Assembly (NCBI GenBank): GCA_947628185.1
Contig: CANQYW010000015.1
Location: 1 to 41,360, forward strand
DNA length: 41,360 nt
Source: an uncultured Oscillospiraceae bacterium
Lineage (GTDB): Bacteria; Bacillota; Clostridia; Oscillospirales; Oscillospiraceae
Direction: 5' to 3'
Part shown: one piece after another, positions 1-41,360 of the stretch
Numbering within the stretch: position 1 is the first letter of the stretch
Layout: every line of letters starts with the position of its first letter
The notes under the pieces: model-generated
Told to the model about the DNA's origin: nothing
The model's database searches: none
What the model saw: the letters and a program-made list of their open reading frames with translations, nothing else
Program-made: the position numbers and the translations under genes

Positions 1-115
1 ACCTGATGTTCTCCACGCAGATGGGGTCGACCGCCTCGTCCCAATAATTTCCCGGCACCGGCAGGGCGGTGAACATGGAGACGCACATGAGGAGCGCCCT
101 AAAGAGTCTTTTCAC
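1..115 (-). CDS. cobS: Adenosylcobinamide-GDP ribazoletransferase (cobalamin synthase), N-terminal part only
   Basis: Reading leftward from a GTG at 115, the frame gives VKRLFRALLMCVSMFTALPVPG and continues off the window edge. A hydrophobic start with an F/MFTxLPVP motif is typical of CobS, the membrane enzyme that joins adenosylcobinamide-GDP to alpha-ribazole (phosphate) in the last steps of B12 assembly. Only about 38 residues are visible. The GTG lies inside the last codons of cobU (17-base overlap), so the two are probably translationally coupled. Identification rests on the short motif plus the cobT-cobU context, which makes it likely rather than certain. Confidence 0.75.
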   Translation of the reverse strand, partial: MKRLFRALLMCVSMFTALPVPGNYWDEAVDPICVENIR

Positions 116-650
116 ATTCCCACACCCCCTTATGAACTGTCACGAGCCCCGCCGTGACCTCCAGCACCACGTCGCAGGCGGCGGCCAGGGCCCTAGCCGC
201 ACGGCCCAGGGCCGCACGGTAGTTCTCCGTGTAACTATCGTAATGGGCGGCGTCGGAGAAGATGTAGTCCGAGACGAAGACCGCGTTTCCGGCCCGCCGG
301 GCCACCTCCAAAAGTCCCTCGATGCACCGCTCCATTCCCTCCGGGTCCGGGTCCCGGCCCTGGGGGTACATCTCATTCATCATGAGCGCGGTGACGCTCT
401 CAATGAGGTATGTGGCGCCGGGGGAACCCAGCTCCAAACACCGCTCCACGTCCCGGCCCAGCTCCAATGTGATAAATCCGAGGCCCGCCCTCGCGGCCAC
501 GTGCCGCGCCACCCGGGCCCGGTCCTCGCCGTCACAGGGGATCATCGTGGCCACGTAGTACCGCTCTCCCCCGGCGGAGAGCCGCAGCGCGGCCTCCTCC
601 GCCCGGGCGGACTTGCCGCTCTTGCTGCCGCCGGTCACAAATACGTTCAA
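99..650 (-). CDS. cobU: Bifunctional adenosylcobinamide kinase / adenosylcobinamide-phosphate guanylyltransferase
   Basis: A 183-aa protein of the usual CobU length. It phosphorylates adenosylcobinamide and then transfers GMP to it, activating the corrin ring for nucleotide-loop attachment by CobS. The N-terminus MNVFVTGGSKSGKS carries the P-loop (GGSKSGKS, residues 7-14) characteristic of CobU/CobP, followed by the family's RAEEAALRL helix and the YYVATM strand. The start codon is TTG at 650, overlapping the TGA of cobT (TTGA), with a GGAG about 8 bases upstream. It lies between cobT and cobS in a tight operon. It could be kinase-only in principle, but length and motifs fit the bifunctional family. 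Confidence 0.93.
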   Translation of the reverse strand: MNVFVTGGSKSGKSARAEEAALRLSAGGERYYVATMIPCDGEDRARVARHVAARAGLGFITLELGRDVERCLELGSPGATYLIESVTALMMNEMYPQGRDPDPEGMERCIEGLLEVARRAGNAVFVSDYIFSDAAHYDSYTENYRAALGRAARALAAACDVVLEVTAGLVTVHKGVWECEKTL

Positions 651-1744
651 CTTCCGCTCTCCATTCTCCGTATGGGGTCGAGGTACTCGTCGTCAATGCC
701 CGCCTCCTGAAAGGTGGCCATATCCCGCATGACGGCGCAGGCCGCCTCCAACATCATCATAGCTATCGGGCACCCGCTGCCCTCCCCCAGGCGCATACCC
801 AGGTCAAAGAGGGGTCGGAGTCCCAGCTCCGCCATCGCCGCGCCGTACCCCGGCTCCGGGGAGGCGTGGGAGGGCACAAGGTACCCCGCCGCCAGGGGAC
901 AGAGCCGCACGGCGCAGAGCGCCGCCGCGGCGGAGATGAGCCCGTCCACAACCGCCGGCACCCGCAGGGCCGCCGCCCCCAAGAACGCCCCCGTCATGGC
1001 GCAGATGTCAAACCCGCCCACTTTTGAGAGGACATCGAGGACGTCCCCGGGGTCGGGACTATTGACCCGCAGCGCCGTCTCCACCGCCCGGACCTTCCGG
1101 CGGTACCCCTCGTCCGTGAGCCCGCCGCCCCGGCCCGTGAGGGTGGCCGGGTCCCGGCCCGTGAGGGCCGCCAGCACGGCTGCGGAGGTGGTGGTGTTCC
1201 CAATGCCCATCTCCCCCACGCCGAGGACCTCCGCGCCGTCCCTCACGGCCATCCGGGCCGTCTCCGCGCCGGTGAGGATAGCCGCGAGGGCGCTCCCCCG
1301 GTCCATGGCGGGGCCCCGGGTGATGTTCCCCGTCCCCGGGGCTATCTTCCTATCTATTATGTCCCCGCAGTCGAGCTCCGCATTGACCCCCACGTCGCAG
1401 ACGTACATCCTCACGCCGAACTTCCGGGCCAGCGCCGAGGCGCCGGTCCTGCCCCGGGTGAGGTTCACCGCCTGGGCGGCGGTGACGGACTGGGGTGCGG
1501 AGGCGACGCCCTCCTCCACAACGCCGTTGTCGGCGCAGAAGACGAGTAGCGCCTTGCCGCCCACGGAATTTATGACGCGCCCCGTCATGCCGGCGAGCTG
1601 GATCGCCAGCTCCTCCAACCGCCCCAGGCTCCCGGGGGGTTTCGCCAGCGCCGCCTCACGTCTCCGGGCCGCCTCCATGGCACCCTCGTTAAGGGGCCCT
1701 ATGCTATCAATAAGCGCCCTTAGGGACGCCTCGTCACTCATCAT
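647..1744 (-). CDS. cobT: Nicotinate-nucleotide--dimethylbenzimidazole phosphoribosyltransferase
   Basis: A protein of about 365 aa matching CobT, which makes alpha-ribazole phosphate, the lower-ligand precursor of cobalamin. Visible family motifs are KPPGSLGRLE near residue 35, GRTGASALA, GIGNTTTSAAV in the middle, and RLGEGSGCPIAM near the C-terminus, whose Glu is the catalytic base in the family. A longer upstream reading in frame is possible, but the ATG-ATG-AGT at 1744-1736 is preferred: it overlaps the stop of the preceding gene by 8-11 bases and it gives the normal family N-terminus. It is co-transcribed with the small HNH-repeat gene upstream and with cobU and cobS downstream. No gene for making dimethylbenzimidazole is visible. 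Confidence 0.95.
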   Translation of the reverse strand: MMSDEASLRALIDSIGPLNEGAMEAARRREAALAKPPGSLGRLEELAIQLAGMTGRVINSVGGKALLVFCADNGVVEEGVASAPQSVTAAQAVNLTRGRTGASALARKFGVRMYVCDVGVNAELDCGDIIDRKIAPGTGNITRGPAMDRGSALAAILTGAETARMAVRDGAEVLGVGEMGIGNTTTSAAVLAALTGRDPATLTGRGGGLTDEGYRRKVRAVETALRVNSPDPGDVLDVLSKVGGFDICAMTGAFLGAAALRVPAVVDGLISAAAALCAVRLCPLAAGYLVPSHASPEPGYGAAMAELGLRPLFDLGMRLGEGSGCPIAMMMLEAACAVMRDMATFQEAGIDDEYLDPIRRMESGS

Positions 1745-2024
1745 TCTTTGTCTCCGCCCCCTCCCTGCGGGCGCGCCGGGCACGCCGCCGCGCCCGGCGG
1801 CGTTTCTCCCTGTTGCGCTCCAGCCTGTCGCCGCCCCGGGGCTCCTTCAGCCCCGCGGTCTCCAGCGCCCGGGGCCAGGGGCCAAGACGCGCCTTTATGG
1901 ACACCACCTCCTGCTCCTCAAAGTCCGAGCGCTGGGGCAGTCTATCTATGCCGCGGGCGAGGAGTTCCCGCCGCTTGTCGTTGAGCATTTTTAGGCAGTC
2001 CTCCCGGTCAAAGTTCCCGGCCAT
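1734..2024 (-). CDS. Small protein with one homing-endonuclease-associated (HNH) repeat and a basic tail
   Basis: A 96-aa protein starting MAGNFDRED at an ATG with a strong GGGGAGGGG site 3 bases upstream; a longer open frame to 2084 has no such site. Residues of about 5-60 (FDREDCLKML, then RLPQRSDFEEQEVVSIKARLGPW, then ALETAGL) resemble the HNH/homing-endonuclease-associated repeat, a small helical nucleic-acid-binding unit with the pattern L(P)-R-F-x-S-I-x-FGPW-x-AL-AGL. The last 30 residues are almost entirely Arg/Lys/Glu/Ala. No nuclease catalytic motif is present. It is the first gene of the cobTUS transcription unit and overlaps cobT. A DNA-binding or regulatory role is inference only. 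Confidence 0.7.
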   Translation of the reverse strand: MAGNFDREDCLKMLNDKRRELLARGIDRLPQRSDFEEQEVVSIKARLGPWPRALETAGLKEPRGGDRLERNREKRRRARRRARRARREGAETKNDE

Positions 2025-2055
2025 CGTCCCCTCCCCCGTCGCGGCGCGTATATTT

Positions 2056-2069
2056 GCGGGGTACCCCGC
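2056..2069. repeat. Perfect 14-bp palindrome in the cob operon leader
   Basis: GCGGGGTACCCCGC reads the same on both strands. It lies in the presumed 5' leader of the cob operon, between the -10 box (2091-2096) and the Shine-Dalgarno site of the first gene. It could be a protein site or an RNA hairpin. The leader, at most about 60 nt, is too short to hold a cobalamin riboswitch. Confidence 0.55.
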
Positions 2070-2090
2070 CTCCGCCGCGTCCATGTGGTG

Positions 2091-2119
2091 ATTTTACCAT
2101 AGCGCGGTAAAATTTTCAA
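2091..2119 (-). promoter_or_regulatory. cob operon promoter overlapped by an inverted-repeat operator candidate
   Basis: On the minus strand there is a -35 TTGAAA (2119-2114), a 17-bp spacer and a -10 TAAAAT (2096-2091). The spacer and -10 are occupied by a perfect inverted repeat, ATTTTACC-N7-GGTAAAAT (2091-2113). A dimeric regulator bound there would block RNA polymerase. The regulator is unknown. Confidence 0.75.
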
Positions 2120-2166
2120 CGCTCCCGGATTTTGGCGGGGCCATTTTCTTTGATGGAAAAATACAT

Positions 2167-2207
2167 CAAAATAGGAGAGAGCCACCGCCACGGTAACTCT
2201 CTCCTAT
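2167..2207 (-). terminator. Rho-independent terminator of the large sugar operon
   Basis: An 11-bp perfect stem (ATAGGAGAGAG at 2171-2181 with CTCTCTCCTAT at 2197-2207) and a 15-nt loop, followed on the minus strand by TTTTG. It lies 22 bases after the last gene of the leftward carbohydrate operon and separates it from the cob promoter. Confidence 0.85.
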
Positions 2208-2228
2208 CAAACTGTAGGCAAGCCATAA

Positions 2229-3701
2229 CTAAGGCTTATCTCTAAACTTCCTGTAGCTCTCGTATTTTCCGGCGTACCTGGCGGCGGTGGCGGGGCGGGG
2301 CACGAAGGCCCCAGCCGTGAACACCATCCCCTCCGCCGCGGCCTCGGCGTCACTGTAGACGCCGGCGGCGGAGGCCCCCAGTATCGCCGCCCCCAGGGAG
2401 GAGGACTCGGGGTTCGCCATACGCTCCACCCGGCAGCCGAAGACGTCCGCCCGCAGTTGGAGCCACTTGTCCGCCCGGGAGAGGCCTCCCCCCACCCGGA
2501 GGACGGATATCCCGCCGCCGGTGAGCCGCTGGAAGGCGTCAAATATCCCCCGCACCTCGAAGGTTATCCCCTCCACCACCGCGGCGAAGAGGTCCCGGCG
2601 CGTCGTGGAGATATCAAGGCCGGAGACCCGGCCGTGGGAGTCGATGAAGTCCGGGCAGAGGAGGAGCCGGCCGGAGCCTGAGAACTCCGCCGAGGCCCAC
2701 AGCGCGTCGTAACTTGCGGGGGAGGTGTCCCCCGCCACCTCCCGCATGAACCACTCAAGGGTGGAACCGGCGGTGTCAAAGGAGGCGGAACAGGTGGAGG
2801 TGTCCTCCAGGGGGCCCGAGGCGCCGTAGGCCCCGGCACCGGGGTCCTCCGCCAGAGGGTTTAGATACCCCCGGCGCAGAAAGCCCAGGTGGTCGTATGT
2901 GCCGGTTATGTCCGCCAGCACGTCCTCCCGCCCGCCGAAGGCCCCGACGCCCAGTATGCCGCACTCGCAGTCGTGTGCGCCGATCATGACCGGCACCTCG
3001 TCTGGGAGGGGGACCGCGCCGTAATTTCTTATGGTCCCCGCCGCGTACCCCGAGCTCTCCACCCGGGGGAGGCGGGAGAGGTCCAGCCCCGCCGCCCCCG
3101 CGAGCTCCGGGGACCAGCGGCGGGACCTATTGTCGAATAGGCAGAATCTGGCCGCCATTGTGGCGTCGCATACCGGTTCCAGCCCGAGGCGGTGGAGGAC
3201 GAACTGCTGGACGCTCCAGAACTTCGCCGCGCCCTTGAACACCCCCGGCATGTGACGCTTGAGCCATAATAACTTCGATGAGGCGGAACTTGAGTTGCAG
3301 GGCTCCCCGGTGAGCTCCGCGTGCCTGGGGCCGAGGGCGGCGGCTATCTCCGCGGCCTCGGCGACGCCCCGGGCGTCAAAGCAGAGGAGGAGGTTCGTCA
3401 TGGGCTCCCCGGCCCCGTCCACCGCCATAACGCTGTCCCCGAACCAGGAGAAACTCAGCGCCCGCAGGCGGACATTCCCGGGCAGCCCCTCGACCGTCCG
3501 GGCCACGCACTCCTGGGAGGCGCGCCAGACATCCTGGGGCCGGAGCTCCGCCATGCCCTCCGCCGGGTGGAGGAGGGGGTACTTCTTGGAGAAACCCAGC
3601 ACGCTCTCCCCGCCCCGGCAGTTTATCACGCTCACATGCACGCCGGAGGTCCCGAAGTCCACCACCAGCACCCCGTCCACCGGGGGATCAGTTGACAACA
3701 T
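2229..3701 (-). CDS. FGGY-family carbohydrate kinase (second kinase of the locus)
   Basis: A 490-aa ATP-dependent sugar kinase of the FGGY family. The N-terminal ATPase loop VVDFGTSG is at residues 13-20, the presumed catalytic Asp is D244 in GAHDCECG, and the C-terminal nucleotide-binding region carries VLRVGGGLSRADKW. Length is normal. The ATG at 3701 overlaps the end of the dehydrogenase gene upstream by 14 bases, and a GGGAG precedes it. It is the last gene before the operon terminator. The substrate cannot be read from sequence: the family phosphorylates ketopentoses, ketoheptoses, polyols and other sugars. It is clearly different from the other FGGY kinase at 5443-6963, so this is not a recent duplication. 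Confidence 0.88.
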   Translation of the reverse strand: MLSTDPPVDGVLVVDFGTSGVHVSVINCRGGESVLGFSKKYPLLHPAEGMAELRPQDVWRASQECVARTVEGLPGNVRLRALSFSWFGDSVMAVDGAGEPMTNLLLCFDARGVAEAAEIAAALGPRHAELTGEPCNSSSASSKLLWLKRHMPGVFKGAAKFWSVQQFVLHRLGLEPVCDATMAARFCLFDNRSRRWSPELAGAAGLDLSRLPRVESSGYAAGTIRNYGAVPLPDEVPVMIGAHDCECGILGVGAFGGREDVLADITGTYDHLGFLRRGYLNPLAEDPGAGAYGASGPLEDTSTCSASFDTAGSTLEWFMREVAGDTSPASYDALWASAEFSGSGRLLLCPDFIDSHGRVSGLDISTTRRDLFAAVVEGITFEVRGIFDAFQRLTGGGISVLRVGGGLSRADKWLQLRADVFGCRVERMANPESSSLGAAILGASAAGVYSDAEAAAEGMVFTAGAFVPRPATAARYAGKYESYRKFRDKP

Positions 3702-4728
3702 GCTCCCATTCCCCGGTGGAGAGGTACTTCCGGAGGGTCCTCTCCATGACGGCGAAGGTCATCCTGAACTCCTCGGAGGAGACGCCCGCCATGTGGGGCG
3801 TCAGGGTGACGTTATCAAGCGCAAGGTAGGGGGAGTCCTGTGGCAGGGGCTCTTGGGTGAAGACGTCTATGGCCGCGCCGCCGATGCGCCTCTCCCGGAG
3901 GGCGGCGATGAGCGCCTCCTCATCCACGAGGCCCGCCCGGGCCGTATTTATGAAGTATGCCGTGGGTTTCATAATTGCGATGTGCTCGGCGCGGATCATG
4001 CGGCGGGTCTTCTCCGTGAGGCGGTAGTGGACGGAGATTATGTCCGACCACTTGCAAAGTTCCTCCAGCGTCACGGGGGTGTAGCCCTCGGCCCTGATGG
4101 CCTCGGGTCTCGCGTACTCATCGAAGACGAGTATCTTGGCGCCCATGGTGGAGAGGACCTTCGCCACCCGGCTGCCCACGGCCCCGAGGCCGATGAGGCC
4201 CACGGTGCTGCCCTCGATGTTGTATGAGTAGTCCTTATTCGTGTAGTAGTTGACCCAGTTGCCCCGCATGATGTCCGCGTGGCTGCGGGCGATGTTGCGT
4301 ATCTCCGCTATGATGAGGCCCACCGTGTACTCTGAGACGCACACCGCAAGCCTCCCGGGGGTGTTTATGACCTTCACCCCGCGTTTTGCGGCGTGGGTCG
4401 CGTCAATATTCTCGGTGCCGCTGCGGAGGATGCAGGCGGCGCTCAGGTGCTCGGCGTTGTCCACCGAGGCGGAGGATATGGCGCTAAAGTAGCTTATCAC
4501 CACGTCGGCGTCCTTTATCTCCCGGAGGATGTCCTCGTTTTGGGGGACGCTGTCCGGGCCCTCGGTCTCAAATTGCAGCTGGTACTTCACCAGCTCGTCG
4601 TAGCTAAAGTCCGGGTGGTCCTCAACTATCTTGAGCTCCGCGCCGTAGTCCTCCACAAAGCGGAACATCTCCGCCTGCTCCACGCTCATGAGGGAGTCCC
4701 TAACCAGGAGTATCTTCTTCTTTTCCAT
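3688..4728 (-). CDS. D-isomer-specific 2-hydroxyacid dehydrogenase (NAD-dependent, SerA-like fold)
   Basis: A 346-aa soluble oxidoreductase. The Rossmann motif GLGAVG is at residues 180-185, followed by Asp203 at the end of the second strand, suggesting NAD rather than NADP. The family's catalytic triad is present: R264 (NTARAGLVDE), E293 (TQEPLP) and H312 (LTPHMAG). Length fits the 2-hydroxyacid dehydrogenase family but lacks the C-terminal ACT domain of many serine-pathway SerA proteins. Its position between a TIM-barrel gene and a sugar kinase argues for a role on a sugar-derived hydroxyacid rather than serine synthesis; this is inference. The start has only a weak ribosome site. Confidence 0.85.
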   Translation of the reverse strand: MEKKKILLVRDSLMSVEQAEMFRFVEDYGAELKIVEDHPDFSYDELVKYQLQFETEGPDSVPQNEDILREIKDADVVISYFSAISSASVDNAEHLSAACILRSGTENIDATHAAKRGVKVINTPGRLAVCVSEYTVGLIIAEIRNIARSHADIMRGNWVNYYTNKDYSYNIEGSTVGLIGLGAVGSRVAKVLSTMGAKILVFDEYARPEAIRAEGYTPVTLEELCKWSDIISVHYRLTEKTRRMIRAEHIAIMKPTAYFINTARAGLVDEEALIAALRERRIGGAAIDVFTQEPLPQDSPYLALDNVTLTPHMAGVSSEEFRMTFAVMERTLRKYLSTGEWEHVVN

Positions 4729-4758
4729 ATAAGTCCGCTCTTTTCTTTGTATTTTTAC

Positions 4759-5430
4759 TCACTCGCCGATGGATCCCATGTATCTCTCCACCGCCAGAAG
4801 GTTCTCCCTGAAGGAGCCGCCGGGCACGAAACTGCCTGTAAAGAAGGCGCTGCCGATGGTGTAGCCCCAGGCGCCTTTCTTCTGCATGAGGGATATGCGC
4901 TCATAGCTATTGATGCTCCCGGCCACGAGGGTGGGGAGGTCCACCTCGGCAAAATACCTGTCCATGAGCTCGGTGGTGTCGCCCTCGAACCTGTAGAGTA
5001 ATAGGTCGGTGCCGTCGATCCCCAGCTCCCGGAACTTCTTGGCGTCGCCGATGACATCATCTGGGGTCTTCCCGAGGATGGAGGGACTTGCCCAGACCTT
5101 GCCGCAGAAGGGGAAGAATTTTAGGCCCGTGCCGCGGATCTTCTCAAGCACCGAGGGGTAGTAGACGGTCCCTAAGAGGTAGTCAACACCGCAGTCAATG
5201 GCGGTCTGGGCAGCCTCCAGACACTCCTCCTCGCTATATGTGACGACCTCCATGTAGGCCGTCTTCCCGGCGGCGTGGATGTCCCGCGCCAGCTCTATGA
5301 GCGTCTCCTTGGGGACGCCCACGTTCTTGAATCCCCAGTCCTGGGTACGGGTGTCCCGGCACTGGGCGAAGACCTCCCGGGCGTTGGGGACTGTTTTGTC
5401 ATTTTGGGTCAGCATTACTACAAGCCTCAT
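4759..5430 (-). CDS. TIM-barrel protein of unknown function in the sugar operon
   Basis: A 223-aa protein with no signal or membrane segment. Alternating strands and helices (VVMLTQND, AYMEVVTYS, VDYLLGTVYY, TDLLLYRF, LPTLVAGSI, GYTIGSAFF) suggest a (beta/alpha)8 barrel. The late VAGSIN and TIGSAFF strands resemble the phosphate-binding loops of ribulose-phosphate-binding barrels such as HisA or NanE. I do not recognise a specific family. The start ATG at 5430 has AAGGAGAT upstream, and the gene follows the FGGY kinase by 12 bases. Epimerase, isomerase or aldolase activity on a sugar phosphate made by that kinase is a reasonable guess, no more. Confidence 0.7.
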   Translation of the reverse strand: MRLVVMLTQNDKTVPNAREVFAQCRDTRTQDWGFKNVGVPKETLIELARDIHAAGKTAYMEVVTYSEEECLEAAQTAIDCGVDYLLGTVYYPSVLEKIRGTGLKFFPFCGKVWASPSILGKTPDDVIGDAKKFRELGIDGTDLLLYRFEGDTTELMDRYFAEVDLPTLVAGSINSYERISLMQKKGAWGYTIGSAFFTGSFVPGGSFRENLLAVERYMGSIGE

Positions 5431-5442
5431 ATGTCTATCTCC

Positions 5443-6963
5443 TTAACTGAATTTTTTAAATACCGGCCTCAGGGCGGCGAAGACCGCCTTGTACTTCTCT
5501 ATAAGCTGGTCGTAGGCGGCGCGGTTTTTGGGGTCGGGCTCAAAGCGCCGCTCGGGTCTCGCGAACCGCTCCGCGGTCTCCGGCACGGAGTCCCAGAGTC
5601 CCGCGCCCACACCTGCGAGGATCGCGGCGCCGAGGCACGCGGCGTCGTCGGTGTTCGTCATCGTCACCACCGGCACGCCGGTGGCGTCGGCCTTTATCTG
5701 GCACCAGAGGGGGCTCTTGGCGCCGCCGGAGAGGGAGCGTATCTCCCGCACCTCCACGCCCATGGCCCGGACGGCCTCCGTCATGCGCAGGAGCACCATG
5801 GCCACACCCTCCATGAAACCGCGGACTATGTGGCCCTTCGTGTGCTTGAGGGCGAGGCCGTAAATGAGCGCCGAGGCGCTCTGCTCGGAGTCCGGGGGGC
5901 CGGAGCTCTGGAAGTGGGGCAGGACCAGAAGTCCCTCGGACCCCGCCGGCACCTGGGTGGCCTCGCCGTTCATGATGTCATAGGTGCTCATGCCGGCCCT
6001 CGCGGCCACGTCCGCCTCCTGGGTGCAGAGGGTGTCCCGCAGCCACTTGTAGGCGATGCCCCCGCTGCTAAAGGCGTGTATCATGTACATGCCGGGTATG
6101 GCGGTGTAGAAACAGGGCATCTGGCGGTTGGGGTCGAAGGCCGGGCGGGGCGTCATGGCGCAGACGGCCAGCGCCGCGCCGGTGCTCTCGGAGAAGACGC
6201 CCTCACGGACGTTCCCCACGCCTATGGCCCCGCAGGACTGGTCGAGCCCGCCCATGACGAGCTGGAGGCTGGGGTCGAGGCCCAGCTCCTCCGCCACCGC
6301 CGGCAATATGGTCCCCAGGGGCGTGCCGGACTCCACGATCTCCGGGAGCTGATCCCGCCGGAGTCCCAGCTCCTCCACCATCTCCGGCCAGTAGGTCTTC
6401 GTGGTGATGTTCCAGAGGATGGTGGAGCACCAGAGGGAGCCCTCGCCATAGTAGCCGCCCATGAGGCGCATGAAGAACCAGTCCTCTAAGAGGAGGTACT
6501 TTGCGGCCCTATCGTAGACCTCCGGCTCGTGGTCCCGTATCCACTTTATCTTCGCCGCCGGCCACAGGGCGGTCATCTCCACCTGGCCGGTCACCTTATG
6601 TATGGTCTCGTTTGTAAAACGGGCCGCCAGGGCGTCGGACTCCGCCTGGGCCCTGTTGTCCATCCAGACTATGGCGTTGCGGAGGGGCCTGTCCTCCCCG
6701 TCAAGGACGAGGAGCGTCTCCCCCTGGGCCGAGACGCTCAGCGCCAGGATGTCCCGGGGGGCGACGCCGGACCTCTCCAGCACCTCCCGGGTGCCAGCCT
6801 TAAAGCAGTTCCAGTAGACCTCCGGGTCCTGCTCCACCACCGTCTCGGTGGGTGTTATGAGCCTGTGCTCCTGGGTGGACACCGCCGCGGCGGCGCCGTT
6901 CTCGTCAAAGAGCGCCACCTTGATGGCGGTGGTGCCCAGATCGACTCCAAGTAGGTACCTCAT
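5443..6963 (-). CDS. FGGY-family carbohydrate kinase (xylulokinase/gluconokinase-like)
   Basis: A 506-aa FGGY kinase. The first phosphate loop is GVDLGTTAIK (about residues 6-15), the catalytic Asp is expected at D241 in MGGLDQSCG, and the C-terminal ATP region reads IRSLSGGAKSPLW. It is of xylulokinase/gluconokinase length. I chose the ATG at 6963 (MRYLLGVDLG), which has GAGGTGGAG directly upstream and begins the first strand; an upstream frame adds six residues that overlap the cupin stop. It is co-directional with and 7 bases from the cupin gene. The sugar is not predictable, although the family and the nearby RbsABC-type transporter suggest a ketose or polyol. Confidence 0.9.
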   Translation of the reverse strand: MRYLLGVDLGTTAIKVALFDENGAAAAVSTQEHRLITPTETVVEQDPEVYWNCFKAGTREVLERSGVAPRDILALSVSAQGETLLVLDGEDRPLRNAIVWMDNRAQAESDALAARFTNETIHKVTGQVEMTALWPAAKIKWIRDHEPEVYDRAAKYLLLEDWFFMRLMGGYYGEGSLWCSTILWNITTKTYWPEMVEELGLRRDQLPEIVESGTPLGTILPAVAEELGLDPSLQLVMGGLDQSCGAIGVGNVREGVFSESTGAALAVCAMTPRPAFDPNRQMPCFYTAIPGMYMIHAFSSGGIAYKWLRDTLCTQEADVAARAGMSTYDIMNGEATQVPAGSEGLLVLPHFQSSGPPDSEQSASALIYGLALKHTKGHIVRGFMEGVAMVLLRMTEAVRAMGVEVREIRSLSGGAKSPLWCQIKADATGVPVVTMTNTDDAACLGAAILAGVGAGLWDSVPETAERFARPERRFEPDPKNRAAYDQLIEKYKAVFAALRPVFKKFS

Positions 6964-6970
6964 CTCCACC

Positions 6971-7306
6971 TCACAGCTCACTGGGGGCCAGGGAGAAACT
7001 GACTACCGCCATCCCCTCGCCTATGTTCGTGAGCTCGTGGGGCACGCCCTCGGGCATGAGTATGGCGTCCCCCTCGGAGAGCTCGTAGCAGCGGTTGTCA
7101 TTTGGTGTGCGGAGGATGACGTTCCCCTTCACCACGAAGAAGACCTCGTTGCCGTTGGGGTGCCCGTTGTCCACGGCCCCGGTGTCGCCGGGGTGGAGCG
7201 TGCATGTGCCGAAGGTGATCTTCTCCGTCTGGAAGTACATCCTGTCAAGCTCGGGGCCCTCGAAAAAGGCCCGGGCGTCCTTGGGGGTAACTACCTTGAT
7301 TTCCAT
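6971..7306 (-). CDS. Small single-domain cupin
   Basis: A 111-aa cupin starting MEIKVV at 7306 with AAGGAGC upstream; a longer frame to 7366 overlaps the permease gene and lacks a site. The double cupin motif is visible: motif 1 around HPGDTGAVDNGHPNGNEVFFVVKG (two His and a Glu as metal ligands, then G) and motif 2 around ILMPEGVPHELTNIG (third His). Cupins of this size in sugar operons can be isomerases (lyxose isomerase-like), epimerases or accessory sensors. It lies between the permease and kinase genes, consistent with processing of the imported sugar. Function is unassigned. Confidence 0.82.
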   Translation of the reverse strand: MEIKVVTPKDARAFFEGPELDRMYFQTEKITFGTCTLHPGDTGAVDNGHPNGNEVFFVVKGNVILRTPNDNRCYELSEGDAILMPEGVPHELTNIGEGMAVVSFSLAPSEL

Positions 7307-7323
7307 ATTTTGCTCCTTTCCGC

Positions 7324-8310
7324 TTATCTTGCGTCCTTCCTGAGCTTTGCGGAGGCCACGAGGCACAGCGCCACCAGCAGCAGCGCGCCCTGTACCACCT
7401 CTTTCGCCCAGGCGGGTGTGTTGCAGAGGGTCATGCCGTTCAGGATTATCGTGTATAAGAGCGCGCCAACCAGCGTGCCGGGGACGTTATAGACGCCGCT
7501 CTTTAAAAAGAGCGCACCGAACATGAGGACAGTCAGCGCCTGGGTGAATATGGCGTCGCCCATGGTGGCGAGGCACCCGTTGAGCATCGAGCCCTGGACT
7601 ATGCCGGCTATGCCGCATATGACGGAGCAGAGCACGAAGGCGATGGTCTTCTGGAGTTTCGCGCTTATGCCGAGGTAGTTGCAGGCCTTTGAGTTCACGC
7701 CCACGGCGTAGATGTACTTGCCCCACTTGGTCCGCTCGGTGAATAGGAGCATCACCACCGAGACCGCCACCAGCACTATCACCGGCATTGGTATTACGCC
7801 GAAGAGATACCCCTGTCCCACGAAGGTGAAGGCCTTCGGCCACTGGGGCAGGGCGTATATCCCGCCGCCGTTTGTGAGGTACTTCAGCACGCCCTTCACG
7901 AGGAACGAGACGCCGAGGGTCGAGACGAAGGCGGGTATCCCCACAACGATGTGGAAGAAGGAGTTCATAAGGCCGATGCCCACCATTATGAGGAGCGTCA
8001 GCACGATGGCGAGAGCGTAACTGTTGCACCAGTCGGTCCTCAAAAGAAGGGCCATGGAGCAGGCGCCTGTCGCCACCTCAATGCCGGCGCCGAAGTCCAG
8101 CTCGCCGGAGGCGTAGATGCAGGTTATGCCCATGCCGGCTATGCCGGTGACGCACGCGGAGCTCAGGATATTGAGGAGGTTCCTCCCCTTGAAGAAGGCC
8201 GGCTCCAGTGTGCCGAAGAACACCGCCACGAGGATGGTGAAAAAGCCTATCCCGTACTTGCCCAAAAACTCGATGGTGCTGTCTTTTTTGCTCAATCTAT
8301 TACCTTCCAT
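7324..8310 (-). CDS. Sugar ABC transporter permease, RbsC type (second permease)
   Basis: A 328-aa integral membrane protein, with 8-10 hydrophobic segments by eye, of the branched-chain/ribose permease superfamily (BPD_transp_2). The family-typical region GITCIYASGELDFGAGIEVATGA is present, as is a cytoplasmic loop TERTKWGKYIYAVGVNSKACNYLGI that contacts the ATPase. It starts with GGAGATACGA ahead of the ATG and follows the other permease by 21 bases. It probably forms a heterodimeric channel with the product of 8332-9339, since the two share the same loop pattern but are well diverged. Confidence 0.92.
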   Translation of the reverse strand: MEGNRLSKKDSTIEFLGKYGIGFFTILVAVFFGTLEPAFFKGRNLLNILSSACVTGIAGMGITCIYASGELDFGAGIEVATGACSMALLLRTDWCNSYALAIVLTLLIMVGIGLMNSFFHIVVGIPAFVSTLGVSFLVKGVLKYLTNGGGIYALPQWPKAFTFVGQGYLFGVIPMPVIVLVAVSVVMLLFTERTKWGKYIYAVGVNSKACNYLGISAKLQKTIAFVLCSVICGIAGIVQGSMLNGCLATMGDAIFTQALTVLMFGALFLKSGVYNVPGTLVGALLYTIILNGMTLCNTPAWAKEVVQGALLLVALCLVASAKLRKDAR

Positions 8311-8331
8311 TCGTATCTCCTTCCTTCCCGG

Positions 8332-9339
8332 TCAAACATCAAAGGACATGCCCCGCAGTCCTTCCTTGCGGAAGACTGCCACGATACCAACGGCCACCAG
8401 GAGGATCGCGCCCTCCACCATGTCCTTGACGTAGAACATGCCGCCGGCGCTGAGGACGCCGTTCGTTATCATCACCATGAAGACGGACGCCAGGAACGAC
8501 CCTAAGACGTTGTAGACGCCCAGCTTATAGAACGTGGCCCCCAGGAACACCGCGCAGAGCGCCGGGGTGAATAGGTCCTCATAGATGGTGTTCGTCACGA
8601 CGCCGGCGTTGGCCGTCGTGAGTATGCCCGCCACGGCGGCAAAAGTGGCCGAGAGGGCGTAGGCTATGTACTTAATTTTCTTAACGTTTATGCCCATCTG
8701 GGTGCAGGCCGTGGTGTTGGCCCCCACGGAGTAGAGGTACCGGCCGTACTTCGTGCGCTCGGTCAGGATGAAGGCTATGACTATCATGACGATGCACACT
8801 ATAAACGGCATGGGCACCACGCCGAAGAGCCGCCCCTGGCCCAGGAAGTAGTAACTGCGCTCCCAGTTGCGGGACATATATACGTGGTTGTCTGTGAGGA
8901 ATTTGTTGACGCCCACCAGTATCATCTGCACCGAGAGGGTGCCTATGAGGGCGGGGATCTTGAATCTTATGACTATGAACCCGCAGAAGAGGCCGATCCC
9001 CGCCACGATCAGGAGCGTCGCCACGAAGGAGACGGCGTAGTTGTGGAAGAGCCCCGACATGTCCGCCAGCCGCCCTATGATCCCCGCGGCCACCATCGCC
9101 TGGGCGCCCATGGCGAAGTTGATGTCGCCCGTCAGCTGCACGAACATGCCGGCCATGGAGAGTATGGCGTAGATACTCGCGGTCCTCAGTATGTTCATCA
9201 CGTTCGTCACATTGAGGTACGCCGGCTGGAGGATGGAGAAGAGGATCGCCGTTGCCACCACCGCTATGAGCAGGAAGTAGTTGAGAATGCTGGTGCGCCT
9301 CTTCGACTCAGCCCTCTTTGATAAATCAAGCGTTTTCAT
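8332..9339 (-). CDS. Sugar ABC transporter permease, RbsC type (first permease)
   Basis: A 335-aa polytopic membrane protein of the same family as its downstream neighbour. Family signatures are MFVQLTGDINFAMGAQAMVAAG and the coupling loop LTERTKYGRYLYSVGANTTACTQMGI. Its ATG at 9339 overlaps the ATPase gene's 3' end by 14 bases, so translation is likely coupled. The paired permeases, the single two-domain ATPase and the lipoprotein receptor make a complete CUT2-type importer for monosaccharides or polyols. Confidence 0.92.
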   Translation of the reverse strand: MKTLDLSKRAESKRRTSILNYFLLIAVVATAILFSILQPAYLNVTNVMNILRTASIYAILSMAGMFVQLTGDINFAMGAQAMVAAGIIGRLADMSGLFHNYAVSFVATLLIVAGIGLFCGFIVIRFKIPALIGTLSVQMILVGVNKFLTDNHVYMSRNWERSYYFLGQGRLFGVVPMPFIVCIVMIVIAFILTERTKYGRYLYSVGANTTACTQMGINVKKIKYIAYALSATFAAVAGILTTANAGVVTNTIYEDLFTPALCAVFLGATFYKLGVYNVLGSFLASVFMVMITNGVLSAGGMFYVKDMVEGAILLVAVGIVAVFRKEGLRGMSFDV

Positions 9340-10855
9340 GTTTGCCCCCTCTTCTTAGTGCCGCAGTCAGGATGTCGGCCTTGTCAAATTTGCTTCTCTC
9401 CACGACCTTCACCACGTCGCCCTCCGAGAACACCACTATCCTGTTGCAGAGAGATATGAGCTCGTCAAGCTCCGAGGATATGAACATGATGCCGGCGGTG
9501 TTGTCCTCCACTATCTTCAGCATCTTCTTGTAGACCTCGTACTTGGCGCCGATGTCCATGCCGTTGGTGGGCTCGTCCAGGATGAGGAGTTTCATGTCCT
9601 CGATCTCGATGGAACGGCCGATGATGATCTTCTGCTTGTTGCCGCCGCTCAGGTCGTTCATGGGCTGTTCGCGGTTGCGGTACTTCACGTCGTTATCGGA
9701 TAGCACCTCGTCCGCCAACTTGTTCATCTCCCGGCGGCTCACGAACCCCAGCTTGTTGGAGAGGCGTTTCTCATAGAAGAGTATGCCGATGTTCTCCGCC
9801 AGGGAGTAGGTCTTGAACATGCCGTTGTTTCTTATTTCCGGCGTGAGGATGACGCCCTTATGTATCATCTCCAGCGTGGAGCTGGAGCGCTCCACCTTCT
9901 GCCCGTCCAGGATGAACTCCCGGTGGGCCGCGGGCCGGAGGCCGCAGAGCATCTCGGCGCACTCGGTCCTGCCGGAACCCACAAGGCCGTAGAACCCCAC
10001 GATCTCGCCCTTGCGGACGTCAAATCTTATGTCGTGGACCTTGCCGTCGTACTCGCAGCTCTCCACCTCGATGACCTTGGGGAGGGATGCGTAGTCCTTC
10101 TCGGGGACGACGACGGGCTTTATCTTGTCGCTGCGGAGCATGGCTATTACGCACCGCTCCTTCGTCAGGTTCTTCACCTCGTCCACCAGCACGCAGGCGC
10201 CGTCCGTGAAGACCGCTATCCTGTCGGAGATCTGGAAGACCTCGTCTATCTTGTGGGAGATGAAGAGGATGGAGACGTTCAGATTCTTCGATATCCCCTG
10301 CACGAAGTCCAAAAACGGCCCTATCTCGCTCTCCCCCAGGGACGCGGTGGGCTCGTCAAGTATGAGTATCCGGGGATTTGAAACGAGCGCGCGCATGATC
10401 TCGATGAGCTGTTTCTCACCGGCGCCCAGGCTGTCGATGGGCACATCCAGGGGGACGTCTATCCCCAGGTCCTCCTGTATCTTCTTGGCGCGGGCCCGCA
10501 TTGCTTTCTCATTCAGAAAAATACCGGAGGTGGACTCCGTCCCGAGGCAGATGTTCTGCGCGCCGGTGAGGCCGTTCACCAGGTTGCGCTCCTGGTAGAC
10601 CATGCCTATCCCCAGTTTCATGGAGTCCTGGGGGTTCTTGATGGCCGCGCGCTTGCCGTCTATGAATATCTCCCCCTCGTCCGGGTGGTAGACTCCCGTC
10701 AGCATCTTGCAAAACGTGCTCTTGCCGGCGCCGTTCTCACCGATGATCGAGATTATCTCCCCCTCCCGGAGGTCCAGGTCGATAGAATTGTTTGCCACGA
10801 CTCCGGAGAATCGCTTTGTCAGGTGCTTAACTTCAAGTACCGAGCTTTTTTCCAT
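9326..10855 (-). CDS. Sugar ABC transporter ATP-binding protein with two nucleotide-binding domains (RbsA/MglA type)
   Basis: A 509-aa tandem ATPase. Domain 1 has Walker A GENGAGKST (39-47), signature LGAGEKQ and Walker B ILILDEPTAS. Domain 2 has a degenerate Walker A (GLVGSGRTE), signature LSGGNKQK and Walker B LLILDEPTNG. A weak second P-loop is normal in RbsA/MglA/XylG proteins. It energises sugar import through the two permeases. The gene is separated from the binding-protein gene by about 107 bases holding a strong hairpin, and its ribosome site GGAG is rather distant (12 bases). Confidence 0.95.
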   Translation of the reverse strand: MEKSSVLEVKHLTKRFSGVVANNSIDLDLREGEIISIIGENGAGKSTFCKMLTGVYHPDEGEIFIDGKRAAIKNPQDSMKLGIGMVYQERNLVNGLTGAQNICLGTESTSGIFLNEKAMRARAKKIQEDLGIDVPLDVPIDSLGAGEKQLIEIMRALVSNPRILILDEPTASLGESEIGPFLDFVQGISKNLNVSILFISHKIDEVFQISDRIAVFTDGACVLVDEVKNLTKERCVIAMLRSDKIKPVVVPEKDYASLPKVIEVESCEYDGKVHDIRFDVRKGEIVGFYGLVGSGRTECAEMLCGLRPAAHREFILDGQKVERSSSTLEMIHKGVILTPEIRNNGMFKTYSLAENIGILFYEKRLSNKLGFVSRREMNKLADEVLSDNDVKYRNREQPMNDLSGGNKQKIIIGRSIEIEDMKLLILDEPTNGMDIGAKYEVYKKMLKIVEDNTAGIMFISSELDELISLCNRIVVFSEGDVVKVVERSKFDKADILTAALRRGGKHENA

Positions 10856-10890
10856 AATAATGAATCACTCCACTCTACCATACCTTATAC

Positions 10891-10930
10891 TTCTCAGAGG
10901 AAACGGGCCGGTGCCCGCCTCCTCTGAGAA
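10891..10930. repeat. Intercistronic stem-loop between the binding-protein and ATPase genes
   Basis: TTCTCAGAGGA (10891-10901) pairs with TCCTCTGAGAA (10920-10930), and the loop can extend the stem with GGGC/GCCC. No T-run follows on the minus strand, so it is probably an mRNA-stabilising or partial-attenuation hairpin. Such elements keep binding-protein mRNA more abundant than the rest of a transporter operon. Confidence 0.65.
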
Positions 10931-10962
10931 CATATGAGCTCTATTCGATGAAGGGGCCGGGC

Positions 10963-12267
10963 TCAGCCGCCGATGGATACATCGCCGGAGTTGCCCTCTG
11001 CCACCATGTAGATGCCGGGGCCGTCGGTCCAGTTGAACCAGGCGTCGGGGTCGTCGGGGTCCATGCCGTAGTAGTCAAAGACCGCGTGGATGGGCTGGCC
11101 GATCTCGGGGACGTTGGCGGCGGTGGTGACGAAACCCTCGAAGAAGAGGGTGTCGCCGGCCTTGGCTATGGAGCAGCCCTCGTCGCCGGGGTTGAGGCCC
11201 TTGACCTGGATCTGGTCGATTATCTCAAATACGTTGTGGGTGAACTGCTCAAAGGGCTGGGAATAGGTGTATTTGAGGGGGGTGTTGTTGCGGATGTACA
11301 TCCAGGCGGTGTTGCCGCCGTCGATACCGGCCACCACGGTCTTCTCGCCGTGGGGGTCGCCGGCCTGGATGACGGCCTCAGCGGCGCCGGCGCCCATGAG
11401 GTCCCAGGAGGTGTAGATGAGGTTCATCTCGGAGCCGTACTGGGACATCCAGGTTTTGGCGAACTCGTAGGAGGCCTGGATATCGGGGTAGGTGACGGAC
11501 TTTATGTCCTCCTGAGCCAGGAGCTTGACGTTGGGATACACGCCGTCAGCGAAGGACATGACGGGGTAGGTCCGCTCGATGTGGACCTGAGAGTTATTGT
11601 CATGGATGACGCCCATGTTTATGTCCCAACCCAGATCCGGGCCGATCTGATAGAAGAGCTGCATGGAGGCCACGCCGTTGGGCATGGTGCAGTTGCTTAT
11701 GACGCCGTCTATGACCTGGTTGTCGTTGCAGTAGACGCCTATTCCCTTGTTGCGGGCCTCAGCCACGATATCAGCGTAGGACTCCATATAGCTGCAGTTC
11801 TCGAAGATTATGGCGTCCACGTCCTGATTCATGAGGTTGAGGAAGGTGTCGCGGACCTGGGGGTCGCCCTCGCAGGTGCCGTCAACAAGCGTCCAGCCCC
11901 TGTGCTCGCACTCGATCTGGGACTGCCAGAGGGAGCGGTAGAGGGAGTCGGCCTTGATGTCCATGACTATGATGCCCACCGTGAGCTTGCCGTCCTCCTT
12001 GACGCGGGGCCTGGTGAACTCGTCAAAGGCGGTGTAGGTGCCGGGGGTGCTGGGGGTATTCGTGTCGCCGGGGTTCGTGTCATCGGGGGTGTTGCCGCTG
12101 GGGTTATTATCGCTGGGGGTGTTGTTGTCGCTGGGGTTATTGTCGCTGCTGGGGTTGTTGTTGCCGGGGTTTGAGTCGCTGGGGTTTGAGTCCGTGTCCC
12201 CGCTGCATCCTACGGCCACGCCGAGGAGCATCGCCAGGGTCAGCAAGAGAGCCAGTGCTTTTTTCAT
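10963..12267 (-). CDS. Lipoprotein sugar-binding protein of the ABC transporter (RbsB-like)
   Basis: A 434-aa secreted lipoprotein. The signal peptide MKKALALLLTLAMLLGVAVGC has its lipobox Cys at residue 21. A low-complexity Asn/Pro/Ser/Asp/Thr linker follows to about residue 77. The rest looks like a periplasmic-binding-protein type 1 domain (KLTVGIIVMDIKADSLY, QDVDAIIFENC, KTVVAGIDGG). The ATG at 12267 has a clear AGGAGG 8 bases upstream, while a longer frame to 12342 has none. It is unusually large for the family because of the linker and extended C-terminal half. It would capture the substrate outside the cell and deliver it to the two permeases. Confidence 0.92.
   Translation of the reverse strand: MKKALALLLTLAMLLGVAVGCSGDTDSNPSDSNPGNNNPSSDNNPSDNNTPSDNNPSGNTPDDTNPGDTNTPSTPGTYTAFDEFTRPRVKEDGKLTVGIIVMDIKADSLYRSLWQSQIECEHRGWTLVDGTCEGDPQVRDTFLNLMNQDVDAIIFENCSYMESYADIVAEARNKGIGVYCNDNQVIDGVISNCTMPNGVASMQLFYQIGPDLGWDINMGVIHDNNSQVHIERTYPVMSFADGVYPNVKLLAQEDIKSVTYPDIQASYEFAKTWMSQYGSEMNLIYTSWDLMGAGAAEAVIQAGDPHGEKTVVAGIDGGNTAWMYIRNNTPLKYTYSQPFEQFTHNVFEIIDQIQVKGLNPGDEGCSIAKAGDTLFFEGFVTTAANVPEIGQPIHAVFDYYGMDPDDPDAWFNWTDGPGIYMVAEGNSGDVSIGG
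12037..12204 (-). repeat. Degenerate tandem repeats encoding the N/P/S/D-rich linker of the binding protein
   Basis: The plus strand shows repeated units of about 12-18 bases such as GGGGTTATTGTCGCT and GGGGTGTTGTTGTCG. They encode reiterated SDNNPSDNN, NNPS and GDTN blocks. This is in frame throughout and belongs to the lipoprotein gene. It looks like a slippage-prone minisatellite that could vary in length between strains. Confidence 0.8.
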
Positions 12268-12351
12268 CTTTTTACCTCCTAAAAATTTTGTTCCATTTAT
12301 TTTTTGGCACACGGCCTGGAAACTATGACTACTTCTCTCCACCGCCTCCTC

Positions 12352-13173
12352 TCACGTCCGATCGATGAGGGTCCTCATATAAGCCACCGCCTCCGGGAGC
12401 TCCACGGCGGGATCCCCCATCACGGTACACTCAAACGACATATACCCGTCAAAATCTATCTCCTTCAGCGCCCGGACTATCCCGGGCCAATCTAAGTACC
12501 CACGGCCCGGCAGCCGCCTATTAGTGTCCCCGATATGTACGTGCCGCACGTACCCGGCGCAGTTTCTTATGACCGACGCCAGGTCCTCCTCGTCGAGACT
12601 CATGTGGAAGAGGTCGCACAGGAGCCCCGTGTTGGGGCGGCCCGCCCGCTTTATGAACTCCAGCGCGTGGCTCTGGAGATTGACATAATTTGCCTCGTAC
12701 CGGTTCACCGCCTCCACCAATACCGTCACGCCCTTGGGGGCGGCGTAATCGGCGATCTCCCCCAAGACGCCCGTGAACTCCGCCTGCTTGTTCTCCGGCG
12801 GCATGGGGTAGGAGTTATTGTTGTAGGAGGGCATGTCCCGCCGGTGGGAGCACTCGTACTCTATCTCCGTCAGCGCGCCTGCCTCACCGCAGATGTCCAC
12901 CGCCCTCTTCACCATGGCGATGTTCTTCGCCTTCTTCTCCGGGTCGTCGCTCACCAGGTTCCCGAAACACTCATCTATGAATGCGAACTCGCAGGGCTCT
13001 ATCCCGGCGGACCTCACCGCTTTGAGCTCCTCCGCAAACCCCGGCCCGCACTCCTCGAGGGTCCTGTAGACGGTGACGCCCTCAAACCCCCACTTCCTCA
13101 GAAGTTCTGCCTTCTCGGGGAGCGTCCCCTCCCCCAGGAGGGAATCCACACACGCAAGTCTTATCCTGCCCAC
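12352..13173 (-). CDS. Sugar phosphate isomerase/epimerase family TIM-barrel protein
   Basis: A 273-aa protein of the xylose-isomerase-like barrel family (AP endonuclease 2 fold). Probable metal ligands sit in VLVEAVNRYE, LLCDLFHMSLDE, HVHIGDTNRR and the final MSFECTV strand, the usual E-D-H-E arrangement of hydroxypyruvate isomerase, tagatose-3-epimerase and related enzymes. I chose the GTG at 13173 (VGRIRLACVD) because GGGAGG lies 7 bases upstream. It is the first gene of the long leftward operon, directly behind a consensus promoter. It probably isomerises or epimerises the imported sugar or a downstream intermediate. Confidence 0.85.
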   Translation of the reverse strand: MGRIRLACVDSLLGEGTLPEKAELLRKWGFEGVTVYRTLEECGPGFAEELKAVRSAGIEPCEFAFIDECFGNLVSDDPEKKAKNIAMVKRAVDICGEAGALTEIEYECSHRRDMPSYNNNSYPMPPENKQAEFTGVLGEIADYAAPKGVTVLVEAVNRYEANYVNLQSHALEFIKRAGRPNTGLLCDLFHMSLDEEDLASVIRNCAGYVRHVHIGDTNRRLPGRGYLDWPGIVRALKEIDFDGYMSFECTVMGDPAVELPEAVAYMRTLIDRT

Positions 13174-13207
13174 TGAAAAACCTCCCAATAAAACCAACCG
13201 GTGTCAG

Positions 13208-13290
13208 TTTGTTTTTGTTGGGTTTATTATATTCTATTGCGTTTGCTATGTCAATACCAAGTTTATTTTTTGTTTTGATTTGTTTTTATG
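13208..13290. promoter_or_regulatory. T-rich direct-repeat region between the divergent promoters, DeoR operator candidate
   Basis: The plus strand carries repeated TTTGTTTTTGTT (near 13208-13219), TTTTTTGTTTTG and TTTGTTTTTATG (13267-13290) motifs. They flank or adjoin both promoters in an otherwise GC-rich genome. DeoR-family sugar regulators such as AgaR and GlpR commonly bind short T-rich direct repeats, and a DeoR gene lies in the rightward operon. Assignment of these repeats as its operator is inference. Confidence 0.4.
13226..13254 (-). promoter_or_regulatory. Consensus sigma-70 promoter of the leftward sugar operon
   Basis: On the minus strand, TTGACA (13254-13249), exactly 17 bp, then TATAAT (13231-13226). 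Both hexamers match the consensus fully. Transcription would start near 13219, about 45 bases before the GTG start at 13173. Confidence 0.9.
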
Positions 13291-13319
13291 TTGACAATAC
13301 TTGTGTTTTGGACTATAAT
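13291..13319 (+). promoter_or_regulatory. Consensus sigma-70 promoter of the rightward sugar operon
   Basis: TTGACA (13291-13296), 17-bp spacer, TATAAT (13314-13319); both boxes are perfect. It drives the zinc dehydrogenase gene starting at 13356. A promoter this strong on a catabolic operon implies tight repression when the sugar is absent. Confidence 0.9.
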
Positions 13320-13355
13320 CCAGATATCCCAACATATCAGGAAAGGAGAATGTAT

Positions 13356-14519
13356 ATGGCAAATTATTCAAGAGCCGCTGTGCAGACGGATGTCAGAAAG
13401 CTGGAGCTCATGGACCTGCCGATACCCGAGGTCCGGGACGACGGCATGCTCATCCGGGTAGAGGCCGTGAGCATATGCGGCTCGGACGTACACTACTTCA
13501 GGAACAAGCCCATATTCCCGGCGGTGCTTGGTCATGAGGTGTGCGGCACCATTGTGGAGATGGGCAAGGACGCCCGGAGGACGATACACGCCTTTTACGG
13601 CCCCTTGAGCGTAGGGGACAGGGTGTGCGTGTACCCCGGCGTGACCTGCGGCAAGTGCATGGACTGCCTCACCTACGGCGACGGGGTCTACACCATGTGC
13701 CGGGACACCTTCGCCTACGGCGATTTCTTCCAGTACCAGGGCGAGGGAGAGCCCCCGTTCACGAACCGCGTAAATGAGTGGCCGTACGTCACCGGCGGTT
13801 TTGCGGAATACATGTACATATACCCCAACACCTACGTCTGGAAGGTGCCGGACACCATGCCCAGCCGCATAGCCTCGCTCATCGACCCCCTGGCCTGCGC
13901 CCTCCGGGCGGTGGAGCTGGCCCAGCGGGCCCCCGGCGTTTTGGAGGACTCCATGAATGTGAACTCCACGGCGCTCATAATGGGCGACGGGGCGATAGGT
14001 CTCTTCGCGGCATTTTACGCGAGGCTCCTCGGCGTGCGGCAGGTCCTCATGATCGGCGCCAGCGAGTATAAGCTGGGGGTAGCGCGGGACTTCTCCGGCG
14101 TTGACGCGGGCATAAACACCCTCGCCTCCACCTACGAGGAGCGCCGGGAGTTCGTCCTCTCCCGCACCGGCGGGCGCGGCGCGGACACCGTAATAAACTG
14201 CGTGGGCAACGCCAAGGCCTTCCGGGAGGGCGCTGATCACATGAAACGCATGGGCACCATGGTGGACATCGGCAACGCCATAAACCCCGCCCCGGTGGAG
14301 TTTGACGTCCAGCGCGACCTCACCTTCAAGCACGGCACCTACATGGGCATGATGGCCACCACCCCCGCCACCTTCAATAAGTCCTTCACGCTCCTCCTCC
14401 AGGACGAGAAATTCCACTTCGATAAGATATTCACCGGCCAGTTCACGCTGGATACCCTCCAGGGCGCCCTGGAGAACGCGACGAGTCCGGAGTATATCAA
14501 AGGATTTATCCAGTTTTAA
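13356..14519 (+). CDS. Zinc-dependent medium-chain dehydrogenase (polyol/threonine dehydrogenase type)
   Basis: A 387-aa MDR-family enzyme that probably oxidises a secondary alcohol of a polyol or sugar with NAD. Catalytic zinc ligands are C41 (ICGSD), H60 and E61 (LGHE). Structural zinc Cys are C98, C101 and C104, with C115 as the fourth; the last spacing is ten residues instead of the usual seven. The nucleotide fold has IMGDGAIGLF. The ATG at 13356 is preferred to the one at 13350 because AGGAAAGGAG then sits 7 bases upstream. It is the first gene of the rightward operon. The closest functional types would be sorbitol or L-iditol dehydrogenase, but the substrate is not established. Confidence 0.88.
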   Translation: MANYSRAAVQTDVRKLELMDLPIPEVRDDGMLIRVEAVSICGSDVHYFRNKPIFPAVLGHEVCGTIVEMGKDARRTIHAFYGPLSVGDRVCVYPGVTCGKCMDCLTYGDGVYTMCRDTFAYGDFFQYQGEGEPPFTNRVNEWPYVTGGFAEYMYIYPNTYVWKVPDTMPSRIASLIDPLACALRAVELAQRAPGVLEDSMNVNSTALIMGDGAIGLFAAFYARLLGVRQVLMIGASEYKLGVARDFSGVDAGINTLASTYEERREFVLSRTGGRGADTVINCVGNAKAFREGADHMKRMGTMVDIGNAINPAPVEFDVQRDLTFKHGTYMGMMATTPATFNKSFTLLLQDEKFHFDKIFTGQFTLDTLQGALENATSPEYIKGFIQF

Positions 14520-14539
14520 GTAGATTTCGCACTTTTTGC

Positions 14540-14568
14540 TTTACAATCAAATCTAATTAATCTATATT
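14540..14568 (+). promoter_or_regulatory. Probable internal promoter ahead of the aldolase gene
   Basis: TTTACA (14540-14545), 17-bp spacer, TATATT (14563-14568), each 5/6 to consensus, in an AT-rich 68-base gap. It could give the aldolase-regulator-isomerase genes expression independent of the dehydrogenase. Confidence 0.55.
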
Positions 14569-14587
14569 TATAAAGGACGGGTTTAGT

Positions 14588-15439
14588 ATGAACACAAAGA
14601 CACTCAAAGAGCTCCTCAGGGAGGCAGACGAGGGCGGTTACGCCATCAACGCCTTCAACTTCACTGACGTCTGGGACATGCTCTCCATAGTCGAGGCGGC
14701 GGAGGAGGAGAAGGCCCCCGTGATCCTCATGGCCCACCCGGAGAACTTCTCTCAGGAGTCCCTGGGCATGTGCGGCGCGATGGCGCTGCAGGCGGCCCGG
14801 GAGGCCAGCGTGCCGGTTATACTCCATCTGGACCACTCCAACTCCATCGACGTCTGCAAGGCGGCGGTGGACTACGGGTTCCCCTCCGTGATGATTGACG
14901 CCTCCTCCCAGCCCCTGGCTGAGAACATCCGCCGCGTCAAGGCCGTGGTGGACTACGCCCACTCCGCCGGAGTGCACGTGGAGGCCGAGATGGGCCGCAT
15001 AAAGGGCGGCGGCATCGAGGGCGGCTATTACGGCAACGACTTCTTAGCGCAGGTCAGCGACTGCGTGGCGCTGGTGGAGGAGACGGGCGTTGACTGCCTG
15101 GCCGTCGGCATCGGCACCGCCCACGGTTTCTACACCGAGAAGCCCGAGCTCAACTTCAAGCGCCTGGAGGAGATAAATAACGCGGTCTCCGTGCCCCTGG
15201 TGCTCCACGGCGGCACAGGCGTCCCCCGGGAGGACGTCCAGAAGGGCATAAAGCTGGGCCTCAACAAGATAAACGTCGGCACCTGCATCGCCGCTACATA
15301 CATGAACAGCATGAGGGACGAGCTCGTTAAGTTCGGCGACAACGCTTTCACCATCGACATAGTCGGCCCCGTCAAGGAGCGCATCAAGGCCGTAGTAAAA
15401 GAATGGATAGGGGTGTGCATGAGCGCCGGAAAGGCCTGA
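14588..15439 (+). CDS. Class II (zinc-dependent) ketose-bisphosphate/ketose-phosphate aldolase
   Basis: A 283-aa class II aldolase of the FbaA/GatY/KbaY family. The catalytic Asp82 and zinc-binding His83 lie in VILHLDHSNS. Further metal and phosphate elements are VEAEMGRIKG, GIGTAHGFY (zinc His), LVLHGGTGVP (zinc His, K+ and phosphate loop) and KINVGTCI. It cleaves a phosphorylated ketose to dihydroxyacetone phosphate plus an aldehyde. It shares a locus with two sugar kinases and a polyol dehydrogenase, so it is probably the committed cleavage step of this catabolic pathway rather than the glycolytic aldolase. The true substrate (ketohexose bisphosphate or a ketose 1-phosphate) cannot be told. 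Confidence 0.9.
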   Translation: MNTKTLKELLREADEGGYAINAFNFTDVWDMLSIVEAAEEEKAPVILMAHPENFSQESLGMCGAMALQAAREASVPVILHLDHSNSIDVCKAAVDYGFPSVMIDASSQPLAENIRRVKAVVDYAHSAGVHVEAEMGRIKGGGIEGGYYGNDFLAQVSDCVALVEETGVDCLAVGIGTAHGFYTEKPELNFKRLEEINNAVSVPLVLHGGTGVPREDVQKGIKLGLNKINVGTCIAATYMNSMRDELVKFGDNAFTIDIVGPVKERIKAVVKEWIGVCMSAGKA

Positions 15440-15453
15440 GCCCCCCTTCCCTT

Positions 15454-15469
15454 CTAATATAAATATTAG
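15454..15469. repeat. Small inverted repeat upstream of the DeoR gene
   Basis: CTAATAT-AA-ATATTAG, a perfect 7-2-7 repeat in the 50-base gap between the aldolase and regulator genes. It is too AT-rich and tight to be a good terminator. An operator role is possible but unsupported. Confidence 0.35.
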
Positions 15470-15489
15470 GTAAGGAATTAGGAGGCACC

Positions 15490-16272
15490 ATGACTAACAA
15501 GGAAGTTAGGCTGTCCGCGCAGGAGCGCCAGATGCAGATCTCGCGCATCCTCATGTCAAGGGACAGGATCCTGGTCAATGAGATCGCGGAGATGTTCTCC
15601 GTGACCATGGAGACGGCCAGGAAGGATCTTTTCGCTTTGGAGAAAAACGGCGTTGTAAAACGATTCCACGGGGGCGCGGTAAAACAGAATAATTACCTGC
15701 CCGGCGCGTTCGTCATAAACGAACGAATGGAGCAGAACACCTTGAATAAGCGGAAGGTCGCGGCGAAAGCCTCCTCCCTCATAGCCGATGGCGCCACCAT
15801 ACTCATCGACTCAGGAAGTACCACGTATTTCCTCAGTGAGGCCATCACCTCTAAGCGCAACATGCTGGTGATAACGAATTCCCTCTCCATCGTGACGCTC
15901 ATGGCCAATAACTCCATCCGCACCATGATGATCGGGGGCGAGGTCTTCAAGTCCGACATGTCAGCCGTGGGCCTCTGGCCGGAGCTGTGCCTTGCCAATA
16001 TCAATGCCGACATCGCCATCATCGGGGCCACGGGGCTCAACAGCCCCTCCGGCCCCAGTGTGGAGAACTTTTTGGAGTCGAACGTCAAGAACATGATGAT
16101 CCAGCACTCCAAGTACTGCTATGTGGTGGCGGACAGCAGCAAGTGCCTGACCTCGTCCCTGGTGCAGTTCGCCAACTGGGAGGACATTGACGGCCTCATT
16201 GTGGATTCCGGCGTTCCTGAGTCATTCATTGAAAAAATCGGAAACAGCACGAGGATAATCATTGCTGATTAA
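15490..16272 (+). CDS. DeoR/GlpR-family transcriptional regulator
   Basis: A 260-aa regulator. The N-terminal winged helix (about residues 10-65) has the DeoR signature: RILVNEIAEMFSVTMETARKDL, then LEKNGVVKRFHGGAV. The C-terminal DeoR sensor domain, related to sugar-phosphate isomerases, shows TILIDSGSTTYFLSEAI, LVITNSLSIV and IGATGLNSPSGPSVENF. DeoR members usually repress and are released by a phosphorylated sugar intermediate. AGGAGG lies 7 bases before the ATG. It sits inside the rightward operon and probably controls both divergent promoters, with a kinase or aldolase intermediate as inducer; this is inference. Confidence 0.93.
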   Translation: MTNKEVRLSAQERQMQISRILMSRDRILVNEIAEMFSVTMETARKDLFALEKNGVVKRFHGGAVKQNNYLPGAFVINERMEQNTLNKRKVAAKASSLIADGATILIDSGSTTYFLSEAITSKRNMLVITNSLSIVTLMANNSIRTMMIGGEVFKSDMSAVGLWPELCLANINADIAIIGATGLNSPSGPSVENFLESNVKNMMIQHSKYCYVVADSSKCLTSSLVQFANWEDIDGLIVDSGVPESFIEKIGNSTRIIIAD

Positions 16273-16281
16273 GGAGCGTTT

Positions 16282-17613
16282 ATGAAAAAACTGACCATTG
16301 GCGTCGCCGTGGCGGCCAACGCGGCGGAGCTGGGCGGGGACCGGGCCCAGGAGCTCTCCGCTGCCCTCTGCGAGTCACTTCGGCGCAACGGCTTGGACTA
16401 CATACCGGCGGAGAGGGTCATCTGGAACTCCGCCGACGCCCTCTCCGTGACACGGAGATTCAACGCCGCCGGCGTGGACCTGGTGGCGCTCATCCACGCC
16501 TCCTGGCTCATGGACAACATCCAGTACCTTGTCTACAACTCCAGCGCCTGCCCCGTTGTGCTCTTGAGCGTGCCCTACATTGAGACCTTCTCCATGGCCT
16601 CGGTACAGCATTTCGCCGCCACCCTCCGCCGCAGCGGCAAGTTCTGCAGGACCATCTCCGCGCCACTGGAGAGCGACGAGGCCGCCCTTGCCCTCAAGGA
16701 CGCGGCTCTCGGCGCCGCCGCCGCCAAAGCCGTCAGAAATGCCGTGGTGGGCTCCATCGGCCCCCGGCAGACCTGGCGCACCGCCGGCGCCCAGGACATG
16801 ACCTACGATGAGTGGGACCTCACGAATAAGTTTGGCGCTCTCGTTGTTCACATCGAGAACAGCGAGTGGCGGGAGACCATAGCGGCCCAGAGCGACGAGG
16901 CCGCGGCCCGCGTGCTGGCGGAGCTCAAGGCGGACGGCCGTCTGAAGTTGGAGCTCTCCGACGAGCACCTCATTCTGAGCTGCAAGTCGTACCTCGCGAT
17001 AAAAGCCCTCAGGGACAAGTACGGCCTCACCTGCGCCGCCGCCCAGTGCTACCCGGAGTTCGGGGGCATGTCGAATCTTGCGGCCTGCCTTTTAGCGGAC
17101 GAGGGGTTCGTGCTGGACACCGAGGGCGACATCTCCCACGCGCTCATGATGACCGCCCTCAACACCATGGACGGCAAGGCCTCCGCTCTCTGTGAGTGCG
17201 GCACCGTTGACGACGCGAACGGCGTGCTCTACCTCTCCCACGAGGGCAGTACCGCCCTCTCAAAGCTCCCCGCCGGCGGCACGGCATATATCCAGGAGTG
17301 CGGCGAGGGAGTCATGATAGGTTTCCTCCTCCGGGGCGACTCGGAGCTCACGGTCCTCGACTTCTCCGGCCAGGCCGGGCGGTATAGGTCCGTGGTGACA
17401 AGGGCGTCCCTCGCCCAGTGCCCGGACAGCGCGCTCGTTGACAACCTCTACAGGTTCACCGCCGCCCTCCGGCCCCGGTGCCTCCCCTCCGAACTCTACA
17501 GCCGGCTCATCGCCGCCGGCAGCGACCACCACTTCATTCTGAAGTCCGGCGACCTCACGGGGGCCATATCCGCCATGAACGACCTTCTGGGCGTGGAGAC
17601 CATCGCCCTCTGA
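16282..17613 (+). CDS. L-fucose/L-arabinose isomerase-like protein
   Basis: A 443-aa protein of the FucI/AraA superfamily, which interconverts aldoses and ketoses with Mn2+. Visible features are the N-terminal nucleotide-like domain (VDLVALIHASWLMDN), a probable metal Glu in CAAAQCYPEFGG, a metal Asp in VLDTEGDISHALMM, and the C-terminal metal His in SDHHFIL. It is shorter than classical FucI (about 590 aa) and nearer the uncharacterised fucose-isomerase-like group. It follows the DeoR gene by 9 bases with AAGGAG, and a terminator follows. It probably converts an imported aldose or a dehydrogenase product to the ketose used by a kinase. Catalytic activity is not certain. Confidence 0.82.
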   Translation: MKKLTIGVAVAANAAELGGDRAQELSAALCESLRRNGLDYIPAERVIWNSADALSVTRRFNAAGVDLVALIHASWLMDNIQYLVYNSSACPVVLLSVPYIETFSMASVQHFAATLRRSGKFCRTISAPLESDEAALALKDAALGAAAAKAVRNAVVGSIGPRQTWRTAGAQDMTYDEWDLTNKFGALVVHIENSEWRETIAAQSDEAAARVLAELKADGRLKLELSDEHLILSCKSYLAIKALRDKYGLTCAAAQCYPEFGGMSNLAACLLADEGFVLDTEGDISHALMMTALNTMDGKASALCECGTVDDANGVLYLSHEGSTALSKLPAGGTAYIQECGEGVMIGFLLRGDSELTVLDFSGQAGRYRSVVTRASLAQCPDSALVDNLYRFTAALRPRCLPSELYSRLIAAGSDHHFILKSGDLTGAISAMNDLLGVETIAL

Positions 17614-17625
17614 CCCAATAAAGCA

Positions 17626-17672
17626 AAAAATGCCTGGGAAACCCGAAATCAGGGTCCATCCCAGGCATTTTT
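17626..17672 (+). terminator. Terminator of the rightward sugar operon
   Basis: A 14-bp stem: AAAAATGCCTGGGA (17626-17639) with TCCCAGGCATTTTT (17659-17672). The stem ends in T and A runs on both sides, so it may act on both strands. It lies 12 bases after the isomerase stop. Confidence 0.9.
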
Positions 17673-17678
17673 GCGCAT

Positions 17679-17715
17679 AAAAAGGCCCCGGGGGGCTTTG
17701 ATGTCCTCCGGGGCC
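17679..17715 (-). terminator. Terminator of the rplJ-rplL operon
   Basis: On the minus strand GGCCCCGG (17715-17708) pairs with CCGGGGCC (17691-17684), followed by TTTTT (17683-17679). It lies 23 bases after the rplL stop. Confidence 0.9.
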
Positions 17716-17738
17716 TGGGTGCTTTCGGTTTTGTGAGC

Positions 17739-18116
17739 TTACTTGAGCTCGACCTTTCCGCCGACTTCCTCGAGCTTCTTCTTGAGTTCCTCGGCCTCAT
17801 CCTTGGAGACGGCCTCCTTGATGGTCTTGGGGGCGCCCTCGACAGTCGCCTTCGCCTCGGCGAGGCCCTGGTTCGTGATCTCGCGGACGGCCTTGATGAC
17901 CTTTATCTTGGTGGCGGCGTCGAAACCGGTGAGGACGACGTCAAACTCGGTCTTCTCCTCAACGGGGGCGGCAGCGGCGGCGCCGGCGGCCGGGGCGGCC
18001 ATGGCGGCGGCGGAGACGCCGAACTCCTCCTCAAGGGCGTGTACGAGCTCGGAGAGCTCGAGAACGGAGAGAGCCTTGACCTCTTCGATCAGGGCGTTGA
18101 TCTTTTCACTGGCCAT
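17739..18116 (-). CDS. rplL: 50S ribosomal protein L7/L12
   Basis: A 125-aa acidic stalk protein, normal length. It has the N-terminal dimerisation helix ([26 protein letters not shown]), an Ala/Pro-rich hinge (about residues 35-52) and the conserved factor-binding domain [12 protein letters not shown], then [12 protein letters not shown] and [18 protein letters not shown]. It recruits translation factors to the ribosome as dimers bound to L10. The start follows AGGAGG, and the gene is 59 bases downstream of rplJ in the same operon. Confidence 0.98.
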
Positions 18117-18175
18117 TATAATATCCTCCTATTAAGTAATTTTTTGGGTAGTGAAAGTTCTGTGAGTCCGGTGAC

Positions 18176-18709
18176 TCACTCCGCGGGAGCGGCCTCGGGC
18201 TCCTCTGCGGGGGCGCCGTTCTTCTCGGCGATGGCCTTCAGAACGCAGGCGAGGCTCGAGATGGGCGCCAGCATGGTGCCGAGCACCTGGGCGCGCAGTA
18301 TGGGCAGGGGCGGGATCTTCGCCAGGGCCTTGATCTCATCGACGGATATTACCTTCCCGTCCATGAAACCGCCCTTGATCTCGAAACAGTCAGTCAGCTT
18401 GTCCGCGAACTCCGCGACGACTCTGGCGGGGGCCAGGGCGTCCTCATGGGAGATTGCCAGGGACGTGGTGCCGTGGAGCAGCGGGTCCAGCTCGCTGTAG
18501 CCGGCGTCGTCAATGGCAAAGCGCACAAGGGTGTTCTTCACGACGGAGTAGTCCACCTTCTCCTCGCGCATCTTGCGGCGGAGCTCGGTGTCGTCCGCCA
18601 CGGTGATACCGGAGTAGTCCACCAGGACGCCTGCGGCGGCTCCCTTGAGTTTCTCCTTGAGCTGGGCGACGACCGCCTGTTTCTCGCTCAGGACCTTTGC
18701 ATTGGGCAT
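18176..18709 (-). CDS. rplJ: 50S ribosomal protein L10
   Basis: A 177-aa L10 starting MPNAKVLSEKQAVVAQLKEKL. It forms the base of the L7/L12 stalk and, in complex with L12, represses its own operon by binding the leader. Family features are GVLVDYSGITVADDTELRRKMR and YSVVKNTLVRFA. The start at 18709 has GGAGGTGA upstream; a longer frame runs into the leader RNA. A Glu/Pro/Ala tail ends the protein, as in many Firmicutes. rplK-rplA are not directly upstream, where rpoD lies instead. Confidence 0.97.
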   Translation of the reverse strand: MPNAKVLSEKQAVVAQLKEKLKGAAAGVLVDYSGITVADDTELRRKMREEKVDYSVVKNTLVRFAIDDAGYSELDPLLHGTTSLAISHEDALAPARVVAEFADKLTDCFEIKGGFMDGKVISVDEIKALAKIPPLPILRAQVLGTMLAPISSLACVLKAIAEKNGAPAEEPEAAPAE

Positions 18710-18848
18710 GTAGTTTTTCACCTCCGTGGATTTGATGGCGTCCATAGAAAATGCCCCGGCGCGCAAGGCGACAGGGCATGATAGAGCAAATTTACTTGCT
18801 GCCCTCGGCAGGATTTACGGCGCGAGCCACCTGCTGTCTTTGGAACGC
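18710..18848 (-). promoter_or_regulatory. Ribosomal protein L10 leader RNA with attenuator-like hairpin
   Basis: The minus-strand leader contains AAAGACAGCAGGTGG and, after a variable stem, AAATCCTGCCGAGG, the two conserved blocks of the L10 leader to which the L10-L12 complex binds. Further down, ATGCCCTGTC pairs with the complementary CCGGGGCAT (about 18752-18780), followed by TTTTC, a probable attenuating hairpin just before rplJ. Together they indicate autogenous control of rplJL. Confidence 0.85.
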
Positions 18849-18854
18849 CTAAGT

Positions 18855-18883
18855 ATAATAACAGGGTTTTTATCCAAAGTCAA
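18855..18883 (-). promoter_or_regulatory. rplJL promoter
   Basis: On the minus strand, TTGACT (18883-18878), 17-bp spacer, TATTAT (18860-18855). Transcription would begin near 18848, at the 5' end of the L10 leader. Confidence 0.75.
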
Positions 18884-18915
18884 GGGCAATTTGAATATTT
18901 TATATATATTTTTTC

Positions 18916-20082
18916 TCAGTTGAGGAAGTCCTTCAGCTTTTTGGAGCGGCTGGGGTGGCGCAGTTTCCGCAGCGCCTTTGCCTCTATCTGGCGGATGCGC
19001 TCACGGGTGACGTTGAACTCCCGGCCCACCTCCTCCAGGGTGCGGGTGCGGCCGTCGATTATCCCGAACCGGAGCTCCAGGACCTTCTTCTCCCGGGGGG
19101 TCAGCGTCTCCAGCACCTCCATGAGCTGTTCCTTGAGGAGCGTGAAGGAGGCGGCCTCCGCCGGCTCTGAGGCGTCCTCATCGGGGATGAAGTCCCCCAA
19201 GTGGCTGTCCTCCTCCTCGCCGATGGGCGTCTCCAGGGAGACGGGTTCCTGGGCGATCTTCAGTATCTCCCGGACCCGGTCCACGGGCATATCCATCTCC
19301 TCGGCTATCTCCTCCGGCGAGGGGTCGTGGCCCAGCTCCTGCAAAAGCTGCCTTGAGACCCGGATGACCTTATTTATGGTCTCCACCATGTGCACCGGTA
19401 TGCGGATGGTCCTGGCCTGGTCGGCTATGGCCCTCGTTATGGCCTGACGTATCCACCAGGTGGCGTAGGTGGAGAACTTGTAGCCCTTCTGGTAGTTAAA
19501 TTTCTCCACCGCCTTTATTAGTCCCAGGTTGCCCTCCTGGATGAGGTCAAGGAAGAGCATGCCCCGGCCAACGTAGCGTTTCGCGATGGAGACAACGAGC
19601 CTCAAGTTCGCCTCCGCCATGCGTTTCTTGGCCTCCGGGTCGCCGTCCGCCATGCGCTTGGCGAGCTCCACCTCCTCCTCCGGGGTGAGGAGGTTCACCT
19701 TGCCTATCTCCTTGAGGTACATCCTGACGGGGTCGTCTATGGCGTAGCTGTCCGCCATGGCGTCGGCGTTCTCCAGCTCCTCCTTGGTTATCTCATCGAT
19801 GCCCTCAAGCTCCTCCAGAGGCGCGTCCACGTCCTCCAGCATCTCCAGCGCCTCTTCGTCCACGGTGTCCACGCCCAGGGCGTCTAGGCGCTCGTAGAAC
19901 CTGTCGATCTGCTCCTGGTCTATGCCCAGGGTGTCCACCACGTGCAGTTCCTTCGTCGTCAGAGACCCCCTCTTCTGCCCCTCGGCGATAAGCGCCTCCA
20001 GGCGCTCCTGGGGTGAGAGGCCGCCCTTCTTCGCCTCGTCGTTGTGCTTTGTGCCCTTGCCCGTCTTCTTATTACCTTCCAT
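18916..20082 (-). CDS. rpoD: Primary RNA polymerase sigma factor (RpoD/SigA)
   Basis: A 388-aa group 1 sigma factor. Region 1.1-like acidic N-terminus, region 1.2 ([30 protein letters not shown]), region 2 with [18 protein letters not shown] and [10 protein letters not shown], region 3, and region 4 with [15 protein letters not shown] and [20 protein letters not shown] at the C-terminus. Length matches SigA of Gram-positive bacteria. The ATG at 20082 has GGTGGG close upstream and lies 2 bases after the dnaG stop; an in-frame TTG at 20094 inside dnaG is an alternative. It is the last gene of dgt-dnaG-rpoD, the macromolecular synthesis arrangement of Firmicutes. Confidence 0.98.
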
Positions 20083-20083
20083 G

Positions 20084-21829
20084 TCACCCACCAAGCCCTT
20101 TCTTTTGCTTTAGTTTGTCCCTGACGGCCAGGAGGTCCCGGTTCTCGCCGGTCTTCAGGCCCTCGGTCTTGATTCTGTCTATGTAATCGGCTATCGCCCC
20201 GGCGGCGTTGCCGAGGGACACCGGTTTTTGGAGTATCGCGGAGAGCCGCGCCGCCTCCTCCGCCCCGAGGGTGGAGAGTATCACCCCGGGACTCATGTCC
20301 TCATGGCGGCTGAACCGGGAGCGCAGCTCCCTGAAAATTTCGCCGAGATACTTTGAGGAGAAGTCCTCCGGCGATAGGTCCTCCGTATCCCGAAGGAGCG
20401 AGGGGTCCGCCATAATGTACCCTATAAGTCCCTCCTCCGCCGCGGCGGAGGCCACGTTATCGTACCTGAGCGACCTGTCGCGGGGCTGGAAGGCCGCCTC
20501 CGGCCTCATGGCCTCCCGCTCGGTCCTGCGCCTCTCGCCGCTGGCGCGGCGCCGCGCCGCCCTTCGCACCTCGCTCTGGACGGCCTCCGGCGAGACGCCG
20601 ATGAGCTCCGCCACCTTCCTGGAGTATATCTCCCGCTCCACCGCCCCGGGGAGGGAGGCTAATAGGTCCGTCACCTCGCCCAGGAACCCCAGGCGGCCGT
20701 CGTCCGTCTCCAAGTCATAGCGGGCACGCACGGCGTCTATGCGGTAGTCCACCTGGTTCTCGCTGCGCTCCAAAAGGAGCTCAAATGCCTCCGGGCCCTT
20801 TGTCTTTATGAACTCATCCGGGTCCTTGGCGTCCGGTATCTTCAGCACCCGGACCTTGAGCCCCGCCGGCTCCAAGAGACCAATGGCCCGCTGGGCGGCC
20901 TTGACGCCGGCGGCGTCCGAGTCGTAGGCTATCACCACGTCCTTCGTGTAGCGGCTCATGAGCCGCGCCTGCTCGGCGGTGAGGGAGGTGCCCAGGGACG
21001 CCACGGCGCAGTCAAAGCCCGCCTGGTGGAGCATCACCACGTCCACGTTCCCCTCCGCGAGGATGAGCATACCGCGTTTCGTGCGCTTTGCTATGTTGAG
21101 GGCGAAGAGGTTCCGGCTCTTTGTGAACACAGGGGTGTCCGGTGTGTTGAGGTACTTGGGCTCCCCCTCCCCCAGTATCCTGCCTGAAAAGCCTATGACG
21201 CTCCCCCGCACGTCTATGACCGGGAAGACGAGGCGGTTCCTGAATACATCATATATACCGCCGTTCCGCCCCTTTTTCGCAAGTCCCGCCTCAAGGAGCT
21301 CGCTCTCGGTGAATCCCTCCGCACACATGGCGTCCGAGAGGGCCGTCCACTCGTCCGGGGCGGCGCCTATACCGAAGGCCTTGACGGTCTTTGGCGTGAG
21401 GCGGCGGCTGTTTATATACTCCACTGCCGCCGCCCCCCGGGGCGTGGAGAGGACTGAGTAGAAGTATCTCGCGGCGCGGCGGTTTAGCTCTAAGAGCCGG
21501 GCGCGCCTTGAGCGCTCCTCCGGGCTCTTCTCGTCCTCCGGGACCTCAAGTCCCGCGCGGCGGGCCAGGAACGCCACCGCGTCCCGGTAGGGGAGGTTCT
21601 CTATCTCCATTATAAAGCCTATCACTCCCCCGCCCTTGCCGCAGCCGAAACAGTGGTATATCTGTTTGTCCGGCGAGACGGAGAAGGAGGGGGTCTTCTC
21701 GCTGTGGAACGGGCAGAGGCCGAACATATTGCTGCCGCTGCGTTTCGTCAGCTGCACGTAGTCCGAGACCACCTCCACTATATCCGAGCGGGCCACCAGC
21801 TCCTCGATGAAACTCTTGGGTATTGCCAA
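20084..21829 (-). CDS. dnaG: DNA primase
   Basis: A 581-aa primase that makes RNA primers at the replication fork. The N-terminal zinc-binding domain has C39, H42, C60 and C63 (CPFH, CFGCG). The RNA-polymerase core includes the Toprim acidic motifs [16 protein letters not shown] and [13 protein letters not shown], and a C-terminal helicase-binding region follows. The start is TTG at 21829 with GGAGGTC 6 bases upstream, a rare but convincing initiation. It is 31 bases downstream of dgt and abuts rpoD. Confidence 0.98.
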
Positions 21830-21860
21830 CGGCGGGACCTCCTTCCAGGGCGAAACGCCC

Positions 21861-22874
21861 TCACTTCACCGTCCAGGCCATGGGGACAAAGATGCTGTTG
21901 TGTATCTCTATGGCGTAGGGGTCCGTCATGCCGGAGATGTAGTCCGCCACCGCCCGGCGCACGCCCTCCCGCTCGGCTATTGCCAGGTACTCACCCGACA
22001 TTTTAGACGGATTTTTAACGAAATAATCAAAAATCCCGCTCAAAAGTCCCGAAACCTTCCGTTCCTCCCCCTTGACCACGGGATTATTGTACACCCGCTC
22101 GTAGAGGAAGTCGCAAAATACGTCCACGGCCCGCCCCACGGGGGAGCTCATGTGTATGACGCCCGAGGACGTCCCGCAGGCTATGATATCCTCAACTATC
22201 GTATTTATTCTGGCGCTGTAGCGGGTGCCCAGGATGCTCGTGACCTCCCGGGGCAGCTCCTCCTCCCGCAGAGTGCCGGAGCGGATGGCGTCGTCCACGT
22301 CGTGGTTTATGTATGCCGCCTTGTCGGAGACCCGCACCACCTGTCCCTCCAGCGTGGCGGCCAGGGGGTCGCAGGTGTGGCGGAGGATGCCGTCCCGGAC
22401 CTCGTTCGTGAGGTTGAGGCCCCGGCCCTCCTTCTCTATGATGTCCACCACCCGCAGGCTCTGCTCGTAGTGGCGGAAACCGCCCTCATCGGAGAGGAGC
22501 TCGTTGAGTGCCCGCTCGCCGGCGTGGCCGAAGGGCGTATGGCCCAGGTCGTGCCCCAGTCCCACCGCCTCGGTGAGATCCTCGTTTAGGTTGAGGGCCC
22601 GGGAGATGGTCCGGGCTATCCGCGTCACTTCCAATGTGTGGGTGAGGCGGGTGCGGTAGTGGTCCCCCTCCGGCTCCAAGAAGACCTGGGTCTTCTGCTT
22701 TAGCCGGCGGAATGCCTTTGAGTGGGTTATCCTGTCAATGTCCCGCTGGAAACATGTACGCACCACGTCCTGGGGCTCCGGCTCCGGCCGCCCGGTGCTC
22801 TGCTCCGCCCGGACGCCCTCCGGCGCTATGAAGGAACGCTCCAGCACCTCCCGTTTTTCTCTTATGTTCGGCAC
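21861..22874 (-). CDS. dgt: dGTPase-family deoxynucleoside triphosphate triphosphohydrolase
   Basis: A 337-aa HD-domain protein. The metal-binding motif is spread over RLTHTLEVTRIAR (first His) and GLGHDLGHTPFGHAGE (HD pair plus downstream His), with a later Asp in NHDVDDAIR. It hydrolyses dGTP or other dNTPs to the nucleoside and triphosphate. Two in-frame GTG codons at 22883 and 22874 are possible; the second is chosen because GAGGTGG then lies 5 bases upstream. Linkage to dnaG-rpoD is common in Clostridia. Confidence 0.92.
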   Translation of the reverse strand: MPNIREKREVLERSFIAPEGVRAEQSTGRPEPEPQDVVRTCFQRDIDRITHSKAFRRLKQKTQVFLEPEGDHYRTRLTHTLEVTRIARTISRALNLNEDLTEAVGLGHDLGHTPFGHAGERALNELLSDEGGFRHYEQSLRVVDIIEKEGRGLNLTNEVRDGILRHTCDPLAATLEGQVVRVSDKAAYINHDVDDAIRSGTLREEELPREVTSILGTRYSARINTIVEDIIACGTSSGVIHMSSPVGRAVDVFCDFLYERVYNNPVVKGEERKVSGLLSGIFDYFVKNPSKMSGEYLAIAEREGVRRAVADYISGMTDPYAIEIHNSIFVPMAWTVK

Positions 22875-22950
22875 GTAAACCACCTCTATATATTTATACT
22901 GCGCGAATGTTGAAAATCCTTTAAATTTTTTATTTTTTTGTGTGAAACCG

Positions 22951-22979
22951 GTGACCGCCTGGTCGATATGTGGTAGAAT
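22951..22979 (+). promoter_or_regulatory. Probable hflX promoter
   Basis: GTGACC (22951-22956), 17-bp spacer, TAGAAT (22974-22979). The -35 matches 4/6 and the -10 5/6. It lies about 75 bases before the TTG start of hflX in the gap between the divergent dgt and hflX genes. Confidence 0.5.
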
Positions 22980-23054
22980 ATCCAGGTGGAGCCCGGGATA
23001 TGCGGTCTCTACTGAAAAAACGATTTATCTTTGAACTTTAGAGAGGAAAACGAC

Positions 23055-24323
23055 TTGGAGAACAACGGACTTGAGCGGGCCTGCCTCGTGGGCCTGGCGG
23101 CTGACACCATGGAGGAGCGGGAGCGCTCCTCGGACCTGACCCTCGATGAGCTGGCGGCGCTCTTGGAGACCGCCGGCGGCCAGTGCTGCGGGAAGGTCCT
23201 ACAGATAAAGCGCAGCCCGGACCCCAGGAGCTTTATTGGCCAGGGGAAGGTCCGGGAACTAAGGGAGCTCATTGAGGCACAGGCGTGCACTCTGGCGGTC
23301 TTTGATAACGAGCTCTCCCCCTCACAGCTCCGGGCGCTGGAGGAGGATCTGGGCGTGCACGTCATAGATAGGTCCCAGCTAATCCTCGATATATTCGCCC
23401 AGCGTGCCCGCACCCGGGAGGGCCGGCTCCAGGTGGAGCTCGCGCAGTATAAATATCTCCTGCCCCGGCTCACGGGCATGTGGACGCACCTCGTGCGGCA
23501 GACGGCCTCCGGCGGCAAGAGCCCCATCGGCACCCGTGGCCCCGGCGAGACGCAGCTGGAGACGGACCGCCGCCACATCCGCCGCAGGATACAAAAACTC
23601 GAGGAGGAGTTGGAGAGCGTCCGCCGCGTCCGGGGCACCCAGAGGCACATGCGGGAGAAGAACGGCGTGCCGGTCATAGCCCTCGTGGGGTACACGAACG
23701 CCGGGAAGTCCACGCTCCTAAACCGCCTCACGGACGCGGGCATTGCGGCCCAGGACAGACTCTTTGACACCCTTGACACCACCACCAGGAAACTCACCAT
23801 CTCCCCGGGGACGGATGTGCTCATCTCCGACACCGTGGGATTCATTAGAAAGCTCCCCCACCACTTGGTGGAGTCCTTCAAGGCCACGCTGGAGGAGCTG
23901 GCCTTTGCGGACGTGCTGCTGCACGTCATCGACTCCTCCTCCCCGGAGCGGGAGGCCCAGGCGGAGGTTGTAAACTCCCTCATCTCGGAGCTGGGGGCCT
24001 CCGCCACGCCCACGCTGGAGGTCTACAATAAATGCGACCTCTGCGCCTCCCCCTGGGACATCCCCCGGGGCGAGAACGTGGTGGCCATATCAGCAAAGAC
24101 AGGCGAGGGCACATCGGAGCTCCTGGAGCGGATAGGCGGTATCCTATCCCGGGGGAAGAAACGGGTGACGCTCTCCATCCCCTACGCCTCCGCCTCCCTC
24201 GTGGACACCCTCCACCGGGAGGCCCAGGTCCACGCCGTGGAGTACGGCGAGGAGCAGATTCTGGCGGACGTCACCGTCTCCCCGGAGCTCTGGGGCGCGG
24301 TGCGGGGATTTGTGAGGCGGTGA
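23055..24323 (+). CDS. hflX: GTPase HflX
   Basis: A 422-aa ribosome-associated GTPase that splits stalled ribosomes. The N-terminal domain (SFIGQGKVRELRELI, FDNELSPSQLRALEEDLGV, VIDRSQLILDIFAQRA) and the glycine-rich linker SGGKSPIGTRGPGETQLE are diagnostic. The G domain carries GYTNAGKST (G1), DTVGFIRKLP (G3) and NKCD (G4). The start is taken as TTG at 23055, which has GAGAGGA 7 bases upstream; the upstream in-frame TTG at 23031 has no such site. The following YigZ-family gene begins 3 bases after its stop. Confidence 0.96.
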   Translation: MENNGLERACLVGLAADTMEERERSSDLTLDELAALLETAGGQCCGKVLQIKRSPDPRSFIGQGKVRELRELIEAQACTLAVFDNELSPSQLRALEEDLGVHVIDRSQLILDIFAQRARTREGRLQVELAQYKYLLPRLTGMWTHLVRQTASGGKSPIGTRGPGETQLETDRRHIRRRIQKLEEELESVRRVRGTQRHMREKNGVPVIALVGYTNAGKSTLLNRLTDAGIAAQDRLFDTLDTTTRKLTISPGTDVLISDTVGFIRKLPHHLVESFKATLEELAFADVLLHVIDSSSPEREAQAEVVNSLISELGASATPTLEVYNKCDLCASPWDIPRGENVVAISAKTGEGTSELLERIGGILSRGKKRVTLSIPYASASLVDTLHREAQVHAVEYGEEQILADVTVSPELWGAVRGFVRR

Positions 24324-24326
24324 GTC

Positions 24327-24962
24327 ATGGAGGGATATCTCATCCCCGCGGGGTACGGGGAGATAGAGTACATTGAAAAGCGCTCCCGGTTCATTGGCCG
24401 CGTCTGGTACACGCCCACTGAGGCGGAGGCGCTGGAGCACATTCGGGAGATGCGGGAGAAACACTGGGACGCCAGCCACAACGTCTACGCCTACTCCATC
24501 CATGGGACCGGCGCCACCCGCTACTCCGACGACGGCGAGCCCTCCGGCACCTCCGGGATGCCGGTCTTGGGGGTATTCAAGGCCCGGGAGACGCAGGACT
24601 TCTGCTGCGTCGTCACCCGGTACTTCGGCGGCATACTTCTGGGGGCTGGGGGACTCGTGAGGGCCTACTCAAAGGCGGCGTCCATGGCGCTGGAGGCGGC
24701 GGGCCTTGCGAGGATGCGGGAGCTCGCGGAGGTCACGGTGGTGTGCGCCTACAACCACTTCGAGCGGGTGCGGGCGGAGCTCTGGCGGTCCGGCGGGGAG
24801 CTGGAGGGGGCGGAGTACGGGGCGGACGTGGAGCTCCGGGTGCTCATCCCCCCGGAGGACCTGCCGGGATTTGAGGCGCGGGTCACGGAGCTCACCTCCG
24901 GCGCGTCCCTCTTTGAGATAACAGGCCGGGTGGAAAAACCAGTGGGAATAAAAAATTCATAA
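24327..24962 (+). CDS. YigZ/IMPACT-family protein
   Basis: A 211-aa protein of the YigZ/IMPACT (UPF0029) family. Motifs: EYIEKRSRFIGRVW near the start, HNVYAYSIHGTGATRYSDDGEPSGTSGMPVL, and VTRYFGGILLGAGGLVRAYSKAA. The C-terminal domain has the ferredoxin-like fold seen in YigZ. The family is linked to translation control in eukaryotes, and its bacterial role is poorly defined. It is translationally linked to hflX, itself a ribosome factor, which suggests a shared stress or translation context. Confidence 0.93.
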   Translation: MEGYLIPAGYGEIEYIEKRSRFIGRVWYTPTEAEALEHIREMREKHWDASHNVYAYSIHGTGATRYSDDGEPSGTSGMPVLGVFKARETQDFCCVVTRYFGGILLGAGGLVRAYSKAASMALEAAGLARMRELAEVTVVCAYNHFERVRAELWRSGGELEGAEYGADVELRVLIPPEDLPGFEARVTELTSGASLFEITGRVEKPVGIKNS

Positions 24963-25029
24963 AATTACGCTTGAAATGGCCGGTGCTATATTGTATCCTT
25001 GTTCAATAATCATCACATGAGGTATTTAT

Positions 25030-26118
25030 ATGGAAGAGAGAGTGTATGTTCCCTGGGAACTGATGGCGTCCTTCATCCGCGACGCCTTTATGGCCTACGG
25101 CGCGCCACGGGAGGACGCGGAGATCTGCGCGGACGTCATATTGGAGAGCGACAGGCGCGGCATAGCGAGCCACGGCTGCAACAGGCTCAAGCCCATATAC
25201 CTTGATAGGTTCGAGAACGGCACACTCCTGCCCAAAACGGAGCTCACGGTCCTCAAGGAGACGAAGACCACCCTGGTCCTCGACGCCCACGACGGCCTCG
25301 GCATGGTGGCCAGCTACCGCGCCATGGAGCGGGCCATAGAGAAGGCCAAGGCCTGCGGCATGGGGGGCGCCGCAGTGAAGAACTCCACCCACTACGGCAT
25401 AGCCGGTTACTGGGCCTCCATGGCGGCCCGGGAGGGGCTAATCGCCATATGCGGCACCAACGCCCGTCCCGCCGTGGCCCCCACGGGGGGAGTCGAGAAT
25501 ATGCTGGGCACCAACGCCCTCACCATAGCCCTCCCCACGGACGAGGACTTCCCCTTCGTCCTCGACTGCGCCACATCCACTGTCCAGCGGGGCAACATAG
25601 AGGTCTGGGCCCGGGAGGGCAAGCCCACGCCGGAGGGGGCCGTAATAGGGCACGACGGCAAGTACCTCACGGACAGCGCCCAAATCCTAAGGGACCTCCT
25701 GGCCGGGAAGGCGGCCCTCACCACCTTCGCCGGGTACAAGGGGTACGGGTACTCCATGGTGGTGGAGATTCTCTCCTCTGCCCTTGTGGGCGGGCCCTTC
25801 ATGCGGATGCTCTCCGGCATTGATGAGGACGGCGGCTCCAAGCCCTACCACCTGGGCCACTTCTTCTTCGTAATAGACCCGGAGGCCTTTTTGGGGGCGG
25901 AGACCTTCAAAAAGACGGCCGGGGAGATCTGCCGCCAGCTCCGGGCCTCCCAGCGGGCGCCGGGGGTGGACAGGATATACACCGCCGGGGAGAAGGAGTA
26001 TATCGCCTGGCAGGAGCGCCGGAGTACCGGCGTCCCGGTGGAGCCCTCAGTGCAGCGGGAGCTCCTTGAGGTGCGGGACAAACTGCGCCTTGACTACGTA
26101 TTTCCTTTTGAGAAGTGA
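25030..26118 (+). CDS. Malate/L-lactate dehydrogenase family (type II) oxidoreductase
   Basis: A 362-aa NAD(P)-dependent dehydrogenase of the Ldh_2 family, a fold distinct from Rossmann malate dehydrogenases. Characteristic segments: ESDRRGIASHGCNRL, a probable catalytic His in VKNSTHYGIAGYWA, TNARPAVAPTGG, LGTNALTIALP, VLDCATSTVQRGN and KGYGYSMVVEILSSAL. Members act on malate, L-lactate, ureidoglycolate, sulfolactate or diketogulonate, so the substrate is open. GAGGT lies about 8 bases upstream of the ATG. It is followed after 5 bases by a lipoprotein gene that looks unrelated. Confidence 0.88.
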   Translation: MEERVYVPWELMASFIRDAFMAYGAPREDAEICADVILESDRRGIASHGCNRLKPIYLDRFENGTLLPKTELTVLKETKTTLVLDAHDGLGMVASYRAMERAIEKAKACGMGGAAVKNSTHYGIAGYWASMAAREGLIAICGTNARPAVAPTGGVENMLGTNALTIALPTDEDFPFVLDCATSTVQRGNIEVWAREGKPTPEGAVIGHDGKYLTDSAQILRDLLAGKAALTTFAGYKGYGYSMVVEILSSALVGGPFMRMLSGIDEDGGSKPYHLGHFFFVIDPEAFLGAETFKKTAGEICRQLRASQRAPGVDRIYTAGEKEYIAWQERRSTGVPVEPSVQRELLEVRDKLRLDYVFPFEK

Positions 26119-26123
26119 TTTAG

Positions 26124-27413
26124 ATGAAAAGAGCAAGAATATTGGCCCTCGTCTCCCTCCTGTGTCTCCTCCTCATCCTCCCGGCCTGCTCGGAGGAGGC
26201 CGGGACACCGCCCCCCGCTGAGACCAACTACACGGCGGAGAACATAGCCGCGGCTGTCATAATGAGTCAGGAGCACATGCCGCCCCTCGTGGCGGTGGAG
26301 GAGGACGAGGAGTTCGAGTACTATAAGAGCCTCTACCTCGGCGATCTATCCTCGGAGGCAGAGGGGGGCGTCATATGTTTCCCCTTCGGTCCCGAGGCCA
26401 GCGAGGTGACGGTCTTCCTCATGTCCTCCCCCGAGGCGGCGGAGAGTGCGGCGGAGCCCCTGCGCCAATATACCGTCACCCGCGCCGGGGCCTTCCAGGG
26501 CTACGCGCCACAGGAGGCGGAGCTCGCCGGTGAGGGCGTCGTCCTCACCCGTGGGGCCTTCGCGGCGGTCGTCATATGCGAGGACACCGAGGCCGCCGAG
26601 GCCGCCTTTGACGCCTGTTTCGGCGACGACGCGCCGGAGCCCCCGGAGCTCGCGCCCCTGCTGGCGGTGGACGGCTCCTGGCTCATAGACGACCCCGGTG
26701 GAGACGATACTGACGATCCCGGCGGGGACAACACTGACGAACCCGACGATCCCGAGGGTCCTGACGTTCCCGAGGGCCCCGAGGGCCCCGGCGGGGACGA
26801 CCCAGATCCGGCGGTGGACGTCTACGACCACGACGCGGTCCTCGCCGCCTTCGAGACCGGCGACTCCTCCGGCCTCTCCCCGAAGAATCTCGCCATATTG
26901 GAGGCCTGCCGCACGGCCATTGACTCCGTTATCGCGGAGGGCATGACGGACTACGAGAAGGAGCTGGCCATACATAACTACATGATAAACGCCGCCGATT
27001 ACGACGAGGCGGAGCTCTCCCACGCGGCGGCGGGGCTCATCCCCGACCCCGACAACGACAACCCCTACGGTTTCCTGCTCCACGGCAAGGGCATCTGCCT
27101 GGGGTACACCAACACCTTCCAGCTATTTATGGATATGCTGGGCGTGGAGTGCCTGACGGTCCACGGTTTCGCCTACGACTGGACGGAGGACCACGCCTGG
27201 AACATGGTGTGTCTGGACGGCGAGTGGTACTGCGTGGACGTCACCTGGGACGACCCCGTCTCGAACCTCGATTCCAACGACGAGAGGATGTTTTACTACA
27301 CGCGCAAGTACTTCAACGTCACAAGTGAGTTCATGCGGGACTGGGACCACCAGTGGCTGGAGGAGGTGCCGGAGGCCACGGCCACCAAGTACTCCTGGGA
27401 CTCCATGAACTGA
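26124..27413 (+). CDS. Lipoprotein with DUF4358-like and transglutaminase-like domains
   Basis: A 429-aa secreted lipoprotein. The signal peptide has lipobox LILPAC (Cys22). Residues of about 35-170 resemble DUF4358 (EFEYYKSLYLGDL, then a segment like VFLMSSPEAAESA). Residues of about 185-235 are an Asp/Gly/Pro/Glu-rich linker. The C-terminal transglutaminase-like/protease domain has Cys325 (GKGICLGY), His357 (EDHAWNMV) and Asp372 (VDVTWDDP), an intact catalytic triad, so it could cross-link or cleave peptides or cell-wall material outside the cell. DUF4358 is assigned by resemblance only. A strong terminator follows. Confidence 0.85.
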   Translation: MKRARILALVSLLCLLLILPACSEEAGTPPPAETNYTAENIAAAVIMSQEHMPPLVAVEEDEEFEYYKSLYLGDLSSEAEGGVICFPFGPEASEVTVFLMSSPEAAESAAEPLRQYTVTRAGAFQGYAPQEAELAGEGVVLTRGAFAAVVICEDTEAAEAAFDACFGDDAPEPPELAPLLAVDGSWLIDDPGGDDTDDPGGDNTDEPDDPEGPDVPEGPEGPGGDDPDPAVDVYDHDAVLAAFETGDSSGLSPKNLAILEACRTAIDSVIAEGMTDYEKELAIHNYMINAADYDEAELSHAAAGLIPDPDNDNPYGFLLHGKGICLGYTNTFQLFMDMLGVECLTVHGFAYDWTEDHAWNMVCLDGEWYCVDVTWDDPVSNLDSNDERMFYYTRKYFNVTSEFMRDWDHQWLEEVPEATATKYSWDSMN

Positions 27414-27438
27414 CCGTTCGGATAAAGCAAAATGCCAA

Positions 27439-27478
27439 AAAATGCGCCCTGCCGTCAAAAATACGGCAGAGCGCATTT
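27439..27478. terminator. Bidirectional terminator between the lipoprotein gene and spoVAC
   Basis: A stem of about 15 bp (AAATGCGCCCTGCCGT at 27440-27455 with ACGGCAGAGCGCATTT at 27463-27478, one bulged A) with A/T-rich flanks on both strands. It serves the convergent genes on either side. Confidence 0.85.
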
Positions 27479-27497
27479 AATTTTCCCCAGCAGAAGT

Positions 27498-27938
27498 TTA
27501 TAATTTAAAAAGTACCAGAATTACCCCGTAGATTATGCTCGTGGCTATGCCGAAGACTATCACCGGCCCCGCTATGACGAACATCTTAGCCGCCGTGCCG
27601 GTTATATAGCCCTCGCTCTTGAACTCCAGCGCCGGGGAGACGACGGAGTTTGAAAATCCGGTTATCGGGACGAGTGTCCCTGCGCCGGCGAACTTCGCGA
27701 TCTTGTCATAGACCCCAACGCCCGTCAGCAGCGCCCCCAGGAACACGAGTATTATGCTGGTGGCGGTGGCGGCGTCCTCCTTGGGGAGGCCCCAGGCCGC
27801 GAGGCCGTCCGTTATCCCCTGGCCGGCGCAGCAGATGAGCCCGCCCACGGCGAAGGCCTTGAGCATATTGGGGAGGAGCTTTGAGTTGGGCGTCTTCCGC
27901 TTTACGTACTCGCCGTACTCTTTATTTGTCATCTTCAT
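27498..27938 (-). CDS. spoVAC: Stage V sporulation protein AC (SpoVAC)
   Basis: A 146-aa membrane protein with about four hydrophobic segments and the SpoVAC/AE family motif KAFAVGGLICCAGQGITD near residue 28, followed by LGALLTGVGVYDKIAKFAGAGTLVPITGFSNSVVSPALEFKSEGYITG. SpoVA proteins move dipicolinic acid into and out of the spore core. A GAGGA lies 8 bases before the ATG. Usually spoVAC is followed by spoVAD and spoVAE, but here a terminator follows at once and no partner is present in the window. It shows the organism is an endospore former or derives from one. Confidence 0.93.
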   Translation of the reverse strand: MKMTNKEYGEYVKRKTPNSKLLPNMLKAFAVGGLICCAGQGITDGLAAWGLPKEDAATATSIILVFLGALLTGVGVYDKIAKFAGAGTLVPITGFSNSVVSPALEFKSEGYITGTAAKMFVIAGPVIVFGIATSIIYGVILVLFKL

Positions 27939-28020
27939 GGCAGTATCCTCGCTTTCATTTCATCACAAGATATGATTTGCCCGCAGGGGGAGATTATTCT
28001 TTAATATGCGCCACCCGCAC

Positions 28021-28049
28021 TTGTAAATTTTTATGAATTAATATAAAAT
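28021..28049 (+). promoter_or_regulatory. Probable promoter of the two-component genes
   Basis: TTGTAA (28021-28026), 17-bp spacer, TAAAAT (28044-28049), in an AT-rich gap. It lies about 31 bases ahead of the response-regulator ATG. Confidence 0.6.
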
Positions 28050-28079
28050 ATCACCATATACGAGTAAAGGCGGCATCAT

Positions 28080-28751
28080 ATGTACAGGCTCTATATAGTT
28101 GAGGACGACCCCGGCATAACCGGGGCGATAGCGCGGATAGCCGGCGCCTGGGACCTGGAGGCCCAGTGCGCCGAGGACTTCCGGGACATAATAGGGGAGT
28201 TCGTCCGGTTCCAGCCCCACATCGTGCTCATGGACATCACCCTCCCGTTTTTTGACGGCTACCACTGGTGCTCCGAGATAAGGCGCGTCTCCAACGTGCC
28301 CATCATCTTCATCTCCTCCGCTGACACCAGCATGAACATCGTCATGGCCATGAACATGGGCGCGGACGACTTCATATCGACACCCTTTGACTCCCAGGTC
28401 CTGATGGCGAAGATCCAGGCACTGCTGCGAAGGGCCTACGACTTCGCGGGTACGTCCTCGCTCCTTGAGCACCGGGGGGCGATCTTGAATACCTCCGACG
28501 CCACCCTCACCTACATGGGGGAGCCCGTGGCCCTCACGAAAAACGAGTTTAAGATCTTGAGCTGTCTCCTTGAAAATAAGGGGCGGGTGGTGAGCCGGGA
28601 GCGGCTCATGGAGCGGCTCTGGCGCACTGAAAGTTTCATTGACGACAACACCCTCACCGTGAACGTGAACCGCCTGAGGCGAAAACTTGACGCCGCGGGG
28701 CTATACGGGTTCATCGGCACGCGGCCCGGCCTTGGGTACATTGTGGAGTGA
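28080..28751 (+). CDS. Response regulator, OmpR/BceR type
   Basis: A 223-aa regulator. The receiver domain has acidic residues E8-D9-D10, phosphoacceptor D52 (VLMDITLP) and switch Ser80. The normally invariant Lys before Pro is Thr101 (FISTPF), encoded by ACA. The C-terminal winged helix (about 130-223) is OmpR-like: LTKNEFKILSCLLENKGRVVSRERL and DDNTLTVNVNRLRRKL. Its closest type is BceR, the activator of Bce antimicrobial-peptide transporters, which fits the adjacent kinase and ABC genes. It overlaps the kinase region by only a few bases. Confidence 0.92.
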   Translation: MYRLYIVEDDPGITGAIARIAGAWDLEAQCAEDFRDIIGEFVRFQPHIVLMDITLPFFDGYHWCSEIRRVSNVPIIFISSADTSMNIVMAMNMGADDFISTPFDSQVLMAKIQALLRRAYDFAGTSSLLEHRGAILNTSDATLTYMGEPVALTKNEFKILSCLLENKGRVVSRERLMERLWRTESFIDDNTLTVNVNRLRRKLDAAGLYGFIGTRPGLGYIVE

Positions 28752-28753
28752 AT

Positions 28754-29743
28754 ATGAGATTTTTTTGGAGCTATCTCGTCTCGCGCCGGCGTCTCCTGGG
28801 GGTGCTGGCCGGGGTGCTAATAATATTTATCGCAAGTTTCGCCCTCTATCGACTGCCCCTGGGGGCGGTCATGTACCCGGCGCTCATCTCCTTTGCCGTC
28901 GTCGCGGCGGCGGGGGCGCTGGACTTTATCGCCGTGAGGCGGCGTCACCTGGAGCTCCGGCGTCTCGCCTCCCTCCCCGCCTCCCTCCTGGAGGTCCTGC
29001 CGGCGCCGTCGGGGCCGGTGGAGGCGGACTACCAGGAGATCCTCCGGGCGCTCCGGGAGGAGTACACGGGGCTGGAGCTAACATACAGCGGCAAGATGCG
29101 GGACATGACGGAGTATTACGCCCTCTGGGCACACCAGATAAAGACGCCCATCACCTCCATGGGTCTCGCCCTTGAGAGCGAGGACTCCCCCCTCGCCCGG
29201 AGACTCACCTCGGATCTCCGGGACATACAGCGGTACGTCGACATGGTGATGGCCTTCCTGCGGGTGGACTCGGAGAGCAGCGACTTTGTCTTCCGGGAGC
29301 ACCCCATCGACGCCATAGTCCGGGAGTCCGTGGCGGGGTTCGCCTCCCAGTTCATCTCAAAGCGGATACGCCTTGACTATGAGACAATCCCGGGGACGGT
29401 GGTAACGGACGAGAAGTGGCTCTCCTTCGTCTTAGGGCAGCTCCTCTCCAACGCCCTCAAGTACACAAAATCCGGGGCCGTCAGCATCTACATGGAGGAG
29501 CCAAAGGCGCTCTGCATCTCTGACACAGGCATCGGCATCGCCCCGGAGGACCTGCCCAGGGTCTTCGAGCGGGGTTACACCGGCTGCAACGGCCGGGCGG
29601 ACAAGCGGGCCAGCGGCATCGGCCTCTACCTCTGCCGCCGCGTCTGCGAGAAACTGGGCGTGGGGATATCCATAGAGTCGGAGCTGGGCGCGGGGACGAC
29701 GGTGAAACTCGACCTCCGGCAGTACGAGCTCCGCCGGGAGTGA
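28754..29743 (+). CDS. Intramembrane-sensing histidine kinase, BceS type
   Basis: A 329-aa kinase with two N-terminal membrane helices (about residues 12-32 and 38-60) and almost no extracellular part between them, the hallmark of Bce-type kinases that sense through their transporter. The phosphorylated His127 lies in YYALWAHQIKTPITSM. The ATPase domain has LSNALKYTKSG (N box), DTGIGIAPEDL (G1) and GIGLYL (G2). The ATG at 28754 has GGAG 5 bases upstream, just after the regulator's stop. Confidence 0.93.
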   Translation: MRFFWSYLVSRRRLLGVLAGVLIIFIASFALYRLPLGAVMYPALISFAVVAAAGALDFIAVRRRHLELRRLASLPASLLEVLPAPSGPVEADYQEILRALREEYTGLELTYSGKMRDMTEYYALWAHQIKTPITSMGLALESEDSPLARRLTSDLRDIQRYVDMVMAFLRVDSESSDFVFREHPIDAIVRESVAGFASQFISKRIRLDYETIPGTVVTDEKWLSFVLGQLLSNALKYTKSGAVSIYMEEPKALCISDTGIGIAPEDLPRVFERGYTGCNGRADKRASGIGLYLCRRVCEKLGVGISIESELGAGTTVKLDLRQYELRRE

Positions 29744-29776
29744 CAAAAATGTAAGAGTGACCGGGGGAAATGTAAG
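29741..29776 (+). promoter_or_regulatory. BceR-type binding site upstream of the transporter genes
   Basis: TGACA-AAAA-TGTAA at 29741-29754 is an exact match to the TNACA-N4-TGTAA inverted repeat described for BceR of Bacillus subtilis. It begins within the stop codon of the kinase gene. A second ATGTAAG half-site recurs 21 bases later (29770-29776), two helical turns away, as in primary/secondary BceR site arrangements. Confidence 0.75.
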
Positions 29777-29815
29777 CCGCCTCTATGGCGGGACATTTCC
29801 CCCATCTGCTATTAT
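29763..29815 (+). promoter_or_regulatory. Inverted repeat and activator-dependent promoter of the transporter genes
   Basis: GGGGGAAATGT (29763-29773) is the reverse complement of ACATTTCCCCC (29793-29803), with inner GCCGCC/GGCGG pairing. A -10 TATTAT follows at 29810-29815, but nothing resembling a -35 lies 17 bases upstream, as expected for a promoter that needs its response regulator. Confidence 0.6.
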
Positions 29816-29842
29816 GTTGCCATCCCGAAAATGGAGGTAAAC

Positions 29843-30607
29843 ATGAGTATACTTGAAGTTTCAAATCTCAGAAAGGTCTACAGCAGCCGTTTCGGCACAA
29901 GCACCGTAGCGGCGCTGAAGAACGTCAATTTCACCGTGGAGGCCGGGGAGTACGTGGCCATAATGGGCGAGTCCGGCTCCGGCAAGACGACGCTCCTCAA
30001 TATCTTAGCGGCCCTCGACAAGCCCACCGGCGGTGTGGTCCGGCTCGACGGCCTGGAGCTCACGAAGATACATGAGTCCGCCGCCGCGTCCTTCCGGCGG
30101 GACAACCTGGGGTTCGTCTTCCAGGAGTTCAACCTCTTGGACACCTTCACCATCCAGGACAACATCTTCCTGCCTCTCGTGCTCTCGGGCGTGGCCCACC
30201 GGGATATGGAGGCGAGGCTCGCGCCGGTGGCCAGGGACCTGGGGATAATGGAGCTCCTTAAAAAGTACCCCTACGAGGTCTCCGGCGGACAGAAACAGCG
30301 GGCGGCGGTGGCCCGGGCCCTCATAACGAACCCGAAGATCATCCTGGCGGACGAGCCCACCGGGGCGCTGGACTCCAAGTCCACTGACGAGCTCCTGCGG
30401 CTCTTCGCCAAGGTGAACTCCACCGGCCAGACCATCCTCATGGTCACCCACTCCGTGAAGGCCGCCAGCTCCGCCGGGCGCGTGCTCTTCATTAAGGACG
30501 GCGAGGTCTTCCACCAGATCTACCGGGGCCGGGACAGCGACAGCCAGCTCTACCAGAAGATCTCCGACACGCTGACACTCCTTGCGACGGGCGGTGACGG
30601 CGTATGA
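29843..30607 (+). CDS. Bce-type ABC transporter ATP-binding protein
   Basis: A 254-aa ATPase of the MacB/LolD/BceA group. Walker A GESGSGKTT (42-50), Q-loop FVFQEFNLLDTFT, signature VSGGQKQRAAVARAL, Walker B IILADEPTGALDSK, H-loop VTHS. It starts at MSILEV with GGAGGTAA upstream. It pairs with the large permease encoded next, whose ATG overlaps its stop. Bce modules detect and remove cell-wall-active peptides such as bacitracin from lipid intermediates. Confidence 0.95.
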   Translation: MSILEVSNLRKVYSSRFGTSTVAALKNVNFTVEAGEYVAIMGESGSGKTTLLNILAALDKPTGGVVRLDGLELTKIHESAAASFRRDNLGFVFQEFNLLDTFTIQDNIFLPLVLSGVAHRDMEARLAPVARDLGIMELLKKYPYEVSGGQKQRAAVARALITNPKIILADEPTGALDSKSTDELLRLFAKVNSTGQTILMVTHSVKAASSAGRVLFIKDGEVFHQIYRGRDSDSQLYQKISDTLTLLATGGDGV

Positions 30608-32649
30608 AACTCGGATTCTACCCGCGCCTGGCCTCTGACGGCATAAGGAAGAATAGGCGCATGTACCTCCCCTACCTCATGACCACCACCGCCATGGTGG
30701 CCATGCACTACATCATAGGGTACTTGACTGTGGGCGGCGCGCTGGAGAACGTCCCCGGGACGGCGTTCATCACGAGCCTCCTCTACACCGGCGGCTGGGT
30801 GGTGGCGGTCTTCTCCGTAATATTCCTATTCTACACGAACTCCTTCCTCATCCGCCGGAGAAAGCGGGAGTTCGGGCTCTACAACATCTTGGGCATGGGA
30901 AAGTGGAACATCGGGAGGATACTCCTGTGGGAGTCCCTCATCACCGCCCTCATCTCCCTCACGGCGGGTCTCCTAATTGGGGCGCTCCTCTCCAAGGCGG
31001 CGGAGCTCATGCTAATAAACCTCATCAACGGGGAGGTAAATTACGTCCTCCGGGTCTCACCCGCCGCAGCTGTGGTGACGATCTCGGTCTACTCCGGCAT
31101 ATTCCTGCTGCTACTTCTAAATTCTCTCTGGCAGATACGCTCCTCCACCGCCATCTCCCTTTTAAGAAGCGAGAATTACGGCGAGAGACCGCCCCGGGCG
31201 AACTGGCTCGTGGGAGTGCTGGGGGTGCTCATCCTGGGCGCCGCCTACTACATCGCCGTCACCATCCGGGACCCGTTGACGGCCGTCGGAGCCTTCTTCA
31301 TCGCGGTGGTGATGGTGATAGTTGGCACCTACATGGTGATGATCTCCGGCTCCGTCCTGTTCTGCCGGATCCTGCAGCGGAACAAGCGCTATTACTACAA
31401 CCCCCGGCACTTCGTCTCCGTCTCCTCCATGGTCTACCGCATGAAACGCAACGGCGCGGGGCTCGCCTCCATATGTATCCTCTCCACCATGGTGCTGGTG
31501 ATGATATCCTCCACCACCAGCCTGTATTTCGGCCAGAGGAGCGCCCTCCGGGAGCGCTACCCCAGGGAGCTGAACTTGCAGTTCTACATGAAGGACGCCT
31601 CGTATCTGTCGGACGAGAACGTCTCCTCCCTCCTCTGGGAGGTGGAGGCCGTGAACACCGCCCAGGGCATAACAGCCCAGAACGTATACGGCTACAGGGC
31701 GGCCTCGGTGTCGGGGCTCCTGGAGGACGGCGAGGTGGAGCTCGACTCCAGCGCCCTCAGCGGTTTCAATCTCAGCACCTTCTCAAGCGTCTACAGATTT
31801 ATATTCATGCCCATTGAGGACTTCAACGGGGTCGCCGGCACGGACTACACCGTGGGACCCGGAGAGGCGGTGGCCTGCGTCTTCCGCTCGGAGATAGATT
31901 GCGACACCATAAGTTTCACCGATGATGTCTCCTACAGGATAGTCGCGAAACCGGACACCTTCATCCCCAATCCAGGCTCCTCCATGGAGATGATCCCCAC
32001 CATCATACTGGCCGTCAGCGACCTTGACTCCCTGGGAGAGCTCAGAGACATGCGCGACTACAACGGTTTCCCCATCCTCCAGTACACCTGGAACTACAAC
32101 TACGACACCGGCGCGGACGCCGAGGCCCAGACCCGGCTCTATGACGCCCTCCGGGACAAGTTCACCTCCAACCCCACGCTCAGTGAGTTCTTCGGTTTCA
32201 CAGGCCGCTCCATAGAGTGCCGCGAGGTGGAGAGCCAGGACTTCCTCTCCCTCTACGGCGGCCTCTTCTACGTGGGGATCGTGCTCAGCATAGTATTCAG
32301 CTGCGCGGCGGTGCTCATCATCTACTATAAGCAGATATCCGAGGGCTACGAGGATGAATCCAGGTTCGAGATAATGAAGAAGGTGGGCATGACCGACCGG
32401 GAGATCCGCCGGAGCATTAACTCCCAGCTCCTGACAGTCTTCTACCTACCCCTCATCTTCGCCGCGATGCACCTCATCTTCGCCTTCCCCTTGATAAAAA
32501 AGCTCCTCTCCCTCCTGCAGATGATAAATAACCTCCAGCTCTTCGCCATAACGACGGGCCTGAGCCTCGGGATCTTCGCGCTCCTCTACATGCTGGTCTA
32601 CAGGGCCACGTCAAACGCCTACTACAGGATAGTCCGTGGAGCGAGATGA
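30604..32649 (+). CDS. Bce-type ABC transporter permease (FtsX family)
   Basis: A 681-aa permease. Predicted layout: one N-terminal helix, an FtsX-domain trio (about residues 55-160 with FLIRRRKREFGLYNILGMGKW), further helices, a large extracellular domain (about residues 310-520) and a C-terminal FtsX trio with FEIMKKVGMTDREIRRSI. This ten-helix design with a big external domain between helices 7 and 8 is specific to BceB. The extracellular domain decides which peptide is recognised and is poorly conserved, so the drug cannot be inferred. The ATG overlaps the ATPase TGA. Confidence 0.93.
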   Translation: MKLGFYPRLASDGIRKNRRMYLPYLMTTTAMVAMHYIIGYLTVGGALENVPGTAFITSLLYTGGWVVAVFSVIFLFYTNSFLIRRRKREFGLYNILGMGKWNIGRILLWESLITALISLTAGLLIGALLSKAAELMLINLINGEVNYVLRVSPAAAVVTISVYSGIFLLLLLNSLWQIRSSTAISLLRSENYGERPPRANWLVGVLGVLILGAAYYIAVTIRDPLTAVGAFFIAVVMVIVGTYMVMISGSVLFCRILQRNKRYYYNPRHFVSVSSMVYRMKRNGAGLASICILSTMVLVMISSTTSLYFGQRSALRERYPRELNLQFYMKDASYLSDENVSSLLWEVEAVNTAQGITAQNVYGYRAASVSGLLEDGEVELDSSALSGFNLSTFSSVYRFIFMPIEDFNGVAGTDYTVGPGEAVACVFRSEIDCDTISFTDDVSYRIVAKPDTFIPNPGSSMEMIPTIILAVSDLDSLGELRDMRDYNGFPILQYTWNYNYDTGADAEAQTRLYDALRDKFTSNPTLSEFFGFTGRSIECREVESQDFLSLYGGLFYVGIVLSIVFSCAAVLIIYYKQISEGYEDESRFEIMKKVGMTDREIRRSINSQLLTVFYLPLIFAAMHLIFAFPLIKKLLSLLQMINNLQLFAITTGLSLGIFALLYMLVYRATSNAYYRIVRGAR

Positions 32650-32654
32650 CGTCA

Positions 32655-32694
32655 AAAATGCCCCGTGCGGATCTTTTTTTGATCCGCACGGGGC
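32655..32694. terminator. Terminator between the BceB-type and thioesterase genes
   Basis: A perfect 14-bp stem (GCCCCGTGCGGATC at 32660-32673 with GATCCGCACGGGGC at 32681-32694) and a seven-T loop. The run of T follows it on the minus strand (CATTTTTGAC), so it best serves the thioesterase gene, but it also sits 10 bases after the permease stop. Confidence 0.85.
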
Positions 32695-32723
32695 CTGCTC
32701 GTCTCAATTTATGAAGATCCGCC

Positions 32724-33410
32724 CTATTTTATCTTCGCCGCGAAGACCAATGCGCCGCCGCACTTGCCGGCGGCTATGCCATCCTCTCCCCGGTAGAGCT
32801 CTATCTCGTCCCCGAGCCTCGTCTCCCGGGCGAAGTTTATGGTGAATTCCCCGGCGGTCTCAAGGCCCAGCACGTCCATGGCCATGTCCGCGTAGCGGCA
32901 GTTATTTGTGTGCTGATTGCCGTCCAGGTCCTCCGCCGTCACGATGTGTTTTTTCACGAAACTGAGCTCCTTCGGCCGCACCCGCTCTATGCCCTCGGGT
33001 ATCGCCAGGCGCTGGGTGTACTCCCCCTTGAACCTCAGTTCCGTCTGCTCCACCCGGCGGGTGGTGAAATTGAGCACGCACCACTCGCTGGTGGCGAGGA
33101 CCAGCTCATTTCCATCGGAGTCCAGGATGTAGAAGTCCCTATTAAAAATACGGCTGGTGGTCTGGCGGGGGTATGTGACGAGACGGCAGTCCTCCCCGGG
33201 CCTGGGCTCCCGGAGGAGCCGCACCTTTATCTTCATCACCACCCAGATGTAGTTCTGGGAGAGCAGCGCCTCGAAACCCAGGCCCTCCCGCTCCGCGTGG
33301 TTCCCGGCGGCGTCCTGGAACGCCCGCAGGAGAGTGCTCATCTTGACGCGCCCCTCCGCCGTGAAGTCCCCGGGGCCTAAGTCCAGGGGCATCTCATACT
33401 TAATTAGCAT
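32724..33410 (-). CDS. Acyl-ACP thioesterase (FatA/FatB family)
   Basis: A 228-aa soluble thioesterase with two hot-dog domains. It releases free fatty acids from acyl carrier protein. The N-terminal domain has MSTLLRAFQDAAGNHAE and YIWVVMKIKVRL, and RDFYILDSDGNELVLATSEWCVLN precedes the second domain. The catalytic region DLDGNQHTNNCRYADM (residues 161-176) shows the family's D-x-N-x-H arrangement (163-167). Length fits bacterial members of PF01643. It is monocistronic, behind its own promoter and ahead of a strong terminator. Confidence 0.92.
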   Translation of the reverse strand: MLIKYEMPLDLGPGDFTAEGRVKMSTLLRAFQDAAGNHAEREGLGFEALLSQNYIWVVMKIKVRLLREPRPGEDCRLVTYPRQTTSRIFNRDFYILDSDGNELVLATSEWCVLNFTTRRVEQTELRFKGEYTQRLAIPEGIERVRPKELSFVKKHIVTAEDLDGNQHTNNCRYADMAMDVLGLETAGEFTINFARETRLGDEIELYRGEDGIAAGKCGGALVFAAKIK

Positions 33411-33443
33411 CCGCGTTCACTTCCTTGCGATTAGATATTGCCC

Positions 33444-33472
33444 ATTATATACTCACCGGGTCTTTTTCGCAA
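33444..33472 (-). promoter_or_regulatory. Thioesterase promoter
   Basis: On the minus strand TTGCGA (33472-33467), 17-bp spacer, TATAAT (33449-33444), about 34 bases ahead of the start. Its -35 is only 7 bases from that of the divergent promoter. Confidence 0.7.
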
Positions 33473-33479
33473 GCCCGTC

Positions 33480-33508
33480 TTGTTTTTCACGGCGGCCCGT
33501 TGTATAAT
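33480..33508 (+). promoter_or_regulatory. Promoter of the Cys-rich/methyltransferase operon
   Basis: TTGTTT (33480-33485), 17-bp spacer, TATAAT (33503-33508). It is followed by AGGAGGG and the GTG start at 33540. Confidence 0.65.
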
Positions 33509-33539
33509 TTAGGCAGAAATTTTTTAGGAGGGACGCGAA

Positions 33540-33836
33540 GTGACGTCGATCCTCATTGATGGCCCCTGCGATGTCAGCAACGTGGCGGACTGCAAGATCA
33601 CGTGCCGCGTCTGCGGTCTCTGTCCTGAGACCGGGGAGGTGGAGTCCATACGTATCAGGTTCCTCCGCAACACCCGGCGTCTGGCGGACGCGCCCTATTT
33701 CTACCCCGCGTCCTACTCCTGCCCCCGCGCCGACGCCCAGGGCTGTGCGTCCCGGGGCGAGGGCGGCGGGAATTGCCCGGTATTTTTGGGCTCCGTCAGC
33801 ACTTTTGACATCTCCCAGTGGGTATCGGGAAGGTAG
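33540..33836 (+). CDS. Cys-rich small protein, paralogue 1
   Basis: A 98-aa protein with eight Cys (10, 18, 22, 25, 28, 61, 69, 79). The start is GTG with AGGAGGG 7 bases upstream. The core GLCPETGEVESIRIRF, then a tyrosine-rich PYFYPASYSCP, then GC and NCPVF, is repeated in the next gene. An extra N-terminal cluster, CKITCRVC, gives a possible zinc or iron-sulfur site. There is no signal peptide or membrane segment. I do not recognise the family. It is the first gene of an operon ending in an RNA methyltransferase, so a link to RNA modification or metal binding is possible but unproven. Confidence 0.75.
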   Translation: MTSILIDGPCDVSNVADCKITCRVCGLCPETGEVESIRIRFLRNTRRLADAPYFYPASYSCPRADAQGCASRGEGGGNCPVFLGSVSTFDISQWVSGR

Positions 33837-33846
33837 GTGGACGCAT

Positions 33847-34077
33847 ATGTCAATGGACGAGGTACTGTACCACACCGTGGGTTTCTGCCCGGAGACCGGG
33901 GAGCTCAACTCCATCCGTGTGACTCTCCGCCGCACCGTGATCTTGAGGCGCGGCACGCCGAGATACTACCCCACGGGCTACACCTGCCCCCTGGCGGAGA
34001 ACTGCGGCTGCCCCCACTTCAACTCCGAGACCGACGGCTGTCCCGTGTACACGGCCCTGGCGGAGAAACTGCGCTGA
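33847..34077 (+). CDS. Cys-rich small protein, paralogue 2
   Basis: A 76-aa protein with Cys at 14, 47, 53, 55 and 65. It aligns with the preceding gene over GFCPETGELNSIRVTL, PRYYPTGYTCP, CGCP and DGCPVY but lacks the N-terminal CxxxCxxC cluster. The ATG at 33847 has AGGTGG 6 bases upstream, overlapping the end of paralogue 1. The pairing indicates an ancient tandem duplication: identity is limited to motif positions. Four Cys in conserved spacing suggest a zinc-stabilised fold. Function unknown. Confidence 0.75.
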   Translation: MSMDEVLYHTVGFCPETGELNSIRVTLRRTVILRRGTPRYYPTGYTCPLAENCGCPHFNSETDGCPVYTALAEKLR

Positions 34078-34101
34078 CACGCGCCCCGAAGGAGACAGGA
34101 T

Positions 34102-34926
34102 ATGAGGATCATCGAGGTATCCGACCTTAACGCCCCGGAGCTGGCGCCCTACGCCCGCCTCACCGAGGCGCAGCTCAGAAATAGGAAGTCCCCGGAGGAG
34201 GGCATCTTCATAGCGGAGAGCCCGAAGGTCATAAAAGTCGCCCTGGAGGCGGGTCTCACGCCCGTCTCCATGCTCATGGAGCGCCGCCACATCGAGGGCG
34301 ACGCCGCCGGCGTCCTGGCCCTTGGCGGAAACATCCCGGTCTACACAGGTCCCAGGGAACTTCTCTCGTCCCTCACGGGCTACACGTTGACGAGAGGGGT
34401 CCTCTGCGCCATGCTCCGCCCCGCGCCGCCGGACATCAGGGAGCTCTGCCGTGGCGCCCGGCGTCTCGCGGTGCTGGAGGGCGTGGTGGACGCCACAAAT
34501 ATAGGTGCCATCTTCCGCTCCGCCGCGGCGCTGGGGATAGACGGTGCCCTCCTCACCGAGACCTGCTGCGACCCCTTGAACCGCCGGGCCGTGCGGGTCA
34601 GCATGGGGACCGTCTTCAAGATCCCCTGGTGCTATATATCCCCCTGGCCGGAGCCGGGATTGGGGGAGCTCCGGGCGCTGGGTTTCCGCACTGCCGCTAT
34701 GGCCCTCTCCGGGGATTCCGTCAGTGTGGACGACCCCAGGCTCAAAGCGGAGCCGAAACTTGCCATAGTCCTGGGGGCGGAGGGCGACGGCCTCTCCCGG
34801 GAGACCATCGCCCGGTGCGACTACACGGTGAAGATCCCCATGTCCCGGGGAGTGGACTCATTGAACGTAGCCGCCGCCAGCGCCCTGGCATTCTGGGAAC
34901 TGCGCATTGGGGCCGTTAAAGGATGA
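34102..34926 (+). CDS. TrmH/SpoU-family RNA 2'-O-methyltransferase
   Basis: A 274-aa SPOUT methyltransferase. The N-terminal substrate-binding domain is followed by the SpoU core: LEGVVDATNIGAIFRSAAALGIDG (motif 1), LAIVLGAEGDGLSRE (motif 2) and KIPMSRGVDSLNVAAASALAFWE (motif 3 with the knot that binds S-adenosylmethionine). It probably methylates a ribose 2'-OH in tRNA or 23S rRNA; the exact site cannot be told. AAGGAGA lies 8 bases upstream, and the gene ends the Cys-rich operon before a terminator. Confidence 0.93.
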   Translation: MRIIEVSDLNAPELAPYARLTEAQLRNRKSPEEGIFIAESPKVIKVALEAGLTPVSMLMERRHIEGDAAGVLALGGNIPVYTGPRELLSSLTGYTLTRGVLCAMLRPAPPDIRELCRGARRLAVLEGVVDATNIGAIFRSAAALGIDGALLTETCCDPLNRRAVRVSMGTVFKIPWCYISPWPEPGLGELRALGFRTAAMALSGDSVSVDDPRLKAEPKLAIVLGAEGDGLSRETIARCDYTVKIPMSRGVDSLNVAAASALAFWELRIGAVKG

Positions 34927-34939
34927 CAGACGCAAAGCA

Positions 34940-34981
34940 AGAGGGACATGGTACGCAGATAGGCGGTCATGTCCCTCTTTT
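34940..34981 (+). terminator. Terminator after the methyltransferase gene
   Basis: AGAGGGACATG (34940-34950) pairs with CATGTCCCTCT (34968-34978), followed by TTT. It marks the left edge of the AT-richer insert. Confidence 0.85.
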
Positions 34982-35000
34982 CAGTCAAGCAAGCAGGATG

Positions 35001-35492
35001 TCAGCGAAGTATTTTTTTGAAAGAAGATAGTTCCCCGCGATAACGGAAACTGTGTCCGTTTGGATTTTCTCCCACTATCTGCATCCCCAGTTTCTGGGCA
35101 ATCCGTTGGGAATTGGAATTATGCTTGTTGATATACGCCTCTGCATACTCTATGTTTTTCGGGATGATGTTGCTGACGTATTTCAAAAAGTGATAAAACA
35201 GGAGTGTCCGCTGATACTCTGGTACAATTTCGACTTCTTCGAGCAGCACAATGTTTTTGTTGATACTATACTGAAAATACCCTGCTAAAGTTTCGCCAAC
35301 ATACATCAGAAGGATTTTCATCTCTTTGATTTGCTCCGACATCATATAGGACAGCCAAATTTTCATGTCTTCCTCGTAGCTGTCGCCCGTCGGCGCTATT
35401 TTATCCATATTCGTGGATAGGATATGAAACATTTGCGGCAAAATAACTTCTGATTTCATCGGGTCAAAATCACAAAATGAAACTTTAGCCAT
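35001..35492 (-). CDS. GNAT-family N-acetyltransferase
   Basis: A 163-aa acetyltransferase of the GNAT fold. Evidence: MKILLMYVGETLAGYFQYSIN (strands 2-4), LLEEVEIVPEYQRTLLFYHFLKYV (acetyl-CoA region, though the Q/RxxGxG/A loop is degenerate), and AYINKHNSNSQRIAQKLGMQIVGENPNGHSFRYRG at the C-terminus. I chose ATG 35492 (MAKVSF) because TGGAGGTG is well placed. Base composition is clearly lower in GC than the flanking genes, suggesting transfer. The substrate is unknown. Confidence 0.8.
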   Translation of the reverse strand: MAKVSFCDFDPMKSEVILPQMFHILSTNMDKIAPTGDSYEEDMKIWLSYMMSEQIKEMKILLMYVGETLAGYFQYSINKNIVLLEEVEIVPEYQRTLLFYHFLKYVSNIIPKNIEYAEAYINKHNSNSQRIAQKLGMQIVGENPNGHSFRYRGELSSFKKILR

Positions 35493-35550
35493 AGGCACCT
35501 CCACAAATTCCATTCAAAAAGTATCGATTTTCGGCTAATTTGGCAAACAT

Positions 35551-35579
35551 ATTTTATCAAATTCCTCCCAAAGTTGCAA
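35551..35579 (-). promoter_or_regulatory. Acetyltransferase promoter
   Basis: On the minus strand TTGCAA (35579-35574), 17-bp spacer, TAAAAT (35556-35551), about 60 bases before the start. Confidence 0.65.
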
Positions 35580-35590
35580 CCACTTTTACC

Positions 35591-35631
35591 AAAAAAGACC
35601 CCGGGCGAGTCGAAACTCTCCCGAGGTCTTT
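35591..35631 (-). terminator. Terminator between the XRE regulator and acetyltransferase genes
   Basis: On the minus strand AAAGACCTCGGG (35631-35620) pairs with CCCGGGGTCTTT (35605-35594), followed by further T (TTTTTT in total). The rest of this 224-base gap (35632-35716) shows no gene or motif I can support. Confidence 0.8.
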
Positions 35632-35716
35632 GCATCACGTTTACAAGGCCATAATTTAATGTTTTTTCTGGCGGCATGTGCACCGAAAAAAGCACAAATC
35701 CTTACATAGCCTATAT

Positions 35717-35938
35717 TCATTTCTCGTGTGCCTCCCTCTTAACGTATCTGATTTCTATGTCGTACCCCATAGCCTCAACGAGCCTCACGAACATCCCGTT
35801 TACAATGTCCCCTGAGTTTAAGAGCCTATTGGCGTACTGAGGACTTGTCCCGGCTTTAACAGCCATTTCGGCCTGCGTCATGTCCTCGTCAATGAGTAGC
35901 TTGCGAATGTCTTTCTTAACGTCGCTTTTCAGCATCAT
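35717..35938 (-). CDS. Small XRE-family helix-turn-helix regulator
   Basis: A 73-aa protein that is almost entirely a Cro/CI-type helix-turn-helix: DIRKLLIDEDMTQAEMAVKAGTSPQYANRLLNSG, then a phage-repressor-like VRLVEAMGYDIEIRYV. The start lies in an ATG-ATG-ATG run directly after AGGAGG; the middle ATG is used here, and 35935 is equally possible. It has its own consensus promoter and direct-repeat operator (35949-35995), typical of autoregulated antitoxins or element repressors. It is downstream of the 155-aa unknown gene, the order of toxin-first modules. Confidence 0.88.
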   Translation of the reverse strand: MMLKSDVKKDIRKLLIDEDMTQAEMAVKAGTSPQYANRLLNSGDIVNGMFVRLVEAMGYDIEIRYVKREAHEK

Positions 35939-35948
35939 CATCACCTCC

Positions 35949-35995
35949 TTGTTTGCACTTGTTTGCACTATATCACAATCAGTTTAAGTTGTCAA
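35949..35995 (-). promoter_or_regulatory. XRE gene promoter with tandem 10-bp direct repeats
   Basis: On the minus strand TTGACA (35995-35990), 17-bp spacer, TATAGT (35972-35967). Immediately downstream are two exact head-to-tail copies of GTGCAAACAA (35968-35959 and 35958-35949), overlapping the transcription start and abutting the Shine-Dalgarno site. The -35 lies inside the 3' end of the upstream gene. The repeats are probably the regulator's own operator. Confidence 0.8.
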
Positions 35996-36451
35996 CCTTA
36001 TTGTGCTATAATTTTGACTTTTTTGTTTTAGCGGCGATTTTGAGGACTGACTTTTCCCAGAAAAAACCGCCACCCCGGAGGGTGGCGGTCGCATGTCATA
36101 TGATTCTTTGTTAACATGGTGTCTCGGGTCGAGCCGTAGGACTACAAACTGTCCGTTCTCTATTGTCCCATGTATGTGGAACACTTGCGTTATGCCGTAG
36201 TGTGTGACCTGATTCCCATTAAACGTATCGTTTGGGTCGGACTCCCGCTCGTAACGCTGCTTCACTTGCTGAGACGTGAGCTGGGAGACGATGTCTAAGA
36301 ACTTTTGAAGGTCCCTTATCTGAGCCGTGTTCAAATCATTAAAGGTATATCCGTTCTGGAGCTTATACTTGAAACACAGCGTAAAGGGTAGAGATAGGTG
36401 ACTTGTTAGCTTAGTCGCCTTTTGCAAGGCACCCTTCGTTAGTTTCCCCAT
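35984..36451 (-). CDS. Uncharacterised 155-aa protein, possible toxin-like partner of the XRE regulator
   Basis: A basic protein with an N-terminal KLTKGALQKATKLTSHLSLPFTL, a middle helix LRDLQKFLD-like, and a compact FHIHGTIENGQFVVLRLDPRHHV segment near residue 95-117 that recalls beta-hairpins of small nuclease/toxin folds. The C-terminus is Ser/Lys-rich and may be disordered. No signal or membrane segment. The family is not recognised. Its ATG overlaps the stop of a very short frame (TAATG), and its end holds the promoter of the XRE gene. The toxin idea rests on gene order and the autoregulated neighbour only. Confidence 0.6.
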   Translation of the reverse strand: MGKLTKGALQKATKLTSHLSLPFTLCFKYKLQNGYTFNDLNTAQIRDLQKFLDIVSQLTSQQVKQRYERESDPNDTFNGNQVTHYGITQVFHIHGTIENGQFVVLRLDPRHHVNKESYDMRPPPSGVAVFSGKSQSSKSPLKQKSQNYSTIRLTT

Positions 36452-36528
36452 TAGGCATCTCCACCTGAATAGATGCTACGGTAATATTCCGCCATGTCCT
36501 CGGGAGAAATCCTGCGCCCGCCGCGCAC
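36451..36528 (-). pseudogene. Very short coupled frame, probably the remnant of a truncated gene
   Basis: A 25-codon frame from GTG 36528, VRGGRRISPEDMAEYYRSIYSGGDA, ends in TAA that shares a base with the next gene's ATG. It looks like the C-terminal end of a normal protein (SPEDMAEYYR helix) rather than random sequence, and its start has only a poor site. An inner ATG would give 14 codons. It may be a leader peptide for translational coupling or the stump of a gene cut at the island junction. Confidence 0.4.
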
Positions 36529-36534
36529 GTTCCC

Positions 36535-36564
36535 CCCTGTCGGGAAAAGCCGACAGGGCTTTTT
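36535..36564. terminator. Hairpin downstream of rplT
   Basis: CCCTGTCGG (36535-36543) pairs with CCGACAGGG (36550-36558). The T-run (CTTTTTC) lies on the plus-strand side, whereas on the minus strand, downstream of rplT, it is followed by GGGAAC rather than T. It may once have been the rplT terminator, with its U-tract lost at the insertion junction. Confidence 0.6.
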
Positions 36565-36575
36565 CGACAGTCAGC

Positions 36576-36929
36576 TTAGAGGGCTGCTTTGGCGACTGAG
36601 CAGAGCTCCGTGAAGGCCGCGGGGTTGTGGATGGCGGTCTCGGAGAGCATCTTGCGGTTCATGTCCACGCCCGCCAGCTTGAGGCCGTGCATGAAGGTGG
36701 AGTAGTTCATGCCGTTCATCTTGCAGGCCGCGGAGATACGGGTGATCCAGAGCTTGCGGAAATCGCGCTTTCTCTGCTTGCGGCCGATATATGCGTAGGT
36801 CAGGGACTTCATAACGGCCTGGTTGGCCATCTTGAAGTGCTTGGACTTGGCGCCCCAATAGCCCTTCGCGAGCTTGAGGACTTTATTTCTTCTCTTGCGC
36901 GTCATCATCGCGCCCTTGATTCTTGCCAT
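36576..36929 (-). CDS. rplT: 50S ribosomal protein L20
   Basis: A 117-aa basic protein, normal length, starting [39 protein letters not shown], with [24 protein letters not shown] in the middle. It is an early 23S rRNA assembly protein and, in many bacteria, represses the infC-rpmI-rplT operon through the leader. It lies 15 bases after rpmI. Confidence 0.98.
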
Positions 36930-36944
36930 CTTCGGTAAACCTCC

Positions 36945-37142
36945 TTATTTGTACAGGATCATGCGCTTGATCGCCGCTTCGTTGGTGACATCGGCATAGG
37001 TTCCCTTGCGGAGGCCTCTCTTGCGCTTAGTCGTCTTTTTGTTGAGGATGTGGCTCTTGTATGCGTGGGCGCGTTTCACTTTGCCGTTCTTCGTGAGATT
37101 GAATCTCTTCTTCGCGCCGCTGTGGGTCTTGATCTTGGGCAT
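36945..37142 (-). CDS. rpmI: 50S ribosomal protein L35
   Basis: A 65-aa protein, [24 protein letters not shown], then [16 protein letters not shown], the complete L35 family pattern. The start MPKIKTHS at 37142 has GGAGAAACC upstream; a longer frame to 37190 adds a non-family extension. It sits between infC and rplT in the conserved operon, and the 106-base gap to infC holds no feature I can support. Confidence 0.98.
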
Positions 37143-37248
37143 CTTGGTTTCTCCTTCCGTTGATTTGCGGTCAATGCCGCTTATTAGCACGCGGCTCGCG
37201 CCGCGCGGAAATATACGAAATTATTTATATTATTTGCTATATCATATC

Positions 37249-37773
37249 TTATTTATTATTACTGGGCTTGGGCGAGAGGAAGAGGCTCATGTTCCGCCCC
37301 TCGAGTTTGGGCGCCTTGTCGATAGAGGCTATGTCCGCGCACTCGGCGGCGAAACGGGTCAACAGGTCCTCGCCGATGGAGGTGTGGGCCATCTCACGGC
37401 CGCGGAAACGCACAGAGACCTTGAGACGGTCCCCGTCCCTCAGGAACTTCTGTCCGTTGCGGAGTTTCACGTTGAAGTCGTTCTCGCCGATGTTGGGGGA
37501 CATGCGTATCTCCTTGATCTCAATGATACGCTGGTTGCGGCGGGCCTCCTTCTCGCGCTTCGTCTGCTCGAAACGGTACTTGCCGTAATCCATTATCCTG
37601 CACACCGGGGGCGTGGCGTTGGGGGAGATCTTGACGAGGTCAAGGCCCTTCTCAGCGGCGATCTCCAGCGCCTGGGACGCGGGCATGATGCCCATCTGGG
37701 CGCCGTCCACCCCAATGAGGCGGACTTCCCTATCGGTAATCTCCTCGTTTATCTGATGAGCCATGCTTGCGAT
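37249..37773 (-). CDS. infC: Translation initiation factor IF-3, probable AUC start codon
   Basis: A protein of 171-174 aa. The N-domain has NEEITDREVRLIGVDGAQMGI and APPVCRIMDYGKYRFEQ-like motif TPPVCRIMDYGKYRFE, followed by the linker EARRNQRIIEIKEIRMSPNI and C-domain FLRDGDRLKVSVRFRGREMAHTSIGEDLL. The first ATG (37764) lies 15-17 bases after GGAGGTG, too far. The ATC at 37773, in frame, lies 9 bases after GGAGG. IF-3 genes characteristically start at AUU/AUC so that IF-3 represses its own translation, so ATC is chosen. Confidence 0.93.
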   Translation of the reverse strand: MASMAHQINEEITDREVRLIGVDGAQMGIMPASQALEIAAEKGLDLVKISPNATPPVCRIMDYGKYRFEQTKREKEARRNQRIIEIKEIRMSPNIGENDFNVKLRNGQKFLRDGDRLKVSVRFRGREMAHTSIGEDLLTRFAAECADIASIDKAPKLEGRNMSLFLSPKPSNNK

Positions 37774-37836
37774 GGTAAAACACCTCCGAAAATAGACTGC
37801 CTGGATAACCGGGCTTTAATCATACAAGACGCAAAC

Positions 37837-37867
37837 AAAAAGCACGGACGCAAAACGGCATCCGTGC
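37837..37867 (-). terminator. Attenuator in the infC-rpmI-rplT leader (L20-leader type)
   Basis: On the minus strand GCACGGATGC (37867-37858) pairs with GCGTCCGTGC (37851-37842, one G-T pair), followed by TTTTTG. It lies about 65 bases before infC and within a leader of about 190 nt, matching the premature-termination control of this operon by L20 in Firmicutes. Confidence 0.8.
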
Positions 37868-37966
37868 AAAGCGAGGGCACACTGGCCCTATCTTTCCATG
37901 TTGACCGGCAGCGCAGCCGCTGACGGTGAGGACGGGGACGCCGTTCCTTCTTTGTTTTGCGTGACG

Positions 37967-37995
37967 ATTATAGCAGACTTTTACCCGGCTGTCAA
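37967..37995 (-). promoter_or_regulatory. infC operon promoter
   Basis: On the minus strand TTGACA (37995-37990), 17-bp spacer, TATAAT (37972-37967): both boxes perfect. An AGGAAT/ATTCCT inverted repeat (37995-38012) touches the -35 box and the stop region of the upstream gene. Confidence 0.9.
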
Positions 37996-38013
37996 GGAAT
38001 TTTTTTATTCCTC

Positions 38014-39105
38014 TCAGGCCCGGGCCGGGGAGGGCTCAGGCCCCGCTGGCGGCTCCTCCTCATGAGCCCCGGCGCGGCCCCCGATCCTGTTCTTCTGGCG
38101 GTAGAGCTTGCGCCTTATGCGTCTGAAGTTCCTCTCGGCCACGTGGTAGAGCTTAAACTTCACGGGCTTGAAGGGGATGTACACCTCCCCGATGTACTCC
38201 ACGAGCTGGGTGCCGAAACCTGTCTTAAACCTGTATAGGCCGTTATCCGCCCCTATGCGGCCGGGGGAACCGCCGAAACTGTAGACCTCCAGGCCCCTAT
38301 CCACCGCGTTCTCTATCATCCGCCACTGGAGGAGGTAGTTCGCCATGGTGTTCCTGTGCTGGCCGCCGCTGGCGCCGTAGAGATACCAGGCCTTGTTGCC
38401 GTATGTGATTATGAGCGCCGCAGAGACTATGCTATCCTCATAAAACGCGCCGTAGAGCTCCGCGTGGCTGCCCATCCGGGTCATGAGCCGCTCGAAGTAC
38501 TCCCTGGAGCGGGGTATGAAACCGTCCCGGCGGGCGGTCTCCTCCATGAGCTCGCAGAAGAGGCCCAAATCCGAGAGGCCGAGCCTCCGCACCTCCACGC
38601 CGTGCCTCATGGCGAGGCGTATATTGTACCTCGTCTTCTTCCCGAAACTTGCGAAGACCTCCTCCTTCGTGCGGCCGTCAATGAAGAGCTCGTAGTTGTG
38701 CCGGGCCTGGATCTCCTCGTCGTATGTGAGTGCTGAGCTATTTATCTCGTAGCCCAGCTTTTTGGCGATGCCTGAGAAACGCTCGTCGCCCACCCGGACG
38801 CAGGGCTCCATGCGCACGACGAAGGCGTCGTACTTATCCCCCAGGGCCTTTATTTCGCCCGTCAATTTCTCCAATGTATCTGCGTCGTACACGTCGCAGA
38901 CGGGCCCCCGGGGCACGTACATCATGTTCCCGAAAAATGGTATCCTCCGAATGAGGACGCTGGCCGCGCCCCGGAGCTCCCCCTCCGGCCCCCGGACGGT
39001 TATGAACTCGCTCTTCCAGTTGCTCTTGACAGCCGCCCACTCCTCCGACTGCTGGAAGTGGCAGAACTTGCTTGACGACAGAAATGATGTGTATTTATCT
39101 TCCAT
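38014..39105 (-). CDS. FemABX-family aminoacyltransferase
   Basis: A 363-aa protein with two GNAT-like halves, as in FemA/FemX/MurM enzymes that add amino acids from aminoacyl-tRNA to lipid II in cell-wall bridge formation. Family features: FHFQQSEEWAAVK-like CHFQQSEEWAAV near residue 15, MYVPRGPVCDV, FASFGKKTRYNIRLAMRHGVEVRR, AWYLYGASGGQHRNTMANYLLQWRMIENAVDRGLEVYSFGG, and FKTGFGTQLVEYIGEVYIPF. The tail is Arg-rich then Glu/Pro/Ala. The specific amino acid cannot be told. It follows the amylase gene by 119 bases. Confidence 0.92.
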   Translation of the reverse strand: MEDKYTSFLSSSKFCHFQQSEEWAAVKSNWKSEFITVRGPEGELRGAASVLIRRIPFFGNMMYVPRGPVCDVYDADTLEKLTGEIKALGDKYDAFVVRMEPCVRVGDERFSGIAKKLGYEINSSALTYDEEIQARHNYELFIDGRTKEEVFASFGKKTRYNIRLAMRHGVEVRRLGLSDLGLFCELMEETARRDGFIPRSREYFERLMTRMGSHAELYGAFYEDSIVSAALIITYGNKAWYLYGASGGQHRNTMANYLLQWRMIENAVDRGLEVYSFGGSPGRIGADNGLYRFKTGFGTQLVEYIGEVYIPFKPVKFKLYHVAERNFRRIRRKLYRQKNRIGGRAGAHEEEPPAGPEPSPARA

Positions 39106-39131
39106 GGCGATTACCTCTTTTGCAAATATAG

Positions 39132-39180
39132 ATGCAGGCGCGATCTCTCATCTGCCACAAATGATAGACCACGCCTGCAT
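39132..39180. repeat. Long-range inverted repeat ahead of the FemABX gene
   Basis: ATGCAGGCG (39132-39140) and CGCCTGCAT (39172-39180) are perfect complements 31 bases apart. On the minus strand TATGCAGG occurs twice in succession just before and within one arm. It could be an operator, a weak terminator of the amylase gene or a leader structure; no T-run or specific RNA family is recognised. Confidence 0.5.
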
Positions 39181-39224
39181 ACTACCTGCATATGAAATAC
39201 ATCAGTTCTGCATCATTTTTATTT

Positions 39225-40967
39225 TTATTTTGTTAGGAGAGTGACGCTGTAACCCGGCACTGTGAGGGTCCCGCCCTGGAGCTTGGGCTCCTCCGCCGAG
39301 GTGACGAGGGCGCCGCCGACTTTCGGCTCCCCCTCCCCCACCGTGACGCCGGTGAGGTCGAGGCTAATTTCGCCGCCTGTTAAGTTAAATACCAGCAGTA
39401 CCTCCTCATCCCCGCTCGTCTTTCTCAGCACGCATGTCCCCTCGGGGGACAGTTCCTCCTCAAAGGAGGTCTTTCCGCTGGAGATGGCGCTGTGGGCCTC
39501 CCGGAGGCGGATAGTCTGGACCACGAAGTTATATATGGAACCGCCCTCCCCCAGCTGCTCGTCGAGGGGCGGGTATGTCATCGCGACGCTGTCCATATCC
39601 GGCGGCCCGGAGCAGAGGCCCGGGTCCTCCCCGGCGCTCCAGTACATGGGGGCCCGCTTATTCTCGTCCTTGCCCGCGCCCTTCATGCCGATCTCCTCGC
39701 CGTAGTAGAGGAACGCGCTGCCGGACATGAGGAGGTTCATGGCCTCCGCCATCTTCACCTGGCGCTCCCCGTCCTCGCCGGGGTAGTAGCCCGCGGAGCG
39801 GCCCATGTCGTGGTTCGTGTAGAAGGGGGCGTCGATGTAGCTCTCGGAGTACCCGGAGGCCAGGGCCTCGAACTCCTCTATCCGGCTGCCGTAACCGGAG
39901 CCGGTGTTATTTTTGAGGGCGGAGGCGATTATACCCTTTGTGTCCGCGAAGGCGAAGTTGAATACGCTGTCAATGCCGCTGGCGTAATACTGGGTGTAGG
40001 TGGACATATCGTTCCAGACCTCCGCCACCAAGTACGCCTCAGGACTGATGGCCTTCACGGCCCCGGTGAGCCAGGTTAATATCTCCACATTCGCCGCCAC
40101 GTCCCCGGAGACGAACTCCTTGGCGGCGTCGAGGCGGAACCCGTCCACGCCCAAGTCAAGCCAGAAGGACACTATGTCCTCAAACTCCGCCCGGACCTGG
40201 GGATTTCTCAAATTGAGGTCCGGCATCTCGCTCCAGAATGGCGCCTCATAGTACCAGCCTGTGTCCCCCAGGGCGCAGCCCCCGGGCATCATCTCCCGGG
40301 AGAAGTTATAATAGTCAACGTATGGGCACTCAGCGGCGTCCGGCTCCTCCCCCTCCGGCAGGGCCGTGAGGTACTCCCGGGCGGCGGTGAACCAGGGGTG
40401 GGCGGAGGAGGTGTGGTTCATGACGAGGTCGATTATCACCTTCACGCCCCTGGCGTGGCACGCCTCTAAGAGGGCCTCAAAGTCCTCCAGGGTGCCGAAA
40501 TCCGGATCGATGGACTTGTAGTCCCGGACGTCGTACTTGTGGTAGGTGTCCGAGGGCATTATGGGCGTGAGCCAGATACCCTCCACCCCGAGGTCGCTAT
40601 CGGTGGCGGGGTCGCCGTCATTTATGTAGTCAAGTTTCTCCGTTATGCCCTTGAGGTCGCCTATGCCGTCGCCGTCGCTGTCCCGGAAACTGTAGACGAA
40701 GACCTCGTACCAGGCGCGGCGGTTGCCCTCGGCGGGCACGGGCTCCGCTGTATTTAGGCGGCGCATTACGCTAAGAGGCGTCTCCGGCTCCGGGCTCTCT
40801 TCGCCCTCCCCGCCTCCGGGCTCATTCTCATCTCCGCTGACCGGGGCATCATCCTCAGGGCCCTCCGGGTCCTCCGGCGCGGCATTATCGTCACCGGCGC
40901 AACCGGCGATGGAGAGGAGCAGTATGAGTGCCAGCAGAAGGGCCAAGATCCTTCTCATTCTATCCAT
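39225..40967 (-). CDS. Lipoprotein alpha-amylase-like glycoside hydrolase (GH13)
   Basis: A 580-aa secreted, membrane-anchored enzyme. The signal peptide has lipobox SIAGC (Cys23), followed by an acidic Glu/Pro/Asp/Gly linker to about residue 65. The GH13 barrel begins YEVFVYSFRDSDGDGIGDLKGI, with region I DLVMNH, region II GFRLDAAKE (nucleophile Asp), region III YLVAEVW (acid/base Glu) and region IV FYTNHDM (third Asp); all catalytic residues are intact. It ends with a beta-sandwich C-domain. The start MDRMRR has GAGG 8 bases upstream and lies 10 bases after the galT stop. It probably degrades starch-like alpha-glucans at the cell surface. Confidence 0.94.
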   Translation of the reverse strand: MDRMRRILALLLALILLLSIAGCAGDDNAAPEDPEGPEDDAPVSGDENEPGGGEGEESPEPETPLSVMRRLNTAEPVPAEGNRRAWYEVFVYSFRDSDGDGIGDLKGITEKLDYINDGDPATDSDLGVEGIWLTPIMPSDTYHKYDVRDYKSIDPDFGTLEDFEALLEACHARGVKVIIDLVMNHTSSAHPWFTAAREYLTALPEGEEPDAAECPYVDYYNFSREMMPGGCALGDTGWYYEAPFWSEMPDLNLRNPQVRAEFEDIVSFWLDLGVDGFRLDAAKEFVSGDVAANVEILTWLTGAVKAISPEAYLVAEVWNDMSTYTQYYASGIDSVFNFAFADTKGIIASALKNNTGSGYGSRIEEFEALASGYSESYIDAPFYTNHDMGRSAGYYPGEDGERQVKMAEAMNLLMSGSAFLYYGEEIGMKGAGKDENKRAPMYWSAGEDPGLCSGPPDMDSVAMTYPPLDEQLGEGGSIYNFVVQTIRLREAHSAISSGKTSFEEELSPEGTCVLRKTSGDEEVLLVFNLTGGEISLDLTGVTVGEGEPKVGGALVTSAEEPKLQGGTLTVPGYSVTLLTK

Positions 40968-40977
40968 GTCTCGTACC

Positions 40978-41360
40978 TCAGACGCTCTCAAGGAACCTCA
41001 GGAACGCCGCCTTGCCCTGGGCGTCCCGGGAGTAGACACCGGCGTGCTCCAGGACCTTGGCGAAGACGAGGCCCGTCTCGTGTTTCACGATGTCGAGGGC
41101 GTTCTCCGGCGTTATGTCGTATTTATTCCGGAAACCCTCGGCCCAATCGGCGTGTTTCTCCGTGAGCTCGGAGGCCCTGAGGTCCGCCCCCGTCACCAGC
41201 GCCTCCGCCAGGGCGGTGAGCTCCTCCTTGAGCCGGGCGGGCAGCACCGCGAGGCCCATGACCTCGATGAGGCCGATGTTCTCCTTCTTTATGTGGTGGA
41301 GCTCCGCGTGGGGGTGGTAGAGCCCCAGGGGGTGCTCCGGGGTGGTCAGGTTGTTGCGGA
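40978..41360 (-). CDS. galT: UTP--hexose-1-phosphate / UDP-glucose--hexose-1-phosphate uridylyltransferase, class II, C-terminal part
   Basis: The frame is open to the right edge and gives about 127 residues: NNLTTPEHPLGLYHPHAELHHIKKENIGLIEVMGLAVLPARLKEEL is not quoted in full here, but its PEHPLGLYHPH, HHIKKENIGLIEVMG and LAVLPARL elements are diagnostic of the class II (Firmicutes-type) GalT C-terminus. The enzyme exchanges galactose-1-phosphate with UDP-glucose in the Leloir pathway. The 5' part lies outside the window. Close spacing (10 bases) suggests co-transcription with the amylase gene. Confidence 0.9.
   Translation of the reverse strand, partial: RNNLTTPEHPLGLYHPHAELHHIKKENIGLIEVMGLAVLPARLKEELTALAEALVTGADLRASELTEKHADWAEGFRNKYDITPENALDIVKHETGLVFAKVLEHAGVYSRDAQGKAAFLRFLESV

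Follow-up and report, generated by a model that had tools for sequence, protein, structure and literature searches.

Several described systems resemble parts of the locus analysed here, among them the L-fucose pathway of E. coli (FucI-FucK-FucA-FucU) and the E. coli ydjE-ydjL cluster, which encodes the kinase YdjH (which we take to be of the PfkB type and not FGGY), the aldolase YdjI, the Zn dehydrogenase YdjJ and a regulator, presumably of the DeoR type. A third is the sulfo-EMP2 route of sulfoglycolysis (SqvD, SqvB, SqiK, SqiA), whose clusters combine PF02952, PF01116 and PF02826 proteins, mostly with the cupin SqvB (PMC11968277, PMC9594981). As to FGGY kinases, their isofunctional groups are described by five signature residues (PMC3245297).

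The window, that is, the whole stretch of 41,360 nucleotides that was analysed, comes from an uncultured Oscillospiraceae bacterium of gut type and harbors a 14-gene locus of catabolic type (2229-17613), which probably serves the import and breakdown of a sugar or sugar alcohol.

Layout and distribution of the locus

ORF and family scans found all 14 frames open, in agreement with the gene count and position given in the earlier note; domain scans upheld its family assignments as well, further refining those of the isomerase and the small TIM barrel. On the minus strand lie FGGY kinase 1 (FGGY1, 2229-3701; Pfam FGGY_N/FGGY_C), a D-isomer 2-hydroxyacid dehydrogenase (3688-4728; PF02826, 4.6e-60), a 223-aa phosphate-site TIM barrel (TIM223, 4759-5430), FGGY kinase 2 (FGGY2, 5443-6981; FGGY_N/FGGY_C) and a cupin of 111 aa (6971-7306), its start set from homologues and its Cupin_2 match (5.1e-13) obtained on a longer, 131-aa frame. 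The same strand encodes two CUT2-type permeases (7324-8310 and 8332-9339; PF02653, 2e-30 and 3.8e-29), a CUT2-type double ATPase (9326-10855; two ABC_tran stretches, with AraG/XylG-type models as its top NCBIfam matches, below cut-off), and a lipoprotein-like sugar binding protein (10963-12342; Peripla_BP_4, 3.2e-13) with a long Asn/Pro/Asp-rich linker, which matched CUT2 binding proteins in the PDB weakly. Its last gene encodes a ketose 3-epimerase-like AP_endonuc_2 TIM barrel (12352-13197; PF01261, 1.9e-33), which matched D-tagatose 3-epimerase in the PDB (6.5e-25) and scored 105.9 and 117.9 bits against the NCBIfam psicose epimerase and IolO models, under their cut-offs of 300. The plus strand carries a zinc polyol dehydrogenase (ZnDH, ~13359-14519; ADH_N/ADH_zinc_N), a class II aldolase (ALDO, 14588-15439; PF01116, 3.7e-88), a DeoR-family regulator (15490-16272; HTH_DeoR and DeoRC) and an isomerase assigned by its family profile (ISOM, 16282-17613). 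The locus is bordered on the left by cobU/cobT (99-1783) and on the right by rplL/rplJ (from 17739), followed by rpoD and dnaG, both identified from their translations.

That the genes form two operons read from one control region, as had been claimed, is supported by two divergent sigma-70-type promoters of perfect consensus (TTGACA-17-TATAAT, 12/12) in the shared intergenic gap, one for the left operon (13226-13254, minus strand) and one for the right (13291-13319, plus strand). Of the 11 promoter-like sites in 16 kb, a count that compares with 4.3 (sd 1.8) in shuffled sequence, no others match the consensus perfectly. Between them lies a tandem TTTGTTTT(G/T)A repeat (13269-13288), by inference a candidate DeoR site, at which the regulator might act by repressing both promoters until it binds a pathway intermediate. 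Inverted repeats 3' of FGGY1 (2171-2207, minus strand; 17-nt arms, 88% complementary) and 3' of the isomerase (17626-17672, plus strand; perfect 14-nt arms) possibly mark the ends of the left and right operons, respectively.

The full 14-gene set was present in none of the compared loci, and no description of it was found in the literature searched, which mostly lacked subscription journals. The earlier claim that the set matches no known pathway likewise stood up to an NCBIfam scan of all 14 proteins, which gave no curated-pathway match: among the matches listed, which for the ATPase and the hydroxyacid dehydrogenase were the best 25, no equivalog cut-off was reached, and the sole cut-off passed was that of the broad subfamily model cbbA, by the aldolase. 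Most members of the genus seem to lack the locus, since the isomerase was found in just one of 34 congeneric genomes (E <= 1e-20), namely the source genome itself. A recent insertion was considered; the composition of the locus is that of the genome (GC 61.0%, with the right flank at 60.2% and the left flank, which is short, at 67.7%; GC3 0.78-0.89 across 13 called genes). In 10 stretches from nine congeners, cobT and rpoD were not adjacent, and queries with 13 locus genes (all but the cupin) gave no match there, so that no empty site was available for comparison.

The FGGY2-TIM223-cupin module

Together with TIM223 and the cupin, FGGY2 makes up a module found in several bacterial phyla. TIM223 loci were collected with a three-sequence profile starting with the window protein, which biases the sample to relatives of the window, and the best 80 of 212 loci were kept. 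A kinase of the FGGY2-clade type (at least 40% identity) was found in 22 of these best 80, one match (L084) covering 85 aa at the stretch end, 9.7 kb off TIM223. The cupin is present in 15 of these 22 module loci and in two of the 58 others, and the isomerase in seven of the 22 and none of the 58. In the kinase tree, from which rows shorter than 380 aa were dropped, FGGY2 and kinases encoded near TIM223 make up one clade (99/99) of 19 rows, comprising the window and 18 of the 22 module loci; L071, L084, L096 and L129 had no kinase row of at least 380 aa. The loci of this clade belong to Bacillota, Chloroflexota, Pseudomonadota and Actinomycetota. The clade is separate from seven E. coli FGGY kinases, and the signature residues of FGGY2, GELDA, differ from those of eight E. 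coli kinases; the locus also hints at an FGGY clade set apart from XylB, which was the top NCBIfam match of FGGY2, below threshold.

Searches anchored on FGGY2 found it in three of 390 other genomes, with TIM223 within 3 kb in two of the three; of the latter pair, one nearly duplicates the Eubacterium callanderi locus counted among the 80, leaving a single independent case. Cultured carriers of the module include Ruminococcus turbiniformis and Eubacterium callanderi. Locus L161 encodes an FGGY2 relative (E 7e-127), and TIM223 was not found in its 13.6 kb. Among the 40 of 452 plasmid records listed, none held an FGGY2-clade kinase (best identity 33.9%); plasmid searches with the cupin gave matches of up to 45%, and with the isomerase two records at 22-25%.

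Using queries chosen after inspection of the module loci, we found aldolase genes of four unrelated kinds (FucA-like, DHDPS, HpcH/HpaI and Fba-like) in 14 of the 22 module loci and in four of 53 other TIM223 loci; of the eight module loci with none of the four kinds, two (L075, L111) are short stretches and six are not. It looks as if the module served any aldehyde that an aldolase releases. The transporters are diverse, being of the CUT2, TRAP, branched-chain and ProU types (read from translations) and the EutH type (assigned by Pfam), so the substrates of the module loci may differ. An attempt to name a substrate from the neighbours did not succeed: transporters and side genes point in conflicting directions (sugars, acids, amines). 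An alignment of 16 cupins shows one Glu and two His columns to be conserved.

TIM223 matched no Pfam model. A structure model of high confidence gives it the fold of the ribulose-phosphate-binding barrels, a TIM barrel whose strands 7 and 8 carry the phosphate site. The fold matches come from several enzyme families and lie within ~2 Z units of one another, with no reaction singled out. TIM223 lacks the DxKxxD motif on strand 3, which we take to be the hallmark of the OMPDC suprafamily, HPS and KGPDC (the strand 3 region in the window reads MEVVTYSEE); hhalign to SgbH gave an E value of 0.25. K35 (strand 2), E61 (strand 3) and D142 (strand 6) are candidate catalytic residues, a set that to our knowledge matches no mechanism of this fold. 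The model and the TIM223 tree were built from 56 of the 80 loci together with the window, L009 and L010, with L114 excluded for a stop in its translation and the remaining loci left out by choice; contexts are not cleanly separated in the tree, two changes being needed. Relatives of TIM223 are encoded by 212 loci in named genomes. The neighbours of TIM223 include FGGY kinases from at least two clades, DUF1537 kinases and HAD-like genes. Given that TIM223 recurs beside such varied kinases, one solved reaction would inform all these contexts, and since it is also carried by the loci of the second cluster type (group C, below), it is not specific to FGGY2.

The second kinase, the aldolase and the isomerase

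The two FGGY kinases had been described as dissimilar, and indeed they fall in different clades of the tree. FGGY1 (signature residues GDSDH, which differ from those of the eight E. coli kinases) clusters on a long branch (3.2) with five kinases of group C (99/99), and its four best BLAST matches in the compared set are also of this group (26-28%). Group C comprises L078, L130, L135, L137 (which had no kinase row of at least 380 aa in the tree), L139 and L056 of G021, the last from a separate search outside the best 80. The hydroxyacid dehydrogenase is 33-35% identical to the group C copies. ZnDH has its best match of the compared set in E. coli YdjJ (27%), and ALDO and ZnDH are nearer to E. 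coli GatY/KbaY and YdjJ, respectively, than to group C; given this and the long branch of FGGY1, we speak of a second part in terms of make-up and not of close kinship.

In the aldolase, the Zn-ligand positions are conserved in alignment. The DPR arginine of bisphosphate aldolases, which we take to contact the second phosphate, is present in the E. coli tagatose-bisphosphate aldolases KbaY and GatY and missing from ALDO and from YdjI, which acts on a 1-phosphate, making a ketose-1-phosphate the likelier substrate of ALDO.

The isomerase belongs to a rare, SftI-related subfamily of the AraA/FucI superfamily, distant kin of sulfoquinovose isomerase. Its family profile matched L-arabinose isomerase 4lql (2e-5) and aligned E281, E305 and H320 with the EGD, ME and SH positions, presumably metal ligands, of that protein; H417 fell into register solely in a forced alignment and in an hhalign comparison with AraA that was below significance, and the hhalign comparisons to single E. 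coli AraA and FucI sequences were both non-significant. An ISOM-anchored search of 391 genomes yielded two further genomes, and neither an FGGY2-like kinase nor TIM223 was present in the 20 kb read in each.

Proposed pathway and comparison with known systems

The analysis establishes which genes are present, the sequences of the promoters, the conservation of the module, the clades of the kinases, the aldolase motif, the predicted fold of TIM223 and the superfamily of the isomerase; we infer all reactions, their regulation and, like the earlier note, the order import, isomerisation, phosphorylation, cleavage. Of the flow proposed there, cleavage to dihydroxyacetone phosphate (DHAP) and an aldehyde fits the aldolase; one ordinary linear pathway, built as a single set of generic parts, seems a poor fit: TIM223, of a family without a Pfam model, travels with FGGY2 and the cupin, and FGGY1, the hydroxyacid dehydrogenase, ZnDH and the aldolase resemble the second cluster type in make-up. 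Our tentative reading is a composite, DHAP-yielding catabolic pathway for a monosaccharide or polyol, in which two parts are joined. In the first, the substrate would be imported by the CUT2-type transporter, a ketose would be formed by ZnDH and/or the 3-epimerase-like barrel and phosphorylated at C1 by FGGY1, and cleavage of the ketose-1-phosphate by the class II aldolase would release DHAP and an aldehyde. In the second, the module and the isomerase might process the carbonyl fragment set free: the metal isomerase would convert an aldose to a ketose, the cupin would open or interconvert the ring form, FGGY2 would phosphorylate the ketose, and a rearrangement of the phosphorylated carbonyl by TIM223 would yield a central metabolite. 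The hydroxyacid dehydrogenase may consume a by-product, either a 2-oxoacid or the acid of the aldehyde. A further conjecture, which we hold to be rather unlikely, is that FGGY2-TIM223-cupin is a portable salvage system for a small carbonyl freed by various aldolases, that TIM223 is a new enzyme family, and that the window pairs the module with a second kinase-aldolase set so that both halves of the sugar are used. If true, this would extend the carbon-use pathways of gut Bacillota and make the unnamed barrel family testable.

A somewhat less likely alternative is a fucose-type order, in which the isomerase and a cupin mutarotase give a ketose from the imported aldose, FGGY2 its 1-phosphate, and the aldolase DHAP and an aldehyde, with TIM223 epimerising a sugar phosphate and FGGY1 phosphorylating either that aldehyde or another ketose, derived from a polyol. 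The gene roles parallel FucI-FucK-FucA, the aldolase suits a 1-phosphate, and the Lachnospiraceae MAG locus L063, which holds the nearest TIM223, combines FGGY2 and the cupin with a FucA-like aldolase, a DeoR regulator and the ATPase and permease of a CUT2-type importer, FGGY2 being the one FGGY kinase in the stretch examined. However, in the stretches examined, none of the seven loci with both isomerase and FGGY2 has a FucA-like or Fba-like gene; six have DHDPS or HpcH/HpaI genes, of pyruvate-type aldolase families, and the seventh (L077) has none of the four kinds. Nor does this order explain the retention of TIM223 beside kinases of several clades.

The match of all eight isomerase members to the SftI model (best 7e-34) and the shared families of sulfo-EMP2 clusters would suit a pathway of that kind, with the isomerase as SqvD/SftI, the aldolase as SqiA, an FGGY kinase in place of SqiK and the dehydrogenase acting on sulfolactaldehyde, yet we consider this improbable: the isomerase of the window reaches 28 bits where the SftI equivalog cut-off is 700, and DUF4867, PF00365, PF14833 and a sulfoquinovosidase are absent from the 14 proteins. 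The weak PF03446 match (24.9 bits, cut-off 21) falls inside the PF02826 dehydrogenase, so a separate PF03446/PF14833 reductase is lacking. True sulfo-EMP2 was rejected on its isomerase, cupin, PfkA-type kinase and sulfolactaldehyde reductase. The known galactitol/tagatose-type bisphosphate pathway is very unlikely; ALDO is closest to GatY/KbaY of the compared set (38%), but it lacks the DPR motif and misses the NCBIfam cut-offs for GatY, KbaY and tagatose-bisphosphate aldolase, and PfkB and PTS families are unmatched among the 14 proteins; this route was rejected. We give least credence to a pathway for AI-2 (Lsr-like) or another dihydroxy-diketone, for which the CUT2-type transporter and LsrK, the best solved-structure match of FGGY2, could be adduced: the tree places FGGY2 outside LsrK, whose signature is RELDQ and not GELDA, and LsrF-, LsrG- and LsrR-type families are unmatched among the 14 proteins. 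The Lsr reading was rejected for want of the LsrK, LsrF and LsrG set.

Set beside known systems, the locus shares with the L-fucose pathway the isomerase superfamily with its presumed metal ligands, an FGGY kinase, an aldolase yielding DHAP and an aldehyde, and a small ring-form protein. It differs in isomerase subfamily, in kinase clade (both FGGY proteins lie outside that of FucK) and in aldolase family (PF01116, not that of FucA), and adds a kinase, TIM223, a Zn dehydrogenase, a hydroxyacid dehydrogenase and a CUT2-type importer. With sulfo-EMP2 it has in common an SftI/SqvD-related isomerase, a cupin, a PF01116 aldolase and a PF02826 dehydrogenase, whereas its kinase is FGGY and not PfkA-type, its cupin is Cupin_2 and not DUF4867, and both the PF14833-type reductase and sulfoquinovosidase are missing. 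The ydjE-ydjL cluster resembles it in a DPR-less PF01116-type aldolase, a Zn dehydrogenase and a regulator, with no isomerase, cupin or TIM223 annotated in the E. coli cluster. Group C loci share the Zn dehydrogenase, hydroxyacid dehydrogenase, Fba-like aldolase, TIM223 and an FGGY kinase, of the FGGY1 clade in the five of six present in the tree, at identities of 25-37% (TIM223 38-46%); FGGY2-clade kinase, cupin and isomerase were not found in the stretches compared, and five of the six have a DeoC-like gene. In L063, FGGY2 (47%), TIM223 (55%) and cupin (44%) again stand with an aldolase, a DeoR regulator and the CUT2-type transport genes for an ATPase and a permease, but isomerase, FGGY1 and Zn dehydrogenase were not found, a flavin reductase-like gene is added, and a FucA-like aldolase (PF00596) replaces the Fba-like one.

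Layout of the locus and its isomerase

The 14 genes occupy positions 2229-17613 of the window, which is one complete contig of a 1.82 Mb, 83% complete draft genome, and are bordered on the left by cobU/cobT and on the right by rplL and rplJ, then rpoD. The gap between the two operons contains two perfect TTGACA-17-TATAAT promoters pointing away from each other and, located between them, a tandem TTTGTTTT repeat, which is plausible as a candidate DeoR site. The binding protein (10963-12342, minus strand) carries a ~60-residue linker rich in Asn, Pro, Asp and Ser, C-terminal to a lipobox-like cysteine. Elsewhere in the window (28080-32649, plus strand), a response regulator, a histidine kinase, an ABC ATPase and a large permease, named from translations only, follow one another in the layout of peptide-antibiotic sensing/detoxification modules.

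Searched alone, the window's isomerase had no Pfam match at 0.01 and matched SftI, a sulfoquinovose isomerase model, weakly (8.8e-7, 28 bits, cut-off 700). The family signal is firmer with seven relatives added: SftI matches all eight members (best 7e-34), Fucose_iso_C matches the seven relatives (best 6.8e-5) and not the window member, and a search with the family profile hits L-arabinose isomerase 4lql (2e-5), the EGD, E and H positions falling in register. E281, E305, H320 and H417 are invariant in all eight. The isomerase is rare, occurring in 3/391 genomes of the class at 1e-40, the window's own counted, and in 1/34 within the genus.

Genomic contexts of TIM223

We compared the surroundings of TIM223, the window's 223-aa TIM barrel (4759-5430, minus strand) and its relatives, in the best 80 of 212 loci, from named genomes. 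Relatives of the kinase FGGY2 (5443-6981, minus strand) with at least 40% identity were present in 22 of these 80 (context A), 15 of which also had the cupin and seven the isomerase. Five of the 80 combined a Zn dehydrogenase, a hydroxyacid dehydrogenase, an Fba-like aldolase and another FGGY kinase (context C); L056 is a further such locus, from a separate search and outside those 80. Within four same-strand genes of TIM223, in 80 gene-called rows that include five loci from a separate search, we found a VanW-like family in 24 and a YqeG-HAD-like family in 19 (both named from translations and annotation). In nine rows the same interval holds a glycerol-1-phosphate dehydrogenase-related Fe-ADH family, assigned by Pfam.

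VanW-like and YqeG-HAD-like genes accompany TIM223 in many Bacillota loci (e.g., L053, L054, L057 and L082); on a Staphylococcus warneri plasmid (NZ_CP054016.1, 9020-11181), the 1365-base CDS adjoining TIM223 is annotated YqeG-HAD and has a predicted vanW match of 31.9%. In the five plasmid records read, a DUF1537-type kinase and PdxA precede TIM223, except that no kinase was seen in L020 and no PdxA in L021. PdxA is followed by TIM223 on the Pseudomonadota plasmids L017 (11995-13059), L018, L019 and L020, three of which have the kinase, and in some of them a cupin is fused to TIM223 or follows it. TIM223 is annotated as 4-hydroxythreonine-4-phosphate dehydrogenase in L018-L020, which looks like a name taken from the neighbouring gene.

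Several single loci had further partners. In Eubacterium callanderi and its kin (L070, L073, L160), TIM223 and an FGGY2-clade kinase flank a gene for an EutH ethanolamine-type permease (Pfam 5e-129), with a glycerol-1-phosphate dehydrogenase-related Fe-ADH gene close by. In Ruminococcus turbiniformis (L077, 2579-14728), a 2-oxoacid dehydrogenase gene set (E1 parts assigned by Pfam, E2 and E3 by translations) encloses FGGY2, TIM223, an MFS-like gene and the isomerase. FGGY2, cupin and TIM223 adjoin an apparent BMP-type nucleoside ABC transporter (translations only) in L111 (2545-7417), and an in-frame stop, which could be an assembly error or gene decay, interrupts the FGGY2-type kinase gene of a MAG (L074, 12275-13792).

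Aldolase, kinases and the possible order of reactions

The window aldolase retains the zinc-ligand positions and the DHAP-side region. It lacks, as does YdjI (RefSeq name 1-phosphate aldolase), the DPR of KbaY and GatY, whose arginine we take to contact the second phosphate in aldolases of that type. Judged from these residues, its substrate would likelier be a ketose-1-phosphate.

A tree was built of 42 kinases with seven E. coli references. One of its branches (99/99, 98% of bootstrap trees) separates FGGY2 and 18 context-A kinases, drawn from four phyla, from all other rows; within this group FGGY2 is placed with Paracoccus, Sinorhizobium, Streptomyces and Rhodococcus rows. The other kinase, FGGY1 (2229-3701, minus strand), clusters with five context-C kinases (99/99), but its branch is long and the placement should be read cautiously. 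At the five FGGY specificity positions published in PMC3245297, FGGY2 reads GELDA, FGGY1 GDSDH and context C GDIDG, all differing from the eight E. coli kinases of the comparison set; the FGGY2 clade reads GE-x-D-A/T, apart from three rows with SENDA and another that is incomplete.

Two readings of the module were weighed. In a fucose-type order, the isomerase would act first, then FGGY2, then the aldolase; alternatively, FGGY2, TIM223, the cupin and the isomerase would process the aldehyde half of the cleaved sugar. Four unrelated kinds of aldolase were found in 14/22 context-A loci, 5/5 context-C loci and 4/53 other TIM223 loci (Fisher 1.0e-6 for context A against the others, a value inflated because the queries were picked after viewing context-A and C loci). 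We mildly prefer processing of the aldehyde half, because aldolase kinds co-occur with context A and the window has a second kinase of the context-C type.

Comparison with known systems

Among the NCBIfam matches listed, none of the 14 proteins reached a curated equivalog cut-off, and the sole curated model above its cut-off was a general ketose-bisphosphate aldolase subfamily. None of the loci examined for comparison held the complete 14-gene set, L063 being the closest in make-up, and our literature search found no description of it. The locus is filed as a new form of DHAP-yielding sugar catabolism with a conserved uncharacterised module. The closest remark that we found, in PMC11968277, concerns the frequent co-location of DUF4867 cupins with FucI-family isomerases and FGGY kinases; the window's cupin is not a DUF4867 protein.
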